From Streptosporangium sp. NBC_01495 (lineage in GTDB: Bacteria; Actinomycetota; Actinomycetes; Streptosporangiales; Streptosporangiaceae): a DNA stretch of 64,000 nucleotides. The first letter of the stretch is position 1; the number at the start of each line of letters is the position of its first letter. A program made the position numbers and the translations under genes. The notes beneath the pieces were generated by a model. That model did not search any database. It saw nothing but the letters and a program-made list of their open reading frames with translations, and was not told the origin of the DNA. Below are positions 1 through 64,000 of this stretch, piece after piece. The stretch spans positions 248,001 to 312,000 of the forward strand of contig NZ_CP109430.1 of the NCBI RefSeq assembly GCF_036250735.1, read 5' to 3'.

Positions 1-114
1 GCCTGGGGGCCGCGCCTGCGCAGCGGCGAGTGCACGTTGGTGATCGGCTCCGACGACAACTTCGACAGCGACGAGGTCACCCAGTTCCTGGCCTTCGCGG
101 CCCGGGGCTGCTGA
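1..114 (+). CDS. C-terminal end of an esterase-like phytase-family protein (partial)
   Basis: Only the last 37 codons are inside the window, ending in TGA at 112-114. The visible tail carries LVIGSDDNF followed by a VTQFLAF segment. This is the closing strand pattern (SDDNF..TQ.LAF) of the phytase-like beta-propeller family, usually secreted proteins of 350-450 residues. Everything upstream, including the signal peptide and metal-binding residues, lies outside the window, so activity cannot be judged. A strong hairpin terminator follows about 90 bases downstream, consistent with this being the last gene of its transcript. Family assignment rests on this short tail only. Confidence 0.6.
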   Translation, partial: AWGPRLRSGECTLVIGSDDNFDSDEVTQFLAFAARGC

Positions 115-205
115 CGGCCATTGAAATAACACTGAAATAACACGAGATGACCGGTGTCGCCGCTGACCGCGAGGTGACGGCGACCCGATCGAGAAAGAAC
201 TCCGG

Positions 206-240
206 CGTGGCCGGGACCCGCGACAAGGGTCCCGGCCACG
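206..240 (+). terminator. Intrinsic terminator hairpin after the phytase-like gene
   Basis: A perfect 14-bp inverted repeat (CGTGGCCGGGACCC / GGGTCCCGGCCACG) with a 7-base loop. It lacks a long U tract, as is usual in actinomycetes. It lies downstream of the first gene and upstream of merR on the same strand, so it separates the two units. Confidence 0.75.
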
Positions 241-243
241 CCC

Positions 244-307
244 GCTGTCCCGCTGTCCCGCTGTCCCGCTGTCCCGCTCTCCCGTTGCCACGCTGCCACG
301 TTGCCAC
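244..307. repeat. 8-bp tandem repeat, eight units
   Basis: Eight consecutive 8-base units: four perfect GCTGTCCC copies, then GCTCTCCC, GTTGCCAC, GCTGCCAC and GTTGCCAC. They start just after the terminator stem. A pair of CTGTCCCGCCGTCAC copies follows at about 315 and 337. No gene overlaps convincingly; this is low-complexity intergenic DNA likely to vary in copy number between strains. Confidence 0.8.
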
Positions 308-474
308 GGGAAACCTGTCCCGCCGTCACAGGAGATCTGTCCCGCCGTCACGGGAAACGCCGCGATCCAGCACACGGTCGATACGTGACCGGCACACGAC
401 CGGGTCCTCCGCCCCCTGTCCCGCGGCCGGTCCCGGCGTCCCACGGGGAGATCGGGAGACGACGACGGTCCGGC

Positions 475-511
475 TGGTCCCTCCCGCTGTGGGAGGGGCC
501 ATGCTGATGAC
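475..511 (+). promoter_or_regulatory. MerR-type promoter/operator with 19-bp spacer
   Basis: A -35-like TGGTCC (475-480) and a -10-like CATGCT (500-505) are separated by exactly 19 bases. The spacer holds most of a perfect 7-bp inverted repeat, CCCTCCC (479-485) / GGGAGGG (491-497), with a 5-base centre. Over-long spacers with a central dyad are the hallmark of MerR-regulated promoters, where the regulator untwists DNA to activate. A transcript from this -10 would start at or next to the GTG at 512, so the mRNA would be leaderless. Autoregulation is inferred from position. Confidence 0.65.
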
Positions 512-1285
512 GTGAACGAGGGACACCTGTCGATCGGGCGGTTCGCCCGGCTGTGCCGGCTCAGCGTCAAGCAACTGCGCCACTACGACGAGCTGGGCCT
601 GCTGACCCCGGCGTACGTCGACCCGGACACCGGCTACCGCTACTACCGGCCGGACCAGGCACGCGCCGCGATGCTGATCGGCCTGCTGCGCTCCCTCGAC
701 GTCCCCCTGCCCTCGATCGGGCGGGTGTTGTCCGGCGAGGCGGGCGTGCTCGGCGGCGTACGCGACCGCATGGAGGCCGACCTGGCGCGCCGCGAGCGCA
801 ATTTCGCCGCGCTGGAGCGCATCCTCTTCGAGGGCCTGCCCCGGCCGGAGGTGACCGTCGTCCGCGAGCCCGCCCGGAGGGTGGTCGTCGTACGGGACAC
901 CGCGCCGCAGGAGCGGATCGGTCCCGTCACCTCGGCGTGCGTGGCCCGGTTGCTCGCGGCGGCGGGCGCGCCGGACGGGCTGCTGGTCGGCCTGTTCCCC
1001 CTCGACCTCGAGGAAGAGGTGGCCGTGGCCGTCGCGCTGGAGACGTCCGGGGACGTCCCGGGGACCTCCCCGGACGTCCTGCCGGGCGGCCGGTACGCCT
1101 CGGCGACCCACATCGGGGCGTACGACCAGATCTCGCTCACCGTGCACGCGCTGCTCGCCTGGGCGGGCGAGCGCGGGCACACGCCCCTCGGCCCGCTGCG
1201 CGAGGTCTACGTCTCCAACCCCGCCACCACGCCACAGGACCGGCTGGTGACGCATCTGATGATCAAACTGGAGGACCAGGAATGA
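512..1285 (+). CDS. MerR family transcriptional regulator with GyrI-like effector domain
   Basis: A 257-residue protein. Residues about 6-75 form the MerR winged helix (SIGRFARLCRLSVKQLRHYD, then GLL.P...D..TGYRYY). A short coiled segment (about 85-115) follows, then a C-terminal GyrI/BmrR-like ligand pocket (about 120-257, ending YVSNP...LVTHL.I.L). This architecture matches multidrug-sensing MerR activators of the BmrR/BltR/TipAL kind, which bind bulky hydrophobic drugs and activate their own or an adjacent promoter. The GTG start is chosen because it sits about 6 bases after the -10 of an overlapping MerR-type promoter, implying a leaderless message. No obvious efflux gene is adjacent; the next ORF is an unrecognised short frame. 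Confidence 0.9.
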   Translation: MNEGHLSIGRFARLCRLSVKQLRHYDELGLLTPAYVDPDTGYRYYRPDQARAAMLIGLLRSLDVPLPSIGRVLSGEAGVLGGVRDRMEADLARRERNFAALERILFEGLPRPEVTVVREPARRVVVVRDTAPQERIGPVTSACVARLLAAAGAPDGLLVGLFPLDLEEEVAVAVALETSGDVPGTSPDVLPGGRYASATHIGAYDQISLTVHALLAWAGERGHTPLGPLREVYVSNPATTPQDRLVTHLMIKLEDQE

Positions 1286-1605
1286 ACGCGGCCGCCGACG
1301 ACCCCGAAGTGGTCGAGGTCGGCCTCGCGCGCACCGGACGGGGGCGCCGGGCGGGCCCGCCTACCCGACGAGCATGGGAGCCCTGTAGGCCGTCGCCGGA
1401 GCGCTCCTCGGCATCGTGGCCCGTCACGGGCAGGTGTTCGAGATGCCCGTCCTCGAAGGTGCGGCCCTCGCCCGCTACCACCGTGGCGGGAGAGGTGGAA
1501 GCCCGCGCGGCATTACGTCAGTCCCAAACTGTCAAAAACGCCCGTATTAAAACCCCAAGAGGACTCATCGGGATTCACCGGGCCGTGCTTTCGAAAGCCG
1601 TCTGA
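1282..1605 (+). other. Unrecognised short frame after merR, possibly decayed
   Basis: An ATG at 1282 overlaps the merR stop and opens a 107-codon frame to TGA at 1603-1605. The first 40 codons have actinobacterial codon bias, but the product resembles no family I know. A different frame around 1390-1500 reads VAGALLGIVARHGQVFEMPVL, which looks more protein-like, so a frameshifted remnant of a translationally coupled gene is possible. The stretch after 1520 becomes A/T-rich and coding bias is lost. Confidence 0.2.
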
Positions 1606-1873
1606 CCGGGGTTGTTCCGGCTCCGGCGAGCCTTGATGGACACTTCCCGGCGCCCGTCCGTGGCTGGCCAAAAATATGTAAATTCTTGGATTCGCCGGAG
1701 CCGTCGATACGCCTCTCGTCATAGCTCCAGGCTGCTGGCTATCTGTCCGTTTCTTCGGTTTTCGTCTAGTCGATCTATGTCCGACGCTAGAACTTTGTTC
1801 GCGTAATGACAAATTTAATGATTTGGCTATACGATCGCCGTTCGTGGTTGGAGTTGATCTTTCAGGAACCCGA
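1606..1873. other. Unusually A/T-rich intergenic stretch
   Basis: This 270-base segment is visibly poorer in G+C than its surroundings (for example the run around 1670-1690 and 1795-1830). I see no gene family, RNA gene or clear hairpin in it. It may hold the promoter of the GPP34 gene, but no convincing -35/-10 pair can be fixed. Confidence 0.4.
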
Positions 1874-2479
1874 TTGGCCAACGATCTGTTCTTTGTCATG
1901 CATGACAACGCGACCGGCCGGATGAGGCTTCATGCCCGCCTGACCGGTCTGGGGCTGGCCGCCGCCGTCCTGGGAGAACTGATGCTCGCCGGGCGGATAA
2001 CCGTGGGATTGGCGGCGGGACAGATACGGCTCGTCGCACTCGACGCGGCGCCGCCCGAAGACGCGCTCGCCAGGACCGCCCTGGACCACATCGTCGCCGA
2101 ACCCTCGCATCGCTTCCGGACCTGGCTGCAGTTCCTCGCCCGTACGGCACTCACCGACGTGGCGGCCCGGATGACCGCGGACGGGCTGCTGCGCCCGCCC
2201 GGCAGGCGTCCGTCGCGGAGGCGGGTGCCGGTCGACGTGAACATCGCGGCGTGGCCCGGCGGACGCGTCAACCTGGCGATCCAGCGCCGTGAGCCACTCA
2301 ACGTCCAGGACCGCGTCCTGCTGGGGCTGCTCGTCGCGACCGGCGGCAACCAGCTCGTCCTGTGGGAGCAGAACCCGAGATATCTCTCCGACACGATCGC
2401 CACCCTTCCGGCGCCGCTCCAGGAACTGATCGCCCAGACCGAGGCTGCCGTAGGTGACTCCGTCATCAGCCGCCGGTGA
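1874..2479 (+). CDS. GPP34 (GOLPH3-like) family phosphoprotein
   Basis: The predicted 201-residue protein starts LANDLFFVMHDNATGRMRLH and continues into a helix rich in Leu and Ala (GLGLAAAVLGELMLAGRI), the N-terminal signature of the GPP34 fold. Eukaryotic GOLPH3 binds PI4P; bacterial members are common in actinomycetes and of unknown function. TTG 1874 is preferred over the TTG at 1823 because AGGAA (1864-1868) precedes it at ideal distance and the family usually begins near this point. The gene lies 30 bases upstream of an amino-acid permease on the same strand and may be co-transcribed with it. Alternative start: 1823 (17 residues longer). Confidence 0.8.
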   Translation: MANDLFFVMHDNATGRMRLHARLTGLGLAAAVLGELMLAGRITVGLAAGQIRLVALDAAPPEDALARTALDHIVAEPSHRFRTWLQFLARTALTDVAARMTADGLLRPPGRRPSRRRVPVDVNIAAWPGGRVNLAIQRREPLNVQDRVLLGLLVATGGNQLVLWEQNPRYLSDTIATLPAPLQELIAQTEAAVGDSVISRR

Positions 2480-2509
2480 ACCCACCCCCCTCATCTCAAG
2501 GATCCCCCC

Positions 2510-3982
2510 ATGCCCGTGACAGAACGAAGGGTCAGCGCCGTTTCCGAGGCGCTCGCCCAGGACCGCCTCGGTGTGCCGTCGGTGGTGTTCTTCGTCATCT
2601 CGGCGGCGGCACCGCTGACCGTCATCGGTGGCTCGGTGACCGCCGCCTACGCCGCGACCGGCGTGACCGGCGTGCCGCTCGCCTTCATCCTGCTCGGGGC
2701 CATCCTGGGCCTGTTCGCCGTCGGCTACGTGACGATGGCCCGCCACGTCGTCAACGCCGGGGCGTTCTACGCGTACACCGCGAAAGGCCTCGGCAGGCCG
2801 GTGGGGGTGGCGACCGCGTGGGTCGCGTTGCTGGCCTACAACGCGCTCCAGGTGGGTCTCTACGGCATGATCGGTGCGGCCGCCCAGCCGCTGATCGCCG
2901 ACTGGTTGGGAAGCTCCCCGCCCTGGTGGGTCATCGGGCTGGTCGCCTGGGCGCTGACCGGGGTGCTCGGCCTGATGCGGGTCGACGTGAACGGTAAGGT
3001 CCTGTCGGTCCTGCTGCTGACGGAGATAGCCGTCGTCGTCGTGTTCGACATCGCGGACCTGATCAACCCGGCGGCCTCGGGCTACAGCCTCGACGTCTTC
3101 GCCCCGTCGAACCTCTTCGTCCCCGGGATCGGCGCGGTGGTCGCGATCTGCATCGCGTCCTTCGCCGGATTCGAGTCGTCGGTGGTGTTCTCCGAGGAGA
3201 CCAAGGACCCGAGGCGCACGGTGCCGATCGCGACCTACATCGCGCTCGCCGTCATCTCCGGCCTCTACGCCCTCTCGTCCTGGGCGATGACCGTGCCGAT
3301 CGGCTCGGACAAGATCGTCGAGACCTCGCGCGAGCAGAGTTCGGCCCTCCTGTTCAACCTGGCCGGGCAGCACCTGGGGGCGACCATCGCCACCATCGGC
3401 TCCCTCCTGTTCGTGACGAGCCTCTTCGCCGCGCTGATCGCCTTCCACAACACGATCTCCCGCTACGTCTTCGCCCTCGGCAGGGAGAGGGTCCTGCCCG
3501 CGGCCTTCGGCCGTACCTCCCCCCGGACCGGTGCCCCGGTCAACGGCTCGGTGGCGCAGAGTGTCATCGGGCTGGTCACGATCGTCATATACGCGATCTT
3601 CGGCCTGGACCCGGTCGTCCAGCTGTTCTTCACCGTCGGGTCGTTCGGCGGCCTGGGACTGCTCATGATGCTGGCGGCCACCTCGCTCTCCGTGCTGGTC
3701 TTCTTCGCCAAGAACCCCAATGGGGAGAACGCCTGGCGGACCAAGATCGCCCCGGGTATCTCCTCGGTCCTGCTGGTCGTGGTCATCGTGCTCGTCATGG
3801 CCAACTTCGACATCGTGCTCGGCGTGGCCCCCGACTCCCCGCTCCGCTGGATCATGCCCGCCGTCTACTTCGTCGCCGCGGGCTTCGGCGTCATGTGGGG
3901 ACTCAGCCTGCGGGCCAGACGGCCGAAGGTGTACGCCAACATCGGGCTGGGCGCCCAGGCGGCTGTGGGAGGGACCGAATGA
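2510..3982 (+). CDS. APC-superfamily amino-acid permease
   Basis: A 490-residue integral membrane protein with about 12 hydrophobic segments. The first is FFVISAAAPLTVIGGSVTAAYA, followed by the APC consensus P.AFILLG and the GAFYAYTAKGLGRPVG loop. The family imports amino acids or amines with protons or by exchange. The substrate cannot be read from sequence; the GLG-P loop and the cytoplasmic FSEETKDPRRTVP segment (about residues 223-240) are typical of the YjeH/YhdG-like actinobacterial branch. The stop overlaps the ATG of a GNAT acetyltransferase, so transport and acetylation of an amine are likely coupled (inference). Confidence 0.9.
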   Translation: MPVTERRVSAVSEALAQDRLGVPSVVFFVISAAAPLTVIGGSVTAAYAATGVTGVPLAFILLGAILGLFAVGYVTMARHVVNAGAFYAYTAKGLGRPVGVATAWVALLAYNALQVGLYGMIGAAAQPLIADWLGSSPPWWVIGLVAWALTGVLGLMRVDVNGKVLSVLLLTEIAVVVVFDIADLINPAASGYSLDVFAPSNLFVPGIGAVVAICIASFAGFESSVVFSEETKDPRRTVPIATYIALAVISGLYALSSWAMTVPIGSDKIVETSREQSSALLFNLAGQHLGATIATIGSLLFVTSLFAALIAFHNTISRYVFALGRERVLPAAFGRTSPRTGAPVNGSVAQSVIGLVTIVIYAIFGLDPVVQLFFTVGSFGGLGLLMMLAATSLSVLVFFAKNPNGENAWRTKIAPGISSVLLVVVIVLVMANFDIVLGVAPDSPLRWIMPAVYFVAAGFGVMWGLSLRARRPKVYANIGLGAQAAVGGTE

Positions 3983-4572
3983 CCGAGATCATTCGTGTTC
4001 GGAACGCCCCCGGAGCCGCCGACGCCATCGGCGCGATCATCGCCACCTCCTTCCACGAGCAGGAGATCTCGGCCTGGATGATCCCGCCGGACGACGACCG
4101 CCGCCAGGTGATGCCCCCCTTCTTCTCCATGATCACCGAGAGCGCCCTCATCCACGGCGAGGTTTACGCGACGGCCGACATGTCGGCCGTGGCCGTGTGG
4201 TTCCACAAGGGCGTCGAGCCGCTCCCCGAGATCCCCGACCGGGCCGCCCGGGTGGAGGCGTTCGCCGGTCCGCACGTGGAGCGCATCGAGCGGATGGGGG
4301 AGGAGATGGACAAGCGCCACCCCCACGACCCGCACCACTACCTGGCGTTCCTCGCCGTGCTCCCCGGACACCAGGGGCGGAGGACGGGGACCCGGCTGCT
4401 TGAGGAGTACCACCGCGGACTCGACGAGGCGGGGATACCCGCGTACCTGGAGGCCAGCAGCACCCGCAGCCGCAGGCTCTACCTGCGCCACGGCTATCAG
4501 GACCTCGGCGACCCGATGTTCATGCCCGACGGCCCGCCGATGCTCCCGATGTGGCGCCCGCCGAACCCCTGA
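3979..4572 (+). CDS. GNAT family N-acetyltransferase
   Basis: 197 residues. The ATG overlaps the permease stop (ATGA), so translation is coupled. The acetyl-CoA binding core is near residues 118-140: YLAFLAVLPGHQGRRTGTRLLE contains the V.P..QG.G.G..L pattern, with Arg-Arg in place of the first Gly. The end of the domain shows A.LEAS...RRLYLRHGY, as in many actinobacterial acyl-CoA acetyltransferases. The likely substrate is a small amine or drug, by analogy and by proximity to an APC transporter; this is inference. A strong terminator 57 bases downstream closes the operon. Confidence 0.88.
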   Translation: MTEIIRVRNAPGAADAIGAIIATSFHEQEISAWMIPPDDDRRQVMPPFFSMITESALIHGEVYATADMSAVAVWFHKGVEPLPEIPDRAARVEAFAGPHVERIERMGEEMDKRHPHDPHHYLAFLAVLPGHQGRRTGTRLLEEYHRGLDEAGIPAYLEASSTRSRRLYLRHGYQDLGDPMFMPDGPPMLPMWRPPNP

Positions 4573-4893
4573 CCGGCAGCACCCCGATGAGGGGAGCCTT
4601 CGCCTCCGCCCCTGCCCCCCTTCTGCCCCCGCCTCCGCCCCCGTCGCGGGTCGGGGGCGGAGGCGGTTCGGGCCCCGGTGTTCTCGCGGCCCGCACAGTT
4701 CTCCCCGGCCCGCACGGTTCTCCCCGGCCCTCGCGGCCCATGGGGTCCGGGCCACCGTGACGCGCGGAACGCGTGGCCGAGCTGAGCCGATTGCTCATCT
4801 ACCCGGCATCGGCGAGCCACTCCTTCATCAACTCGATGTCATGTGAGGCTGTCAAGTTCGGATCGTAGGACGCTCTCCACACCGAGGAGACTC
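4573..4893. other. Intergenic region before the glycerophosphodiesterase
   Basis: About 320 bases that hold the terminator at 4629-4666 and a two-copy 20-base direct repeat; otherwise no gene is seen. The promoter of the next gene must lie in its last 100 bases, but no clear hexamers are visible. Confidence 0.5.
4629..4666 (+). terminator. Terminator closing the GPP34-permease-GNAT unit
   Basis: A perfect 15-bp stem (CCGCCTCCGCCCCCG / CGGGGGCGGAGGCGG) with an 8-base loop, 57 bases after the GNAT stop. Just downstream the phrase GGCCCGCAC(A/G)GTTCTCCCC is repeated twice in tandem (about 4688-4725). Confidence 0.8.
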
Positions 4894-5712
4894 ATGTTCC
4901 GACGACTCGGCCTCACTGTCACGACCACACTGACGATCCTGGCGGCGGTCGTCTTCCCCGCGACCGCCGCGGCGCCGTCGACTCCTGTCAACGTCGCCCA
5001 CCGCGGGGCGTCCGCGTACGCGCCGGAGAACACCGTCGCCGCCTTCGAACTGGCGGACGAGCAACGCGCCGACATGTTCGAGCTCGATGTCCAGGAGACG
5101 AAGGACCACAAGCTGGTCCTGATGCACGACACGACGCTGGCCCGTACCACCGACGTCGAAAGGGTCTTCCCCGGCCGGGCCCCATGGCGGGTCGGTGACC
5201 TCACGCTCGCGGAGATCCGCAGGTTGGACGCGGGCTCGTGGTTCGCCTCGAAGTACGGGGGCGAACCGGTGCCCACGCTCGGAGAAACGCTGCGCGCGAT
5301 GGGCGGACGCCGCCTCGGCCTGCTGCTGGAGATCAAGGCGCCACGGCTCTACCCGGGCATCGAGGCCCGCGTCGCCGACGAACTGCGCCGCCACCCCTCG
5401 TGGCTGGTGCCCGGCAGACTCGTCGTGCAGTCGTTCGACTGGGACTCGATGCGCACGTTCCACCAGATCATGCCCGAGGTCCCGATCGGTCTGATCGGCA
5501 CGCCGGAGGTCGCCGAGCTCCCGGGACTGGCGAGGTTCGCGGACCAGATCAACCCGCCGTACAACACCCTCACCCCGGCGTACGTCCGGAGCGTCCACAG
5601 CCACCGCATGGAGGTCCTGACCTGGACCGTGGACGATCCGGCGGTCATGCGACGCATGATCTCCCACGGGGTGGACGGCATCATCACCAACAGGCCCGAC
5701 CTGATGCGCTGA
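4894..5712 (+). CDS. Secreted glycerophosphodiester phosphodiesterase
   Basis: 272 residues from the ATG at 4894, which has GAGGAG 5 bases upstream; this makes the upstream in-frame GTG/ATG candidates unlikely. Residues 1-27 form a Sec signal peptide (MFRRLGLTVTTTLTILAA...ATAAA). The mature enzyme starts with NVAHRGASAYAPENT, the GDPD catalytic block: His and Arg of HRG, then Glu of PENT. Metal/catalytic residues follow in FELDVQ..KDHKLVLMHD and LEIK, and the C-terminal TWTVDDP...GVDGIITN.PD is canonical. It would hydrolyse glycerophosphodiesters to glycerol-3-phosphate and alcohols outside the cell, usually for phosphate scavenging. Transcribed alone between two terminators. Confidence 0.93.
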   Translation: MFRRLGLTVTTTLTILAAVVFPATAAAPSTPVNVAHRGASAYAPENTVAAFELADEQRADMFELDVQETKDHKLVLMHDTTLARTTDVERVFPGRAPWRVGDLTLAEIRRLDAGSWFASKYGGEPVPTLGETLRAMGGRRLGLLLEIKAPRLYPGIEARVADELRRHPSWLVPGRLVVQSFDWDSMRTFHQIMPEVPIGLIGTPEVAELPGLARFADQINPPYNTLTPAYVRSVHSHRMEVLTWTVDDPAVMRRMISHGVDGIITNRPDLMR

Positions 5713-5724
5713 CCTCCCCTGCGA

Positions 5725-5753
5725 GAGGGGACATCGACCGAGAGATGTCCCTC
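5725..5753 (+). terminator. Terminator after glycerophosphodiesterase
   Basis: Inverted repeat GAGGGGACATC / GATGTCCCTC (10 bp with a single-base bulge, 8-base loop) that starts 13 bases after the stop codon. Confidence 0.65.
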
Positions 5754-5844
5754 ACTGTTCATCCCGGCCATGTGACGACGGCGGGCGAACGGTTGAGAGC
5801 ATGAGCGGGCGAAAACGGGAAGCCACGACCCTGGAGCACGCACG

Positions 5845-6462
5845 GTGAGACCGACCAGCCCTGTCGCCGACGTCGCCGACGTTTCCGGCGGCACCTCCCT
5901 GCTCCGCGAGTTCCTGCGATCCCCGCTGCTGACCGCCACGGTCGCTCCGAGCTCGCGACGGCTCGGCGCGCAGATGGTCGTGCCGATACCCGAACGCGGA
6001 GAACCGACGATCGTGGAGCTGGGGCCGGGCACCGGGGCGTTCACCCAGGTCATTCAGGATCGCCTGGGGGGCAGGGGCCGTCATCTGGCCATCGAGCTCA
6101 ACCCGCGCCTCGCCGGGCTTCTCGGCCGTCGCTTCCCCGGGGTCGAGGTCGTGCACGCCCACGCGGCCGATCTGCCCCGGTTGATGGCCGAGCGCGGCCT
6201 GTCCGCCGACGTCGTGGTCAGCGGGCTGCCCTGGGTGGCGTTCCGGCCGGTGGAGGGCGTGCGGTTGCTGCCGCTGGTGGCCGGCTCGCTGTCCCCCGAC
6301 GGGGTGTTCACCCAGTTCGCCTACCGCTGGACGCGATGGGCGCCCCCCGCGCGGGAGCACCTCCGTGACCTCCGTACGACGTTCGAGGAGGTCGTGCTCA
6401 GCCGGACGGTATGGCGCAACCTCCCACCCGCCCTGGTGTATCTCGCCCGCCGCCCCCGGTGA
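5845..6462 (+). CDS. Class I SAM-dependent methyltransferase (phospholipid/rRNA-adenine methyltransferase-like)
   Basis: 205 residues from a GTG preceded by GGAG. After LLREFLRSPLLTATVAPSSRRL (the substrate-side helix typical of phospholipid N-methyltransferases) comes motif I VELGPGTGAFT at about 57-67, the acidic motif II AIELN at about 82-86, and an SGLPW motif at about 122 in the place of the NPPY/N.PF of rRNA adenine dimethylases. C-terminal residues RTVWRNLPPALVYLARR are the usual PmtA-like ending. It probably methylates a lipid head group, but rRNA or small-molecule methylation cannot be excluded. Confidence 0.82.
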   Translation: MRPTSPVADVADVSGGTSLLREFLRSPLLTATVAPSSRRLGAQMVVPIPERGEPTIVELGPGTGAFTQVIQDRLGGRGRHLAIELNPRLAGLLGRRFPGVEVVHAHAADLPRLMAERGLSADVVVSGLPWVAFRPVEGVRLLPLVAGSLSPDGVFTQFAYRWTRWAPPAREHLRDLRTTFEEVVLSRTVWRNLPPALVYLARRPR

Positions 6463-6507
6463 CGCCGGTCGTGCGGACGGGCCTCCGCGTGCTGTCAGGG
6501 ATCGAGG

Positions 6508-6747
6508 TCAGGTACGGGACAGGTGAAGACGGACCTGGATGCCGGGCTGATCGGTGCGGATCTCCAGCCGGCGTCGCACCCGCTCATCCGCCGGGCCGCC
6601 GGCGAAGTACACCACCCGCTCCCGGCGCTCCAACCCCCCGGTGACGAAGGCGGAAGCCACCTCACGCTGCTCGTCCTCATGTGAGAACGCCAGACACAGG
6701 TGATCGCCCAGCTTCACGTCCTTGACATGGCGCATCACTTCACCCAT
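6508..6747 (-). pseudogene. Truncated MEDS-domain protein
   Basis: The 79-residue frame begins MGEVMRHVKDVKLGDHLCLAF, then residues for HEDEQREVASAF and GLERRERVVYFAG. This is the first third of a MEDS/DcmR-type sensory domain, which in actinomycetes normally runs 150-180 residues and is often fused to a STAS or kinase domain. Here the similarity stops after the first strand-helix unit and the frame closes after an unrelated tail. It lies head to head with a STAS-domain gene, its usual functional partner, so the two may derive from a broken MEDS-STAS locus (inference). Confidence 0.5.
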
Positions 6748-7021
6748 CACCAGCTCATAGGAAAAGGTGATTTTTCGGGAATTTTGCTGCTTTCTCCGCG
6801 CAAGCCTATACAGGCCACCCCCGCCCGAGGAGAGCCCGTTGGTCGTTGAGGCGGCTGCCCCGACGGTCACCGCGTCCGGCCAGGCCGGCCGGGGCGTTCG
6901 CGGCGGCCGGGCCGGGACATGCGCCGACGGAATCATGTTTGGTCCGAGCCGAAGTGCATCGCCGCCCTCGATCGGGGTATCGCGGGGGTCCGCCAACGGT
7001 ACGCGGCCAGGGAGGGCTTGG

Positions 7022-7393
7022 GTGGATCATCATCGGCAGGAGTTGTGGGTACGGGTGACCCATCACGGGCACTGCAGCGTGCTGGAGGCCGGTGGGCACC
7101 TGGACTTCATCACCGCGCCCACGCTCACCGGACACGTCGACGCGGTCTGGGAGATGAGCGCCGGTCCCCGCCTGGTGCTGGAACTGTCACGGCTGACCTT
7201 CTACGACTCCACCGCCCTGGGAGTCCTGGCCCACACTCGGCAGCGCGTCCAGGACACCACCACCGGCCGGCTCCTGTTCGCGGGCGTCCCCGATGGGCTG
7301 CTGCACCTGCTGCGGCGCACCGGCCTGCTGCCCCGCTTCGAGTTGCGCGACAGCGTCGAACAGGCCGTCGCCGACCTGCTCCCCGCGGAGTGA
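7022..7393 (+). CDS. STAS-domain anti-anti-sigma factor
   Basis: 123 residues starting at GTG 7022, chosen because GGGAGGG lies 5-8 bases upstream and because the family is 110-125 residues; longer upstream frames are low-complexity and lack bias. The SpoIIAA-like core is clear: VLEAGGHLDFITAPTL, then LVLELSRLTFYDSTALGVL with the conserved Asp-Ser pair at the phosphorylation site, and a final helix. Such proteins bind anti-sigma kinases when the Ser is unphosphorylated and release a stress sigma factor. No partner kinase or sigma gene is in the window; a truncated MEDS gene is divergent. Confidence 0.85.
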   Translation: MDHHRQELWVRVTHHGHCSVLEAGGHLDFITAPTLTGHVDAVWEMSAGPRLVLELSRLTFYDSTALGVLAHTRQRVQDTTTGRLLFAGVPDGLLHLLRRTGLLPRFELRDSVEQAVADLLPAE

Positions 7394-7915
7394 GGTATCG
7401 CCCCCGCTCTCCCGAGGATCGAAAATCTATAGTGGTCGAGGTAGACATTCGCATCAGATGGACGTAAGGTTTCTGGCATAGCAAGGAACGGATCCACGAG
7501 GGCAGCGCAGAACGGCATGACGACGAGCTGCCCGGACGAACGTGGACAGCAGTAGACGCGGAAAACGGCAGAAGGTCGGATGTGCCAGGGCCGACGCAGG
7601 TGAAGGGTCCCGGCCATGGACGCACTGCCACCGTGATAGATGAGGTCGAGGAAACAGGGACAGCAAAGAGCGAAGGGAGTGTTGAACGCCATCAGGATCG
7701 CCCGTCGTCGGCTGACATTCGCCACACGGGTGCCGCGGCTCCACGGATTGGACGGTGGTCTACGGTCACGCATACGCGATCCCCGCATCCCCGCCCCCAT
7801 CGGGCGGCCAATGCGGAAGCAGTGAATCGGCCTCAGGCCGATAGATGGTGTTGAACCTCGTGGGCCCCGGCGCGTTACGCGCCGGGGCCCCTGTCGGCAT
7901 TTCCGGGAAGGTTAT
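7394..7915. other. Intergenic region with a palindromic hairpin, no gene seen
   Basis: 520 bases without a convincing gene on either strand; frames here lack codon bias and family resemblance. The only structure is the hairpin at 7862-7890. Confidence 0.5.
7862..7890. terminator. Perfect 13-bp palindromic hairpin
   Basis: GGGCCCCGGCGCG / CGCGCCGGGGCCC with a 3-base loop (TTA), 25 bases upstream of the next merR start. It can work in both directions and may attenuate read-through into the downstream gene. Confidence 0.6.
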
Positions 7916-8359
7916 ATGGATCAAGGACAGACAGCATCGGACGCCCGTTCGGGCTCCAGGCCTCCCAAGGCCACCGACAGGGCTCCCGCGGCCGAGAGTC
8001 TCCCCGGCGCCTCGGGGACGACGTCCGGTCACCGGTTCGACGACGAGGACTATCCCGCCTACAGCATGGGCCGCGCCGCCGAGATGCTCGGCGTCACCCC
8101 GGCGTTCCTGCGCAACCTGGGCACCGCCAAACTGATCGAGCCACAGCGCTCCGAGGGCGGCCACCGCCGCTACTCGCGCTACCAGCTCCGCCTGGCCGCC
8201 CGCGCCCGCGAACTGGTCGACCAGGGCACCGCCCTGGACGCCGCCTGCCGCATCATCATCCTGGAAGACCAGCTCGCCGAGGCCCTGCGCATCAACACCG
8301 AACTCCAGCGGGCCCGAGACCGGCAACACCCCGACAGCACCGGCGACCGCCCGGCGTGA
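7916..8359 (+). CDS. MerR-like helix-turn-helix regulator with disordered N-terminus
   Basis: 147 residues; GGAAGG lies 4 bases before the ATG. The first 45 residues are Pro/Ala/Gly-rich and disordered. Residues about 48-120 match the widespread Streptomyces single-domain MerR protein: YPAYSMGRAAEMLGVTPAFLR, then LIEPQRSEGGHRRYSRYQL and ARARELVDQGTALDAACRI. A short coiled coil follows (EDQLAEALRINTELQ). These proteins have no ligand domain and are associated with stress responses; targets are unknown. Transcribed alone, convergent with the transglycosylase gene. Confidence 0.85.
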   Translation: MDQGQTASDARSGSRPPKATDRAPAAESLPGASGTTSGHRFDDEDYPAYSMGRAAEMLGVTPAFLRNLGTAKLIEPQRSEGGHRRYSRYQLRLAARARELVDQGTALDAACRIIILEDQLAEALRINTELQRARDRQHPDSTGDRPA

Positions 8360-8433
8360 GGGGCCCGGCCCTCATACCGGCATACCGGCTTTCCGGCGGT
8401 GGCCCCCGTCCGGCAGCGGTGCGGGACGTGGGC

Positions 8434-9594
8434 TCAGGGGCCGGTGAGGCGGCGGTCTCCACGGGTGGTGACCACGAACACCTGCCAGTTGTAGTAGGCG
8501 TAGTAGTTTCTGATGTCCTGCTTGATCTGGCGCGTGTGCAGCAACACCGCGTTGACGTACGCCTGGGAGTGGTTGTAGGCGTACAGCGCGCGCCGGTAGT
8601 CGCGCGGTGCCCCCGACGCGCGCAGATAGTTGGCCGCGGCGAGCAGGGAGTCGCGGGTGTCCTGGATGTCACCGCCCATGCCGTAGGCGGCCCACGTTCC
8701 CGGCATGAACTGCATGGGGCCCTTGGCGCCCGTGTGGCTCGGTGACCGCACGCGGCCGAACTTGGTCTCGACGAACATCACCGCCGCCAGCACCTCCCAC
8801 TCCACGCCGAACCGCCGCTCGGCGTGCCGGAAGTGGCCGAGCAGGAAGTCGGCGGGCTTGGCCGGCTGTACACGGAATTTCGCCGCCCCGCTGATGGGCC
8901 GGACGAGGGAGCGAAGATCCCGGCCGGCCGTCACGTTGTCCTTCGCCTGCCCGGCCAGGGCCTTCGGCAGCTTGGCGTAGGTGCGGGAGGCGATCTTCGG
9001 GTTGAGAACCAGGTAGCGGTAGATGCGCTGCTGGTGCAGGGCCAGCAGCACCACCGGCTCAGGAGGACTTCCCCTGCCGGGATCGCCGTCGCGCCTCCAG
9101 GCGTCGATGGCACGCCGGAGCTCCGCGGTGGTCGTGGTCAGGGAACGGGCCAGTCGCGACGGATCGGTGGGGATCGCCGCTTCCGGGGAGGGCAGGGCGG
9201 GCACCTGACCCGCGGGCGTCGTCTGGTGCGCGGACTCCTTCGCCGGTGACGTCTCCGACGGCGGTGTCGTCTTCTGGCCGGGGGCCGCCGACGCGGCGGC
9301 GCTTTCCGAGGGGGCGCTCTGCGGGGTGGAGCCCCGTGCGGCGCCCTGCGAGGCGGCATCCTGTGCGGCGCCCTGTGCGGCGGAGTCCTGCGAGGCGGCG
9401 CTTTGCGAGGTGGCGCAGCCGGAGATCGCGACGACCAGGCCGACGAGCGAGGCGAGTATCGGCCTCCCGCGCGACCGGCCCGTGCGCACGTTCGGCGACC
9501 TGCCCCCCGAGGCGTCCGGTCGCGCGGGCGTCATCCGCCCATTCGGCCGGTGGTCACGCTCCGGCCGTGAAACCTCCGCGTGCTGATCGTTCAT
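8434..9594 (-). CDS. Lytic transglycosylase lipoprotein
   Basis: 386 residues from the ATG at 9594. A type II signal peptide ends in LVGLVVAISGC, giving a lipidated Cys60 after an unusually long basic N-region; translation from Met21 is possible. Residues 61-105 are a degenerate pentapeptide tract (SAAQG, DAASQG type), then a Pro/Thr-rich linker. The soluble-lytic-transglycosylase domain (about 255-360) has catalytic Glu276 in FVETKFGRV, the GAKGPMQFMPGTWAAYG motif, and the LLAAANYLRASG and ALYAYNHSQAYV blocks. It should cleave peptidoglycan strands at the outer face of the membrane with release of anhydromuropeptides. Confidence 0.9.
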   Translation of the reverse strand: MNDQHAEVSRPERDHRPNGRMTPARPDASGGRSPNVRTGRSRGRPILASLVGLVVAISGCATSQSAASQDSAAQGAAQDAASQGAARGSTPQSAPSESAAASAAPGQKTTPPSETSPAKESAHQTTPAGQVPALPSPEAAIPTDPSRLARSLTTTTAELRRAIDAWRRDGDPGRGSPPEPVVLLALHQQRIYRYLVLNPKIASRTYAKLPKALAGQAKDNVTAGRDLRSLVRPISGAAKFRVQPAKPADFLLGHFRHAERRFGVEWEVLAAVMFVETKFGRVRSPSHTGAKGPMQFMPGTWAAYGMGGDIQDTRDSLLAAANYLRASGAPRDYRRALYAYNHSQAYVNAVLLHTRQIKQDIRNYYAYYNWQVFVVTTRGDRRLTGP

Positions 9595-10510
9595 CGGCCC
9601 CAACGTACCCGAGCGACGACCGCTCAGCCCGCTTTCCCACACAACGAGACTCGTCGTACCGAATGGCGCACCCGGTGGAGAGGCCGTGGCCGTCACGCCG
9701 GGCCGGCGTGGGATGAACCTCGGGCAGGACGTGCTGTCCGATTCCGGAGGACCCGACCGGCTGATTCGGATGGCTTGAGTTTCCGTGGAGAGCCCGAGAG
9801 CCGTACGGCAACGGCCCCGGCGGGTACATCGAAACCCCGCGCCGACGCATCCCCGCTTCGGGGAGCGACGGGTTCTTTCGCATATCGGGAGAGGCGAGCA
9901 GGCCGGAAGGGCCGGCCACAATCGTTCCAGACGTGAACCGGGAGATGCCGAACACGGGCGAGTGGCGTAACTCATCGATAAGCGACGTGGTCGGCACGGC
10001 TGCTGCCGGAAACTCGCCGAGTATGGCCCGTTTCCCTTTGTCGCGTATTTCCGGAGCGATGTGCCGACCATATCCGCCACGTATATAGCGGTTGTATATT
10101 GCCTGGTCAAGATGGGGTTTGGCGTCTTGGGGCCACCCCGTGGACAGCCCTCCCTCTCCCGCTCGTGGTCGGCGGAAACGATCGTCCTGGCTGCGGAGGA
10201 GTCGCGACGCGAAACCGGGGGTCGCCCGCCGCCGGTCACCCAGAGATTCGGTAAGACGATATACCGCAGATATACAGGCTCGAAGCATTCTTTCCCCATC
10301 CGCTGGAGACGAGGGGGCGACGGTAGGAGATGCAGGAGGGCGACCGGGACTTGCTCCTGACACATCGGTGCCACCGTACCGGGAGAACGGCCGAACGATC
10401 ACACACCGTCGAGGCCGGTCATCGGGAACGGATCGACGGCCTGCCGACTCTCTCGACTTCTAATGTGCCATCTCTTAAACGTTAGTACGGGAAGGTGGGG
10501 GCGTTCTTAC
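9595..10510. other. 900-base intergenic region, no gene recognised
   Basis: Long frames exist on both strands, but none has GC3 bias or a recognisable family. It contains several A/T-rich islands (about 9890, 10040-10110, 10250) that could be promoters for the flanking divergent genes. No RNA gene or significant hairpin is visible. Confidence 0.4.
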
Positions 10511-11569
10511 ATGACACGGCTTTATGAATTGCCCGCCGGTAAGCGTCTCGACTGGCGGGAGGCGGTCGCGCAATCGGTGATCTCCATCGGCGGCCCCGGC
10601 CCCGGCCCCGGCCCCGAGGCCGACGACCTCTGGGCCGAGATGAGTCTCGTGGACCTCGGCATCACGCGACTGTCACGGGTGCGATGCACGTCATTCGAGA
10701 CACGACGCGCCCAGCACCGGATCCGCCAGTCCGGCCCCGGCATGTACCAGCTCTCGCTGACCCTCAGAGCCCGGCCGGGAGCACAGCAGCAAGACCATGA
10801 AGCCGACCTCGGGTCGGCGGAACTGCTGCTGTACGACACCTCCCGGCCCTTCCACGCCTGGACGCCGGTCGACGGCCCCGGGGCGCCCATCCCGGGTGGA
10901 CGTTCGGCGAACCTGGATGACAGCCTGATCCTGCAGTTTCCCTGTGAGGTCCTCCCGGTCCCCCGCGCCGAGGTCGAACGACTCCTGGGGGTACGGCTGC
11001 CGGCGCGGGAGGGAGTCGGCGCGCTGCTGTCCGGGCTTCTTCTCCAACTGGTCCAGCAACGTGATCCGTTCCCACCCCAGGAGGCCGTCCGGATCTCCAC
11101 GGTCATCCTCGACCTCCTCGCGACCCTGCTGACCCAGGACCTCGACGCGCGTGCGGCAACGTCGCCGAACGATCCGCGAGGGCTCATGGTCATGCGCGTC
11201 CAGGCGTTCATCGAGCGGAACCTGGGAGCCGCGAACCTGTCCCCTTCGATGATCGCCTCCGCTCACCACCTCTCCACCCGGCACCTGCACAGGCTCTTCG
11301 AGGAGCAGGACCTCAGTGTCGGGCGCTGGATCCGGCAGCGCCAGCTCGAACGCTGCCGACGCGACCTGGCCGATCCCGTACTGGACACCCTGCCGGTCCG
11401 CGCCGTCGCCGCCCGCTGGGGCTTCGGCAGCGAATCACACTTCAACCGGGCATTCCGCGCCGCCTACGGCATACCCCCCGCGGCCTACCGGCGCAGCCTG
11501 CGAGATTCGGCGGACACGGCCACCGCGCACTGGCCGGTCCCGCTCCAAAGGTGTGTACGCGTGAGCTGA
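10511..11569 (+). CDS. AraC family transcriptional regulator
   Basis: 352 residues from ATG 10511; GGAAGG lies upstream, and the alternative ATG 10463 would add 16 poorly conserved residues. The N-terminal half (about 15-200) is the AraC-binding-like sensor of the Streptomyces type (SFETRRAQHRI, YQLSLTLR, DTSRPF). The C-terminal double HTH (about 232-335) is typical: IERNLGAANLSPSMIA..HHLSTRHLHRLF, WIRQRQLERCRRDLADP and RWGFGSESHFNRAFRAAYG. A (Gly-Pro)4 run at residues 28-35 is unusual. Effector and targets are unknown; no clear partner gene is adjacent. Confidence 0.9.
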   Translation: MTRLYELPAGKRLDWREAVAQSVISIGGPGPGPGPEADDLWAEMSLVDLGITRLSRVRCTSFETRRAQHRIRQSGPGMYQLSLTLRARPGAQQQDHEADLGSAELLLYDTSRPFHAWTPVDGPGAPIPGGRSANLDDSLILQFPCEVLPVPRAEVERLLGVRLPAREGVGALLSGLLLQLVQQRDPFPPQEAVRISTVILDLLATLLTQDLDARAATSPNDPRGLMVMRVQAFIERNLGAANLSPSMIASAHHLSTRHLHRLFEEQDLSVGRWIRQRQLERCRRDLADPVLDTLPVRAVAARWGFGSESHFNRAFRAAYGIPPAAYRRSLRDSADTATAHWPVPLQRCVRVS

Positions 11570-11881
11570 CCATTCAGGCCTCTCGCCTGGATTCAGCGGA
11601 TCGCCACTGGCGGTTCCGGCTGGGGCGAGCATCCGTCGTACGGCGGCGACGGGACCGAGGTGATGCGGCTCGATCGGCGCCCACCGCTCATCGGTCGGAT
11701 CAGGAGGTGAAACCGCCGATCATCCCTGCTCCCCGGCAGGACAGCCTCATGATCACCTCGAGAACGCGAACTGAGGGCCTTTGGTCCTGAGCCGATGCGC
11801 CGAACAGCCCTGTTTTTACCGAGGGGGGCGGAGTCATCCTGAGATATGGGGAGAAAGGGATGGCTGTCCGGGGGAGGAGAC
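11570..11881. other. Intergenic region upstream of the DUF305 gene
   Basis: About 310 bases. An isolated AGGAGGTGA (about 11701) is an excellent anti-16S match but opens only a 28-codon frame. No other feature is seen. Confidence 0.4.
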
Positions 11882-12580
11882 ATGAGGCCGGAGATGAGGA
11901 AGATCCTGTTCGGATCAATCCTGGTGACCGTGGCGTCGGTGGGTATCACCGTGGCGGCTGCGATCGAGGATCGAATTCCGTCGGTCCAGCCGTCCTACGC
12001 TCCGGCGGACCCGGACAAGCCGTCCTACGCTCCGGCGGACCCGGACAAGCAGTCAACGGGCTGGGTGGACAACATGGACTCGAACAGTGAGTTCGACTAC
12101 CTGGCGCAGATGATCGCTCATGATCGGGAGACCGTCGCCGCCGCGATGCAGCTTCGGCGTTCCAGCGCACCGGAAATGCGCCGATTGGGCGAGAGGGTCG
12201 TGGCCACGCAGACCGCTGAGATCGCGACGATGAAGGCGTGGCTGGCCAAGTGGTACCCGGGGCGCTCCACGATGGTCGGCTATCAGCCGATGATGCGTGA
12301 TCTGTCGAAGCTGTCGGGTGACACGCTGAACAAGACGTTCTTGAAAGGCATGATCCCGCACCACAAGGTGGCGGTGATGATGTCCCAGCGACTGATCAGA
12401 CACGGGTCCCTGCGGCACAAGGGGGTCGCGGTGTTCGCCCGCAAGGTGCGAGACACCAAGCATGCCGAGATATCCCAGATGCAGCGTCAGCTGGCGACCG
12501 AGTCGAAGGAGAGACCTGCCGGTGAGCCAAAGGAGAGGCCTACCGGCCTGATCATGCCGGTCACGCAAGCCGTGGCCTAG
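11882..12580 (+). CDS. DUF305 membrane-anchored protein
   Basis: 232 residues; the ATG at 11882 is preceded by GGGGGAGGAGA. One N-terminal hydrophobic segment (ILFGSILVTVASVGITVAAA) serves as signal anchor, followed by two tandem copies of PSYAPADPDK (residues about 42-61). The DUF305 ferritin-like domain shows both family motifs: FDYLAQMIAHDRETVAAAMQ and FLKGMIPHHKVAVMMSQ. In the first, His-Asp replaces the usual His-His. The C-terminus has a second repeat, KERP(A/T)G. DUF305 proteins are periplasmic or extracellular and often sit with copper or metal genes; none is adjacent here. Confidence 0.85.
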   Translation: MRPEMRKILFGSILVTVASVGITVAAAIEDRIPSVQPSYAPADPDKPSYAPADPDKQSTGWVDNMDSNSEFDYLAQMIAHDRETVAAAMQLRRSSAPEMRRLGERVVATQTAEIATMKAWLAKWYPGRSTMVGYQPMMRDLSKLSGDTLNKTFLKGMIPHHKVAVMMSQRLIRHGSLRHKGVAVFARKVRDTKHAEISQMQRQLATESKERPAGEPKERPTGLIMPVTQAVA

Positions 12581-12899
12581 GCATGGCGGTCTCCCAGCCG
12601 GTGAGAGACGGTCAGTCGTCACCGCCGCCCGCTCCGTGGCGCTCGCCCGGTGTCCTGTGCCGGAAATCCGTCGATGACGTTGGATGATGTCGGTGAAGCC
12701 CTGGTCGAGCGCTGGGACGACGCGGCGGTAGGTCCTTGAGAGCGCGGTCCTGAGAGCGCGGCGTCTCCACGCGTGAGTGGAGGATGTCGGGGGCGTCCAC
12801 CACCCGGACGGCGGCGCACCGGAGCACGGCTCCGTCCGCCTTGCCGTCCGGTGGGTCAGGGGGCGGGACCCTGTCGGCGTATACGCCACGTCCGAGGTC
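12581..12899. other. Intergenic region between DUF305 and ArsR genes
   Basis: No gene recognised. Imperfect palindromes around 12800-12855 (CCACCCGGACGG / CCGTCCGGTGGG) may act as terminator for the DUF305 gene. Frames on the minus strand have high GC but no family resemblance. Confidence 0.4.
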
Positions 12900-12956
12900 C
12901 TTGACAGGGCCAAGTCCAGCACGGTAAAAAACCATCTAGTTATAGAACTGGAAGGT
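12900..12956 (+). promoter_or_regulatory. Probable ArsR promoter and operator
   Basis: TTGACA (about 12900-12905) is a consensus -35. Further downstream AGTTATAGAACT (about 12938-12949) forms a nearly perfect 12-base dyad just ahead of the GGAAGG ribosome site and the GTG start. Short A/T-rich dyads of this kind at the start of arsR-SRPBCC operons are usual ArsR operators, so the operon is probably autorepressed (inference). Confidence 0.45.
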
Positions 12957-12963
12957 AATTAAA

Positions 12964-13359
12964 GTGGCTGCCGACGTTCTCGACGCGACGTTCGCCGCGC
13001 TGGCCGACCCGACCCGGCGAGCGATTCTGGCCCGGCTGATGGAGGGCGAGGCCACGGTGACCGAGCTGGCCGCGCCGTTCGCGATGAGCCAGCCGGCCAT
13101 CTCCAAGCACCTGCGGGTACTGGAGCGCGCCGGGCTGATCTCTCGCGGACGCGACGCGCAGCGCAGGCCCCGCAGGCTGGAGGCCGGCCCGCTCAGGGAC
13201 GCCATGGACTGGCTGGCGAACTACCGCTCCTACTGGGAGGAGAGCTACCAGAGGCTGGACGACCTGCTCGGTGAGCTTGGGACCGGCGAAGCGAACCCCG
13301 CCGAACGGGAGCCCCCCTGGCCCGGTGGAGCGAACCCCGCCGAACGGGAGAGCCCGTGA
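12964..13359 (+). CDS. ArsR/SmtB family regulator
   Basis: 131 residues, GTG start with GGAAGG 8 bases upstream. The winged helix is complete: FAALADPTRRAILARLMEGE, VTELAAPFAMSQPAISKHLRVLERAGLISRGRD, then the wing RRPRRLE. There is no metal-binding Cys motif, which fits the non-metal subgroup that controls an adjacent SRPBCC gene. The C-terminus ends in two copies of a GxANPAERE peptide encoded by a 20-base direct repeat. The stop overlaps the start of the SRPBCC gene, so the pair is translationally coupled. Confidence 0.92.
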   Translation: MAADVLDATFAALADPTRRAILARLMEGEATVTELAAPFAMSQPAISKHLRVLERAGLISRGRDAQRRPRRLEAGPLRDAMDWLANYRSYWEESYQRLDDLLGELGTGEANPAEREPPWPGGANPAERESP

Positions 13360-13847
13360 TGTCACGGCAGGAGCAGGCCGAAGGTCTGACGGTGCGGGCG
13401 GTGTCCGACACCGACCTCGTGCTCACCAGGACGTTCGCCGCGCCCCGGCGGCTCGTTTTCGACGCGTTCACCCGGCCCGAGCTGCTCCGGCGATGGCACG
13501 GCGCGCGCGGCTGGCACCTCGTCGTCTGTGAGATCGACCTGCGTCCAGGCGGTGTCTGGCGCTTCGTGTCGCGCGGGCCGGAGGGTGCCGAACTGGGCCA
13601 CGGCGGGGTGTTCCACGAGGTCGCCGCGCCCGGACGGCTGGTCCAGAGCGAGGTCCACGACGGCTGGGAGGAAGGGGAGGCCCTCGTCACCACCGTTTTC
13701 GATGAGCGGGACGGCCGGACCGCGATGACCACCACGGTGCGTTACCCCTCACGGGAGGCCCGCGACGGCGTGCTCCGTACCCCCATGAAACGCGGCGCGG
13801 GCGAGGCGTACGACCGTCTCGCCGAGATGCTCAACGAGACGACGTGA
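13359..13847 (+). CDS. SRPBCC (Aha1/START-like) domain protein
   Basis: 162 residues from ATG 13359, which overlaps the arsR TGA by one base. The protein shows the family pattern: LVLTRTFAAPRRLVFDAFTRPELLRRW, then HLVVCEIDLRPGGVWRFV, GVFHEVAAPGRLV and a C-terminal helix AYDRLAEML. The fold binds hydrophobic ligands. ArsR-SRPBCC pairs are very common in actinomycetes, with the SRPBCC protein thought to modify responses to small molecules; the ligand is unknown. A tandem repeat array begins inside its last codons. Confidence 0.9.
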   Translation: MSRQEQAEGLTVRAVSDTDLVLTRTFAAPRRLVFDAFTRPELLRRWHGARGWHLVVCEIDLRPGGVWRFVSRGPEGAELGHGGVFHEVAAPGRLVQSEVHDGWEEGEALVTTVFDERDGRTAMTTTVRYPSREARDGVLRTPMKRGAGEAYDRLAEMLNETT

Positions 13848-13949
13848 ACGGCGAGCCGCAATGGCCGACCGTGAACGGCGAGTTGTAACGGCCGACCGTG
13901 AACGGCGAGCCGCAATGACCGACTTGAAAGGCGAACTGTGATGACCGAC
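13843..13949 (+). repeat. Four tandem 26-27-bp copies of a ribosome-site/start-codon module
   Basis: Units at 13843-13869, 13870-13896, 13897-13923 and 13924-13949. Units 1 and 3 differ at one base; unit 2 carries a few changes; unit 4 is the most diverged. Unit 4 contains the functional ribosome site and ATG of the VOC gene followed by ACCGAC. Units 1 and 3 carry the same GGCGAGCCGCAATG(G/A)CCGAC layout, so the array looks like serial duplication of the initiation region. Confidence 0.8.
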
Positions 13950-14405
13950 GCCCAGCCCACGCAGACCGAGATCCCGGCCGACATCGCCGATATCCCGACC
14001 GACCTCACCGCACCGCCCGTCCCTCCCGGCACGTTTCTCCTCGAACTCGTCCCGGTGCCCGTCAAGGACATCGACCGGGCCAAAGCCTTCTACGCCGACC
14101 GCCTCGGCTTCCAGGTGGACGTCGACGTGCGGCCCGCGGAGGGGGTGCGAATCGTCCAGCTCACCCCGCCGGGCTCGGCCTGCTCGATCACCCTGACCGA
14201 GGGCGTCCCGTCCCTCGACATGCCGGTCGGCACGCTGCGCGGCCTGCACCTGGTGGTGAGCGACATCGAGGAGGCCCGTACGGCACTCCTCGACCGCGGT
14301 GCGGACGTGGGGCCCGTTGAGGACCTGGGCGGTGTCTACTACGCCGCCTTCGCCGACCCGGACGGCAACACCTGGACCCTCCAGCACATGCCCTGGCGTG
14401 CCTAG
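13941..14405 (+). CDS. VOC (glyoxalase/dioxygenase superfamily) protein
   Basis: 154 residues. After a 30-residue disordered leader the VOC half-domain reads LELVPVPVKDIDRAKAFYADRLGFQ, then IVQLTPPGSACSITL, LHLVVSDIEEARTALLDRG and VYYAAFADPDGNTWTLQ. Together these give a metal-binding His/Glu-type cup in the glyoxalase fold. The protein is probably co-transcribed with arsR and the SRPBCC gene, and so part of a detoxification or resistance unit; substrate unknown. The start ATG lies in the fourth unit of a tandem repeat. Confidence 0.88.
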   Translation: MTDAQPTQTEIPADIADIPTDLTAPPVPPGTFLLELVPVPVKDIDRAKAFYADRLGFQVDVDVRPAEGVRIVQLTPPGSACSITLTEGVPSLDMPVGTLRGLHLVVSDIEEARTALLDRGADVGPVEDLGGVYYAAFADPDGNTWTLQHMPWRA

Positions 14406-14847
14406 GGACGCCTTCGACGGCAAGCCCGTGTCCAGAGCCAGGACCAAGCAGCCCCTTCGAGGCTTCGCGGCCCATGGCAGGGTTTTTCCACATCGGCTGT
14501 TGCTCGCGCGCCCGCCGCTGGACGCCGACGAGGAACGCAAGATCCGTAAGCTGGCTGGAGCGCGGCACGCCCCAGGCGATTGGACCGTGCGGGCGCGGGT
14601 GATCGTACTCGGGCGAACACTGTCGGCGTATCACCCGCCGTTGCGGCAAGGAACGCGCGATCGTCGCGGTGGTCTTTCCTTGCCGGCCATCGTCTGGCAT
14701 CTGCTGTCAAACCCCGATGTCCACCTCATCGACCCCGGCGCAGGTTGGCCGCAGCCAGTGGATCACTTCGTTGCAAGCTCCTGCGGGCTCCACCGGGGGC
14801 ACCGTTCTCCGCAGGCCTGCCGTACCAGGCCATCAGGATGAAAAACC
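14406..14847 (+). pseudogene. Transposase debris (IS630-like N-terminus and a second fragment)
   Basis: Around 14500-14630 the plus strand encodes ARPPLDADEERKIRKLAG and RHAPGDWTVRARVIVL, the start of the N-terminal HTH of actinobacterial IS630-type transposases; it then loses frame. Around 14690-14750 another frame reads LPAIVWHLLSNPDVHLID, which resembles a segment seen in other IS transposases. Neither fragment has an intact neighbour or visible inverted repeats. I take the block as two IS scars. Confidence 0.45.
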
Positions 14848-15660
14848 TCAGCGAGGTGCCGTAGCCTTCGGGTCTCTAAGGATGAGCACATCGTTCCTGG
14901 CCAGCGTTGCCGCGTGGCTGCGGGCCTCGCGCCCGTTCATCGCGAGCACCAATGACCAATTGGCTGTCGTCGTTCCTGCGGAGGACGCCGATAGCACCAC
15001 GGCTCGGAGCTCTCTCGGCGGATACCCTTTCTCGATCAGCAACACGAGGACCGGATCCCCGCTCCGTAATGCCCCGCCCAGGACGTCGCCACGGGTCACG
15101 TCGAGTCCGACCACCCTGAGGTCACCGCTTACCAATCCTCGAATGCTAGGCGATAGATCGGCATTCAGCAGGGGCTCCCCCTTCTCGATTGCCTTAAGCG
15201 TGATACGTCCATCGACTGGCAGTGTGGCGTAGTCGTTCTCACCCAGCGCTGCCCGTGTGTCCATCGTCAGGTCATTCAGTGTCACCTCGTGGTAAGCAGG
15301 GAGATCCGACGCGACTATGAACACGGGCACCTGACGATTGGTTACCAGGCTCCACACAGCTGCAATAACCGCGCCGGTTACGGCAACGGCGAGAATGAAT
15401 CCGGAGAACGGCCCGCGAACTGTTCGGGGGCGCTGGGACGAGGGGCCGTCCTCCGTGAGGATTTGACCCGAGCTTCCTCTACCGTTGGGTGACGCGCCGG
15501 AGTTGGGCGGCGGCTCCGGAGCGCTCGAGGTGTTGGACACCAGCACCCGAGGTTCATCTGCGCGGGGAGGTGGCGAATCCCCCGGTGGAGCAGAAACCGC
15601 TGCGTGTTCATCGCCGTCGCCCGGGTCCTCAGGTGGATATCTGGCCGGATCAGAGATCAT
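14848..15660 (-). CDS. SAF-domain (CpaB-like) single-pass membrane protein, third gene of an unknown operon
   Basis: 270 residues. Residues 1-85 are Pro/Ser-rich, acidic and disordered. A single transmembrane helix follows (GFILAVAVTGAVIAAVWSLV, about 88-107). The external domain begins VPVFIVASDLPAYHEVTLNDL with a SAF/CpaB-like pattern (L.....I...DL) and GEPLLNADL. CpaB proteins guide pilus assembly, but no pilus genes are nearby. Its ATG overlaps the stop of the upstream membrane-protein gene (ATGA at 15657-15660), so the two were translationally coupled before that gene was interrupted by an IS. Function unknown. Confidence 0.7.
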   Translation of the reverse strand: MISDPARYPPEDPGDGDEHAAVSAPPGDSPPPRADEPRVLVSNTSSAPEPPPNSGASPNGRGSSGQILTEDGPSSQRPRTVRGPFSGFILAVAVTGAVIAAVWSLVTNRQVPVFIVASDLPAYHEVTLNDLTMDTRAALGENDYATLPVDGRITLKAIEKGEPLLNADLSPSIRGLVSGDLRVVGLDVTRGDVLGGALRSGDPVLVLLIEKGYPPRELRAVVLSASSAGTTTANWSLVLAMNGREARSHAATLARNDVLILRDPKATAPR

Positions 15661-16268
15661 TGCTCGTCGTCCGTCCTGCCATGCTCACTGGTAACGATTC
15701 GTATCCGCAGTTCGTTACCCGCATCTGGTTCGTAACGCCAGCCGGGACTCGCGCCTTCCAGGATGAAACGATCCAGGTCTTCCCATCGTGCGCGTTCCGC
15801 GAGGAGGGTGTCGGGCTGCGGCAACCTGAGCTGCTCGAGCAGTTTGAGTCGGTGCACCTCAAACGCCGCCCGTAAGTGTTCGCCGTACTCTGCCGCCGCG
15901 GGAATGGCGGACAGATATGCCCAGTAGGCAAGTACGAGTCCCAGGGCGAACAGCAGAATAGACAGAGGCATTGAAGTGCCGAGCAGGACCGCAAGAACCG
16001 GATTGAGTGCCGCGAACGCCACCAGCCACAGGCACAGAACGAGGAGGAACTCCATGGTGGCGCGAGCGTCTTCCACGTCCTCGGCGGTTTCCCTCGGCAA
16101 TACCTTATGCAGACGCGGCCACACTGTGATCAGGCTGATACCGTACCGGCGTATTGGGTAGAATTCTGCGGCGCGTAACACGTTGCCCAGCCGAGTTGGC
16201 AACACACCGGTTTCGGGATAGGCCCAGTAACGCAGTTCGCTCGCGCTCATGCGATGACGCTCTCGTTC
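15657..16268 (-). pseudogene. 3' half of a membrane-protein gene split by the IS element
   Basis: This encodes the C-terminal part of the interrupted gene (continuing ERERHRMSASELRYWAY). It has two or three transmembrane segments (EFLLVLCLWLVAFAALNPVLAV, ILLFALGLVLAYWAYL) and a helical tail. When the IS and one copy of its 10-bp duplication are removed, this half joins 17771-18121 exactly in frame to give a 320-residue protein. An internal ATG at 16250 could still drive a 197-residue product. No known family is evident. Confidence 0.8.
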
Positions 16269-17760
16269 CAGGGCCCCGGCGTTGATTCGTTAAGTCTGCT
16301 TTCCGTTGGTTGATCCGATGTTGTGGACGGCGAAGGCGTCGTGATGGTCGAGGAGATCGCGGCGCGCGTGGGCGATGTTGGCGCGATCTGCCAGTCGGGC
16401 GGTGCTGATCGCCAGGTTTCTGAAGCCGGCCAGGGCTCTGGGCGCGGTCCCTGTCCTGACCTGGGAGTGATCCTCGCGGAATGTCACGTCGCGGACCCAG
16501 TTGAGCCGGTTTTCCACTCCCCAGTGCGCGCGTTCGTAGTGGTTGAGATGAGCGGGTCCGGCCGCTTCGGCGGGCAGGCTGGTGATGCCGTACACGATTT
16601 CCTTGCTGGTCCACACTCCGTCCAGGCCGCCGAGGTCGCGGCGGAGACGGAAGGCTTGCCGGGCGCCGGGAAACAGGGAGTCATCGGCGGGGGCGGTGCG
16701 GATGGTGCGGCGTTCGGTGCGGCCGTGCCCGTGATCGTCGTCGATGGAGGTGGTGTCGGTCCAGTCGGCATCCGGGCCGGTCAGCAGGGCTTGGGCGGCA
16801 GCGCGGGCCAGCGGCTGGTTACCTTTCAAGATGAGGATGTAGTGGGCGCCCAGCTGCTGGGTGATCAGGCGGGCGGTGGCCTTGGTGGTGTGCAGCGCGT
16901 CCAGGGTCAACACCATCCCGGCCACCTCCAGCCGCGGCAGCAGGGCTCGGGCGGCCGGCCCTTCACCCCGCTTGCCGGCGACCTGGCACTGGCCCAGGAT
17001 CACGCCGTGTTCGTGGCTGATCGCCCCGACCAGGAAGACCCGGCCGCCATCGATCGTCCGGGCGCCGCGCAGCGCCTTGCCATCGAGAGCGGCGCCGGGC
17101 AGCAGCCCGTCCAGGGCGGGATGCGTGCGCTGCCGCTGAGTTGCGCGCCGCTGTTCTCGCTCGACGGGCCCAGGGGCGTGGGGTATCTGCGGCCTGGGTG
17201 CCTGCCGGCGGACCACGTCGGCCACATAGCCGCTGATCGCCGCGTCCAGCGCGTCGGCGTCCAGGTCGGCCAGGACGCGGCGGAAGGTCTTCTCGCTGGG
17301 CACAACGAACAGGCCGGTGAACGGATCGAGGTAGGCGCCCAGCCGCTCCAGCACGGCTGGCGAGGTGCGGGCGGCCCACTGCCGGATCGCCGCGATGCTG
17401 TCGCTGCCGACCACGAGCGTCGCGCATGCGGTCAACGTCAAGATGACCACCAGCGGATGCCGCAAGCCGCAGCCCGAGCGGCGATCGGGCACGGCCGCCA
17501 ACCGGCGCATCAACGCCGATTCCACCATGACCGGATCAGCCGTCAGCTCGGCTTCCCACAACGCCAGGTCAGCGAGCTGGTCAAGAGCAGGGACGAGAGG
17601 AGAGCCGGTCAGGGAAGATGGGGACACGAGCGCGACTCCTGCGACGATCTTCGGATTCGAGACCTGAAAGATCAGCAGAAGTCGCGCTCTTTCGTACTCC
17701 ATCTGGCCAAACGCTCAACGTCGCCATACCGCATCAGAACCTGGGAACGCCGGGGCCCTG
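16269..17760 (-). mobile_element. Complete ISAs1-family insertion sequence, 1492 bp
   Basis: The ends are perfect 15-bp inverted repeats, CAGGGCCCCGGCGTT at 16269-16283 and its complement at 17746-17760. The element is flanked by a perfect 10-bp target duplication, GCTCTCGTTC, at 16259-16268 and 17761-17770. It carries one transposase gene. Length, repeat ends beginning CAGGG and an 8-10 bp duplication fit ISAs1. Perfect repeats and an exactly restorable target gene indicate a recent insertion. A partial relative, including the same terminal sequence, lies at 47521-47795. Confidence 0.93.
16290..17627 (-). CDS. ISAs1 family transposase
   Basis: 445 residues from GTG 17627, chosen because AGGAG lies 8 bases upstream and the family starts close to SPSSLTGSPLVPALDQLADL; an ATG at 17702 would add 25 residues. 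An N-terminal DUF4338-like helix bundle (RHPLVVILTLTACATLVVG) precedes the DDE domain. Catalytic residues appear as Asp in ALDGKALRGAR, Asp in LTLDALHTTKATARLI, and Glu in the ISAs1 signature [21 protein letters not shown]. The reading frame is intact, so the copy may be active. Confidence 0.93.
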   Translation of the reverse strand: MSPSSLTGSPLVPALDQLADLALWEAELTADPVMVESALMRRLAAVPDRRSGCGLRHPLVVILTLTACATLVVGSDSIAAIRQWAARTSPAVLERLGAYLDPFTGLFVVPSEKTFRRVLADLDADALDAAISGYVADVVRRQAPRPQIPHAPGPVEREQRRATQRQRTHPALDGLLPGAALDGKALRGARTIDGGRVFLVGAISHEHGVILGQCQVAGKRGEGPAARALLPRLEVAGMVLTLDALHTTKATARLITQQLGAHYILILKGNQPLARAAAQALLTGPDADWTDTTSIDDDHGHGRTERRTIRTAPADDSLFPGARQAFRLRRDLGGLDGVWTSKEIVYGITSLPAEAAGPAHLNHYERAHWGVENRLNWVRDVTFREDHSQVRTGTAPRALAGFRNLAISTARLADRANIAHARRDLLDHHDAFAVHNIGSTNGKQT

Positions 17761-18121
17761 GCTCTCGTTCGACCAGGTCGACGAGCTCAGCAGACCGAGC
17801 ACTGTGCCACTGCACCCCTATGCTCTCAAGCCAGGGGAAGCGTGCCACGGGATAACCTTCGAAGAGCCGGATGATGTTCCGCCACTGGCTCGCCACGATC
17901 GCCGCACTGAACCAGCAGAATGTGAAATAGCCGATCACGGCCAGGAACTTGAAGGTGAGCGTCTGCCCTTCCCACGCCGCGAGCCCTCTTTCGAGGTTGC
18001 CGCCTTGCAAGAGGCAAGGAGCGAGCGTAACAGGGAGAAAAAGCAGCACCGGGAGAAAGGCATTGCGTAGAAAACGCCGCTCGAGGACCGAAGCGGCCCG
18101 GTCGAACAGACTGTCGATCAT
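17761..18121 (-). pseudogene. 5' half of the membrane-protein gene split by the IS element
   Basis: The ATG at 18121 overlaps the stop of the upstream gene (ATGA). The half-gene encodes two transmembrane segments (LRNAFLPVLLFLPVTLAPCLL and FLAVIGYFTFCWFSAAIVA) and a cytoplasmic stretch ending SAELVDLVERE. There the IS begins and adds a short foreign tail (about 27 residues) before a stop inside the element. The N-terminus MIDSLFDRAASVLERRFLRNAF has the look of a channel or ion-transport scaffold, but no known family can be named. Confidence 0.8.
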
Positions 18122-18387
18122 ATGGGGGAGTATTCCAGCACTACAAGCTCGTGGTAACCATCACGACACTTGGGCTTGTGGCTGTGCCAGTTCGATTCCG
18201 GATCCACCCAGCGACACGTCGGGCAGCGCAACCTGACCTTCACCTGCTTGGGCACGTGCCCCATAGGACATGACACTCCCAGGCTGCGGCGCTCTTCCAC
18301 CTCTCCATGGCTAGAACACACCACGTAGTAGATGAGGCCTTCCCCGTCCGGGATATTGCCGGCGAGCCGAACACTGCCAGGACTCAT
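18118..18387 (-). CDS. Small Cys-rich (zinc-ribbon-like) protein, first gene of the unknown operon
   Basis: 89 residues. A C-terminal CPTC pair and a later Cys (KPKCRDG), together with His residues in NWHSHKPKC, could bind zinc; an earlier C....H pattern is in YYVVCSSHG and SCPMGH. The stop overlaps the next gene's ATG. The family is not known to me. Tight coupling with a membrane protein and a SAF-domain protein suggests a small membrane complex (inference). Confidence 0.6.
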   Translation of the reverse strand: MSPGSVRLAGNIPDGEGLIYYVVCSSHGEVEERRSLGVSCPMGHVPKQVKVRLRCPTCRWVDPESNWHSHKPKCRDGYHELVVLEYSPI

Positions 18388-18739
18388 CGCCTCCCCCTTC
18401 AGGGCAGAGACGCCGGTTTTACGGCCAGCAACCGGTCCTGATGCGAACTGTGATTGGAAAGAGTGCTCCTGTCAATGAATGTGTCGTCTGGGCTCGGCGT
18501 GACAGCGTTGACGCGCACAGCCGAGAGGCGCATGTCGCTCCAAGCCGCCGGTCAGCGACTGCAGAGACTGGCCGCCCTTGGCCGCGGCGTATGGTGCGGA
18601 AATCCCAGGATGCCGGTCTAGCGCCCCGTTCCTCAAAGCAGATGGACGAACTTGCGGCGCGGGGTTCGAGGCTGTGGGCGTGGCGTTCGAACTGGCCGGT
18701 CCCGCGACCGGTTTCAAGGACGGGCTGTGTGTACGGCGT
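18388..18739. other. Region between the unknown operon and the SDR remnant
   Basis: No intact gene. The promoter of the minus-strand operon must lie here. From about 18600 onward the plus strand may contain the decayed 5' part of the SDR gene, but no Rossmann glycine motif can be found in any frame. Confidence 0.35.
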
Positions 18740-19414
18740 TCGCCGCCTGCACCGTCGCCCGCGACGAATCCGCGGCGGAGAAGGTCGTCGGGCAGATCCG
18801 TGAGGGGGGGCGGCCGGGCCTTCGCGATCCAGGCGGAACTGGGCGTGCACGGCGACGCGACCGCGCTCTGGACCGCCTTCGACGCGCGGATCGGACGGCA
18901 CGCGCCCGGCGGAGGCGTCGACATCATCGTGAACAACGCCGGCATCGGCCGCAGCACGAATCTGGCCGCGCTCACCGAGGAGGGTTTCGACGAGGTCTTC
19001 GCGGTGAACGTCCGGGGACCGTTCTTCGTCGTGAAGGAGGGGCTGGAGCGGCTGCGGGACGGCGGGCGGATCGTGAACATCTCCAGCGGCGCGGCCCGTC
19101 TCGCCATGCCGGAGATCATCGCCTACGGTTCCACCAAAGGCGCCCTGGACACCTTCACCCTCAACCTGGCCAAGGAACTGGGCCCGCGGGGCATCACGGC
19201 GAACTCGGTGGCCCCCGGCATCGTCGACACCGACGTCAACGCGGGATGGCTGCGCGGCAACGCGCGGGCCGAAGCCCACGCCGCGTCGCTGGCCGCGCTG
19301 GGCCGGGTCGGGCGGCCGGAGGACATCGCCGACATCGTGGCGTTCCTCGCCTCCGACGACGCCCGCTGGGTGACCGGAAGGGTGATCGACGCGACCGGCG
19401 GCGCCGGACTGTGA
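18740..19414 (+). pseudogene. Short-chain dehydrogenase/reductase missing its cofactor-binding N-terminus
   Basis: From about 18815 the frame encodes a normal SDR body: VDIIVNNAGIGRSTNLAAL, NVRGPFFVVKEGL, GGRIVNISSGAARL, the catalytic Ser...Tyr-x-x-x-Lys in AYGSTKGALDTF, PGIVDTDVN and the C-terminal GRVIDATGGAGL. Upstream, RDESAAEKVVGQIREGG continues the family alignment, but in another frame; the shift is at a run of seven G near 18808-18816. The N-terminal TGxxxGxG motif is absent from the DNA. The enzyme cannot bind NAD(P)H as it stands, so I regard it as a pseudogene. A sequencing error at the G run would repair only the shift, not the missing motif. Confidence 0.65.
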
Positions 19415-19423
19415 CGCCGGCGG

Positions 19424-19813
19424 CTACGGGACCACGGGCCCGTCTGCGGGGCTGTCAGGGCGCTCGGGGGGCTCGGGAAGGACAGCCGGGCGGGGTGGTA
19501 GGCCCAGGGAGGTGATGCGCTGCGCCAGGGCCTCACGCTGCACGCGGATCTCCTGGCCGTCGTCGTGGCCGGCCAGGGTGGTGGCGTGGACCTCGGCGAT
19601 GACGTGGGAGGGCGGGACGTTGAGCACCGCGGCGGCGGTGGCGACGCTGACGGTGGGCTCCTCGGGCAGCATCGCCAGCCGGTCGGCGATGACGTTCTCG
19701 CGGAATATGGAGGCGAACCACACGGTGGTGGCGTCACCGATGCCGAGGTGGAAGACGAGGCCTTCGCGTTCCAGGTCCCGCAGGAGGCGGTCGGTGTCAC
19801 TGGGCGCGCTCAT
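19424..19813 (-). CDS. Unknown protein, last gene of a three-ORF operon
   Basis: 129 residues with AAGGGAG 8 bases ahead of the ATG, a strong ribosome site. Nothing firmly recognisable; residues 50-75 (TVSVATAAAVLNVPPSHVIAEV) could form a helix-turn-helix-like pair and the C-terminus is Pro-rich. Its ATG overlaps the stop of a 50-residue ORF (ATGA), and that ORF overlaps a third gene in the same way. The chain of overlaps is the main support for it being a gene. Confidence 0.5.
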   Translation of the reverse strand: MSAPSDTDRLLRDLEREGLVFHLGIGDATTVWFASIFRENVIADRLAMLPEEPTVSVATAAAVLNVPPSHVIAEVHATTLAGHDDGQEIRVQREALAQRITSLGLPPRPAVLPEPPERPDSPADGPVVP

Positions 19814-19962
19814 ACGGCGTTCTCCCTTATGTTGATGATGGTGGTCAGGTCGACGAAGCAGGGGGGGCGCCCGGCCGGGCCGCCTTTCTTGTCGCTGCCG
19901 GGGTGAGCCGCGGGTTTTTCGCGCGCTGTGGTGTGCGTGTCGTTCATACGGCGATCGGTCAT
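19810..19962 (-). CDS. 50-residue small protein, middle gene of the operon
   Basis: The ATG at 19962 overlaps the upstream stop (ATGA), is preceded by AGGA, and the frame ends in the ATGA shared with the next gene. The product is MTDRRMNDTHTTAREK, then a Lys/Gly/Pro-rich middle, then PPCFVDLTTIINIRENAV. The last part alternates hydrophobic and polar residues. No known family. The two overlaps at exactly 4 bases make a chance frame unlikely. Confidence 0.5.
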   Translation of the reverse strand: MTDRRMNDTHTTAREKPAAHPGSDKKGGPAGRPPCFVDLTTIINIRENAV

Positions 19963-20435
19963 TTATTGTCCTGGCAGCGGATCAGTCCCGCTTCGCGCGG
20001 ATGGCGAAGCATGTTCACCGGCACTCCGGCGGGGGTGCGGTTGAACGCGTCGAGCTGGTCGAGCTGCCGGCGGGTGATGCCGTCAGGCGCCGATGCCGGC
20101 ACGGTGACGATCGGGTGTTCGGTGCGCAGGAGTGCGGCCGGTCGGCTGCGGGGCGGTTCTTCCTCGTTCGGCGCGCAGGCATCGGGCACGATGTCGGGGC
20201 GCTCGGAGGTGGTGCGGGACAGGCATCGCGGCCACCATGCCCGGCGTCGTGGGACGGTCGGCTTGGGATTGACCACGTGGGCGAGGGCCCAGTCGGGCAT
20301 CTCCGCACACGGCTTGCCGGTCCGCCGCGGGCGGGGCGGGGCTTGCTGCCCGGCGGTGTGGTCGGCGTCCTGGAGGCGGTAGTCGACCGGCGCCCGGGAG
20401 GGGCCGAGGGCGCTCACCCACGCCACCGCACTCAC
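19959..20435 (-). CDS. Unknown protein, first gene of the three-ORF operon
   Basis: 158 residues from GTG 20435 after a G-rich stretch (GGGGGG). Arg/Pro-rich, no membrane segment, no recognisable domain; the C-terminal part ITRRQLDQLDAFNRTPAGVPVN looks the most protein-like. It overlaps the next small ORF by ATGA. Could be mobile-element cargo, given the surrounding IS debris; that is a guess. Confidence 0.4.
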   Translation of the reverse strand: MSAVAWVSALGPSRAPVDYRLQDADHTAGQQAPPRPRRTGKPCAEMPDWALAHVVNPKPTVPRRRAWWPRCLSRTTSERPDIVPDACAPNEEEPPRSRPAALLRTEHPIVTVPASAPDGITRRQLDQLDAFNRTPAGVPVNMLRHPREAGLIRCQDNK

Positions 20436-21186
20436 CCCCCCGCATCCGCCCAGCTCAGTGCCGGTCTTTCGGCCGAAGGCCGCCCGTATTGAGAGATACC
20501 CTTGTCCAAGATCCTTTTCTGTGATCTTTGTGCTGTAACGATGAGTCTGACAAATGGTTCATATGATGTCTATGGGTTGTCCTGCTGCAATGGCGGCCAC
20601 TTGATCGTTTAGTGCTGTTTTCGCACTCTTGGCCACCGGCTGTTGTCATGATCCTTGTCATGTTCCGATGTCGGGATGACCGCCTCCGCCGTGGCGGACG
20701 AGTCGATCCGGTATTTCACGCCGACGTCGGCTGACCTGGCGTTCGTCGATCCAGGTCGTGGGTGGCGCTCAGTGGGCCGGCTGGGCGTGCCGGTGGCTCC
20801 GTACGCTGCCGTGGCTCGGGTTCGTGCCCGACGATGTGGCCTCGGCGCCGCCGGGTTCCCGGCCCAGGTCGCACGCCGCTCGGCGAACCAGGGGCCGGAG
20901 CGGCGCGAGGAGCGCAGGTTCCCGATCCCGTCGGCGTTCGTGGCCCGGGCCGCGGTCGACGCCGCCGTGGACACCCCGTTCGGGAAACGGCCCTAGGGGG
21001 CGCTGGGGTGCATGCCGCCCTCGGGTATCCGTCCACCAACGGACACGCCTGCTCGGTGTCGTCCGCCCGTACGTCCGCCGGGTGAGGCATGTTTGGTCGT
21101 CGGGCGGACGGCACCCGCCGGGCCGGCGACCGAGGCATGTTTGGTCGTCGGGCGGATGACGCCCGCCGGGCCGGCGACCCCCGCGC
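20436..21186. other. Intergenic region with a 48-bp tandem duplication
   Basis: 750 bases. A/T-rich between 20500 and 20660 (probable promoter of the minus-strand operon), then very GC-rich. A plus-strand frame at 20655-20996 (VADESIRYFTPTSADLAFV...) has some bias but no family. The 21084-21179 repeat is the only clear structure. Confidence 0.35.
21084..21179. repeat. 48-bp tandem repeat, two copies
   Basis: 21084-21131 and 21132-21179 differ at three positions. Each starts GAGGCATGTTTGGTCGTCGG and ends GGGCCGGCGACC. It lies just downstream of the AraC-type gene and may serve as its transcription end. Confidence 0.8.
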
Positions 21187-22158
21187 TCACTGTGCCGGCG
21201 CGGTGCTGCGATGCGCCTGCGGGCTGATGCCGTACACCCGCTTGAACGCCGAGCTGAGGGCGAACCCGCTGCCGTAGCCGACCTGCCGGGCGACGGCGTT
21301 CAGCGTGGCGTCGGACTGGCGCAGCAGGTCGGCGGCGAGGGCCAGGCGCCACTCGGTCAGGTAGGTCATCGGCGGCGTGCCGACGGCGTTGCGGAAGGAC
21401 TCGGCCAGCGTCGCCCGTGACACGCCGACCTCGGCGGCGACCCGCGCCAGCGTCCAGTCGTTCGCCGGGGCCTCGTGGAACAGGCGCAGCGCCTCGCCGG
21501 CCACCGGGTGGGTGTGGGCCCGGTACCAGGCCGGGGCCTCGGTCTCGGGCCGGTCGAACCACACCCGCAGCACCGAGATGAGCAGCAGGTCGAGCAGGCG
21601 GTCGAGCACGACACCCTGGGCCGGCCCCTGTTTGGTGACCTCACTGGCCAGCACCGGGATGAGCGTCGAGTCCCACGTGTCCGCGGACACGACCAGCAGC
21701 GGCGGCAGCACGTCGAGCAGGCGCTGGCCGACGGCGCCGACCTCCTCGTACACGCCGAGCAGCATCTGCACCGACCCGTCGGGGGCGCTGCCCCACGTGC
21801 GCACCCCCAGTGCCATTTGCTCGCGCAGCTCGACGCCCTCGAGCGTGAGGCACTGCTGGCCGGGGTGCACGATGACCTGCGGCGGGGTCGCCGGGTCGTC
21901 GCTCATCATGTAGGGGTCCGGCCCGCGGACGATGGCGACGTCGCCCGGGCGCAGCCGCACCGGTTTGCCGTGGTCGGGCTCGAAGTACGCTTCGCCGCTG
22001 AGCATGACGGCGAGGCACAGCGGCGACCCATCCTGGACCCGGATCGACCATGGGGGGTCCAGTACGATGCGGAGGAGGAAGGCACCGCTGGCCCGCGGTC
22101 CCTCGAGTAACCCTGCGAGTGAGTCCACCCTTCCGAGTGTAGACGATCGGATATGCAT
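21187..22158 (-). CDS. AraC family regulator with cupin sensor domain
   Basis: 323 residues from ATG 22158 (an ATG at 22182 would add eight). The N-terminal cupin_6 domain is clear: GAFLLRIVLDPPWSIRVQDG, then EPDHGKPVRLRPGDVAIVRG. The C-terminal HTH pair (about 215-315) has DWTLARVAAEVGVSRATLAESFR, YLTEWRLALAADLLRQSD and VGYGSGFALSSAFKRVYG. It is divergent from an NAD(P)H-binding NmrA-like protein with only about 50 bases between them. This is the standard arrangement for local control, so it probably senses a small molecule and regulates that gene and itself. Confidence 0.9.
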   Translation of the reverse strand: MHIRSSTLGRVDSLAGLLEGPRASGAFLLRIVLDPPWSIRVQDGSPLCLAVMLSGEAYFEPDHGKPVRLRPGDVAIVRGPDPYMMSDDPATPPQVIVHPGQQCLTLEGVELREQMALGVRTWGSAPDGSVQMLLGVYEEVGAVGQRLLDVLPPLLVVSADTWDSTLIPVLASEVTKQGPAQGVVLDRLLDLLLISVLRVWFDRPETEAPAWYRAHTHPVAGEALRLFHEAPANDWTLARVAAEVGVSRATLAESFRNAVGTPPMTYLTEWRLALAADLLRQSDATLNAVARQVGYGSGFALSSAFKRVYGISPQAHRSTAPAQ

Positions 22159-22210
22159 TCCGGCATCTCGGCCATGGACCATCCAGATGCGTGGCGTTCA
22201 AACTGAAGCC

Positions 22211-23044
22211 ATGACAACAAACGAGCACATCACGTTGGTTCTCGGTGGTACCGGCCGAGTCGGCCGCCGGGTGACCCAGAGGCTGATCGAGCGAGGCGTG
22301 AACGTGCGGGTCGGCTCCCGCACCGGCGAGCCCCCGTTCGACTGGGAGGACCCCTCCACCTGGGCCGGTGCCGTCACCGGCGTCAAGTCGGCCTACCTGA
22401 TGTACTACCCCGAGGTCGAGTGGCCGGGCGCCAGCGACGCCATCGGCGCCGTGGCCCGGCTGGCGGTCGACGCCGGCGTCGACCGCCTGGTTCTCCTGTC
22501 CGCCCGTAACCAGGACGAGGCCGTCCGGTGCGAGGAGGCCGTGACGGGCCTCCCGGTCGAGTGGACCATCGTCGCCCCGGCCTCGTTCAACCAGAACTTC
22601 GACGAGGGCGTGTTCCTCGAGCCGCTGCGCCACGGCGTGCTGGCCCTGCCCGCCGGCGACAACGCCGACCCGTTCATCGACGCCGACGACATCGCCGACG
22701 TCGTGGTGGCGGCCCTCACCGAGGACGGCCACGTGGGCGAGCGCTACGAGCTGACGGGTCCCCGCCTGTGGACCTTCGCCGAAGGCGTCGCCGAGATCGC
22801 CCGGGCGACGGGCCGCGAGCTCCGCTACGAGCCGATCACCCGGGAGCAGTTCGCCGACGCCATCGTCAACGACGGTGCCCCGCGCGAGTTCGCCGAGCCG
22901 CTGGCCACGCTCATCTCCGAGTTCTTCGACGGCCGGAACAGCTCGCTGGCCGACGGCGTCGAGCGTGCCCTGAACCGGAAGCCCCGCGACTTCGCGGACT
23001 GGGTGGCCGAGATCGCCCCCACCGGCGTGTGGAAGGCCATCTAG
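22211..23044 (+). CDS. NmrA-like NAD(P)H-binding oxidoreductase/sensor
   Basis: 277 residues. The N-terminal Rossmann motif LVLGGTGRVGRRV (GxxGxxG) is intact, followed by GSRTGEPPFDWEDPSTW, DAGVDRLVLLSARN and a C-terminal helical part (DFADWVAEIAPTGVW). This is the actinobacterial NmrA/QOR-like atypical SDR group; the usual Tyr-Lys pair is not evident. It is divergent from an AraC/cupin regulator. A quinone- or small-molecule-responsive reductase is likely; the substrate is unknown. Confidence 0.88.
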   Translation: MTTNEHITLVLGGTGRVGRRVTQRLIERGVNVRVGSRTGEPPFDWEDPSTWAGAVTGVKSAYLMYYPEVEWPGASDAIGAVARLAVDAGVDRLVLLSARNQDEAVRCEEAVTGLPVEWTIVAPASFNQNFDEGVFLEPLRHGVLALPAGDNADPFIDADDIADVVVAALTEDGHVGERYELTGPRLWTFAEGVAEIARATGRELRYEPITREQFADAIVNDGAPREFAEPLATLISEFFDGRNSSLADGVERALNRKPRDFADWVAEIAPTGVWKAI

Positions 23045-23520
23045 TCGCAACACCAGTGACCTGGCACCTGTTATCGCAGGTCAGAACCCGTTCCAAGGCC
23101 CCACGGGGTGGTGTTTCACGCGCCCTGTGCTGTGCGGTTTGCATGCGCACCAAGGGGCTCTGATGACAGTAGATGTCCGAATACCGCGACTACGACGCAA
23201 GCAGGTGCCGCTCAGCTGTTGCGGCACTGGCTGCGGAAACAGCTCAAGTCACTGGCGTTGCGCCTGGATGACCAATCCGAGATCTCGGTGCGGTGCGGCG
23301 CGCGTCGGTGAGAGTGGAGGATGTCCAGGATCAGCGTTGCCGCCCCCGGCGAGAGCAGAAGGCTCTCGTGACGCTGACCTGGACACCTTCACACCTGACC
23401 GCCGACCGCCCCGCCGCCGGCGCTCGCGGCCAGGCAGGGCACGCCCGGATCCTCATCGGCGGCAGGAACTACTTCTGGCGCATGTTCGAGACCGTGTGAG
23501 CCTGCCCCCTGGCGTCGGAC
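23045..23520. other. Intergenic region after NmrA-like gene
   Basis: No intact gene. A short plus-strand frame ending 23499 reads ARILIGGRNYFWRMFETV and may be a gene tail, but I cannot assign it. Confidence 0.3.
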
Positions 23521-23529
23521 ACGTCGCCT

Positions 23530-23944
23530 GAGGCGGACCTCGTCCGCCGGGGAGGATGAAGTCGCCCCGGCTGTGTGAACAGGCCGGGGTTTGCGACTGT
23601 GCGGCAGCGCAGCGGGATCGATCGTGGTGTGTTCTCCTTCGCGTCGATCAGCCGGTACCTCATTTCGGCCGATCCGTCTCCCGGGCGAAGAGAACCGCCC
23701 TGAATTCAAGGTCTCCCGCTCTTCTCGCGGCTGACGAACCTCCCGCCGCAGCCGGGCCGGTTCCTCCCGTTCGGCACCGGTCAGGCCGTCCTCGCGGCGG
23801 CCCTCATCGCGGTCGGCCCGCACCACCCGGTTCCGGATCGACCGCGCGGCCGGCTCGAACTCCTTGGCCGGTGGGCGTCCGGCCGGCGTGGACCGACTCC
23901 GCCCTCCGCGGCCGGAACTCCGGCGGGTACGGCGGACGCGACAT
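23530..23944 (-). pseudogene. Decayed IS3-family transposase (orfA and start of orfB)
   Basis: From an ATG at 23944 the minus strand reads MSRPPYPPEFRP, then a frameshift, then KEFEPAARSIRNRVVRADRD and EGRREDGLTGAEREE, and further RLRREVRQPREERETL. These are consecutive blocks of the IS3 OrfA HTH and leucine-zipper region, where the normal text is IRNWVKQADRDEG...EELRRLRRE.RQLREER. About 80 bases on, YRLIDAKENTPRSI resembles the OrfB N-terminus. Substitutions and shifts show long decay. It borders the biosynthetic cluster on its left side. Confidence 0.7.
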
Positions 23945-24222
23945 CGGCACCTGTGAACTCCTCCCAGGACACATCGTCCCAAGCGATCAGGTGTCCACAG
24001 GACCGGGGCGACATCAGCCGCCGGGCTACGCCACCGCGCCCGCGACACCGGTCGGTCCCCGACCACCTACGCCGTCACATGACGACTTCGCCGGGGCCCT
24101 GGCCTGGGGTCGCGAGGACCCGGTGAACGTTCGTGGCCACCCCACCGGCGGCCCCGGTGACGCCACCCGGTGGGCACGGGGGCGGGGCGGCTTTGCGGTG
24201 ATGTTGCGGGGACACCCGCACG
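23945..24222. other. Upstream region of the biosynthetic operon
   Basis: About 280 bases, GC-rich, with no gene. It should contain the promoter of the eight-gene operon that starts at 24223. I see no confident -35/-10 pair and no copy of the GGTGCGGTC word found in two other cluster intergenic regions. Confidence 0.35.
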
Positions 24223-25770
24223 ATGCCGGTGATGAAACCTACTCAGCTCTGGACGTCGTTCGCCCGGCAGGTCGACGCCCGCCCCGACGCCACGGCTCTC
24301 GTGGCGAGGGGCAGGCACACCTCCTACGGCGAACTTGCCGACCTCGTGGCCGACGCGTCGGCCCGCCTCGACCTACTCGACACGACCGGCGGCGAGCCGA
24401 TCGGCGTGCCCGCCACGAAGACACCCCGGACCATCGCCATGGTGCTGGCGTGCCTGAGGGCGGGCCTCCCGGTGGTGCTTCCCTCGGCCACCCTGCCCGC
24501 CGCCACCCTGCAACGCCTCCTGGCCCGGGCCGGGTGCCGCCACGTCGTCAGCGCCGACGACGTCGGCCCCGCCCGAGCCGGTGCCGCGCCGGCCCCGGCT
24601 CCCGCCATCCCCGTGAACCCCGACGACACCGCCTTCGTGCTCACGACGTCGGGGTCCACGGGCCTCCCCAAGTTGGTGCCGCTCACCGCGGGCGCGGTCG
24701 AGCGTTTCGCCGACTGGGCCGCCGCCCGGTTCGATCTGGGCCCCGAGTCCTCGGTTCTCAACTACGCCCCGCTGAACTTCGACCTCTGCTTCCTCGACGT
24801 CTGGGCCACGCTCCACCACGGTGGCCGGGTCGTCCTCGTCGACCCGGACGCCGCCACCAACGGGCGCCACCTGCTCGACACCATCGACGACAACGCCGTG
24901 ACGGTCGTGCAGGCCGTGCCGATGGCCCACCAGCTGCTGGTCGACGCCGCCGGCGATCCGGCCCGGCAGCTCACGTCGGTCCGTCACGTCCTCTTCACCG
25001 GCGACCACATGCCCGCTCGCTGCCTGGCCCGGCTGCCCGCCGTGTTCCCCGGCAGCCGCTTCTACAACGTCTACGGCTGCACCGAGACGAACGACAGCTT
25101 CCTGCACGAGGTGGACCGGGACGCGCTGCCGACCGACGGCGTCCCGCTCGGCACGCCGCTGCCCGGCGTCGACGCGGTCGTCCTCGACGATGACGGCGCC
25201 GTGGTCACGGGGCCGGGGCGGGGCGAGCTGGTCGTCGCCACGCCGTTCCAGTCCGCCGGCTACCTCGGTGCCGACCCGGCGGCGCCCGGTCCGTTCGTGG
25301 ACGCCCCCGCGGGCCGTCCGCCGGGCGCCGCCACCCGCTTCTACCGGACCGGCGACGTCGTGCGCCGCGACGGCGACGGCGTCCTTCACCTCGAGGGGCG
25401 CAACGACTTCCAGGTCAAGGTGCGTGGCACCCGGGTGAACACCGCGGTGGTCGAGCAGGTGCTGCTCGACCACGACGAGGTCGCCGAGGCCGTGGTCCTC
25501 GCCGTCCCCGACCCCGTCGCCGGCCACCTGCTGCACGCGGTCCTGCGCCGGGTGCCGGGGGCGACCGTCAAGACGCTCGGCCTCCGCCGGCACTGCGCCC
25601 AGCACCTGCCTACGGCGGCCATCCCGTCGACCCTCCACCTGTCCGAGAGCCCCTTGCCCCGCACGTCCACCGGCAAGGTCGACCGCCAGTCCCTCGGCCA
25701 GTCCCTCGGCCAGACCCCCAGGTCCCCTCACCCCGAGGTGACCGTCGCCAGAAAGGAAACAGCACGATGA
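24223..25770 (+). CDS. Stand-alone adenylation enzyme (NRPS-type AMP-forming ligase)
   Basis: 515 residues (alternative start Met4 at 24232). All core motifs are present: A3 TTSGSTGLPK (141-150), A5 YGCTE (284-288), A7 YRTGD (374-378), A8 GRNDFQVKVRG (392-402) and the catalytic Lys485 in PRTSTGKVDR (A10). Asp187 in NFDLC aligns with the Asp that binds the alpha-amino group in amino-acid-activating domains, so the substrate is probably an amino acid. By eye the pocket reads D-L-L in its first three code positions, as in prolyl-type ligases, but later positions (V, D, S) differ. No carrier or condensation domain is fused. Its stop overlaps the carrier-protein gene (ATGA), the probable acceptor. 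First gene of the operon 24223-30843. Confidence 0.92.
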   Translation: MPVMKPTQLWTSFARQVDARPDATALVARGRHTSYGELADLVADASARLDLLDTTGGEPIGVPATKTPRTIAMVLACLRAGLPVVLPSATLPAATLQRLLARAGCRHVVSADDVGPARAGAAPAPAPAIPVNPDDTAFVLTTSGSTGLPKLVPLTAGAVERFADWAAARFDLGPESSVLNYAPLNFDLCFLDVWATLHHGGRVVLVDPDAATNGRHLLDTIDDNAVTVVQAVPMAHQLLVDAAGDPARQLTSVRHVLFTGDHMPARCLARLPAVFPGSRFYNVYGCTETNDSFLHEVDRDALPTDGVPLGTPLPGVDAVVLDDDGAVVTGPGRGELVVATPFQSAGYLGADPAAPGPFVDAPAGRPPGAATRFYRTGDVVRRDGDGVLHLEGRNDFQVKVRGTRVNTAVVEQVLLDHDEVAEAVVLAVPDPVAGHLLHAVLRRVPGATVKTLGLRRHCAQHLPTAAIPSTLHLSESPLPRTSTGKVDRQSLGQSLGQTPRSPHPEVTVARKETAR

Positions 25771-26027
25771 AGCACGAGGTCCTCATCAAGAGCTTCCTGA
25801 TCAAGGAGTTCATGCCCGACGTCGAGGCGTCGGAGCTCGCCACCGATTACGACCTGCTCGCCAACGGCGTGGTCGACAGCCTCGGGCTGCTCAAGCTCAT
25901 CGCCTGGATCGAGACCGAGTTCGACATCACCGTCGACGACGCGGCCCTCGACCCGGACAACTTCCGCACGATCGACGCCATCGACGCCTTCGTGGCGCGG
26001 GTGTCGGTCCCGGTCGAGGCGAGCTGA
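25767..26027 (+). CDS. Acyl/peptidyl carrier protein 1
   Basis: 86 residues with the phosphopantetheine site GVVDSLGLLKL, Ser38. The four-helix carrier pattern is complete, with acidic helix II/III (WIETEFDITVDDAALDPDNF). Its ATG overlaps the adenylation-enzyme stop, and it is followed after 3 bases by the TrpD-type gene. Most likely it receives the aminoacyl group from the adenylation enzyme and presents it to the acyl-CoA dehydrogenase encoded four genes downstream, as in pyrrole-2-carboxyl pathways (inference). Confidence 0.93.
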   Translation: MKHEVLIKSFLIKEFMPDVEASELATDYDLLANGVVDSLGLLKLIAWIETEFDITVDDAALDPDNFRTIDAIDAFVARVSVPVEAS

Positions 26028-26030
26028 CCC

Positions 26031-27077
26031 ATGCACGACGCGTTCGCCGCCCTGCTGGCCGGTCGCCCGGTCGACACCGCGACGTGGTCGTCCTTCTGGG
26101 ACGAGCTGAGCGCCGACACGCTGGACCCCGGCGAGCCGGCGTCGCTCATGGCGGCACTCAGCCTCGATGTGGTCCCCGAGACGCTCACCAACCTGGTGCG
26201 GTCGCTGCACGCGCGCCGCACCGGGCCGGTCTCCTCCTTCCCCGGGGCGGTCAACGTGGTCGGCACGGGCGGCGGCGTATCGACGTTCAACGTCTCCACC
26301 GCCGCCGCCTTCGTCGCCGCCACGCTCGGGGCGCAGATCGTGAAGACCGGGTCGCGGGCCTACTCCAGCAAGTACGGCTCGATCGACCTGCTCGTCCGGC
26401 TCGGCATCCCGCTCACGAAGTCGTACGACGAGACGGCGGCGTCGCTGGCCCGCCACGGCATCGCCTTCGCCGGCTACTTCGTGTACCCGGTCGAGTTGAC
26501 CGTGCTGGCCAGGCGCATCATGCCGCTGCCCATGCGGCCATACGGCCGGGTGCTCAACACGCTGGGCCCGTTCCTGCCCGCGCTGCCGGGGACACGCCAG
26601 CTCACGGGCCTGTCGAACCCCGGGCTCCTGCCGCTGGCCCAAAGGCTGGCGGCGGCGGTCGACGACCGCGAGGTCTGGCTGTGCACCAACGACATCGGTG
26701 CCGACGAGCTGATCAGCTTCGCCGACAACGTCGTCCACCCCGGTGCGGGCATGCCCGAGTTCCAGCTGAGCCGTCGCAACCTGGACACGGCCGACGGCAC
26801 CCTGTCGGACCTGGCACCGGTGCCCGAGCCCGACCGGGTCATCGAGCACTTCCTGGACGTCGTGTCTGGGCGGGCGGGCGAGGTGGCCACCCAGACCGTC
26901 GCCCTCAACGCCGCCGCCCTGGCGATCGCGGCCGAGCGGGAGACCGGTTGGCGCCCCGCCATCGCCTCGGCGATGGCGGCGATGCGGGACGGCGCGGTGC
27001 GCGACCTGATCGACGCCGTGCGAGCCGGCGGGTCGGCACCGTCACCGCTGGTGAGCGGGGTGGCGTCCGGTGGCTGA
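26031..27077 (+). CDS. Divergent anthranilate phosphoribosyltransferase (TrpD type)
   Basis: 348 residues. The PRPP loop is VGTGGGVSTFNVSTAAAF (77-94), against the usual GTGGD..TFNIST, so the metal/PRPP Asp is replaced by Gly. The following block is KTGSRAYSSKYGSIDLL (105-121), where normal TrpD has KHGNRA.SS..GSAD. The His and the anthranilate-contacting Asn are Thr and Ser. Later NDIGADELISF keeps the DE pair that binds magnesium. The second substrate Arg (PVR before the LGPL motif) appears replaced. The fold is TrpD, but the acceptor is probably not anthranilate. It overlaps the TrpA-type gene by 8 bases and belongs to a Trp-type enzyme set with no TrpE/G/B. Confidence 0.85.
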   Translation: MHDAFAALLAGRPVDTATWSSFWDELSADTLDPGEPASLMAALSLDVVPETLTNLVRSLHARRTGPVSSFPGAVNVVGTGGGVSTFNVSTAAAFVAATLGAQIVKTGSRAYSSKYGSIDLLVRLGIPLTKSYDETAASLARHGIAFAGYFVYPVELTVLARRIMPLPMRPYGRVLNTLGPFLPALPGTRQLTGLSNPGLLPLAQRLAAAVDDREVWLCTNDIGADELISFADNVVHPGAGMPEFQLSRRNLDTADGTLSDLAPVPEPDRVIEHFLDVVSGRAGEVATQTVALNAAALAIAAERETGWRPAIASAMAAMRDGAVRDLIDAVRAGGSAPSPLVSGVASGG

Positions 27078-27885
27078 CATGTTTCCCCGCCCGCCGGGCC
27101 TGGCCGTGTTCCTCAATGCGGGCGACCCGCCGTTCGACGTGCTCGAGGACATCGCCGACATGCTGGACGACCACGAGGTCGACGTCCTGGAGCTGGGGGT
27201 GCCGTTCCCCGACTCGATCAGCGACGGGCCGGTGATCCGCCGGTCCGCCGACCGGGCACTCGCGGCCGGGACCGATCTCCAGGACGCTCTCGCCTTCGTC
27301 GAGCGCTCCCGGAGCCGGCACCGCCACCTGCGGGTGGTCGTCCTCGCCGACTGGGCGCACACGGTCCGTCCCCGCTCGATGGCGCAGGTCGTCACGGCCA
27401 TCGCCGAATCCGGGGCGGCCGGGGCGCTGCTCCACGGCGCACCGCCCCGGGTCCGCCCGGAGTTCTACGACCGGGCCGGCGCCGCCGGGCTGCCCGTCGT
27501 CACCACGTGCTACGCGTCCTCGCCCCCCGGGGTCGTGGCCGAGGCGGGGGCCCACGCCTCGGCCTACGTGTACCTGGTGACGCACTACGGCGCCAGCGGC
27601 GCCGGCCCGGCGCCCGACCCGGGGGCGCTCCGCGCCCCCATCGACGCCCTGCGGGCCCTGACCGACGCGCCGATCGCGGCCGGCTTCGGGGTGCGCACGG
27701 CGGCCGACGTCGAGCGGGTGCACGCGGCCGGTGCTGACGCCGCCGTCGTCGGCAGCACCGTCGTCGCCTGCGCCGAGGCGTCGTTCACCGGCGGTGGCGA
27801 CGTCGTCGCCGACCTCGCCGCCCTCGTCACCAACCTCCGTCCCAACCACCATCCCCGGTCCCTCCGACCGGTTCCCCACCCCTGA
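27070..27885 (+). CDS. Tryptophan synthase alpha-chain (TrpA type) paralogue
   Basis: 271 residues. The TIM-barrel core reads LAVFLNAGDP, then VDVLELGVPFPDSISDGPVI. The two catalytic residues of TrpA, Glu49 and Asp60, align with Glu41 and Asp52. Also present are VVLADW, ITHYGASG-like VTHYGASGAG (phosphate loop), PIAAGFGVRTAADV and AAVVGSTVV. Retro-aldol cleavage of an indole-glycerol-phosphate-like compound is therefore chemically possible. No TrpB gene is in the cluster, so the freed heterocycle would be released rather than channelled into an amino acid, as with plant BX1/IGL (comparison, not proof). Confidence 0.88.
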   Translation: MADMFPRPPGLAVFLNAGDPPFDVLEDIADMLDDHEVDVLELGVPFPDSISDGPVIRRSADRALAAGTDLQDALAFVERSRSRHRHLRVVVLADWAHTVRPRSMAQVVTAIAESGAAGALLHGAPPRVRPEFYDRAGAAGLPVVTTCYASSPPGVVAEAGAHASAYVYLVTHYGASGAGPAPDPGALRAPIDALRALTDAPIAAGFGVRTAADVERVHAAGADAAVVGSTVVACAEASFTGGGDVVADLAALVTNLRPNHHPRSLRPVPHP

Positions 27886-27898
27886 AAGGATCAATCCG

Positions 27899-28273
27899 AT
27901 GATCGTGCGCAACCTGGAAAACGTCACCACCGTCGACTGGGGTAACGGCCTCAGCCGCCGCTTCCTGCTGGAGGCCGACGGCCTCGGCTACTCCGTCACC
28001 GACACCACGGTGACGGCCGGTACCAAGTCGCTGCTCGAGTACCGCAGCCACCTGGAGGCCTGCTACTGCATCGACGGCTCCGGCGAGGTCGTCGACCTCG
28101 ACGGCACGACGCACCGCATCACCCCGGGCACCCTCTACGCGCTCGACAAGCACGACGCCCACTACCTCATCGCCGACCCGGACGCCGACCTGCGCCTCGT
28201 GTGCGTGTTCTCGCCCGCCCTCCGGGGCGACGAGCGACACAGCCTCGACGCCGCCGGCCCCTCCGCTTACTGA
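27899..28273 (+). CDS. Ectoine-synthase-like cupin
   Basis: 124 residues starting MIVRNLENVTTVDW, nearly the canonical EctC start. AAAGGA lies 8 bases upstream. Strong EctC blocks follow: SRRFLLEADGLGYS..DTT, HLEACYCIDGSGEV, GTLYALDKHDAHYL and LRLVCVFSPAL. The iron-binding residues known from EctC (Glu57, Tyr85, His93) align with Glu53, Tyr80 and His88. EctC closes N-acetyl-diaminobutyrate to a cyclic amidine by loss of water. No ectA or ectB is present, so here it probably performs an analogous dehydrative ring closure on a pathway intermediate (inference). It lies between the TrpA-type and dehydrogenase genes. Confidence 0.9.
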   Translation: MIVRNLENVTTVDWGNGLSRRFLLEADGLGYSVTDTTVTAGTKSLLEYRSHLEACYCIDGSGEVVDLDGTTHRITPGTLYALDKHDAHYLIADPDADLRLVCVFSPALRGDERHSLDAAGPSAY

Positions 28274-28283
28274 GGCCGCGGGC

Positions 28284-29420
28284 ATGCGCACCTGGGACGA
28301 GGATCAGCTCGCACTGCGCGAGGGCATGGAGCGGTGGTGCCGCGACCTTGCCGTCACCGAGCACGACGCCGCCGGGACCAGTTTTTCGTGGGACGCGTGG
28401 AAGCTGGTCCGCTCGTCGGGAATACTCGGCCTGCCGTTCGACCCCGCCTGGGGCGGGGCCGGCGTCGACCTGCTCACCACCATGTTCGTGCTGGAGGCCC
28501 TGGGCGAGGGGTGCCGTGACGGAGGGCTGAGCTTCTCCGTCGCCACCAGCATCTGCAGCACGGGGGTCCCGCTCCAGCACTTCGGGACCGCCGAGCAGAA
28601 GGACCGGTACTTGCCCCAAGTGTGCTCGGGCGAGCTGATCGGCGCCCACGCCATCAGCGAGCCCGACACGGGGTCGGACGCCCTGAGCATGCGGACGATG
28701 GCCGTCCGGGACGGCGACCACTTCGTGCTCAACGGCAGCAAGAGCTTCGTGAGCAACGGCCCGATCGCCGATGTGGTCGTCGTCTACGCCCGCACCCGGC
28801 CCGAGGGCGGGGCGCTCGGCATCACCGCCTTCCTGGTCGAGACGGACACCCCCGGCTTCTCGGCCGGCCAGCCGCTCAAGAAGATGGGCCTCGCGTCCTC
28901 GCCGATGAGCGAGCTGTACTTCGACGACTGCCGGGTGCCCGCCAACCGGGCGATCGGCGGCGTCGGGCGGGGGTTCATGCTGCTCGAGCACGTCATGAAG
29001 TGGGAGATCCTCTGCTCCTTCATCATCAACGTCGGGGAGATGCAGCACCGGTTCGAGCGCTGCCTCGAGTACGCCCGGACGCGCACGCAGTTCGGCAAGC
29101 CGATCGGCTCGTTCCAGGCGATCTCCCACAAGCTGGTCGACATGCGCATCCGGCTCGAGACGGCGCGCCGTTGGCTCTACGACACGGCCGAGCGCCTCGC
29201 AGCCGGCGAGAACGTCACGATGGACGTGGCGATCAGCAAGCTGCTGACCAGCGAGGCCAACGTGGCCTCGGGGCTGGCGGCCATCCAGATCTTCGGCGGC
29301 AACGGCTACATGTCGGAGTACGGCCTCGACCGTGAGCTGGCCAACGCCGTGGGCAGCACCATCTACTCGGGCACGACGGAGATCCAGTACAACCGGATCT
29401 CCTCGATGCTGGGGTTGTGA
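28284..29420 (+). CDS. Acyl-CoA dehydrogenase (carrier-bound aminoacyl dehydrogenase candidate)
   Basis: 378 residues, full-length flavoprotein. Features: AISEPDTGSDALSM (FAD/substrate segment), GSKSFVSNGPIADVVVVYA, the C-terminal YARTRTQFGKPIGSFQAISHKL and IQIFGGNGYMSEYGLDRE, and the catalytic base Glu366 in YSGTTEIQ. The N-terminal layout (GILGLPFDPAWGG, then EGCRDGGLSF) recalls PltE/RedW enzymes that oxidise prolyl-carrier protein to the pyrrole. With an adenylation enzyme and carrier protein in the same operon, oxidation of a carrier-bound amino acid is the most economical role. Ordinary acyl-CoA oxidation cannot be excluded. Confidence 0.9.
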   Translation: MRTWDEDQLALREGMERWCRDLAVTEHDAAGTSFSWDAWKLVRSSGILGLPFDPAWGGAGVDLLTTMFVLEALGEGCRDGGLSFSVATSICSTGVPLQHFGTAEQKDRYLPQVCSGELIGAHAISEPDTGSDALSMRTMAVRDGDHFVLNGSKSFVSNGPIADVVVVYARTRPEGGALGITAFLVETDTPGFSAGQPLKKMGLASSPMSELYFDDCRVPANRAIGGVGRGFMLLEHVMKWEILCSFIINVGEMQHRFERCLEYARTRTQFGKPIGSFQAISHKLVDMRIRLETARRWLYDTAERLAAGENVTMDVAISKLLTSEANVASGLAAIQIFGGNGYMSEYGLDRELANAVGSTIYSGTTEIQYNRISSMLGL

Positions 29421-29422
29421 CC

Positions 29423-30127
29423 ATGCTGCTCAAGGTGTGCGGCGCCACCAGCCGCGACGACGTCGCCCTGCTCGGGGCCGCGGGCGCCGACCTGATCGGC
29501 CTGTGGTACGGGGTTCCGGGCGGCCCCGCCGACCTGTCCCTCAGCCGCTTCGCCGCCCTGGCGGAGGCGTGCCGCACCGCCGAGGTGGCCGCGGCGCGGC
29601 CGGCACCGGATCCGATGCTGGTCACGTTCCTGCGGGACCCGGACGCCATCCTCGACGCCGCCCGCACCGCAGGCGTGCGATGGCTGCAGTTGCACGGCTA
29701 CCAGCCCCCGGGCGTGGTGGCGGCGCTCAAGCGGGGATGGCCGGAGGCCACGGTGGTCAAGGTCCTCCACGTCACCGGCGACGCCTGTGTCGAGCGCCCG
29801 CTGCTGGCCTCGTACGAGCGGGCGGGGACCGACGTGTTCCTGTTCGACGCCACGAGCGCGGCAGGGCGGGTCGGGAGTACCGGCCTGTCGCTCGATTCCG
29901 ACGTGGTGATCGACCTGGCCGAGGCGACCACTCGGCCGTTCCTCGTCGCCGGGGGCATCTCGGTCGCCAACCGCTCGCGCTACGAGAAGGTGGTTGCCCA
30001 CCCCCGCTTCGTCGGTGTCGACGTCGACACGGCGGCACGGGACCAGACGGGAGCGTTCTGCGCCGACAGCGTCAGCAGCATCCGGCACCACTGGTGTGCT
30101 GTCCCCGACGTGGAGGAGGTCGCCTGA
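29423..30127 (+). CDS. Phosphoribosylanthranilate isomerase (TrpF type) paralogue
   Basis: 234 residues. ATG 29423 lies 2 bases after the dehydrogenase stop. The TIM-barrel start LLKVCGATSRDDV gives the catalytic Cys6 (KICG in TrpF). The general acid/base Asp is Asp142 in LFDATSAAGRVGSTG. Phosphate-binding VAGGIS and GVDVDT loops are present. The usual F..SPR motif that positions the anthranilate ring is replaced by GVPGGPADLSLSRF, a longer loop. The Amadori chemistry should be intact, while ring recognition may differ. It shares one base with the TrpC-type gene. Confidence 0.88.
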   Translation: MLLKVCGATSRDDVALLGAAGADLIGLWYGVPGGPADLSLSRFAALAEACRTAEVAAARPAPDPMLVTFLRDPDAILDAARTAGVRWLQLHGYQPPGVVAALKRGWPEATVVKVLHVTGDACVERPLLASYERAGTDVFLFDATSAAGRVGSTGLSLDSDVVIDLAEATTRPFLVAGGISVANRSRYEKVVAHPRFVGVDVDTAARDQTGAFCADSVSSIRHHWCAVPDVEEVA

Positions 30128-30843
30128 TGGCGCCATCGTTCGTGGACGCCCTGATGGGCGCCCATCGTCCTGTGATCATGGAGCTGAAACCCCGCTCGGC
30201 CGAGGGCGAGGACCTGTTCCGCGGCCGGTCGCCTGCCGAGATCGTGGCCCGCTACGAGGCCGCCGGCGCTCCCTGCCTGTCGGTCGTCACCGGCCGCTGG
30301 TTCGGGGGCGACGTCGGCCTGCTGGCCGAGGTGGTCAGGTGCACCGAGCTGCCCGTCCTGCAGAAGGACTTCGTCACCAACGCGGGCCAGCTGCAGGCGG
30401 CGAGCGACCTCGGTGCGTCCGCGGTGCTGCTCACGGCCGCGCTGCTGCCGAGGGTCGCGCTGGCGCGGCTGGCCGAGCGCGCCCTCGCGCTCGGTCTCAC
30501 CCCGTTCATCGAGGTGGCCAATCCCGCCGAGGTCGAGGCCCTCCCGTCGTGCGAGGGGTGCGTGGTGGCCGTCAACAACAAGGACATCCGCGTCCGCGAG
30601 CGAGGGGACGCCGACGTGGACCGCAGCCGCCGGCTGCTGCCGGCCGTGCGGCGGACGGGGTCGCCGTGCCCCGTCAGCGCCAGCGGTATCGACGACCCGT
30701 GGGTGGCCGCCGAGCTGCTCAACGCGGGCTACGCCGGACTGCTGGTAGGAACCCACCTGCTGCGGGCCGACCGCCTCGAGTCATGGTGCGAGGAGCTGGA
30801 CGACCTGCGTCATGCGTCGTCCGCGCCCCGTCGAGTGGGCTGA
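30127..30843 (+). CDS. Indole-3-glycerol-phosphate synthase (TrpC type) paralogue
   Basis: 238 residues. Catalytic-site residues of TrpC are present as Glu19 and Lys21 (VIMELKPRS), Lys80 (LQKDF), Glu129 (FIEVANP) and Asn150 (AVNNKD). The usual SESGI is SASGI here (184-188), so the position of Glu210 is Ala185. The N-terminal extension that covers the TrpC active site is shortened; the protein starts just before beta-1. It would decarboxylate and close a CdRP-like intermediate to an indole-like glycerol phosphate. Last gene of the operon; its final 125 bases overlap the convergent regulator gene. Confidence 0.87.
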   Translation: MAPSFVDALMGAHRPVIMELKPRSAEGEDLFRGRSPAEIVARYEAAGAPCLSVVTGRWFGGDVGLLAEVVRCTELPVLQKDFVTNAGQLQAASDLGASAVLLTAALLPRVALARLAERALALGLTPFIEVANPAEVEALPSCEGCVVAVNNKDIRVRERGDADVDRSRRLLPAVRRTGSPCPVSASGIDDPWVAAELLNAGYAGLLVGTHLLRADRLESWCEELDDLRHASSAPRRVG

Positions 30844-33800
30844 GCGTCAGCTCGTCCCACTCGACGGCGGAGGGAACCCCCAGCTCGTCGGCGGCGGCGA
30901 TCACCCGGGCGGTGAGGTCGTTGGCCTCCAGGTACCGCCCGTCTGCGACCAGGGCACGGGCGACCCGCAAGGGTCGCTCCTGGTCGTACGGGTCGAGCTT
31001 CATGGCCGACTCGAGCTGGTCCATCGCCTCCTCCATGTCGCCCGCCTCGTGGGCGGCCGTCAGCAGGACGTCGATCAGGCCGAGCGCCCGCCGGCGGACG
31101 ACCTCGCGGCGCTGGGCGATGAGGTCGTCGTAGAGGTCGTCGGGCAGCAGCGGCCCGGCGAAGGCGGCGATGGCGACGCGGGCACGGGAGACGCGCTCGT
31201 TGTCCTGCGTCGCGGCGGCGGCCCGGGCCAGGTCCTCGAACGAGTGCAGGTCGACCTTGCACGGGGACAGGCACAGCATCTGCCCCCTGCGGGTGACGAG
31301 CGAGCCGTAGGTGGCCCGGGCCCGGGCGAGGACGTTCTTGAGGCGGCGCTGGCCGACTCCTGGCTTCTCGCCCGGCCACAGCGTCTCGACCATGGTCTCG
31401 ACCCGGACAGGCCCGCCTGCGAGCACGAGGTGCTTCACCAGCTGGCTGGCCCGGCCGGCTCCGTGAAGCACACCGTGGCCCTGGCGGACCTCGAACCCGC
31501 CCAGCACCCGCACCTCGTAGCCGCAGCCGTTGGCGGAGGCACCGTTGGAGGCGCCGTTGGTGGAGGCCCTGTTGGCAGGGGCACCGTTGAAGGCGCCGTT
31601 CGTAGGGACACCGTTGGAGGCGCCGTTGGAGGAGGCCCTGTTGGCAGGGACACCGTTGAAGGCCCCGTTGGAGGAGGCGCCGTTGGAGGCGCCGGTCACA
31701 ACCGCCGGGGGTAGCCGGATGGCCGACCGCAGAATGCCGACCACGCGACGCTCACGGCGGTCGAGCAGGTCGGGGTGGCCGAGGCTGGCCGCCCGGTCGA
31801 GGGCGACCAGCAGGCACTGGTTGGCGGCGTCGATGTCGCCGGCGGCGTGGCGGACGTAGCCCGTCAGCAGTTCGGCCTTCCACCGCAGGCCGGGGGCGAT
31901 CTCGCCGTCCTCAAGCATGCGCTGCAGGACGTCGGCCGCCTCGGGCTCGCCCCGGCGGGCGCCGATGAACGCCTCGGTCAGCGCCAGGGTCATCGGGTTC
32001 TCGATGCGGTGCTCGCGGGCGGCGGCGAGCAGCCGGGCCGCGGGCGCGTCGGCCCCGACCACGGCGCAGGCGTCGGCGGCCTCGCACAGGAACAGCAGGC
32101 CGCCGCCGTCGTGGATCATCATCTGGCCGAGATGGGCCTCGGCCCGGGCCAGCTGCTCGAGCACCCCGGACGCGTCGTGGTCGTTGGCCGCCACGATCAG
32201 GCGGGTCCAGGCGGCGTGGCCGGTCACCCAGTCGATGCGCAGCAGCTGGGCGAGCGGCATGGCGTCGTCGAGGATGGCAAGCGCCCGCTCTGCCTCGCCG
32301 CTGAGCGCCAGCAGCCGGGCCTCCATGACCAGGCACAGCATGCGGTCGAACTGCGTGTCGCTGGTGGTGCCGAGCCGGCGCAGCAGCAGGGCGCCCTCGC
32401 CGCTCTTGCCCAGGGCGGACAGGACCTGGGTGGCGAGGCCCCGCTGGACCGCGGCGACGCGGGCGGGCTCGCCCAGCTCGCCCCACGTGATGGCGGCCTG
32501 GCGCAGGGCGTTCTCGGCCCGGCGCAGGCTCGGCCCGTCGGGGCAGTCGGACAGGGCCACGCCCAGGGCCTCGAGCAGGCTGGCCTGGGCGCGGGTGCCC
32601 TCGGCGGTCGTGTCGAGGAGCCGTTCGACCTGGGCGAGCACGTCTGGGTCGTGCAGCAGCGCCCGCTGGATCAACCACTCGCCCTCGACCTCGATTGCGA
32701 GATCGTCGTCGGTGTTCTGCTCGCGCACGACGCGTAGGGCCCGGCCGATGACCTCGCCCTCCTCGGCGAGCTGGCCGACGTTGCGGTGGGTGCGGGCCAG
32801 GTGCAGCAGCACCTGGGGCGCGGCCTGGGCCGCGGGCCCGAGACGGGCCATCAGGTGGATGAACTCGACCGGGTCGAGCTGGTTGATGCGCGAGGTGGGC
32901 AGCTCGGCGATGAGCGTGGCCGCCTGTTCGGGGTCGCCGCTGTCGACCAGCAGGCTGGCCGCGGCCAGCTCGGCGCCCTGGGATATCAGCAGCGGGGCGG
33001 CCCTCTGGGCAATGGCCGGATCGAGCGGTGCGAGCGCGGCCAGCCCCTCCTTCAGCTCGATGCAGAGCCGCGACCAGCCGTCGGCGCCGACGGCGAACGG
33101 AACGCCCGCCCGGATGAGGCGCCGCAGCAGCCCCGGCTCGCCCAGCCCCTCGACGAGGCTGTCGTTGACCATCGGGAACGCGGCCACCTGGGTCAGCAGG
33201 TAGCGGTCGGCCGGGTCGAGGTCGGCGGCGTAGTGGTCCATCAGCTGACGGATCAGGCCGGGGTACCGGAGCAGTACCGTGGCGGCCTCCATGCGGTCGG
33301 ACGCCCGGGCGAGCCTGCGTAGCATCACGAGCAGCAGCGCGACCCAGCCGCCCGACAGGTCGTGCAGGGTGGTGGCGAGCCGCTCGCCGTCCTCGTCGCC
33401 GACCTCAAGGCGGGCGAGGGCCGTGGCCTCCTCCTGCGTGAGGCGCAGGTCCTGGGTGTTGAAGCGCTCGGCGGTGCCGCGGAACTCCATGGCCGCGAGT
33501 GGCGCGGGCAGCAGGCGGCTGCTGACCAGGATGCGCAGGGGCGGTGTGCCGTCCTGCGCCAGGTCGGCCAGCCAGGCCGCGGCGTCGTCGGTGAGCGCCT
33601 CGGCGTTGTCGACGACCAGGAGGCCCGGCCCCGTCGACGCGGTCAGTAACTCGCCGACCCGCCCGGCGGCACCGGCGACCGGGGTCCGTGGCCAGCCGGT
33701 CCGCTGCTCGGCTACGTTGAGGATCGCGGATGTCAGCTCGTCGACCGTGACCGGGTGATCGCGCGGCAGGCGTACCTCGAGGCCACCACCGGCGCGGGCG

Positions 33801-33922
33801 CGGACCTGCCCGATCAGGACGCTTTTGCCGAACCCTCCGCCCGCCTCGATGAGGACCGAGTGTCTCGCGTTGAGTATCTCTTCTACAAGCCGCTGACGCG
33901 GAACGAAAGGTAATCGAGCCAT
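30719..33922 (-). CDS. Very large MalT-like ATPase regulator with C-terminal SARP (wHTH-BTAD) domain
   Basis: 1067 residues from ATG 33922 (AGGAG upstream); the ATG at 33943 would add seven. Domains in order: NTPase with Walker A EAGGGFGKS and a VVDNAEAL Walker B; winged-helix/helical region; a long TPR-like region (about 330-740); an Asn/Gly/Ala/Ser repeat linker; a wHTH (VRVLGGFEVRQGHG...LVKHLVLAGGPVRVE) and a BTAD dimerisation domain at the C-terminus. The usual SARP order is reversed: DNA-binding domain last. It follows the second regulator on the same strand with about 50 bases between and is probably the second gene of a regulatory operon. Its 3' end runs into the TrpC-type gene. Confidence 0.88.
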   Translation of the reverse strand: MARLPFVPRQRLVEEILNARHSVLIEAGGGFGKSVLIGQVRARAGGGLEVRLPRDHPVTVDELTSAILNVAEQRTGWPRTPVAGAAGRVGELLTASTGPGLLVVDNAEALTDDAAAWLADLAQDGTPPLRILVSSRLLPAPLAAMEFRGTAERFNTQDLRLTQEEATALARLEVGDEDGERLATTLHDLSGGWVALLLVMLRRLARASDRMEAATVLLRYPGLIRQLMDHYAADLDPADRYLLTQVAAFPMVNDSLVEGLGEPGLLRRLIRAGVPFAVGADGWSRLCIELKEGLAALAPLDPAIAQRAAPLLISQGAELAAASLLVDSGDPEQAATLIAELPTSRINQLDPVEFIHLMARLGPAAQAAPQVLLHLARTHRNVGQLAEEGEVIGRALRVVREQNTDDDLAIEVEGEWLIQRALLHDPDVLAQVERLLDTTAEGTRAQASLLEALGVALSDCPDGPSLRRAENALRQAAITWGELGEPARVAAVQRGLATQVLSALGKSGEGALLLRRLGTTSDTQFDRMLCLVMEARLLALSGEAERALAILDDAMPLAQLLRIDWVTGHAAWTRLIVAANDHDASGVLEQLARAEAHLGQMMIHDGGGLLFLCEAADACAVVGADAPAARLLAAAREHRIENPMTLALTEAFIGARRGEPEAADVLQRMLEDGEIAPGLRWKAELLTGYVRHAAGDIDAANQCLLVALDRAASLGHPDLLDRRERRVVGILRSAIRLPPAVVTGASNGASSNGAFNGVPANRASSNGASNGVPTNGAFNGAPANRASTNGASNGASANGCGYEVRVLGGFEVRQGHGVLHGAGRASQLVKHLVLAGGPVRVETMVETLWPGEKPGVGQRRLKNVLARARATYGSLVTRRGQMLCLSPCKVDLHSFEDLARAAAATQDNERVSRARVAIAAFAGPLLPDDLYDDLIAQRREVVRRRALGLIDVLLTAAHEAGDMEEAMDQLESAMKLDPYDQERPLRVARALVADGRYLEANDLTARVIAAADELGVPSAVEWDELTLSPLDGARTTHDAGRPAPRTMTRGGRPAAGGFLPAVRRSPR
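31544..31681 (-). repeat. Two 69-bp repeats encoding an Asn/Gly-rich linker
   Basis: Units 31544-31612 and 31613-31681 are nearly identical and encode two 23-residue copies of a GASSNGAFNGVPANRASSN-type peptide. Shorter pieces of the same pattern flank them (about 31525-31700). The tract separates the TPR region from the DNA-binding domain in the regulator. Confidence 0.85.
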
Positions 33923-33976
33923 ATAGAGGCCGTCTCCTCTCATGTCAGCTGAAATGGAGATCTACTCCGCCGAAGG

Positions 33977-35932
33977 CTAACACGAACTGAGGTCGGTATC
34001 GTAGCGGGGCCCAGATGCCATCCGCTGCAAAGAAGTGACGTGGCGACGTCGGGCGTCGCTCACTTGTTCGTAAACCGCCTGGCGAACGACATCGTGGCGA
34101 AATTCATAAATCGCCGGTCGGTCGGGGTACTGGGAACCCGCAGCGGTCACCTCGGCGAGGATCCCGACCTCCAGCAGCGCCTCGAGCGCGTCCAGGGCCG
34201 CCAGCGCGTCCAGGCCGGCGGCGCCCGCCACCGCGTCGAAGGCGACGGACGCGCCGGTAACGGCCGCGACCTGGAGCAGCCGGGTGGCGTCCTGGCCGAT
34301 GACGGCCTGCTTGGCGGCCACCAGCCGGGCGACGGCCGGTGGTACCGCGTCGAGCCCGGCCTGGTACCGCAGCATCTCGAGGAGCATGAACGGATTTCCG
34401 CCGCTGCGGGCGTACGCCCGGCGGACCGGGCCGGCGTCCGTGGCGGCGGCGACGGCGCCGGTCCCCAGCTTGTGCACGAGCGCCCGGGTGGAGTCGAGGT
34501 CGAGGCCGCCGAGGGCCACCTCGGTCCCGTCGCCGGCGTGCTCGACCGGGAGCATCGCCTCGTCCAGGCCGGCCCACACTCGTCTCCGGGCGGATGCCGG
34601 CAGGTCGTTCCTGGCGGCGACGACGACGCACAGTCGGGCGTCGGCGGTAGTACGCAGCAGGTGCCGGAGTAGCGCCACCGTCTGCGGGTCGGCCCAGTGG
34701 GCGTCGTCGATCAGAACGGCGCAGGGCTGCTCGCTCGCCGCCACCAGCAGCAGCTGGGTCAGCGCCGAGAACAGGATCGGCTGCTCGGGCAGCTCGCCGG
34801 GCGGGCACGGCCCCCCGAGCGAGGGGAGCAGCAGGCGCAACGGGCCCCGGGCGGCGGGGGAGACGGCGTCGAGCGGGTCGTCGGGCGAGGCGGCGACGTA
34901 GCCGTCCAGCGCCTCCACGATGGGCTGGTACGGGACCATCGCGCCCTCGTCGCACCGGCCGACCAGCAGCAGCCCGCCCCTGGCGGCCATCATCGCCCCG
35001 GTCTCGCGCAGCAGGCGCGTCTTGCCGATGCCCGACTCACCCGTGACCAGCACGAACTGCCGGCGACCGCGTACGGCTCGGGCCCAGGCGCCGGCCACCG
35101 TCGCCATCTCGTGGTGGCGCCCCACGAACGGGACCGGACGGCGCCCGACGGCCGGACCGCCGCTGGGCGCGGCCGACACCGACGACGGGCCGAGCAGCGC
35201 CAGGTAGGCGGACTCGGTCTCGGGCGAGGGGTCGACGCCCAGCTCCTCGGCGAGGTACCGGCGCAGCCGCTGGTACGCCCGCAGGGCCTCGCCCCGGTTT
35301 CCCATGGCCTCGCGCACCGCCATGAGGCAGCGGTGGGCGCTCTCACGCTCGGGGGCCCGGGCCGTCGCCTCCTCGGCGAGAAGGGCGGCCCGCGCGTGGT
35401 CCCCCGACCACATCGCCGCCCGGCTGGCGATCTCGAGGGCCGTGACCAGGTACTCGGTCAGGTGCTCGCGCCGCTCGGCGACCCAGCCGCCCTCGTGCTC
35501 GGACAGGAATGGGAAACGCAGCCGATCCGCCGCCCGGGTGGCCAGCCGGTCGGCGGCGGCCACGTCGCCCGCGTTGAGCGCCTCGTGGGCTGCGGCCACC
35601 GATCGGGTCGCGTCCTCCATGTCGACCAGCACGCCCTCGCCCAGCGCGAGCACGTAACGGCCACCCCGTTTGACCAGCGGGTTTGCCGGCTCGACCTGTA
35701 GTGCGCCCACGAACGCCCGCAGCCGGCTGACCAGCGTGCGCAGGGCAGACGCCCATGTGGGTGGAAGACTCCCGGGCCAGATGACGTCGGCCAGCTCGTC
35801 CCGCGTCACCCCCTCGGGGCCTGCGAGGACGAGGCGTGCGAACGCCACCCGGGCCTGTGCGCTTTGAAGATGGTGCACGGTGCCGTCGTACCGCACGGCG
35901 ATCGGCCCCAATAACTCGATCTCGGAATCCAT
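33977..35932 (-). CDS. SARP-family pathway regulator with AAA ATPase domain (AfsR-like, no TPR)
   Basis: 651 residues from ATG 35932, preceded by GGGGGG; the longer frame upstream lacks coding bias. Residues 1-95 form the OmpR-like wHTH (IELLGPIAVRYDGTVHHL, RDELADVIWPGSLPP, LRTLVSRLR). Residues about 100-245 form the BTAD domain. An AAA/NB-ARC ATPase follows: Walker A TGESGIGKT (297-305) and Walker B VLIDDAHWAD. The protein ends without the TPR array of AfsR. Such proteins bind direct heptamer repeats and activate biosynthetic operons. It lies divergent from the ACP2-KAS III operon and upstream of the second regulator. Confidence 0.92.
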   Translation of the reverse strand: MDSEIELLGPIAVRYDGTVHHLQSAQARVAFARLVLAGPEGVTRDELADVIWPGSLPPTWASALRTLVSRLRAFVGALQVEPANPLVKRGGRYVLALGEGVLVDMEDATRSVAAAHEALNAGDVAAADRLATRAADRLRFPFLSEHEGGWVAERREHLTEYLVTALEIASRAAMWSGDHARAALLAEEATARAPERESAHRCLMAVREAMGNRGEALRAYQRLRRYLAEELGVDPSPETESAYLALLGPSSVSAAPSGGPAVGRRPVPFVGRHHEMATVAGAWARAVRGRRQFVLVTGESGIGKTRLLRETGAMMAARGGLLLVGRCDEGAMVPYQPIVEALDGYVAASPDDPLDAVSPAARGPLRLLLPSLGGPCPPGELPEQPILFSALTQLLLVAASEQPCAVLIDDAHWADPQTVALLRHLLRTTADARLCVVVAARNDLPASARRRVWAGLDEAMLPVEHAGDGTEVALGGLDLDSTRALVHKLGTGAVAAATDAGPVRRAYARSGGNPFMLLEMLRYQAGLDAVPPAVARLVAAKQAVIGQDATRLLQVAAVTGASVAFDAVAGAAGLDALAALDALEALLEVGILAEVTAAGSQYPDRPAIYEFRHDVVRQAVYEQVSDARRRHVTSLQRMASGPRYDTDLSSC

Positions 35933-36485
35933 GAAAGTTACCCCCCAGTCTGGAAGTGCCTGTGTGGGCAGGATCCGACGTGGTGGTACCAGCGGGGTAC
36001 CGGCCCGCGGGGACCGCGGTGGTACCGCCGGGCTGCCGACTTGCACGCCCGTTGCGCGCCTACGGTGGCGATCGCCCCCGTGAGATCGCCCCTGTGACGA
36101 CGATTACGACCGATTGGGTGGGCCAAGGCCGAGGATGTGGATGAGCCGGTGCGGTCACGCTGTGGGCGGAGCGATCAGCAGCGGCTGCCGGGGCTCGCCC
36201 TGCACGCCCACCGGCATCCGAAGGGTGCGGTCACGCCGTGGGCGGAGCGATCGGCAGCGGCCTCGCCGCCGGGTCCGTCACGAGCTCGGCGGGCACCGTC
36301 GACGTCGTGAGCCCGCACGCCGGGACGCTCACGGGCATCTTCGCCCGACAGTGCGAACACGTCCGCAAGAGCAGCAGGTCGGTCGGGTCGTGCTCGCCGT
36401 CTGAGGCCGTGGGCTTGCGAAACGCTTGCGCCGGCACTCATACGTTGCCAGTCGATAAGCCGATCACGATGACGAGGAGCGTGCC
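35933..36485. promoter_or_regulatory. Divergent regulatory region with several direct repeats
   Basis: 550 bases between the SARP gene and the ACP2 gene. Direct repeats: GATCGCCCC(C/T)GTGA twice in tandem (36070-36083, 36084-36097), and a 38-base element at 36148-36185 and 36224-36261 that differs at two positions. Each 38-base copy begins GGTGCGGTCACGC. Direct repeats are the expected target of SARP regulators. A possible promoter TTGCGC / TACGTT (17 apart) precedes the ACP2 gene around 36425-36455. No gene is seen. Confidence 0.6.
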
Positions 36486-36764
36486 ATGCAGCTTCCCACA
36501 CTCGAGGTGTTCGTCGACCGCTTGGTGGCCGTGAGCCGGATCGAGGGCTTCGACCCCGACACGCCGCTGACCACGTCCGGGGTCGATTCACTCGACCTGA
36601 TGGAGTGGGTCTACGACATGCAGGAGCGGTACCCGGACCTGGGACTGGACGAGTCGATCGTTGAGAGCGTCAACGACACCGTCACCTTCCGGGTCATCCA
36701 CCAGCAGGTGCTGGCCGCCCACGGCGTCACCCCGGTCGCCTCCGCGACCGGCGGCGACGCCTGA
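36486..36764 (+). CDS. Acyl carrier protein 2
   Basis: 92 residues; the phosphopantetheine site [10 protein letters not shown] places Ser35. GAGG lies 7 bases upstream of the ATG. Helix II/III ([14 protein letters not shown]) is acidic. It starts the ACP-KAS III-KR operon and probably carries the malonyl extender loaded by the downstream free-standing acyltransferase. Confidence 0.93.
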
Positions 36765-36777
36765 CCGCGGAGCCACG

Positions 36778-37779
36778 GTGTCTGGCATCGGCATCATCGG
36801 GTGGGGCAAGTACCTACCCGAGGGCAGGCTCACCAACGCGGAGCTCGCCACGCGCTTCAACGTGGACGACGACTGGATCGTGCAGCGCACCGGCATCCGG
36901 GAGCGCCGGATCGTCGGACCGGGCGAGACCACCGCCTCGCTGGCCGTCGAGGCCGGTCGGCGGGCGCTCGAGCACGCCGGCCTGCGACCCGACGAGATCT
37001 CACACCTCATCCTCGCCTCGGGCACGCCCGAGCAACTGTCGCCGGCCACGTCCGCGTTCGTGCAGCGCGAACTGGGCACGGCGGGCGGCGCCCACGACGT
37101 GAACGCCGAGTGCGCCAGCTTCGCCTACGGCTTCGTGGTCGCGGCCGGGCTCATGGCGATCGACCCCCGTCCGATCCTCCTGATCGGGACCGACACGCAC
37201 TCGCTCGTCGTCAACCCCGAGGACCGGGACCTGGGAGTGCTGATCGGCGACGGGGCCGGTGCGGTCGTCCTGGCGCCCCACGACCGCAGCTGGCTGCAGA
37301 AGTGGGACATGGGGTGCGACGGCACAAAGACCGAGAGCCTCAAGATCTTGGCCGGTGGCAGCCGGCTGCCGGCGAGCGAGGAGACGCTCCGCCAGAATCT
37401 GCACTACGCGCAGATCAAGGGCAACGAGATCTACCTGAACGCCGTCCGCTTCACCGTGGGTTCGGTGAAGCGGACGCTCAAGGCGGCGAACCTCGGGCCC
37501 GACGACATCGACCACCTGCTGCCGCACCAGGCGAACATGCGCATCATCGACTCGATCCTCGAGCACAGCCGGGTGCCCCGGGACCGCTTGATCACCAACA
37601 TCGAGTACTACGGCAACACCGGGGCGGCGTCGATGCCGATAGCCCTCGCCGAGGCGCTCGACGCCGGGCGCATCCAGAAGGGCGATCGCATCATGTTCGC
37701 GGCGTTCGGTGCCGGCATGGTGTGGGTCACCGCGCTGATCGAGTGGGGCGCGGGCGAGCCGACGGAGTGGCGGTCATGA
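36778..37779 (+). CDS. Beta-ketoacyl-ACP synthase III
   Basis: 333 residues from GTG 36778 with GGAG 5 bases upstream. The FabH catalytic triad is complete and in canonical positions: Cys112 (NAECASFAYG), His250 (LLPHQANMR) and Asn280 (YYGNTGAAS). The N-terminal IIGWGKYLPEGRLTN and RTGIRERRI are FabH-like. It condenses a starter acyl thioester with malonyl-ACP. In this context the starter may be the oxidised aminoacyl group from the first operon (inference). Its stop overlaps the ketoreductase ATG. Confidence 0.93.
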   Translation: MSGIGIIGWGKYLPEGRLTNAELATRFNVDDDWIVQRTGIRERRIVGPGETTASLAVEAGRRALEHAGLRPDEISHLILASGTPEQLSPATSAFVQRELGTAGGAHDVNAECASFAYGFVVAAGLMAIDPRPILLIGTDTHSLVVNPEDRDLGVLIGDGAGAVVLAPHDRSWLQKWDMGCDGTKTESLKILAGGSRLPASEETLRQNLHYAQIKGNEIYLNAVRFTVGSVKRTLKAANLGPDDIDHLLPHQANMRIIDSILEHSRVPRDRLITNIEYYGNTGAASMPIALAEALDAGRIQKGDRIMFAAFGAGMVWVTALIEWGAGEPTEWRS

Positions 37780-38546
37780 CCGGCCCCGCCGCGGGCGCCC
37801 GCCCCATCTCGGCGCAGCGCCCGGAGAAGCCGATCGCCCTCGTGACCGGCGCGTCCGGAGGCTTCGGTGCCGCCGTGGCGATCGAGCTCGACAGGCTCGG
37901 GTGCCGCGTCGCCCTCCACTACAACCGCGCCGAGGACGGCGCCCGGGAGGTCAGCGAGCGCCTCACGAACGACTCGATCATCGTCCAGGCCGAGGTGGGC
38001 AGCTGGGACTCGGTCAGCGCCCTCCACCGCCGGGTCACCGAGGAGTTGGGTGAGGTCGACATCCTCGTCAACAACGCGGCCATCCGGAAGGACGCGCTGA
38101 TGATGGGCCAGTCGCCCGAGGTGTGGGGCGAGGTCATCCAGACGAACCTGATGGGCACCTTCCACATGTGCCGTGCCATGCTGCCGTCCATGGTCAAGCG
38201 GCGGTGGGGGCGGATCATCAACGTGGTGTCGCCGTCGGCCCTGGTCGCCACATCCGGCCAGACGGCCTACGCCGCCTCCAAGTCCGGAGTGATCGCGCTC
38301 ACGCGCACCCTGGCCACCGAGTGCGGTCGGCGCGGGGTGACGGTGAACGCCATCTCGCCCGGGTTCATGGAGACGCGGATGACGGCGAACGCCACCGAGA
38401 AGTTCCGCCAGAGCCTCGCCGCCAACCTGCCGGTACCCCGGCTGACCACCCCCGAGGAGGTCGCGCCCGCCATCGGCGTCTTCCTGGACAACGACTATGT
38501 GACCGGGCAGGTGCTCAGCGTCGACGGTGGGATCTCCCTCACCTGA
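37776..38546 (+). CDS. 3-oxoacyl-ACP reductase (FabG-like SDR)
   Basis: 256 residues; ATG overlaps the KAS III stop. NADPH motif TGASGGFG (24-31), NNAAIRKD, and the catalytic Ser/Tyr165/Lys169 in SGQTAYAASKSG. The C-terminal VPRLTTPEEVAPAIGVFLD...GQVLSVDGGIS is a standard FabG ending. It should reduce the beta-keto group formed by the neighbouring KAS III. A strong hairpin lies 100 bases downstream. Confidence 0.93.
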   Translation: MTGPAAGARPISAQRPEKPIALVTGASGGFGAAVAIELDRLGCRVALHYNRAEDGAREVSERLTNDSIIVQAEVGSWDSVSALHRRVTEELGEVDILVNNAAIRKDALMMGQSPEVWGEVIQTNLMGTFHMCRAMLPSMVKRRWGRIINVVSPSALVATSGQTAYAASKSGVIALTRTLATECGRRGVTVNAISPGFMETRMTANATEKFRQSLAANLPVPRLTTPEEVAPAIGVFLDNDYVTGQVLSVDGGISLT

Positions 38547-38646
38547 GGTGCACCCGTCCGCGCGGGAGGTGGCTTTGTCGGTGCGGACCGGCCGCGGACG
38601 CGGGCCGGTTCCGACCGCACTCGTTGATCAAGCACTTTGGTCAACA

Positions 38647-38722
38647 TCGGTGGGAGGCGACCGCGCCGCCGCCCGGGACAGGCCTGCACACAGGTCGGGG
38701 GGGCGCGGTCGCCTCCCACCGA
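38647..38722. terminator. Perfect 21-bp inverted repeat after the ketoreductase gene
   Basis: Left arm 38647-38667 and right arm 38702-38722 are exact reverse complements over 21 bases, with a 34-base loop that has a small internal hairpin (CCTG/CAGG). It can terminate the ACP2-KAS III-KR transcript. The right arm merges with the tandem repeat that follows. Confidence 0.75.
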
Positions 38723-38820
38723 CTGAAAGGGGGTGCGGTCGTCGCCGACGGCTGGAAGGGGTGCGGTCGTCACCACCGACTGGAAGGCGGTGCGGTCGTC
38801 GCCGACCGACGTTCGCGGTC
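38705..38820. repeat. Imperfect 28-30-bp tandem repeats with the word GGTGCGGTC
   Basis: GCGGTC recurs at 38705, 38735, 38763, 38792 and 38815. Three units share GGTGCGGTCGTC followed by a GACTGGAAGG-like segment. The word GGTGCGGTC is also at the start of both 38-base repeats at 36148 and 36224. The array ends 35 bases before the acyltransferase start, so it overlaps the likely promoter; a regulator-binding array is possible. Confidence 0.7.
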
Positions 38821-38854
38821 GCCTCAGAGCGGCGAAGCCAGGGAGGACAGCGAC

Positions 38855-40078
38855 ATGACGGTCACCGACATCGCGCACGGTGCGGCTCGGCTGCTGTGCT
38901 GGGCGGGGGCCGACTCGGCGGGTGAACGTGCGGCCCGTGCCAGGGTTGCCGACGCGCTGCGCGCCGGGGCTCCGGCGCCCCGTCCGGTTCCGGGGCCGAT
39001 GCGCGGGGCGGTGGTCACGACGGCGGCCCGCGCCCTCGACGACCTCGCGGCCGCCCCGGTGCGGCGGGTCCCGGTCGACGGGCCCCGGCCGGTCGTCCTG
39101 CTGCTGCCCGGCCAGGGATCCCAGTACCACGGGATGGCGACCGGGCTGTACCGCGACGAACCCGTGTTCCAGGCAGCCGTCGACGACGTCCTGGGGGCGT
39201 GGGGGGCCGAGGGCGAGGCGATCCGCGCCGACTGGCTCGGCACCGGCGCCGGTCCGGATATCCCGATCGACGATGTGCGCCGTGCCCAGCCGCTGCTGTT
39301 CGCCGTCGACCATGGGCTGGGCCGGCTGCTACTGAGCTGGGGCGTCACGCCGGCCGAGGCGTTGGGGCACAGCGCGGGCGAGGTCGTGGCGGCGACCCTG
39401 GCCGGGGTGTTCACCGTCGCGGAGGCCGTCGCACTGATGCGCGGCCGGGTGCGTGCCGCCGCACCGATTCCGCCCGGCGGGATGCTCGCCGTGGCCGCGT
39501 CCGTCGACACGCTCGGCCCGTACCTGTCCGGACAGGTCGGAGTGGCGGCCGTGAACGCCGCACGGCGGACGACGCTGGCCGGGCCGCGCGCCGAGCTGGC
39601 CGCCGTGGCGGCCCGCCTCGCCTTCGACGGGGTGACCGTACGGCCGGTCCCGGCCACCACCCCGTTCCACAGCCCGGCGATGGAACCGGCCGTCGCGGCG
39701 GCCGAGCTGGCGTTCGACGCGTCGCCCCGGCCGGCCCGGTTCCCCGTCCGGTCCGGCTACACCGGGCGGTCGCTCACAGCGGACGACGCGGGCTCCGCGC
39801 GATTCTGGGCCCGTCAGATAGCCGACACCGTCCACTTCGGGCCCGCACTGACCGCGCTGCTCGACGGCGGGGATCGGCTGCTCGTCGAGTGCGGACCGGG
39901 CCGCACCCTGTCCGCCCTCGCCCTCCAGCAGCGCGTGGTGCGAACCGGGGGGAGCGCGGTGCTGTCCATGCTGCCCGGCGACCAGTCCGACCGTTCCGCG
40001 ACCCTCAAGGTCGCCGCGGCCCTGTGGCGCGAGGGCCACGATCTCGTGCTCGACGACCAACCGGCAACGGCGTCGTGA
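38855..40078 (+). CDS. Free-standing PKS-type acyltransferase
   Basis: 407 residues from ATG 38855 with GGGAGGA upstream. The AT domain spans about 78-390: LLLPGQGSQYHGM, the nucleophile Ser173 in GHSAGEV, the conserved Arg region ALMRGRVRA and PFHSPAM with the catalytic His. The motif that usually tells malonyl from methylmalonyl reads TPFH, closer to the malonyl HAFH type, but this is weak. The first 75 residues resemble a KS-AT linker, so it looks like an AT excised from a modular PKS. It would load ACP2 in trans. Confidence 0.9.
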   Translation: MTVTDIAHGAARLLCWAGADSAGERAARARVADALRAGAPAPRPVPGPMRGAVVTTAARALDDLAAAPVRRVPVDGPRPVVLLLPGQGSQYHGMATGLYRDEPVFQAAVDDVLGAWGAEGEAIRADWLGTGAGPDIPIDDVRRAQPLLFAVDHGLGRLLLSWGVTPAEALGHSAGEVVAATLAGVFTVAEAVALMRGRVRAAAPIPPGGMLAVAASVDTLGPYLSGQVGVAAVNAARRTTLAGPRAELAAVAARLAFDGVTVRPVPATTPFHSPAMEPAVAAAELAFDASPRPARFPVRSGYTGRSLTADDAGSARFWARQIADTVHFGPALTALLDGGDRLLVECGPGRTLSALALQQRVVRTGGSAVLSMLPGDQSDRSATLKVAAALWREGHDLVLDDQPATAS

Positions 40079-40329
40079 GCGGGTCCGGCGCGCACACCGT
40101 CGTGCCGGGGCACGACCCGTCGGCGAGCCCGAGCTGTTCGACTCCACCGGGCGTTATCCACGGCTGATGCTCGACCTCGCCCGCGTCGGTCTCGCCTCCG
40201 GGTCCTCCGCCCTTGACGTCGCCCGCAGCGCCGAGCTCGGCGAGTTCGCCCACCGGATCGACGCCGAGCGGCTCGCCGGGGGACCTGTCTCGTCGGGGAC
40301 CTGTAACGCGCCTGCGCCGACCTCACCAC
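40079..40329 (+). other. Short unassigned coding-like stretch
   Basis: After the acyltransferase stop the plus strand reads RYPRLMLDLARVGLASGSS and DVARSAELGEFAHRIDAERL with good codon bias over about 200 bases. No start, family or downstream continuation is clear. Probably a gene fragment. Confidence 0.3.
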
Positions 40330-40888
40330 GCCCGACGAGCAGGGCCGGCCGCTGTCGATGAGGTGGGCGAGGCTCGCGAACCGGTCGCCCGCGCCGAGGT
40401 GACCGACGGTGCGGCTCCATGCCCAGGTGGTGCGTGCCTCGTCGATGCCCTACTGGCGTAGGCGAGCCTGCGGTGCCCGAAGCGCGGCGGCACCACCCAC
40501 TCGGCGTCGGCGAGGTCGAGCCCCGGCGTCGGCGAACGCCCGCTCGACCACCACCCGCCGGCCCGCGACGGACCGCGCGATGCCGAACGAGATGCCGTGC
40601 TCGCGCAGGAACGTCTGCTCGGCCGCGCCGAAGTCAATCGGCATCCGGTGTCGGAACGGCGCCGGCCCGAACCCGCCGTGAAGGCCCTCCAGGCCGTACA
40701 CCAGACCGCCCACGACGGACGTCACCCCGACGGCTCGTCGCCGCGATGGAGCCCCTCCAGGCCCGCGTCCGCGTGCGCCGCGACGGACCGCAGCCGTGCG
40801 TGGCCGCCGCGCCGGGAGAGCACGAGCGCGGCCCCCAACGACGACGACCGTACGTGTGCCCGCGCCCCCAGACGTCCTCGATCCGCAT
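40330..40888 (-). pseudogene. Decayed KAS III-like acyltransferase (ChlB3/CerJ type)
   Basis: The minus strand starts MRIEDVWGRG at 40888. It then gives, in a second frame, ALVLSRRGGHARLRSVAA and LEGLHRGDEPSG, then in a third FGAAEQTFLREHGISFGI and ADAEWVVPPRFGHRRLAYA. After a shift near 40448 it continues IDEARTTWAWSRTVGHLGAG, DRFASLAHLIDSG. These are consecutive blocks of the ChlB3/CerJ-type KAS III homologues that transfer acyl groups. The middle with the active-site Cys is deleted and at least two frameshifts are present, so the gene is dead. It suggests the cluster once had another acyl-transfer step. Confidence 0.7.
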
Positions 40889-41088
40889 CCGTGACTCCCC
40901 GTCCAGCCTGTGTTCCACGCGCTGCGCGACGGACGCCGAGCCGTGCTCAGGCCGTTCTCGAGGCCACTCCCCGACTCCGGCCGAGGCCCCGAGGAGCGGT
41001 CCCTCGACGGGCTCCATGGCCACGTGGGGCGGGTGCGACGCAGCGTGGGCTTGCGCTCTCTTTGCGCTTCCGGGCGTACTAACAAGGC
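40889..41088. other. Upstream region of the FAD oxidase gene
   Basis: 200 GC-rich bases without a recognisable gene. CTTGCGC...TACTAACA around 41050-41080 could be a promoter immediately ahead of the ATG at 41089. Confidence 0.3.
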
Positions 41089-42582
41089 ATGCACACCGAG
41101 CTTACCCGCCGGAAAATCTTGTCCGGCCTGGTTGTTGGAGCGGGCGCGACGGTCTTGGGGTGGAACTCCACCACCCAAGCGTGGGCCACCACCTCCGGTT
41201 CGACGTCAGGCATCCAGCCGGTTCCCCCCCTCGACGGCACGCTCGTCCTCCCCGCCGACCCGTCGGCGTTCACCGAGGACTTCGGCCACCTGTTCACGCG
41301 GCAGCCCCAGGCTGTCCTGACCCCCGGCTCGGTGAACGACATCCAGAAGGTCGTTCGCTACGCCCGCAACAATCGGATCCCCATAGCCGTCAACGGCCAG
41401 AGCGGGACCGGTACCGAGGACCGCGAGTCGCACTCGCACTACGGGCAGGCCCTGGTCGACGGCGGCATCGCCATCGACCCCAAGCCGCTCGGCTCGATCC
41501 ACAGCATCTCGCAGGGCATCGCCGACGTCGACTCCGGCGTCACCTGGTCGACGCTGGCGCTGCAGGCGCTCGAGTCCGGCCAGACGCTGCCCGTCTACAA
41601 CGACTTCGCCCACCTGTCGATCGGCGGCACGCTGAGCGTCGGCGGCCTCGGCGGCACCAGCCAGCGCTACGGCTCGCAGGCCGACAACGTGAAGTGGCTC
41701 CAGGTGGTCACGGGCACCGGCGAGCTGGTCACGTGCTCCCGCGACAGGAACCGCGAGCTGTTCGAGGCCGTCCTCGTCGGCGGCGGGCAGTTCGCCATCA
41801 TCGTGCGGGTCGGCATCAAGCTGATCCCGGCGAAGACGACCGCCCGCTCGCTCGAGTTCACCTACACCGACCGGGCGGCCTTCCTGCGGGACTCGATGGC
41901 CATCATGCGGGCCGGCGTGGTCGACGACCAGAACGGCTACGCCGAGCCCAAGCCCGGTGGCGGCTGGACCTACCGCCTGGCGCTCGGCATCTTCTACTCG
42001 GCGCCCGCCCAGCCCAACGTCGCCGCCGTACAGGCCGTGCTCTCGCCCCAGGCGACCGCCGGCCCGACGGCCGACCTGCCGTTCCGCGACTGGCTGCTGC
42101 GCTTCGACCCGAACTGGGCGGCCCTCAAGGCCGCCGGGTTCTGGAGCAGCCAAAAGCCGTGGCTCATGATGTTCGTCGGCTCCAGGAACACCCCGGCCTA
42201 CCTCGACACCGTGCTCGGCGAGCTGACGGCCACCCAGATGGGCCCCGGCCCGGTCCGGATCTCGCCGATGGACACCCGGTCGCTCACCCGGCCCAGCTTC
42301 ATGCTGCCCCGGTGCCAGACGAACGAGTTCTTCGAGGTCAGCCTCATCCGGATCCCGGCCCCGAACCACCCTGACATCCCGGGCCTGCTGTCGCAGAACC
42401 GCCGCTTCTACGACCGGGCCGTCGCGCTCGGAGCCAAGCGGTACCTCGTCGGCTCGGTGCCCTCGATGACCCGTGCCGACTGGCGGGCCCACTACGGGTC
42501 GCGCTGGAACCATCTCGTCGACCTGAAGCGCCGATACGACCCGGCTTCGATCCTCACGCCGGGCCAGGGGATCTTCGGCTGA
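41089..42582 (+). CDS. Tat-exported FAD-linked oxidase (cytokinin-dehydrogenase/BBE-like)
   Basis: 497 residues. A twin-arginine signal is present: TRRKILSGLVVGAGATVLG, Arg7-Arg8, mature form from about residue 34. The PCMH FAD domain reads PQAVLTPGSVNDIQKVVRYARNN, then a GQALVDGGIAID block. SHSHYGQA aligns with the GHS..GQA of cytokinin dehydrogenases, so His115 may bind FAD covalently. YNDFAHLSIGGTLSVGGLGG and VVTGTGELVTCS are also CKX-like, and the C-terminal YDPASILTPGQGIF is the family ending. It probably oxidises an amine or heterocycle of the pathway outside the membrane; the exported position suggests a late step. Confidence 0.9.
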   Translation: MHTELTRRKILSGLVVGAGATVLGWNSTTQAWATTSGSTSGIQPVPPLDGTLVLPADPSAFTEDFGHLFTRQPQAVLTPGSVNDIQKVVRYARNNRIPIAVNGQSGTGTEDRESHSHYGQALVDGGIAIDPKPLGSIHSISQGIADVDSGVTWSTLALQALESGQTLPVYNDFAHLSIGGTLSVGGLGGTSQRYGSQADNVKWLQVVTGTGELVTCSRDRNRELFEAVLVGGGQFAIIVRVGIKLIPAKTTARSLEFTYTDRAAFLRDSMAIMRAGVVDDQNGYAEPKPGGGWTYRLALGIFYSAPAQPNVAAVQAVLSPQATAGPTADLPFRDWLLRFDPNWAALKAAGFWSSQKPWLMMFVGSRNTPAYLDTVLGELTATQMGPGPVRISPMDTRSLTRPSFMLPRCQTNEFFEVSLIRIPAPNHPDIPGLLSQNRRFYDRAVALGAKRYLVGSVPSMTRADWRAHYGSRWNHLVDLKRRYDPASILTPGQGIFG

Positions 42583-42627
42583 CCCACTGACGGTCCACCC
42601 CGTTCCCTCCAGTAAGGAGACCCCGCA

Positions 42628-43002
42628 ATGCCGGCACAACGCCCGGAAGACATCCCAGGCCTCATCGCCGCGGCCTTCAACGCCAACGACCCGCAGGCCA
42701 TGCTCGACCTGTTCGATCCGGACGGCATCCTCGTCACGCCGCCGGACGGCACGCACGAGGTGGGGCTTGAGGCCGTCGCCAAGTCCCTGAAGGCGATGTT
42801 CGCTGTCATCACGGCAGCCGACATCACGTTGACCAGCGCGATGCGGTCCGGCGACATCGCCATGACGCACGCCGACTGGCACCTCACGGGAAAGGACGAG
42901 GCCGGCGAGCCGATCGACCTCAGGGGCAAGGGCACCGTGGTGTCCCGCCAGCAGCCGGACGGCACGTGGCGGATCGTCTTCGACGATCCGGTCGGGGCCT
43001 GA
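42628..43002 (+). CDS. SnoaL-like / DUF4440 (NTF2-fold) protein
   Basis: 124 residues with AAGGAGA 7 bases ahead of the ATG. Pattern: IPGLIAAAFNANDPQAMLDLFDPDGILVTPP, then ADITLTSAMRSGDIAMTHADWHL, RGKGTVVSRQQPDGTWRIVFDDP. This is the YybH-like NTF2 fold, which includes cyclases, isomerases and hydroxylases such as SnoaL. Role in the cluster cannot be fixed; a cyclisation or isomerisation step is possible. Confidence 0.85.
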   Translation: MPAQRPEDIPGLIAAAFNANDPQAMLDLFDPDGILVTPPDGTHEVGLEAVAKSLKAMFAVITAADITLTSAMRSGDIAMTHADWHLTGKDEAGEPIDLRGKGTVVSRQQPDGTWRIVFDDPVGA

Positions 43003-43015
43003 AGGCGGGGTCGGC

Positions 43016-43459
43016 ATGGGGAATCCTTTCAGCGTCCGCATCCAGGTGCGGGGCTACGAACTCGACCGGCAGGGTCATCTCAACCAGGCCGTGTACATGC
43101 AGTACGCGGAGCACGCCCGCTGGCAGTTCCTGGAAGCAGCCGGCTTCACCTCGGACGTCCTGGGTGAAGCCGGTATCGGCCCGGTGCTGCTCAAGGCCAC
43201 CGTCCGGTTCCAGCGCGAGCTGCGGGCCGGCGACGAGGTCGACGTGGGCTGCGCCATCAGCGGGGGGCAGGGCAAGCTCGTCGAGCTCATGCAGCGCTTC
43301 CACACCCCCGATGGAATTCCGGTCGCCCGGATCGACTGCGTGATCGGGCTGCTCGACCTGGTCACGCGCCGCCTGCTCCCGGACCCGCGCGCCACGCTGC
43401 ACGAGCTGGCCACACGGCCCGACGTGCTCTCCGGCGCGACACCTGAGCGAGCGGGGTGA
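43016..43459 (+). CDS. Hotdog-fold acyl-thioesterase (4HBT type)
   Basis: 147 residues. The hotdog start IQVRGYELDRQGHLNQAVYMQYAEHARW holds the Asp/His/Asn cluster used by 4-hydroxybenzoyl-CoA-type thioesterases (Asp at the ELDRQGH position). It continues LLKATVRFQRELRAGDEV and ARIDCVIGLLDL. It follows the SnoaL-like gene by 13 bases and is the last gene of the cluster; the likely job is release of the acyl chain from ACP2 or editing of carrier proteins. Confidence 0.92.
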   Translation: MGNPFSVRIQVRGYELDRQGHLNQAVYMQYAEHARWQFLEAAGFTSDVLGEAGIGPVLLKATVRFQRELRAGDEVDVGCAISGGQGKLVELMQRFHTPDGIPVARIDCVIGLLDLVTRRLLPDPRATLHELATRPDVLSGATPERAG

Positions 43460-43712
43460 GAACTGGCGGCGACGTCGGAGGATAGGCATGGGGCACGGCT
43501 CTCGGTGAACGACCCGCGATGTGGGTGACCGCGACCGTGCTCGCCGCCTTCCACCGCCGACGCTCGCCGCCTTCCACCGGCGGTCGCTCGGGTGGGATGT
43601 CGCCGTCTGAGGCCCGACCTGGGTTCGGGACGCCCAGGCTGGGAACCGAGATCGTCTCTTACCCCTACGACCCGCACGGATAAGCATCCGGCACTCGCAG
43701 GCGCCGGTTGAT
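43460..43712. other. Region after the cluster with a short direct repeat
   Basis: GCTCGCCGCCTTCCACCG is present twice (about 43538 and 43562), followed by a small CCGCC/GGCGG hairpin that may end the transcript. The word CTTCCA next to GCGACCG resembles, in inverted orientation, the units at 38705-38820. No gene. Confidence 0.4.
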
Positions 43713-44009
43713 CTATTCGGCCCGGGTTCTCCACAGCGTCAGGTGGTCGGAGCTGTAGGTCGTGGATCGGCCAAGCGCCACGAACTGCTTACCCGAGGCG
43801 GCGACGGCATGGAGCCGCTGGATACCCTGCCCGCCAAGACCATCGGGGAGCGTCTGCGGTTGCCACTCCCGGCCGTCCCTGGAGAGCCAGGCCGCACTGT
43901 CCTCCGAGCCGGGCGCGCCCGCCGATCCCACTGCGATCAGACCCGAGTCGGCGCCGATGACAGCTTGTACGAGGGTGTTGTCCAGGTCGAAGAGCGCGAG
44001 TCGTTGCAC
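43713..44009 (-). pseudogene. Chimeric fragment: HAD start joined to a beta-propeller tail
   Basis: The 98-residue frame begins MQRLALFDLDNTLV, the exact start and DxD motif I of HAD phosphatases. It switches at once to AVIGADSGLIAVGSAG, WLSRDGREWQPQTLPDG and LHAVAASGKQFVALGRS, the sheet repeats of secreted sialidase/beta-propeller-like proteins. No family has both. The frame ends LWRTRAE with a stop, so the second part is a genuine C-terminus. I read this as a deletion junction between two genes. Confidence 0.55.
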
Positions 44010-44100
44010 GGTGGATCCCCTGAATCGTCAGCTTCCCGGAGTCTGGGGTGCCCGTGGATACGTGGGACTGGTCCGGGTGGCGTCGGTGACCCGGCTCTAG

Positions 44101-45034
44101 GCCGTGTCTTCAAAGTGATTTAGATGTGCGGGATCATCATCGGGTGATTCATCGCCATGGACCATCCGATGCGGGGTGGTGGTGGCCGCGCGGGCTCGGG
44201 GCCACATATGTTCGCCTCCATGGTTGACGCAACTTTCGGGCATCCGCGCCTCGCCGCCATCTACGACCCGCTCGATCCGGACCGCAGCGATCTCGACGCG
44301 TATCTCGCGATGGCGGAGGAGTTCGGCGCGCGGTCCGTGCTGGACATCGGGTGCGGTACGGGCGTGTTCGCGCTGCTGCTCGCCGAGCGCGGGATTACGG
44401 TCACCGGGATCGATCCCGCGCGGGCGTCCGTCGACGTCGCGCGTGGCAAGCCGGGCGCGGAGCGGGTGCGCTGGCTCGACGGTGACGCGGGGGATCTGCC
44501 GCCCATGCGGATCGACCTGGTGACGATGACCGGGAACGTCGCCCAGGCGATCGCCGATCCGCAGGCATGGCGTAGGACGCTGCGCGGCGCGTACGAGGCG
44601 CTGCGGCCCGGTGGGCGGCTTGTCTTCGAGACGCGCGATCCGGCGCGGCGCGTGTGGGAGGAGTGGGCGGAGTGGACGCGCGAGACCACGTACCGCATGA
44701 CGGACATTGCGGGCGTCGGCCACGTCGAGACCTGGGCCGAGCTGACGGACGTGAGCCTGCCGCTGGTGAGCTTCCGGGGTACGCACGTGTTCGCTGCGGA
44801 CGGGGAGGTACTGACCTCGGAATCGACACTTCGCTTCCGCGAACGTACGGAGATCGAGCGGGACTTGCACGAGCACGGCTTCGTCGTCGAGGACGTACGC
44901 GACGCACCCGACCGGCCGGGCAGGGAGTTCGTGTTCGTGGCGCGGCGCGATACCGCGGAGCCCGTCCCTCCCGGAACGCCCTGGGGACCTGCGCACCACG
45001 CAGGGCCGGGCAGACGGGACTTTGAAGACACTCC
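44101..45034 (+). mobile_element. 934-bp IS-like element with inverted repeats and CTAG duplication but no transposase
   Basis: The left end GCCGTGTCTTCAAAGT (44101-44116) and right end (45019-45034, read in reverse GGAGTGTCTTCAAAGT) match at 14 of 16 bases. CTAG lies directly outside both ends (44097-44100 and 45035-45038), like the YTAR duplication of IS5-group elements. The inside holds only a SAM methyltransferase gene. Either a passenger replaced the transposase or two separate IS scars flank the gene by chance. Confidence 0.5.
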
Positions 45035-45038
45035 CTAG
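44220..45038 (+). CDS. Class I SAM-dependent methyltransferase inside the IS-like element
   Basis: 272 residues. MVDATFGHPRLAAIYDPLDPD is the standard start of a common actinobacterial methyltransferase, so ATG 44220 is preferred to ATG 44157 or 44208. Motif I VLDIGCGTGVFALLLAERG, motif II TGIDPA, RPGGRLVFETRDP. The normal family end is near FVFVARR; here about 29 further residues follow, and the last (RRDFEDTP) are encoded by the right inverted repeat and the CTAG target site, with the stop TAG in CTAG. That shows the reading frame was changed by the element. Substrate unknown. Confidence 0.88.
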   Translation: MVDATFGHPRLAAIYDPLDPDRSDLDAYLAMAEEFGARSVLDIGCGTGVFALLLAERGITVTGIDPARASVDVARGKPGAERVRWLDGDAGDLPPMRIDLVTMTGNVAQAIADPQAWRRTLRGAYEALRPGGRLVFETRDPARRVWEEWAEWTRETTYRMTDIAGVGHVETWAELTDVSLPLVSFRGTHVFAADGEVLTSESTLRFRERTEIERDLHEHGFVVEDVRDAPDRPGREFVFVARRDTAEPVPPGTPWGPAHHAGPGRRDFEDTP

Positions 45039-45143
45039 GCCCGCCGTCAAGCATCAGGTGGGATTGGTGCGTGTTTGAAAGGTGATCGTTGAGCTGTTCT
45101 GCCAGGGGGCCTCTGTAGTCCCTCGCGGTGGGACGGGAGACAT

Positions 45144-45173
45144 GGGTGACGGCGATTCGGATCGCCGTCACCC
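45144..45173. terminator. Bidirectional terminator hairpin
   Basis: Perfect 13-bp stem GGGTGACGGCGAT / ATCGCCGTCACCC with a TCGG tetraloop. It lies 13 bases after the stop of the minus-strand gene at 45187 and also faces the methyltransferase gene. Confidence 0.85.
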
Positions 45174-45186
45174 GAACGTCGGGATG

Positions 45187-46572
45187 TTACGCGGTCGGCT
45201 GGAGGACGGTGGCCACGTGGCTGGTGTTCGCCGGCTCGATGACCGAGTCCCCAACCAGCCTGACGGTGTAGGTGTGTTCGCCGGCCGTGGTCGGCGTATC
45301 GGCGAAGCCGAACGACCCGTCGGCGGCGGGAGCCAACTTCACCAGGGCTTTCGAGGTGACGGTGCCATCCGGGCCGACGACCTTGCGTGAGACGGTGATC
45401 GTTGTTCGCGGGAAGGCGACGCCGTCGGCGCCGAAGGTTCCGCCGAATTCAAGTCGCTCGCCGACGACGCCTGTCGCCGGTCCGGTCACGGTGAGCACCG
45501 GCTGGTACAAGGCCACCGTGACGGTCGCCGAGGCGCTGCGGCCCCGGAACCATGAGTTGCCCGGCCAGTACACCCGATAGTCGAACGCCCCGCTGGACGG
45601 TGGAGTGTCGGTGAATTGATAGGTCCCGTCCGCCGCTGTGGTGATCTCCTGGAAGGGCCTGGAGGTGCCGTCGGGGAGCCAGCGGTACAGTTCGAGCGTC
45701 TGTACGCCGGGCGGCGATCCGTTGCTCAGCGTGAGCCGTCCGCTGAGGGTCGACTGCTTGAGCGCGGTCGCCTCGGAGGGAGCCGTCAGGGTCAGTGCGG
45801 AGGAGTGGTAGGGCGAGGGCGGCAGCCGCCAGAGGTGCATCCGCCCGGTGTCGGGCTCCTTCAGCACTCCCCAGGTGAGTGTGCCGTAGAAGGCGATGCT
45901 GCCCGCCACCAACGCCTTCCCCCGGTGGTCGGCCGCGTAGATCACCTCCGCCGTGGTCGCGTCGTACACCACGAGCTCCGCCGTGTCACCCGAAGAGGAG
46001 TTCCAGCCGCCCACGACGTAGGCGCCGTCCGGACTGGCCGCGACCGCGGCGGGGAGACCGTGCTCGCTCAACCCGCCGCTGTCGTAGGCGCGGGCCTGCG
46101 TCAGGGTTGTCGTGTCCCAGGCGTCGAACCGGCGGGTGTCGGCCAACACCGACAGCGCCGCCGACGCGTCCTCGGTGAGGGCGAGATCACGCAGGGGCGG
46201 CAGCCCGTTCGCGTCTCCGCGGATCTCGCCGCGCGGGGTGGCCGGGGTGGTGCTGATGTCGTACACCCTGACTGTGGCGGGGGTGACTCCCGGCTCCCCG
46301 GCCAGCAGCGTGTTCCTGGCGACGGCGACCAGCGGAGGCTGGGTCGTGCCCGGCCCGACCCGGACGGGAGTGGGCGTCGTCGCCGACAGAACGAGGCCGA
46401 CGACGCCTCCCTCTCCCGCTTCGCCGCAACCGTAGCCGATCCACAGCCGGTCGTAGGCCAGCGCCAGATTCGACGGGCACGGGTACGCGGTGAGATCGAT
46501 ACGCCTGGTGACGGTGACCGTAACGGTGTCGATCTCGATCACTTCATGCGAATCGCGCAGTGCCGCGTACAC
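45187..46572 (-). pseudogene. YncE-like beta-propeller / Ig-like surface protein lacking its N-terminus
   Basis: The frame encodes propeller blades (KVYAALRDSHEVIEID, LALAYDRLWIGYGCG, AVAASPDGAYVVGGWNSSS) and then two or three Ig-like or CNA-B-like repeats (LSGRLTLSNGSPPG...DGTYQFTDTPPSSGAFDYRVYW, VVGERLEFGGTFG...). Reading upstream in the same frame, the family alignment continues (GRLINTISGLSGAVALAAPDGGRK) but no start is found before a TGA near 46690, and no signal peptide exists. I think the 5' end was deleted. GTG 46572 could give a 461-residue product that would stay in the cytoplasm. A terminator follows at 45144-45173. Confidence 0.6.
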
Positions 46573-46817
46573 CTTCCTGCCACCGTCCGGTGCGGCCAGG
46601 GCGACGGCACCGGACAGGCCACTGATCGTGTTGATGAGCCGGCCGACGAGGCGACCCGAACGGCGGCACGTGCAACCTGTTCACGAACAAGACGCCGGGC
46701 CTCGGCGACCCGAGCGCTCGTCTCCTTCCGGGCCTGCTCGATCGCCACGGCCGTCCCGGGGGATACCGCTTTCTTTCTACCGTTGACATTCCTTTCCCGC
46801 TGTGAGGTATATGGCAT
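46573..46817. other. Deletion-border region
   Basis: The minus strand around 46680-46780 reads AIEQARKETSARVAEARRLVREQVARAA, a coiled-coil-like stretch with good codon bias, in a frame different from the propeller. It may belong to another broken gene. No other feature. Confidence 0.3.
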
Positions 46818-47414
46818 ATGGTCATGCTTTTTGGTGGTCGGTGCCGGTCGCTGGCCATCGTGGCATTCACACTGGTCACTACTGTGCCGCTGGCCGTCAT
46901 TCCCGCTACTCCGGCCGCCGCGGGAGCGGTGAACCCGCTGGAAAGATGCCTGTACGAGCTGAGCTCGTACCAGAACGCCTTCAATATGCCCAGCACCGGA
47001 CTTTTGCCTTATACGAGCCCGCCGGGATACCTGCCGAATGACCTTCTCAGCTTCCGGACGACAGGATCGGTTCAAATTCAACCCGGCGCGGGCGCGGTGA
47101 AGGGACCTGACGGCGATCCGGTGAACGCGCCCACGACGGGAGGCTGGCCGGCACCGGGGCTGCGGCAGTTCGCACTGCTGATGCGCGTCCGGCAGGGACA
47201 GGTGCGCTTGGAGAGCAACGGCAGCGTTCCCGACGGTCGCACGCTGGGCGGCACCATGGTGCCCTGGCGCTGGTATGTCGCGGGCTCCTACAGCGGATGC
47301 CTGCGCATACTGGAGAACGCTCCACCGTCCATCGAATTCCTGATGAACGAGCCAAATCTGACGGACAACAGCGGTCGTTTCCTCTCCGTGGGCAAGCACT
47401 GGTGGTTGAGCTGA
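46818..47414 (+). CDS. Secreted protein of unknown function
   Basis: 198 residues; GAGG lies about 11 bases upstream of the ATG. Sec signal peptide (RCRSLAIVAFTLVTTVPLAVI, cleavage after ATPAAA). The mature part has two Cys (ERCLYEL, YSGCLRI) that could form a disulfide, and a mixed sheet pattern (RQFALLMRVRQGQVRLES). No recognised domain. Stands alone between remnants. Confidence 0.65.
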   Translation: MVMLFGGRCRSLAIVAFTLVTTVPLAVIPATPAAAGAVNPLERCLYELSSYQNAFNMPSTGLLPYTSPPGYLPNDLLSFRTTGSVQIQPGAGAVKGPDGDPVNAPTTGGWPAPGLRQFALLMRVRQGQVRLESNGSVPDGRTLGGTMVPWRWYVAGSYSGCLRILENAPPSIEFLMNEPNLTDNSGRFLSVGKHWWLS

Positions 47415-47451
47415 TGTACCCCGAGCTCGGTGGAGTCGGCTTGGTTGGCTC

Positions 47452-47520
47452 TTACGCCGACTGGAAATTCGGGTAGAGCGTCTCGTACTCGATGGGGGTG
47501 AGCATCCCCAGGATGCTGTG
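47452..47520 (-). pseudogene. C-terminal scrap of an IS3-family transposase
   Basis: The minus strand gives LHSILGMLTPIEYETLYP, then NFQSA and a stop: the ending of IS3-group OrfB proteins (usually ALGMLTPVEYE...). It is cut by the end of an ISAs1-type remnant at 47521. Confidence 0.7.
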
Positions 47521-47795
47521 CAGGGCCCCGGCGTTGATTCGCCATGTCCAGTTCCGGCATGTTGATCAGATGTTGTAGACGGCGAATGCGGCATCGCGGT
47601 CGAGGAGGTCGCGGCGGGCGTGGGCGATGTCGGCTCGATCGGCCAGGCGCATGGTGCTGATCGCCAGATTCCGGAAGCCGGCCAGCGCTCTGGGTGCGGT
47701 ACCTGTCCTGAGCCGGGAGTGATCCTCCCGGAAAGTTACGTCGCGGACCCAGTGGAGCCGATTTTCCACTCCCCAGTGCGCCCGCTCGTAATGGG
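47521..47795 (-). pseudogene. Truncated ISAs1-family element (right end and transposase C-terminus)
   Basis: From 47521 the plus strand has the same terminal CAGGGCCCCGGCGTTGATTCG as the complete IS at 16269. The minus frame encodes [20 protein letters not shown] and continues with EDHSRLRTG...[12 protein letters not shown], close to the intact transposase (a few substitutions). Similarity ends at about 47795, where unrelated DNA starts. The element appears to have landed in the IS3 scrap and later lost its left part. Confidence 0.88.
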
Positions 47796-47964
47796 GCCGG
47801 CGCTCGTACGCCTCGCCACTCCCGGTGAGCGAGTTCCCCGACGGCCGCCCACCCCCCTGTCGGTCACGGATCGCGGACCTACCGCGAATCCCGGCACGGA
47901 GCGGGTGGACGTCAACGTCTCCGACTTCGGACGGCTGCAGCACTCTGACGGGCCTGATCATTCG
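47796..47964. other. Short region without a gene
   Basis: Unrelated GC-rich DNA after the IS remnant; no recognisable content. Confidence 0.3.
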
Positions 47965-49056
47965 TTAGGTGGTGAATTCGACGCCGGCGAGGGAAACGGT
48001 GCGGTACGCGGCGAGGCGTTCAGCTTGTTCGACGATGTCATCGCGCGTGGTAGCGGGCAGCTTGTGCCACGGCTGAACGGCGACCTTCAATGTCTTGCCG
48101 GACTTGCGGGGACGCCAGGTGCCGACCAGTTCACCGTCGACCAGGACGGCGCCGGGGCGACCCAGCACCGGCCACAACTCCTTGGCGTGGGCCGTGCCCG
48201 GCACCAGGGTTGCCCGGTCTTTGGCCTGGAGGAAAAGGTCGAACGGGCCGAGCAGGCGCGTTGCCGTGGCGTCGGCCGATTCCAGCGCCGGTTCGTCGGC
48301 GGCCAGGAGCGAGCGCGCCTCGCCGCCGACCGTCACCTCGATCACGTCTTCGGGCCAGCGTGCCTTCACATCCTTGACCGTGGTATCGAGATAGTCGGCC
48401 ACGTGTTTGGGGGTGGCCGGGCCGAGCAGACGAAGGTACGCGCGGATGAGGTCGAATCTGTCGCCCGAGGCGACGGCCTTCTTGAACCCCGCGGTGCGCT
48501 GCAGGACCGGCGGCGACGTGTCGAGTTGCAGCTCCAGCCCGGCCCGCACGGCGGCCAGCCGGAACGGCATTTCGTGGAGGTGGGTAGCGTCGCATGATCG
48601 GCAGAACCGCAGATACGGCTCGGGCATCACCTCGGCCAAGCGCCCGGAGACGTCCCCCTTGGCCATCGGCTTGGTGACGATGGCTCGCATCTGAGCGGCT
48701 ACCTCGTCGAGGGCAGCCAGATTGCCGATGTCAGCCGCCTTCAACGGCCTGGCGGCGTCGTAGATGCGCTTGCCCGCGTCAGCGTCGGAGAACGGCTCGA
48801 CCGCGGCCGCCACCTTCCCCACGTCAGCGCGGCGGTAAAGGTGGGGAGCACCTCGCACAGTCCACAGCAGGATCAGATCCTCCACGGACAACGCCGCCAC
48901 ATCGACCCCGCGCATGGCCAGCGCCCACCTGCCGCCGTCCGGACCGGTCTCCTGCGCCCCGATATCGAGCACTGCGGTGTTTCCGAGCGTGCCCTCGGCT
49001 CGGTCAAGCTGCTGCGCCTGAACGCGGAAGTTCATCACCTGGCGCTGATCAATCAT
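47965..49056 (-). CDS. Winged-helix DNA-binding protein, AlkZ/HTH_42 family
   Basis: 363 residues. Pattern of the AlkZ-like superfamily: ALSVEDLILLWTVRGAPHLYRRADV (helix with the WTVRG.PH motif), then AVMP-like LAEVMPEPYLRFCRSC, winged helices in the middle (DLIRAYLRLLGPATPKHVADYLDT) and the C-terminal VLVDGELVGTWRPRK. Some members excise interstrand cross-links from DNA (AlkZ, YcaQ) and protect producers of DNA-alkylating antibiotics. The catalytic Gln motif is replaced in this branch by a GAQET sequence (about residue 33), so glycosylase activity is uncertain. An alternative start is Met8. Confidence 0.85.
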   Translation of the reverse strand: MIDQRQVMNFRVQAQQLDRAEGTLGNTAVLDIGAQETGPDGGRWALAMRGVDVAALSVEDLILLWTVRGAPHLYRRADVGKVAAAVEPFSDADAGKRIYDAARPLKAADIGNLAALDEVAAQMRAIVTKPMAKGDVSGRLAEVMPEPYLRFCRSCDATHLHEMPFRLAAVRAGLELQLDTSPPVLQRTAGFKKAVASGDRFDLIRAYLRLLGPATPKHVADYLDTTVKDVKARWPEDVIEVTVGGEARSLLAADEPALESADATATRLLGPFDLFLQAKDRATLVPGTAHAKELWPVLGRPGAVLVDGELVGTWRPRKSGKTLKVAVQPWHKLPATTRDDIVEQAERLAAYRTVSLAGVEFTT

Positions 49057-49407
49057 CCCTATATCCTAGGAAGCGACCCCGACAGACGCGCCGCGGCAGC
49101 CGGGCGTGACGGCCAGGTGGGGTGCGCAGTGCGGTCAGGATGCTGGACGTTGATGTTGAGCTAGTGCACATAGTCCTGGAACATCTGGCCTTCCAGGATC
49201 GGGTGTCAGCCTGGCGGAGCACCGAGGAGGCTGGACTTCTCGGGCCGTATTGGTGCCAGCTGACCTGGGAAGATACTCTCAAGATCATATCGCGCATGTA
49301 TCGCGATCATTGGCCTGCGGCTGCACACAGTGGCTTACGACTGCTCTTGATCCACTGTCTGTGATCAATAAATGCCCAGGTCAAGGACGTTTTCGCTGGT
49401 TGGAAGA
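49057..49407. other. Intergenic region before the tRNA-like scar
   Basis: A plus-strand frame (49122-49364) has weak protein character (DVELVHIVLEHLAFQDRV) but no family. Lower GC than neighbours from 49260 on. No integrase is seen. Confidence 0.3.
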
Positions 49408-49475
49408 GTGCCCCCGGCATGATTCGAACATGCGACACCCGCTTTAGGGGTGCGACTGTTCTTCTACCTGGAATA
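49408..49475 (-). tRNA. tRNA pseudogene: 3' half of a tRNA-Arg(CCT)-like gene, probable attachment-site scar
   Basis: On the minus strand CCTAAAGCGGGTGTCGCATG followed by TTCGAATCATGCCGGGGGCA reads as the anticodon loop onward: anticodon CCT, a GCATG-TTCGAAT-CATGC T-arm and a 3' acceptor strand CGGGGGC plus A. Upstream, GGTAGAAGAACA resembles a D-arm, but no GCCCCCG strand exists to pair with the acceptor. So the 5' part is missing or replaced. Duplicated 3' tRNA ends are typical of integration by site-specific recombinases. Identification of the isoacceptor is from memory of the consensus. Confidence 0.5.
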
Positions 49476-49812
49476 CCGCTTTGAGCTGCCCAGACTATGC
49501 GCGAGACGATCACTCCTTTCTTGATCATTCCGTACATGCTCCGTTGTGAGCGACTCGGTCGCCATGTCCTCCGATGGCAAGCGGACTGGGCACCGGAGTC
49601 GTCAAGATCCGGAGGTAGGAGGCCGTGCGACTCGATCCGATGTCGTACGTCCGGTTTACTCCCAGCGTCAGAGTGCCGACGGTTCACAGAACCCTGTCCA
49701 CCGAGCCATCGAACGTCGCTTGACCTGCTAGGACGTCATTCAGACTATCTACGGCGACGCGCATACGGCACAAGCCCGCTTCGGCGCCCCTCTTCCGATC
49801 TACGATGGTGGC
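49476..49812. other. Region between tRNA scar and the next gene
   Basis: No gene recognised. Moderately low GC for this genome, as is common in integrated DNA. Confidence 0.3.
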
Positions 49813-50241
49813 GTGCACAAGGAACTCCTGACTGCGCTGGAACCGGTATGCCGCGACCTGCGCACGAACTGTGCTGTACCTCCCGACATCCGCGAGGCCC
49901 CCGCCGACCCCGACCGTTGGGAAGGGCTGGCGGTCGCCGGCTTCTATGCCCCCGACGGCAGCGGGCAGGGCGTCTCCGCGGTACTCGGACAGGACCCGGC
50001 CGAGCAGGTGGCCCGGCTCGCAGATCAGGTGCAGGAGTGGGCGGTGGAAGCATTATGGACCGCGGGTCTGTCCGCGGTGTGGCCGCACTGCCCGTCGCAT
50101 CCCGATTCGCACCCCTTGGTCGCCAGGGTTGAACGCGACGAGGCGGCGTGGTTCTGTCCGCACACGGGTGAGCTGGTTGCTCCCATCGGGCAATTGCCCG
50201 CCATCGCGCCCCCAGAAGGATCCTCGCGCAGGAGTCCGTAG
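49813..50241 (+). CDS. Conserved-looking protein of unknown function
   Basis: 142 residues from GTG 49813. Consistent codon bias and a globular composition: LLTALEPVCRDLRTNC, GLAVAGFYAPDGSGQG, RLADQVQEWAVEALWTAG, then WPHCPSHPDSHPLVA and WFCPHTGELVAPIG. Paired Cys and His in the second half (HCPSHPDSHP, FCPHTGE) could bind a metal. I know no name for this family. Confidence 0.6.
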   Translation: MHKELLTALEPVCRDLRTNCAVPPDIREAPADPDRWEGLAVAGFYAPDGSGQGVSAVLGQDPAEQVARLADQVQEWAVEALWTAGLSAVWPHCPSHPDSHPLVARVERDEAAWFCPHTGELVAPIGQLPAIAPPEGSSRRSP

Positions 50242-50844
50242 CACAGCCGGCAAGTGGGCCGGCTGGAACTCACAACGGCCAGGTGTCTTCGGCGGATGCC
50301 GCCCCGTTCCTGGGCGAGTTCGCGCCGGGCATGGACATGATCACTTTGAAGTGATGTAACCCGGCGTCGATGGAGTTGGCCGGTAGGCCGGGTTCTAATT
50401 CGGCCTGCCCGTGACCTGCGGCGAAATCAGGGAAGTCGCTTCTGAGCTGCCAGAACGCTGCCGTCAGTTGACAGTGCTTGCCACGGTCTTCCGACGCCAT
50501 GTGCCCCCGATGTGCCCTCGACGCTTCCGCGTCATCCTCAGGGACCACCACCACGCCTGCGGCTTCCACGGCGCGAACGTCGGTTCGCTCTGGAAAACCC
50601 TTCGCTGAGGCTCTGACCAGCATTTCCGTTGCTTTTGCAGCGATTACTACCGGATCCCCAAGGGTCCGGCGGCAGTCCGAGAGGTGGGAGGCCTGCGCTT
50701 GGCGCGCTGGCGGCGAGGTGACGCCCCCACCCCGGATGGGACGGCCCACCGGATAGATCGTCACACCCCCGTTTGCCGCCCCTTCCTGAAAGGATCTAGG
50801 CCGGTCGAACCCACGACGATGTTCTTCGGGAAAGAGGTGTCCGG
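50242..50844. other. Intergenic region upstream of the kinase gene
   Basis: 600 bases of mixed composition. A minus-strand frame (50270-50764) is open but lacks a ribosome site and family. The kinase promoter probably lies in 50740-50840. Confidence 0.35.
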
Positions 50845-52683
50845 ATGGAGCCGTTGCGGCAGGGTGATCCGCGCCAGGCGGGGGCCTATCGGCTGGAGGG
50901 GCGGCTGGGCGGTGGCGGGATGGGGCAGGTGTTTCTGGGACGCTCTCGTGGCGGCCGCCCGGTCGCGGTCAAGCTGGTGCGGCCCGAGCTGGCCGACGAT
51001 GCCGGGTTTCGGCGCCGGTTCGCCCAGGAGGTCGAGGCCGCCCGCCGGGTCGGCGGGTTTTACACCGCCCAGGTGGTCGACGCTGACCCCGATGCCGACC
51101 CGCCGTGGCTGGTCACCGCCTACATCCCCGGCCCGTCCCTGCATCAGGCTGTCGCGACGCACGGTCCGCTGCCTGCGGAGGCGATCACAGTGCTGGGAGC
51201 GGGACTGGCCGAGGGGCTCGGCGCGATCCACGCCTGCGACCTGGTGCACCGCGACCTCAAACCCTCCAATGTGATCCTCGCCGCCGACGGCCCCCGTGTC
51301 ATCGACTTCGGCATCACCCGCGCACTAGACGCCACCTCCCACACCCTCTCCCACGTCGTGGTCGGCACCCCGTCGTTCATGTCCCCGGAACAGGCGCGCG
51401 GCCACGAGATCGGCCAACCCAGTGACGTGTTCTCCCTCGGACTTGTCCTGGCGTTCGCCGCCACCGGCCGCAGCCCGTTCGGCACAGGCCCGGCTCAAGC
51501 GATCGTCTACCGCATCGTCCACGACGGACCCGACCTGACCGGCATGCCCGCCCACCTGGCGGATCTGGTGAGGCGCTGCCTGGCCAAAGACCCCGGCGAC
51601 CGCGCCCGCGTGGCCGACCTCCTCGAGGAACTCACCAACCCCACCCAGACAATCACCCAATGGCCCCCGCCGCCGATCGCGACGATGATTACCGAACGCC
51701 TGGTGCAGACCTCGACGGCCTTGGCGTCCGAGGTCGAGGCGCGGGTACGCGAGCTCATTGGCAGGGGGAAGAATGTCGAAGCGATCAAGCTCGTGCGACA
51801 GCGGACCGATCTCGGCCTGAAGGACGCCAAGGAGCTCGTCGACGCCATAGCGGCCGGGTACGCAGTGCCGGCGGCCGGACCCGGCATGCCGGGCCTGCCG
51901 GGTTCGCCCGGCGGTCCTGGCCAGGTAGTCGATGCCGAGACACGCGCCGGTGCCGAGGAGCTGATCGCCAAGGGCAAGCTGATCAAAGCGATCACGCTCG
52001 TGCGGCAGCGGACCGGTCTCGGTCTCAAGGAGGCCAAGGACTACTGCGAGGCACTGCGGGACGGCAGGCCCTGGCGCGAGGAGCTTCACGCCGCTCTGGT
52101 CGGCCTCGGCTATTCGGGCAAGGACGCCGACGCGGCCGTCGACGCGGTCGCCGCCGACCTGACCGGCGACGAGGTCCCCCTGATCCACACGCTCCTGAAG
52201 TCGGCCATCCGCAAACTGAGCCGCAAGGAACGGCCGCCCCGGCCCCCCGGGGCGGGCCACCCGGTGGCGATCAGCCACGGTGTCGGCACCACAACCGCCG
52301 CGGTAACACTGGCCCTGCTGTGCCTTCCAGGGCTCCTGTACCTGGTCTCCAAGACCGTCGAATACCTCCAAGACCCCGATGCGCCAACCGAGTTGATCGC
52401 GGTGAATATGGCGGTGGGCATTGTGGAGGCGGTCCTCCTCGCAACGGGCGCGCTGCTGCTGTTCCAGCACAAGATGGCTGGACGCTGGATGATCGCGGCA
52501 ACCGGTGGCGCGGCGGCTCTGCACGGTATGAGCGTCAGCGTGCAATACCTTCTGGTTGGAGGGCCACCATCCGTCGCAGCGATCGCCTTCGTTGTCGGCC
52601 CGCTGACGGCCGTTTCGGCGGCCGCCGCCATGATCATGGCCATACACCCGTCCACCGGCCGCTGGTGCCTTCGCCGGAGCTAG
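50845..52683 (+). CDS. Hanks-type Ser/Thr protein kinase with two L7/L12-like repeats and a C-terminal membrane domain
   Basis: 612 residues; AGAGG lies upstream. Kinase domain 14-265: glycine loop LGGGGMGQV (21-29), Lys43 in AVKLV, catalytic HRDLKPSN (135-142), DFG 154-156 and the activation segment GTPSFMSPEQARG. Then two segments that match the ribosomal L7/L12 C-terminal helix pair: ELIGRGKNVEAIKLVRQRT (303-321) with DLGLKDAKELVD, and ELIAKGKLIKAITLVRQRT with GLGLKEAKDYCE (372-402). A RuvA-C-like unit follows (ELHAALVGLGYSGKDADAAVDAV, about 413-435). Four transmembrane helices lie between 482 and 600. Usual actinobacterial kinases have one membrane helix and PASTA or propeller sensors, so this layout is unusual. 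Target unknown. Confidence 0.9.
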   Translation: MEPLRQGDPRQAGAYRLEGRLGGGGMGQVFLGRSRGGRPVAVKLVRPELADDAGFRRRFAQEVEAARRVGGFYTAQVVDADPDADPPWLVTAYIPGPSLHQAVATHGPLPAEAITVLGAGLAEGLGAIHACDLVHRDLKPSNVILAADGPRVIDFGITRALDATSHTLSHVVVGTPSFMSPEQARGHEIGQPSDVFSLGLVLAFAATGRSPFGTGPAQAIVYRIVHDGPDLTGMPAHLADLVRRCLAKDPGDRARVADLLEELTNPTQTITQWPPPPIATMITERLVQTSTALASEVEARVRELIGRGKNVEAIKLVRQRTDLGLKDAKELVDAIAAGYAVPAAGPGMPGLPGSPGGPGQVVDAETRAGAEELIAKGKLIKAITLVRQRTGLGLKEAKDYCEALRDGRPWREELHAALVGLGYSGKDADAAVDAVAADLTGDEVPLIHTLLKSAIRKLSRKERPPRPPGAGHPVAISHGVGTTTAAVTLALLCLPGLLYLVSKTVEYLQDPDAPTELIAVNMAVGIVEAVLLATGALLLFQHKMAGRWMIAATGGAAALHGMSVSVQYLLVGGPPSVAAIAFVVGPLTAVSAAAAMIMAIHPSTGRWCLRRS

Positions 52684-52896
52684 TGCGGTGACCACGTACG
52701 TTAGCCGGGTTGATTGATCGGTTGATGATGGAGGCGTACTGATCTCGCTGTGGGTTATCGACAGGGTTTACCCGTACGAGGGGAGAGCCATTACCAATGC
52801 TCCTCGCAATTAGGGATCGGGCGTGCGGCGTGGCTTAGGGCTGGCTGAAGGTTTTCGCTTGCTTGATGGACGGGCCCACCCTCTGCGCCAAGATGA
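52684..52896. other. Intergenic, nothing recognised
   Basis: About 200 bases after the kinase gene with no clear hairpin or gene. Confidence 0.3.
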
Positions 52897-53170
52897 TCAC
52901 TGCGTAATCCACTCCGGCGGTTCAGTTGAGGTCGCCTTGCGCCACGTCTCCGCGACCTCCGAAGGGTTCTGCTGATAAAGGTTGCGGAGGAGCATTATTG
53001 CCACGCGGACGAGATCGGGGAAATCCCGCTCTACGGCGATCTGGAGGCCTTTCACAATTAATGCAAGGCCCTCCTCAAGTTGTTCTGATTCACTTGGCAA
53101 CCGGCCATTGACAACGCAGCTGGTGGCCAAGTCCACCGAGTGGACCTCAGGGTTGGTCACGAGTAAGCGT
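52897..53170 (-). pseudogene. C-terminal fragment of a helical-repeat protein
   Basis: The last 90 residues of a minus-strand frame, from LLVTNPEVHSVDLATSC through LEEGLALIVKGLQIAVERD to EPPEWITQ and a stop, have normal codon use and look like the last helices of a tetratricopeptide-type regulator. The upstream 40 residues are Arg-rich noise, so the N-terminal part of the gene is lost. Confidence 0.4.
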
Positions 53171-53473
53171 GCGCCTGACGTCCTTCGAACGCCGCCTGCC
53201 GGTGACCGGGCTCGCGCTCGACGTGCGGCGGGGGTCTGTCTCCCCTTGCGACAAGCGGCGTAACCAGTTGCCGCGGTGCCCATCACCGTGGCCGCGACCG
53301 TCGACGGCCCACGCCGGTGTCGAGATGAACCGTCGATTCGACATGCTCGAATGCCCGGTGAGGAATCCGTCGATCAGCCAGGAAAGTCCACGAATCGAAA
53401 CCCTTGACAAAGTGTCTCGCATTTATCAAGGCTGTGATCAGGTACGAAATCGAAGAGGATTCGAGTTATTCGA
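53171..53473. other. Intergenic region upstream of the IclR fusion
   Basis: No gene. A lower-GC stretch at 53390-53480 (CTTGACA, then TATCAAG) may hold the promoter of the next gene. Confidence 0.35.
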
Positions 53474-54347
53474 ATGGTGACGACAGGAATGGCGACGACG
53501 AGGAAGTCGTCGAGTACGACCAAGGCGTTCGAGCTGCTGGAGACGGTGGCGTCCGCCGGCACAGCGGGTGCGAGCCTGTACGATCCGGCAGCCGCGTCCC
53601 ATGTCGCGGTCAGCACGGCCCACCGCTACGCCGCATCCCTGCTTGAGCTCGGCGTCCTGGAGAAGGACGGCGGCGGCCGGTACCGGCTCGTCGACATCAC
53701 GATGACCAAGAAGGACACGATCGACCACCCCGACCGGCCCAGCCGATTCGGGTACGGGGCCACGCAGATCGAAGCCGAGGTCCCTTACACGGTGTTCAAG
53801 GACAGCCCGTCTGTGGACATGTCCGTGGCGCTGCACAACCCGGCGGACACGGCGAAGAGCTACGAGTACTGGACCTGTACCACGCTTGCACCGGGCGAGG
53901 AGTCGACCTGGGGTTCGCCGACGATGGACATCGTCACGAACGTCGACACCATCCGGTACGACTCGGCCTACCGCTGGATGGCCGACGTCGAGCAGCCGGC
54001 TCACCCGCAGACACCGACCGACCGGCATCTCGTGCTCGACAAGATCAAGAAGATGAGCGAGTGGCGTAGCGACGGCATCGCCGACGGCGCCGCGCACGTC
54101 GGGTTCGCCCACGACGACGAAGGTGTGTCGGTCACGGCCAACGTGTTCACAACCCTCATCGGCCAGGACATGACGGCCGCCCTGGTCGACGACTCGACCG
54201 GAAGCACGCTGACGAGTGCGACTCACGGGTGACGCGTACGTCTCGCACGAACTCTCGGCACCCGTCGAGTCCGGTGCGACCGCGACGCTCGTGCTCACCG
54301 GTGGTGGCGGGAAGGAGTTACCGCGCGCGAGCGTGACCGACGAGTGA
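53474..54347 (+). pseudogene. IclR helix-turn-helix fused to part of a secreted beta-sandwich protein
   Basis: Residues 1-75 are an IclR-type winged helix (TTKAFELLETVASAG, AAASHVAVSTAHRYAASLLELGVLEKDGGGRYRLVDI). Instead of the IclR effector domain, the frame continues with KKDTIDHPDRPSRFGYGATQIEAEVPYTVF, DMSVALHNPADTAKSYEYWTCTTLAPG and ADGAAHVGFAHDDEG, which are sheet segments of a carbohydrate-associated extracellular protein (DUF5107-like). A stop at 54230 is a frameshift: the +1 frame goes on as DAYVSHELSAPVESGATATLVLTGGGG to TGA 54345-54347. Evidence of a deletion fusion followed by decay; a functional product is unlikely. Confidence 0.65.
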
Positions 54348-54455
54348 ACCGAACCAGCGCACATCGGCACCCGTGACGGGGGCCGCGCCTCACGCGCGGC
54401 CCCGAGGCCCGAAGCGGCACGAACGGACGCCTTGCTCAACGAAGAAGGAAGCGCA

Positions 54456-56348
54456 ATGAGAGCAACAACTCGCAATCGCAGACGTCGCTCGGCCGTGGCG
54501 GCCCTGAGCGTGGTCACCCTGGGGGCATCTCTGCTCCTCGCCGCGACGCCGGTCGCCGCGACGCCGGCCGCCGCGGACGGGCCCAGCGCCTCGATCATCT
54601 TGGGCGAGGTCAACGAGGAGAACGGTCTCCGCCAGATCGAGCAGGGTGACGGCACGACCGCACCCGTGACGGTTGGCGGGCTGAGCGCACGCAAGACCGT
54701 GCAGACTTCGGCGCCGGCGCAGCACATGTACTTCCAGGTCGACGACGCGGTCGCCTTCGATGGCGCCTTCGTCGCGTGCCTGCAAGTCGAGTACTTCGAC
54801 GAGGGCGGGGCCACATTCCGCGTCCAGTACGACTCGACCAGCAGCGCGTACGCCGGGACGGGTTCGGTGAACCGCACCGGGTCGAACACGTGGAAGACGG
54901 CGGGCTTCGAGCTGATGGACGCCCGGTTCGCCAACCGCGAGAACGGCGGCGCCGACTTCCGCGTCGAGGCGGGCACGACCGGGGTGACCTTCCACAGCGT
55001 GAAGTTGACGATCATCCAGGAAGACGACGGCGTGACCCCGCCGTGCGCGGCCGCCGATCCCGAGCCGGAACCCACCCCCATCCGCTGGCGGCTCAAGTAC
55101 GACGAGCCGTTCGAGAAGAAGATCCGCACTGAGGCGAGCCCATGGGTGCTCGACGACTACAGCGAACCGGTCGACGACTTCAACGACGACAACGGCGACC
55201 TCTACCGCCTTCAGCTCGGTCCCAAGTTCGACGCGGCGATGGCGACCATGCGGACCTACCGGCAGGAGACCGAGTTCGGCAAGGACGGCTGGCTCACGGC
55301 GTCCCTCTCCACGCGCGAGAGCGGCGGGCGAGTCGACGACAGCTATACCGACACTGCCGAACGTCCGTCGATCAAGACGGAGAAGCTGGAGACCGTAGGC
55401 GCCGTCGCCAAGATCGCCGTGCCTCACTACACAGGTGGCGCGATCATCCGCAACACCGAGCCGCTGCCGAAGTACTACCGCATCGAGTACGACCTCAAGA
55501 CGCTCGACTTCGGCGGCTTGCGTAACGGCTCGCTGTTCTACGACGGCAAGTACAACGGGTACACCCTCGGGGAGTGCAAGACGTTCTACCCCTGGGTCGG
55601 CAACCCGAACGACATCGACCCGGCCGACCCCTGCGCCACCCGCTCCGTGCGGGAGGACAGCAACGAGGCGTACAACGCGTTCCACTTCATGTCGATCCTG
55701 GACTTCCCGGCGATGCCCCGGAACCTGGCGATGTACCACTGGCACCGCAAGGTGCTCATGGACCAGTTCAGCCCGGCCCCGTCCCGGAACACGAACGGCT
55801 ACGACGTCTGCAACTCGCTGACCGGTGAGAAGTACCCCTGGGACACGAGCAACCGCACCACGGTGAACATGCTCTACTTCACGGGTTCGCTCGGTCAGTC
55901 GCAGACGTTCGTGACGAGCTGCGACCGTCGGCCGGTTTCCGGCGTGCAGAAGTCGGCCGTGGAGCTGCAGCCCGAGCTGATGCCCCATAAGGACTACGCG
56001 TTCGCCATCGAGCGCACCGAGGCGGGTTACACGCTCGAGGTGAGCGGCGTCTTCAAGAACGTCGGCAAGCAGACCTACCGGTTCACCCGGGGCTTCATCG
56101 ACGACGACGCCGGCGTGATCGGGGCGAACGTCCCGATCTTCCACTACAACGTGGACGCCGAGGAGTACGACGGCCAGTTCAACACGTCGCACACCGCCCA
56201 GGGCGCGTTTGGCTCCAAGACGTGGGACAACCAGTGGCCGGCCGGCTCGGCCTACCCCGACTACTTCGTCATCGGTGAGCCGTACACGAACGTCGGTGAG
56301 GGCCAGGCCCGCATCGACAACATCCGGCTGTACGTGCCGAAGAAGTAA
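54456..56348 (+). CDS. Large secreted protein of unknown function, possibly carbohydrate-active
   Basis: 630 residues from ATG 54456 (AGGA upstream). Sec signal peptide with cleavage near ATPVAA-TPAAADG. Residues about 40-200 form a jelly-roll-like carbohydrate-binding module (MYFQVDDAVAFDGAFVACLQVEYFDEG, then TFHSVKLTIIQ). Residues 220-630 form a second beta-rich domain (IEYDLKTLDFGGLRNGSLFYDG, AYNAFHFMSILDFPAMPRNLAMYHW, FHYNVDAEEYDGQFN...) that ends ARIDNIRLYVPK, like laminin-G or polysaccharide-lyase type sandwiches. The preceding IclR/beta-sandwich remnant suggests a former sugar-use locus. No catalytic residues can be named. Confidence 0.7.
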   Translation: MRATTRNRRRRSAVAALSVVTLGASLLLAATPVAATPAAADGPSASIILGEVNEENGLRQIEQGDGTTAPVTVGGLSARKTVQTSAPAQHMYFQVDDAVAFDGAFVACLQVEYFDEGGATFRVQYDSTSSAYAGTGSVNRTGSNTWKTAGFELMDARFANRENGGADFRVEAGTTGVTFHSVKLTIIQEDDGVTPPCAAADPEPEPTPIRWRLKYDEPFEKKIRTEASPWVLDDYSEPVDDFNDDNGDLYRLQLGPKFDAAMATMRTYRQETEFGKDGWLTASLSTRESGGRVDDSYTDTAERPSIKTEKLETVGAVAKIAVPHYTGGAIIRNTEPLPKYYRIEYDLKTLDFGGLRNGSLFYDGKYNGYTLGECKTFYPWVGNPNDIDPADPCATRSVREDSNEAYNAFHFMSILDFPAMPRNLAMYHWHRKVLMDQFSPAPSRNTNGYDVCNSLTGEKYPWDTSNRTTVNMLYFTGSLGQSQTFVTSCDRRPVSGVQKSAVELQPELMPHKDYAFAIERTEAGYTLEVSGVFKNVGKQTYRFTRGFIDDDAGVIGANVPIFHYNVDAEEYDGQFNTSHTAQGAFGSKTWDNQWPAGSAYPDYFVIGEPYTNVGEGQARIDNIRLYVPKK

Positions 56349-56379
56349 GCACGGGAAGGTCGCGGTCGAACTGACGCAG

Positions 56380-56418
56380 CCGCGCCCCTGGGACCTCAGA
56401 CTGCACCCAGGGGCGCGG
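56380..56418 (+). terminator. Terminator after the secreted-protein gene
   Basis: Perfect 13-bp stem CCGCGCCCCTGGG / CCCAGGGGCGCGG with a 13-base loop, 31 bases after the stop. Confidence 0.85.
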
Positions 56419-56695
56419 CCTGCGCTCCGAATTCACGCGATCCTTCATTTCGAGTCTTCGATTAGGGCCCCCGCTCGGGTTCGTGTCACCAGCCGCAAAG
56501 TAACTCTTGGTGATGGCCATTGAACGATGTGGTCAGGCTCTGTCCGCTTATGGTTGGCCGCAAAGTAACAGAGTGTTGCGTTTCAAGTCCGCTACGTCGC
56601 GATCACGGCTCTGACATACCGATCGGTAGCCGGACGGTTACCAATCATGTTTTTCCTGACCTTCAGCGGAGCTCGGGGAGAAACAGGGTGCGAGC
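56419..56695. other. Region between terminator and Tn3 transposase gene
   Basis: Contains the proposed transposon end and a second partial copy of its inner sequence. No resolvase gene is seen here. Confidence 0.4.
56465..56504. repeat. Probable left inverted repeat of a Tn3-family transposon
   Basis: The 40 bases from GGGCCCCCGCTCGGG to CCGCAAAGTAAC have the size and layout of Tn3-group ends (G-rich tip, inner end ..GTAA.). The inner word GCCGCAAAGTAAC is repeated at about 56557-56569. No matching right end can be found after the transposase gene inside the window. Confidence 0.45.
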
Positions 56696-59600
56696 ATGCG
56701 GCGCGAGTGGGAGCTAGAGGACCTGATCGAGTGCTGGACGCTGGATGAGGAGGAGTTCGCTCTGCTGGCGAACAAGTCCGGAGCCACACGGCTCGGCTTC
56801 GCCCTGATGCTCAAGTTCTTCGAGCTGGAGGCGCGCTTTCCCCGCCGAGAGGACATTCCGAGGGCCGCGGTGGACTTCATGGCCGGGCAGGTCAAAGTCG
56901 AGCCGTCGGTGTTCGCCTCCTACGACTGGTCGGGGCGGACGATCGAGTATCACCGGGCGCAGATCAGGAAGTTCCACGACTTCCGTGAGCCGACGGTGAG
57001 CGATGAGGACAAGCTCGCCGATTGGCTGTCCACCAAGATCTGCCCGGTGGAGATGTCGCGGGACCGGCTGCGCGGCGCACTACTCGCGCGCTGTCGCGAA
57101 GACCGGATCGAGCCGCCGAAGACGACCCGGATCGAACGCGCCCTGGGCTCAGCCGAGTCGATGTTCGAGCGGAACTTCACCCACGCGACCCTGGAGCGTT
57201 TATCGGCCACCTCGGTCGACAAGCTGGAGGAGCTCATCACCGCCCCCACACCTCCCCCCGCCCCGGCTCCCGGCGCCTCGCTTGCGGGTGATGGCGCCCC
57301 CGAGCGGGAGGAGCAGGCGCAGGCCACCGCTGCCGACGAGGGCGGGCGGCGTGCGTTCTTGCAGGAACTGAAGGAGGATCCGGGGTCCTTCCAGCTGGAC
57401 ACGCTGCTGGCCGAGATCGTGAAGCTGGAGCGGGTCAAGGCGATCGGTCTGCCGGCCACCTTGTTCGATGGGGTCTCGGAGAAGGTGGTGGCCGGGTGGC
57501 GGGCGCGGGCGATGAAGATGTACCCCTCCGACTTCGAGGCGGCCCCTGCGCCGATCCGCATCACACTGCTGGCCGCGTTGTGCCACGTGCGGCAGGCGGA
57601 GCTGATCGACGCCCTGGTGGAACTGCTGGTCCACCTCGTACACAAGATCAGTGTGCGGGCGGAGAAGAAGGTCGAAGGCGAGCTCAACGCCGAGTTCCGG
57701 CGGGTGCAGGGCAAGAACAGCATCTTGGTGAAGCTGGCCACCGCCGCGCTGGAGCTGCCCGAGGAGATCGTCCGCAAGGCGCTGTATCCGGTAGTGGGCC
57801 AGCGGACGCTGGAGGACATCATCGCCGAGGCCAAGGCGAATGAGAAGGTCTTCAACACGCGGGTGCGGACCAAGCTGCGCGGCTCCTATTCCCACCACTA
57901 CCGGCGCGGGCTGCCCAAGCTGTTGCGGGCGGTGAGTTTCCGCTCCAGCAACGACACCTTTAAGCCGGTGATGGACGCCCTGGGCCTGCTGGAGCGCTAC
58001 GCCGATTCCGATGCCGAGTTCTACGCCGCCGCCGAGAGGGTACCGACCGAGCACGTGGTGCCCGAGGACTGGCGCGAAGCGGTCGTCGATCCCGACACCG
58101 GCCTCATCGAGCGCATCCCGTATGAGCTGTGCGTGCTGGTGGCGCTGCGCAAGGCGATCCGGCGCCGGGAGATCTGGGTGGAGGGCGCCAACACCTGGCG
58201 CAACCCCGACCAGGACCTGCCGCCCGATTTCGAGGACAACCGGGACGTGCACTACGAGGCGCTGGCCAAGCCCCGCGATCCGGCCGACTTCATCGCCGAC
58301 CTCAAGAAGCGGCACGTCGCGGCGCTGGATCGGCTGAACAAGGGGTTGAAGAAGAACACCACCGGCGGGGTCAGCATCACCAAGCGCAAGAGCGAGGCGT
58401 GGATCAGCGTCCCGTCCCTGGGCAAGCAGATCGAGCCGGAGAACCTGGAGGCTCTCAAGGCAGAGATCGCCCGCCGCTGGGGCGTAATCGACCTGCTGGA
58501 CCTGATCAAGAACGTCGACCACGCCACGCAGTTCACCGGGGAGTTCACCTCGGTCGCCACGCGCACCGTCACCGACCCGCAGGTGCTGCGCCGCCGGCTG
58601 CTGCTGTGCACGTTCGGGCTGGGCACCAACATGGGCATCAAGCGGGTCGCCGACGGCACCGCGGTGACCGCCGGGATGGAGGCCGACACCGAGGTGGCGC
58701 TGCGCCGTACCCGCCGGCTGTTCGTCAACCGCGACAACCTGCGCGCCGCGATCCGCACCGTGGTCAACAAGACCCTGGAGGTGCGCGACACCGGTCTGTG
58801 GGGGCCGGGTACAGCGTGCGCGTCGGACTCTCGCAAGTTCGGCTCCTGGTCGGCCAACTTCATGACCGAGTGGCACCAGCGCTACGGCGGCGCCGGGATC
58901 ATGGTGTACTGGCACGTCGAGCGCAAGAACGTGTGCATCTACAGCCAGGTGCGCTCCACCACCGACTCCGAGGTCGCCTCGATGATCGAGGGCCTGCTGC
59001 GCCACCTGACCAGCGCCGAGATCGACCGCCAGTACACCGATACCCACGGAGCTTCGATCGTGGGTTTCGCGTTCTCGCACTTGCTGGATTTCAAGCTGCT
59101 GCCGCGGCTGAAGAACATCGGCTCTGCCCGTCTGTACCGGCCGGGCCTGACCGAGGGTGAGACCTGGTCGCGGCTGGAGACCGTGCTGTCGGGCAAGACG
59201 ATCGACTGGGAACTGATCGCCAACCAGTACGACCAGATGATCAAGTACGCGACCGTGCTGCGGCTGGGCACCGCCGAGGCCCATCAGATGCTGCGCCGCT
59301 TCACCCGCGGCGGCCCCAAGCACCCCACCTACCGGGCGATCGAGGAACTCGGGCGAGTGATCCGCACCGTGTTCATCTGCGACTACCTCGCCGACGAACA
59401 CCTGCGCCGGGAGATCCACGAAGGCCTCAACGTGGTGGAGAACTGGAACTCCGCCAATAAGGACATCTTCTACGGCAAGGCCGGCGACCTGACCGGCGAC
59501 GACCGCGAACACGTCGAGGTCTCCGCCCTCGCGCTCCACCTGGTCCAAGCCGCGATCGTCTACTTGAACACCAGGATGGTGCAGATCGTCCTGGCCGAGC

Positions 59601-59782
59601 CCAAATGGAGCAAGAAACTCACCGACGCCGACCGGCGCGGCTTGTCAGCCCTGTTCTGGACCCATCTGAACCTGTACGGCAAGTTCGAGCTCGACATGAG
59701 CAAACGGCTCGACCTCGGCCCAGACCTCGGGGGTCCAGACCTCGGACCGGGCCCAGAGGTGGAGGTCGGCCAGCCCACATGA
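56696..59782 (+). CDS. tnpA: Tn3-family transposase
   Basis: 1028 residues, full length and without interruption. N-terminal DUF4158 domain ([32 protein letters not shown]), then the Tn3 catalytic domain. Candidate DDE residues: Asp in [16 protein letters not shown], Asp in [14 protein letters not shown], and Glu in [16 protein letters not shown]. The C-terminus includes [13 protein letters not shown] and a [18 protein letters not shown] repeat tail. AGGG lies 7 bases upstream of the ATG. No resolvase (tnpR) is adjacent. Confidence 0.95.
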
Positions 59783-60194
59783 CCGCTCCCGGGGCTCGAT
59801 CGCCGCCCACCCTGGCGGCTGGCCACGCAGCGGGAACCAGGTCCGTGCACCCACCGGAGCCGGAGCGTGCGCGAGGATGCGCGATCCTTGATACTCCCCG
59901 ACCACAGACCCAGGGCGGGCAGTGAGGAGTGTGGTTGGCCATGACCGCGAACGACAGCATGACGTCCGCCCGTGCGGTGCGCTCGATGCCGCTGGCCGCC
60001 GCCGCAGCGGCGGTCGGCGTGCTGGGCGGGCGGCTCTGACCGGGGCAGGAGCGCTCCGGCGGCCCGTTTCTGCCGGATTCCCGAACCACCTTTTCAACCA
60101 CGAGAGCCCGGCTACCTCACGGATCGCCGGAGCTTTGGGTTCGTCGGCCTTGACGTCACGTCGCCATGAGGTAACGGCGCCGCCCGCTCTTGGC
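59783..60194. other. Region after the transposase with a truncated signal-peptide-like ORF
   Basis: A 32-codon frame at 59941-60039 (MTANDSMTSARAVRSMPLAAAAAAVGVLGG, then stop) looks like the first residues of a secreted or lipoprotein gene cut just before its mature part. No right-end repeat of the Tn3 element is visible. Confidence 0.35.
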
Positions 60195-60563
60195 TCAGGA
60201 AGACGCGAGCAACAACGCCGTCGTCGTTCCGGTGACCACGGCCAGCACCACGGGCGCTACGGCGTGGGAGCGGTTGCGCCGGTGCGTGAAGTCGCGGGCA
60301 CGGAGGTGGAATCCCACCGCGCCGATCAGCAGCAGTGTGAGACCGGTCGCGGCCACGACGGCGAGCGGCTTGAACCAGAGGCCGACTGCGAGCCCGAGCG
60401 CGCCGGCGACCTCCAGGGCGCCGATCGAGCGGGTCATCGTCGGGCCGACTCCTAGTCTCAGCAGGTTGGCTGTCACCGAACGCTGTAGCCGGACCTTTTG
60501 TGCACCGGCGAGCAGGAAGACGAGAGCGACCAGAGCGCTCAAGGTGTTGGCGGCAAATGACAT
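60195..60563 (-). CDS. DoxX-like four-helix membrane protein
   Basis: 122 residues from ATG 60563 with GAAGGG upstream; the longer start (60578) adds five residues. Four transmembrane helices: LSALVALVFLLAGAQKV, SIGALEVAGALGLAVGLWF, PLAVVAATGLTLLLIGAVGF and AVAPVVLAVVTGTTTALLLA, with the DoxX-type KV and GALEVAG...GL motifs. Such proteins take part in redox or quinone-linked complexes. The gene is divergent from tetR and its upstream region holds one of the four TetR-type operators, so it is probably in that regulon. Confidence 0.88.
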   Translation of the reverse strand: MSFAANTLSALVALVFLLAGAQKVRLQRSVTANLLRLGVGPTMTRSIGALEVAGALGLAVGLWFKPLAVVAATGLTLLLIGAVGFHLRARDFTHRRNRSHAVAPVVLAVVTGTTTALLLASS

Positions 60564-60585
60564 GGCACAACCCTTCACAACATAG

Positions 60586-60652
60586 AAAGCGAACGTTCCT
60601 TCTCTATTCCCGGAAGGGCGAATTTGTCAAGGGCGAACGTTCGTTCTACGTT
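60586..60652. promoter_or_regulatory. Divergent promoter with two TetR operators
   Basis: Operator 1 at 60586-60603 (AAAGCGAACGTTCCTTCT) and operator 2 at 60630-60647 (AGGGCGAACGTTCGTTCT). For the tetR gene, -35 TTGTCA (60624-60629) and -10 TACGTT (60647-60652) are 17 apart and operator 2 fills the spacer. Initiation would fall at the ATG (60660), giving a leaderless message. Repression by steric blocking is inferred. Confidence 0.75.
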
Positions 60653-60659
60653 GGATCCC

Positions 60660-61268
60660 ATGGCACGCATGCCCAAGGAGCACCTGGAAGCCCGCCGCCG
60701 TCAGATCCTGGACGCCGCCCGGCGCTGCTTCATCCGCAATGGCTTCCATGCCACGTCCATGCAGGACGTGCTGACCGAGGCCGCACTGTCGGCCGGCGCC
60801 GTCTACCGCTACTTCGAGAGCAAGGACGACATCATCGCCGCAATCGCGGCCGAGGCTCTCGCCGAGGTCGCGTCGGCGTTCGAGGCGCACGACACCATCG
60901 GGCCGCCGGACCTGGACAACATCGTTGATCTCGTGCTGGGGGTCGAGCGCCCTCCGCTGTCCGGGTCGCGGGAGTCGGCCCAGTTGCTGGTCCAGGTCTG
61001 GTCGGAGGCCCTGCGTTCGCCTTCGCTGAGCGCCAAGTTGAAGGAGGTCATGGCGCAGGCCAGCGGCGTGGTCGGCGCTCTCGTGTCGCAGCATCAGCAG
61101 CGCGGGCTGCTTCCCGCCGACGTCCCGGCCGAGCACGTGGCCGATGTCCTGATAGCCCTGATCGACGGGTTCCTGGTGCGCCGCGCGGTGTACGGCCACG
61201 CTGATTCGGCGGCCTTCAGGAACGGCATGCGAGCCCTGATGTCGGCGCCTGCGCAAGCCGCCCGATAG
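60660..61268 (+). CDS. TetR family repressor
   Basis: 202 residues from ATG 60660. N-terminal HTH: RRRQILDAARRCFIRNGFHATSMQDVLTEAALSAGAVYRYFESKDDII. The C-terminal ligand domain is of the TetR_C type, with QVWSEALRSPSL and LIALIDGFLVRRAVYG. Four matching 18-bp operators surround it (two in front, two between its stop and the monooxygenase gene). It should repress itself, the DoxX gene and the monooxygenase-methyltransferase pair, and respond to an aromatic or antibiotic-like ligand (inference). Confidence 0.93.
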   Translation: MARMPKEHLEARRRQILDAARRCFIRNGFHATSMQDVLTEAALSAGAVYRYFESKDDIIAAIAAEALAEVASAFEAHDTIGPPDLDNIVDLVLGVERPPLSGSRESAQLLVQVWSEALRSPSLSAKLKEVMAQASGVVGALVSQHQQRGLLPADVPAEHVADVLIALIDGFLVRRAVYGHADSAAFRNGMRALMSAPAQAAR

Positions 61269-61337
61269 AGAACGAACATTCGCTCTTGACGGTCGCGGCT
61301 CAACCGTGCTCTTCTAAAAAGAACGATCATTCGTTCT
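61269..61337 (+). promoter_or_regulatory. Two TetR operators and promoter of the monooxygenase gene
   Basis: Operator 3 at 61269-61286 (AGAACGAACATTCGCTCT) starts 1 base after the tetR stop. Operator 4 at 61320-61337 (AGAACGATCATTCGTTCT) has perfect 7-base arms and ends 2 bases before the ATG. TTGACG at 61286-61291 is a plausible -35. The absence of a ribosome site before ATG 61340 again suggests a leaderless transcript. Confidence 0.7.
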
Positions 61338-61339
61338 AC

Positions 61340-62977
61340 ATGGGTGGATTTGTGACTACAAAAGCGGACGTTCTCATCGTCGGCGCGGGGCCGACCGGCC
61401 TGGTGCTGGCCATCGACCTGGCACGGCGGGGAGTGATCCCACGGATCATCGACGCCGCGCGCGCGGACCACCGGGAGAGCCGGGCGGTGTCGATCGTGGC
61501 CAGATCGCTGGAGATGCTGGACGATCTCGGGCTGGCCCAAGCCGCCATCGAACGAGGCGTCCCGCTGCACACACTGAACTTCTACCAGGGCACGACGACC
61601 CTGGCCGAGATGGACGTGACAGCCGTCGACTCCCCATTCCCGCTGGACCTGTGCATCCCGCAGTGGCAGACGGTGGCCCTGTTGCGCGAGCGCGCGGAGG
61701 AGCTAGGGGTCACCGTCGAATGGGGCACCCGCCTGGTCGGGCAGCAGGCCAGCGAAAAATGCGTCAGCGTGGAACTCAGTCACGAGGACGGTCGCGGCGA
61801 ACGGTGCGAAACCGGGTGGCTGATCGGCGCCGACGGCGCCCACAGCACCGTGCGCGAGAGGGCGGGAATCACCCGGCAGAGAGCCGACCTGAAGCGGGGG
61901 TTCATCCTGGGCGACGTCGCCGTGGACTGGCCGCTCACGCGGGACCGCTTCCATGTCTACTTCGGCAAGTCCGGCCTCGTGGCGGTCTTCCCCATGATCG
62001 GGGGCTACTGGCGCATCCTGGCCAGCACGCCGGACGATCGACCGCCGCAGACCCCAGGGCTGGACGACTTCGCCGCCTACGTCGCCGAACGCACGCCCCT
62101 GGACTCTCGCGTACGCGACCTGCAGTGGAGTTCGTCGTTCGTGGCCCGCGAGAGCCTGGCCGACCGGCTTCGCCAGGGCCGGGTCCTCCTAGCCGGCGAC
62201 GCCGCGCACAGCCACAGCCCGGTGGGCGGCCAGGGCATGAACACAGGCATGCAAGACGCCTACAACCTGGGCTGGAAACTCGCGCTCGTCGTCACCGGGC
62301 GCGCCGAGGAGTCCCTCCTGGACAGCTATCAGGCCGAACGGTGGCCCGTGGTCAAGGCCGTGGTCGAGGCGACCTCGGCCACGACAAAGGTCGCCACCGG
62401 CAGCACGCTGGTCGCCCGCAGGGCCAGGCGGCACGCGCTGCGCCTGTTCGGCAGGCTCAACCCTGTGCAACAACGGCTGTCGAACGCCTTCGGCGAACAC
62501 CTCGTCCACTACCGCGACAGTGACCTCGTCTTCGAACGCTGGCACGAGTCGCAAGCCAGGGCATGGAGTGACCTCGCCTGTACCGGACCGGAAGCCGGCG
62601 AGCTGGTACGGGACGCCTACGTCGAGAACCGTGAGGGGCCGGTGGCGCTCCGGCACATCCTCCGGACGCCAGGCCACCACCTCGTCCTGTTCGCGGCGGA
62701 TACGACCGGCTCCGCCATCCTGGCCGCCTGGCAGGCCTCCGCACGCGAGGCGATGGCCGGGCACGGCGAGGTCCATGTCATCACCCGCGGCCACCTGCCG
62801 CACGAGCCCATGGACGGGGTCTTCGCCGACCTGCGCAGCGAGGCGCACAACCGCTACGGTGTGCGCCGCCCCAGCCTGTACGTGATCCGGCCGGACAAGT
62901 ACGTGGGCTACCGCGGCGACAACGTCGACTTCGCACCCGTGAACGACTACTTTCGCGCCCTGGGCGCCCGCCCGTGA
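61340..62977 (+). CDS. FAD-dependent aromatic monooxygenase
   Basis: 545 residues. FAD-binding GxGxxG: VLIVGAGPTGLVLAIDLARRG; the DG motif WLIGADGAHSTVRERAGI; the second FAD motif LLAGDAAHSHSPVGGQGMNTGMQDAYNLGWKLA. A C-terminal thioredoxin-like domain follows (HLVLFAADTTG, RRPSLYVIRPDKYVGYRGD) as in PheA/TetX/Rox-like class A hydroxylases. It would hydroxylate a phenolic or polyketide-like compound using NAD(P)H and oxygen. Controlled by TetR through adjacent operators; translation is coupled to the following methyltransferase. Drug inactivation or tailoring are both possible. Confidence 0.93.
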   Translation: MGGFVTTKADVLIVGAGPTGLVLAIDLARRGVIPRIIDAARADHRESRAVSIVARSLEMLDDLGLAQAAIERGVPLHTLNFYQGTTTLAEMDVTAVDSPFPLDLCIPQWQTVALLRERAEELGVTVEWGTRLVGQQASEKCVSVELSHEDGRGERCETGWLIGADGAHSTVRERAGITRQRADLKRGFILGDVAVDWPLTRDRFHVYFGKSGLVAVFPMIGGYWRILASTPDDRPPQTPGLDDFAAYVAERTPLDSRVRDLQWSSSFVARESLADRLRQGRVLLAGDAAHSHSPVGGQGMNTGMQDAYNLGWKLALVVTGRAEESLLDSYQAERWPVVKAVVEATSATTKVATGSTLVARRARRHALRLFGRLNPVQQRLSNAFGEHLVHYRDSDLVFERWHESQARAWSDLACTGPEAGELVRDAYVENREGPVALRHILRTPGHHLVLFAADTTGSAILAAWQASAREAMAGHGEVHVITRGHLPHEPMDGVFADLRSEAHNRYGVRRPSLYVIRPDKYVGYRGDNVDFAPVNDYFRALGARP

Positions 62978-63885
62978 CGCCGCCTGCCGAGAAAAGGGAG
63001 CTGAACAACCCCGTGACACGAGAACCGACTCTCCCCGAGAGCCTGACCGGAATCGGTGCCACCGCCTTGGGCGTAGCTCTCCTGCGCACCCTAGAGAGCG
63101 ACCGCCCGGACCGGCTGTTCGACGACCCCTACGCACAGCACTTCCTGGCGGCCGTCGATCCGGCCTCCACCCCTTGGTCCGCCGGCCCTTCTCCGTCGAC
63201 CGCGCGCTTCCTGCGGATGATGGCCGAGCAGGTCGCCGTACGCACCCGGTTCTTCGACCGCGCGCTGCTGGCCGCGGCCTCGCAACGGTGCGACCAGGTG
63301 GTCCTGCTGGCGTGCGGCATGGACGCCCGCGCGTTCCGGCTCGCCTGGCCGCCCGGCACCAAGGTCTTCGAGCTGGACTTCGCCGACGTGCTCGCGTTCA
63401 AGGCGACTGTGCTCGACGACCGCGGCGCGACCGCCGCGTGCCACCGCGTCGAGGTCGCCACCGACCTGCGCCAGGACTGGGCACAGGCGCTGGCGGAGTC
63501 CGGCTTCAGCCCGGAGCGACCGGCCGCCTGGCTGGCCGAGGGCATCCTCTACGCTCTGCCCCCCGAAGCCGCCGACCTGCTCCTCGACCGGATCACCGCC
63601 GTCTCCGCCCCAGGAAGCGTGCTCGCCTTGGACCACGCGGAGGACTCGGAGCTGCTCCGCGCCGCCCGCGCGGACATCTCCGCCGAACTCGTCGGGCTGT
63701 GGCGAGGCGGCCCTGCCGAGAACCTGGATGCCTGGCTTGCCCGGCGCGGCTGGCAGCCTGTCGTGAGGGACATCGCCGAGGTCGCGGCCTCCTGCGAACG
63801 CCCGATTCCGCCCGCGTTCGATCCTGCCCGTGCCGACGCCGGACGCGGCTGGCTGGCGACGGCACACCTCCCCGGGCCTCGCTGA
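62974..63885 (+). CDS. SAM-dependent methyltransferase, LCMT/PPM1-like family
   Basis: 303 residues from GTG 62974, which overlaps the monooxygenase stop (GTGA); GTG 63013 is a possible later start. The pattern is that of the actinobacterial putative methyltransferases related to leucine carboxyl methyltransferases: SLTGIGATALGVALLRTLES, FDDPYAQHFL, VAVRTRFFDRAL, QVVLLACGMDARAFRLAWPPGTKVFELDF and AWLAEGILYALPPEAADLLL. It probably methylates a hydroxyl or carboxyl, perhaps the product of the monooxygenase (inference from coupling). Confidence 0.9.
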   Translation: MTPPAEKRELNNPVTREPTLPESLTGIGATALGVALLRTLESDRPDRLFDDPYAQHFLAAVDPASTPWSAGPSPSTARFLRMMAEQVAVRTRFFDRALLAAASQRCDQVVLLACGMDARAFRLAWPPGTKVFELDFADVLAFKATVLDDRGATAACHRVEVATDLRQDWAQALAESGFSPERPAAWLAEGILYALPPEAADLLLDRITAVSAPGSVLALDHAEDSELLRAARADISAELVGLWRGGPAENLDAWLARRGWQPVVRDIAEVAASCERPIPPAFDPARADAGRGWLATAHLPGPR

Positions 63886-63906
63886 CGCGGGCTGGTTGCG
63901 GTGTGA

Positions 63907-64000
63907 AGGAGCTCAAAGGATGTTGTCCGGGCCCCGGCGACGTGGAACAAGCACCTGTCCGCGCTGCGATCCTTCGCCGCCAACGCGATCCGCAACGAGT
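63907..64000 (+). pseudogene. Tyrosine-recombinase-like fragment running off the window
   Basis: The frame that leaves the window reads SKDVVRAPATWNKHLSALRS, then FAANAIRNE, the pattern of the N-terminal core-binding domain of phage-type integrases (TWNR.LAALRSF). A TGA lies immediately upstream (63904-63906) and no start codon is present, so this is probably a truncated gene. The rest is outside the window. Confidence 0.4.

Follow-up and report, generated by a model that had tools for sequence, protein, structure and literature searches.

Carrier-bound pyrroles are made from prolyl-peptidyl carrier protein (PCP) by trios such as RedM/RedO/RedW, PltF/PltL/PltE, and PigI/PigG/PigA, which convert prolyl-PCP to pyrrolyl-PCP. 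A second relevant system is the pathway to kosinostatin (quinocycline B) in Micromonospora okii TP-A0468. As described in PMC7918784, the kstB genes serve to load nicotinic acid and turn it into a pyrrole, and the kstC genes combine this pyrrole with phosphoribosyl pyrophosphate (PRPP) to give a pyrrolopyrrole. Replacement of ksnC3, a TrpF homologue annotated as a PRA isomerase gene, is reported to abolish kosinostatin production (PMC13099267). A third point of reference is ectoine synthase (EctC), for which a side reaction from L-glutamine to a cyclic amidine has been described; the same reports call the function of orphan EctC proteins unresolved (PMC5924519, PMC6344544).

We analyzed a 64,000-nucleotide window of the Streptosporangium sp. 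NBC_01495 genome (NZ_CP109430.1, positions 248,001 to 312,000), in which the original prediction had placed an unrecognised biosynthetic cluster. Eight plus-strand genes at 24223-30843 make up what we define as the cassette. They encode a free-standing adenylation (A) enzyme (24223-25770; Pfam AMP-binding), a carrier protein (PCP 1, 25767-26027; PP-binding, with attachment Ser38 present as Ser in 78 of 78 aligned rows), a TrpD-like phosphoribosyltransferase (26031-27077; Glycos_transf_3), a TrpA-like retro-aldolase (27070-27885; Trp_syntA), an EctC-like cupin (27899-28273; Ectoine_synth), a RedW/PigA-like prolyl-PCP dehydrogenase homologue (ACAD, 28284-29420; acyl-CoA dehydrogenase), a TrpF-like isomerase (29417-30127; PRAI, weak at 5.6e-9), and a TrpC-like cyclase of the IGPS family (30127-30843; IGPS, with a TGATG junction). 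All eight occur in window order in M. okii TP-A0468, at 49-70% protein identity; the stop seen in the M. okii TrpC match is the normal end of that gene. Because these are the same eight genes that serve as the kosinostatin pyrrolopyrrole genes, the core is neither unrecognised nor new, and it has the link to a known compound that the original prediction named as its own refutation. We put at roughly 80% the probability that 24223-30843 is the kosinostatin pyrrolopyrrole cassette, that its product is an acid of the pyrrolo[2,3-b]pyrrole type, a bicyclic amidine, bound to the carrier, and that a KAS III set probably follows. A fused pyrrole built from an acid made by the ligase, carrier protein, and dehydrogenase had been proposed before, and we judge it the best reading.

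By this reading, the A enzyme would load an acid onto the PCP, and the EctC-like cupin and the ACAD would convert the loaded acid to a carrier-bound aminopyrrole. The TrpD-like enzyme would then place phosphoribose on the amine, the TrpF-like enzyme would carry out the Amadori shift, the TrpC-like enzyme would close the second pyrrole ring, and the TrpA-like enzyme would remove glyceraldehyde-3-phosphate. The use of PRPP by kstC-type genes to reach a pyrrolopyrrole is adopted, by analogy, from the kosinostatin papers; what each enzyme acts on in this strain, how the bicycle is numbered, and all steps beyond it are predictions from sequence.

The cassette is a recurrent unit. It is complete and clustered in 64 of 80 named loci, with identical order in 61 of the 64, and recurs in actinomycetes, with a reduced form in an alphaproteobacterium. 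At least one cassette gene is missing in nine of the 80 loci even though no contig end cuts the stretch compared. The TrpC-like gene stands alone in three of these nine and in a plasmid stretch of S. albogriseolus, so this gene by itself is no proof of a cassette. We rejected the plasmid stretch as a cassette locus: its matches to cluster proteins are TrpC plus weak A and AT only, and TrpC and an ABC protein are the sole families among its eight open reading frames scanned. Parts of the block compared in four relatives share 81-92% DNA identity, so the block is not a product of chance. At least three different partner sets are joined to the cassette, two of which, to our knowledge, have no known product. 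Chemistry known from one rare antibiotic thus appears as a portable eight-gene building-block cassette.

Which acid enters the pathway bears on the source of the kosinostatin bicycle and on the role of orphan ectoine synthases. We see an even chance that the first ring comes from L-glutamine: the EctC-like cupin would convert Gln-S-PCP to 5-amino-3,4-dihydro-2H-pyrrole-2-carboxyl-S-PCP, the RedW-like ACAD would oxidize this to 5-aminopyrrole-2-carboxyl-S-PCP, and the TrpC-like closure would lose a proton and water rather than CO2. Residues D235, Q278, D330, S331, and K517 of the A enzyme are invariant in 74 of 74 rows, including the kosinostatin enzyme, and we take Asp235 to denote an amino-acid-type substrate; however, the code DLLQLTVDSK is not known to match glutamine codes. 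The best-scoring free-standing enzyme in the list of solved structures is an L-proline PCP ligase. Likewise, the best matches of the ACAD are prolyl-PCP dehydrogenases (4irn, 9.9e-88). Its NCBIfam scores, 385.9 bits against NF045652 (1.6e-115; cut-off 650) and 383.6 bits against NF053553 (cut-off 500), make it a relative, not a member, of the RedW/PigA prolyl-PCP dehydrogenase equivalogs. Proline itself, suggested by these A and ACAD relatives, was set aside because its ring NH is unable to do the Amadori step. The carbon count also fits glutamine: the bicycle with its carboxyl has seven carbons, of which glutamine would supply its C5 unit and ribose C1'-C2'.

The cupin is central to the glutamine proposal. 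The original prediction listed an EctC-like gene, which Pfam bears out, but gave the protein no role. It scores above the NCBIfam ectoine synthase cut-off, Pfam finds no ectA or ectB among the cluster genes scanned, and it qualifies as an orphan EctC as PMC6344544 and PMC5924519 use the term. Each of the 80 cassette rows retains Thr40, Tyr52, and the metal ligands. Asn38, described as conserved in canonical EctC (PMC6344544), is replaced throughout (Thr 76, Cys 2, Ala 2), with Thr in the window. In the description of P. lautus EctC, Asn38 contacts the substrate carboxylate, which Arg25 holds through a water. Replacement of Asn38 is a change that a thioester substrate would permit. Against this stand the retention of the carboxylate-holding Arg25 in 80 of 80 rows and the displacement of Trp21, which has Gly at its aligned place and a Trp close by. 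Moreover, position 38 also varies (Cys 3, Thr 2, Asn 1) in six orphan EctC proteins that do not belong to a cassette, and its replacement therefore does not cleanly mark cassette proteins. No clear glutamine code emerged from the A domains encoded next to orphan EctC genes in proteobacteria; a pair of N-terminal domains shares Asp330 with the cassette, which is too little to build on. The reported side reaction with glutamine, although it yields the required cyclic amidine, is described as very inefficient, with an equilibrium far to the glutamine side.

In the published alternative, which the glutamine proposal would replace, nicotinate is loaded by the A enzyme, its ring is opened and contracted to a pyrrole, and deformylation follows before the Trp-like enzymes act. 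Feeding experiments on the origin of kosinostatin were reportedly done. Later kosinostatin papers state an origin in nicotinic acid and ribose (PMC5321127, PMC8400222, PMC7918784). We nevertheless consider it somewhat doubtful as a source of the first ring. Asp235 is present in 74 of 74 A codes, as against the code PLPAQGVVNK of DhbE and MxcE, two enzymes reported or assumed to use nicotinate. The eight shared genes include no oxygenase or ring-opening hydrolase, with about 10 kb compared on each side. In addition, the cluster of strain 28ISP2-46 (M. robiginosa) lacks KstB7, the deformylase proposed for this route, and PMC7918784 judges the involvement of KstB7 unlikely. Among the literature matches listed, no paper joins glutamine, EctC, and pyrrolopyrrole, and none assigns this gene set to a compound other than kosinostatin. 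PriA/AdeK nucleoside clusters were set aside as a parallel; the abstract of PMC13055916 does not name a TrpD/TrpC/EctC set. We give slightly less than an even chance to the fuller proposal that Gln-S-PCP passes through a 2-aminopyrroline and a 5-aminopyrrole to a second pyrrole fused without decarboxylation, in place of nicotinic acid; that the window bicycle feeds the KAS III line to give a new small alkaloid family; and that part of the orphan EctC proteins would thereby be given a function.

The cluster extends beyond the cassette on both sides. Its upstream limit is at 21187, with an AraC-type regulator carrying a Cupin_6 domain (21187-22182, minus strand; Pfam), which adjoins the cluster in three other loci, and an NmrA-family NAD(P)-binding reductase (22235-23044, plus strand; Pfam, with an ergot_EASG match below cut-off), which is kept in those three and one more. 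Downstream of the cassette lie two minus-strand regulators, both previously called large SARPs. That call stands for the protein at 33977-36046 (BTAD and AAA_16, the only one of the two in the usual domain order) and needs correction for the 1074-residue regulator at 30719-33943, which is conserved in a relative (G098) and has BTAD at its C-terminal end (897-1023) and an N-terminal NTPase match that is weak and below cut-off. The second half follows on the plus strand: acyl carrier protein 2 (ACP2, 36486-36764; PP-binding), a FabH-like KAS III (36778-37779), a FabG-like ketoreductase (KR, 37776-38546; SDR/KR), a discrete acyltransferase (AT, 38855-40078, start proposed, with DNA conserved in G098 from 38841), a cytokinin-dehydrogenase-like FAD oxidase (41089-42582) with a twin-arginine-like N-terminus judged by eye only, a SnoaL-like protein (42628-43002), and a 4HBT thioesterase (43016-43459). 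Pfam thus assigns every gene named in the original prediction, in the placement claimed. No Rfam family reached gathering score in 20000-45000. The acyl unit from the cassette would probably be lengthened once by KAS III, AT, and ACP2 and then reduced by the KR; the thioesterase would release it, and a putatively exported flavin oxidase would finish it. How KAS III, AT, KR, and oxidase are ordered and used is guesswork.

It is improbable, in our estimate, that the halves are unrelated neighboring clusters, with a separate product for the KAS III part. The two regulators do stand between the halves, a search of 100 kb of the M. okii locus at E 1e-6 gave no match to the window KAS III, AT, oxidase, SnoaL-like protein, or thioesterase, and KAS III was seen in only five of 80 loci (L031, L033, L066, L080, and L104), most stretches reaching no more than 10 kb from TrpC. 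However, both halves occur together in G098, with the KAS III/KR/AT/ACP/FAD-oxidase/SnoaL/thioesterase set whole at 78-92% protein identity, and subsets accompany the cassette in nine further loci: ACP-KAS III-KR in seven (L031 and L033, where the second half is partly kept, and L016, L020, L022, L025, and L080), ACP and KAS III in L104, and KAS III and KR in L066. We know of no metabolite from a cluster of this type.

The Trp-like enzymes retain the residues that we take to be catalytic: E49 and D60 of TrpA (77 of 77 rows), C7 and D126 of TrpF (84 of 84), and E51, K53, K110, and E159 of TrpC (88 of 88); N180 of the window TrpC-like enzyme is also retained. Positions to which we assign substrate-site roles are altered. 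In the TrpD-like enzyme, the His of the KHGNR motif is Thr in 65 and Ser in 15 of 80 rows, the Asn is Ser in 78 and Ala in 2, and the VRRE Arg aligns with I, V, L, A, or T in 80 of 80, next to an alignment gap where a nearby Arg could substitute; Glu210 of the TrpC-like enzyme is Ala in 88 of 88. A second tryptophan-like pathway from an anthranilate-type acid to a simple or substituted indole is thus very unlikely, because the canonical anthranilate-site His, Asn, and Arg and Glu210 are gone even though the cassette includes homologues of TrpD, F, C, and A that keep their core catalytic residues, and because the EctC-like cupin and prolyl-type dehydrogenase would be superfluous for an indole.

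Compared with the tryptophan pathway, then, the window enzymes are homologous to TrpD-F-C-A and keep the core residues but differ in their substrate sites. They also lack TrpE, TrpG, and TrpB partners, as originally predicted (no such family among the 20 translations scanned; Pfam), and a trpC-trpB-trpA run, a trpD, and a TrpE-family match lie elsewhere in the genome, which bears out their separation from tryptophan synthesis. With ectoine synthase, the cupin shares family, metal ligands, and most substrate-site residues, but not Asn38 or the position of Trp21. Like the prolyl-PCP trios, the window has a free-standing A enzyme, a PCP, and a RedW/PigA-like dehydrogenase; it differs in adding the EctC-like cupin and four Trp-like enzymes, in the code DLLQxTxDSK, and in an ACAD below the cut-offs. 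With kosinostatin, the window shares the cassette: M. okii has the EctC-like and ACAD genes within its cassette in the same order, and its A code, DLLQVTLDSK, equals that of the window at 8 of 10 positions, the other two varying within the family. The M. okii cassette adjoins KS-alpha/CLF genes of a type II PKS, whereas no type II KS-alpha lies near the window (0.25-0.31 Mb); among the 34 genome matches listed, the two best are at 4.34 and 6.78 Mb, and the nearest is at 0.43 Mb with 30% identity. The window is therefore not a kosinostatin cluster. Its KAS III line would take the place of kosinostatin's type II PKS, and its product may be new, though the core chemistry is known.

The core of the cluster, which the original prediction had called unrecognized, is already known: it is the pyrrolopyrrole cassette of kosinostatin, placed here in a new setting. 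Micromonospora okii TP-A0468 is named as the kosinostatin producer (PMC8698034); its genome encodes one cassette-type TrpC, and a KS-alpha/CLF pair lies 7.5 kb from its cassette. As summarized in PMC7918784 after Ma et al. 2013, kstB genes load nicotinic acid and turn it into a pyrrole, which the kstC genes combine with PRPP to give the pyrrolopyrrole; in the antiSMASH table of that source, the kosinostatin region of a different producer carries an "ectoine" label. Replacement of ksnC3, a putative PRA-isomerase gene, is reported to have abolished kosinostatin (PMC13099267). From producer, gene content and neighbors, we infer that the M. okii cassette is the published kst locus. What is likely to be new is the setting of the cassette, the breadth of its family and a testable EctC/glutamine route.

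The gene set described in the original prediction is accurate and the observation real, every listed gene being borne out by Pfam. Its eight-gene cassette (24223-30843) encodes an adenylation (A) enzyme, a carrier protein (CP1), TrpD- and TrpA-like proteins, an EctC-like cupin, a RedW-type dehydrogenase (ACAD), and TrpF- and TrpC-like proteins. Four genes start elsewhere than in the initial ORF list: EctC-like (27899), TrpC-like (30127, at a TGATG junction with the TrpF-like stop), KR (37776) and AT (about 38855). Further members, at 21187-23044 and conserved beside the cluster in relatives, are an AraC-type regulator and a reductase of the NmrA family. About 3.5 kb outside the AraC gene is a DDE transposase (16290-17702), and the TrpC-like gene (+) and a large regulator (-) overlap head on at their 3' ends by 125 bases (30719-30843).

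The window spans positions 248001-312000 of contig C1 in an 11.1-Mb genome that has trp genes elsewhere: a single run of trpC (6719078), trpB (6717764) and trpA (6716934) away from the window, a separate trpD (6997725), and TrpE-family matches at 6417086 and 5770466, a family that also includes PabB. The cassette is therefore not the tryptophan pathway of the strain. In the whole genome, only the window EctC matches the Pfam ectoine synthase family above its cut-off, and it is therefore an "orphan" EctC. Of six stretches with orphan EctC genes from proteobacteria, four have genes for NRPS, type I PKS or adenylate-forming enzymes nearby (L124, L125, L127, L129) and two have an adjoining gene with a biotin-carboxylase family annotation (L126, L128), neighborhoods that may mean a wider role for EctC-like cupins on activated amino acids.

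Among 150 family genomes, TrpC-like matches of at least 58% identity occur in three (the strain itself; G098, 89%; G012, 58%), and the remaining matches listed share 26-40%. An EctC-like match at 1e-10 was found in 40 of 396 genomes sampled evenly across the phylum, the best besides the strain's own at 55% identity; the cassette is therefore uncommon at this scale. In 84,980 species genomes, 262 pattern matches were found; 153 of them encode a relative, and 80 of those loci were kept. Scored with identity limits over 10 kb on either side, all eight genes are present in 64 of the 80, in the window's order in 61 of these. The 16 incomplete loci include seven that are truncated at a contig end (L034, L043, L064, L072, L085, L087, L101). 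The other nine comprise three with the TrpC-like gene only (L049, L095, L105) and loci without A and TrpF (L066), EctC (L078), TrpA (L081), five cassette genes (L091) or four each (L109, L110). The complete cassette is present on five of six Streptomyces plasmid stretches (NBC_00441, S. xanthii, S. clavuligerus, NBC_00536, NBC_01351), and the sixth, S. albogriseolus L021, has just the TrpC-like gene; in L021, L049, L095 and L105, TrpC-like family members stand with the rest of the cassette not found within the compared stretch. An alphaproteobacterial plasmid (Aliiroseovarius crassostreae, L019) bears a reduced cassette (EctC, ACAD, A, ACP, TrpD, TrpC) together with a transglutaminase-family gene and two genes annotated as KS; neither TrpF nor TrpA has a match within 30 kb. 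Genes annotated RHS-repeat and SpvB/TcaC N-terminal lie directly downstream. The transglutaminase-family gene is common to L019, S. xanthii and M. okii; in M. okii it is separated from the cassette by 45 kb. L036 (titled Rhodococcus rhodnii NRRL B-16535) and L035 (Kibdelosporangium aridum) share 93-96% DNA identity over most of 20 kb; the L036 assembly may be mislabeled or contaminated, or the stretch may have been transferred very recently.

Because most stretches extend just 10 kb from TrpC, context counts among the 80 loci are lower bounds: alpha-oxoamine synthase (AONS) with FabF-like KS and MaoC dehydratase in at least 38 (three with KAS III, two of those also with the oxidase), transglutaminase in at least 11, KS with MaoC in at least four, type II PKS in at least three (one with transglutaminase), KAS III without AONS in at least two, MaoC alone in at least one, and no marker within the stretch in 21. 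We know of no product for the large AONS-containing family, to which L016, L020 and L022 belong. L016, whose KAS III lies farther than 10 kb from TrpC, has beside its cluster a cyclopropane-synthase-like methyltransferase and a flavin monooxygenase whose best NCBIfam match, at a score below the cut-off, is a pentalenolactone D synthase. A quick tree of seven joined cassette proteins (70 rows, several long branches) was used for broad groups only. It unites the window, with full support, with L023/G098, L031, L032 and L033. M. okii and L103 form a pair within a supported group whose nine members have type II PKS and transglutaminase contexts; most other rows have AONS, KS and MaoC. The window's group spans Micromonospora, Streptomyces and two genomes from the family of the window, and its members share 81-92% DNA identity over the parts compared, a similarity suggestive of recent transfer from genus to genus. 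ACP-KAS III-KR genes and an FAD oxidase accompany the cassette in the window, L016, L020, L022 and L080, and are therefore probably parts of the pathway.

Residues were compared across the window and those of 88 loci passing identity and length limits, a selection that somewhat favors conservation (rows: A, 74; CP1, 78; TrpD, 80; TrpA, 77; EctC, 80; ACAD, 81; TrpF, 84; TrpC, 88). The A code reads D-L-L-Q-x-T-x-D-S-K at what we take, from motifs, to be the usual PheA positions; D235, Q278, D330, S331 and K517 occur in 74/74 rows, L236 and L239 in 73 and T301 in 71. The Aliiroseovarius enzyme, outside this set, has DLLHLAIDTK. EctC-like Ser23, Arg25, Thr40, Tyr52, Glu57, Tyr84 and His92 are invariant (80/80), Asn38 is always replaced (Thr 76, Cys 2, Ala 2), and all 80 rows have Gly at the Trp21 place and a Trp shifted to another column. 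TrpD-like proteins have a gap opposite the Asp of GTGGD and keep the Asp-Glu pair (both 80/80); the anthranilate-site His, Asn and Arg are replaced, the Arg position adjoining an alignment gap where a nearby Arg could substitute. In TrpC-like proteins Glu210 is Ala (88/88) and Arg182 is Lys (84/88). Some of these residues contact anthranilate in the canonical enzymes. TrpF-like is the family assigned most weakly (5.6e-9 with Pfam and 0.0013 with solved structures), and its Cys7, His83 and Asp126 are kept in 84/84 rows.

An EctC homolog in the same operon suggests formation of a cyclic amidine. EctC is described as converting L-glutamine slowly and reversibly to 5-amino-3,4-dihydro-2H-pyrrole-2-carboxylate (PMC5924519, PMC6344544), a reaction worded elsewhere as involving two glutamine molecules (PMC4795551). 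On the carrier, such a ring would resemble a RedW-type substrate, and a single oxidation would convert it to a 5-aminopyrrole. The amine of this product would be of the enamine type, a plausible substrate for the chemistry of TrpD, TrpF, TrpC and TrpA, except that H+ would be lost instead of CO2. We give roughly even odds to a first ring derived from glutamine via the EctC-like cupin and ACAD: this route would use each shared gene once and leave none over, but it conflicts with the published nicotinic acid origin, and both the retention of Arg25 and the known glutamine A codes speak against it. Among known systems, the A-PCP-ACAD trio resembles the prolyl-to-pyrrolyl trio: prolyl-PCP dehydrogenases, at scores below their equivalog cut-offs, are the best NCBIfam and PDB matches of the ACAD.
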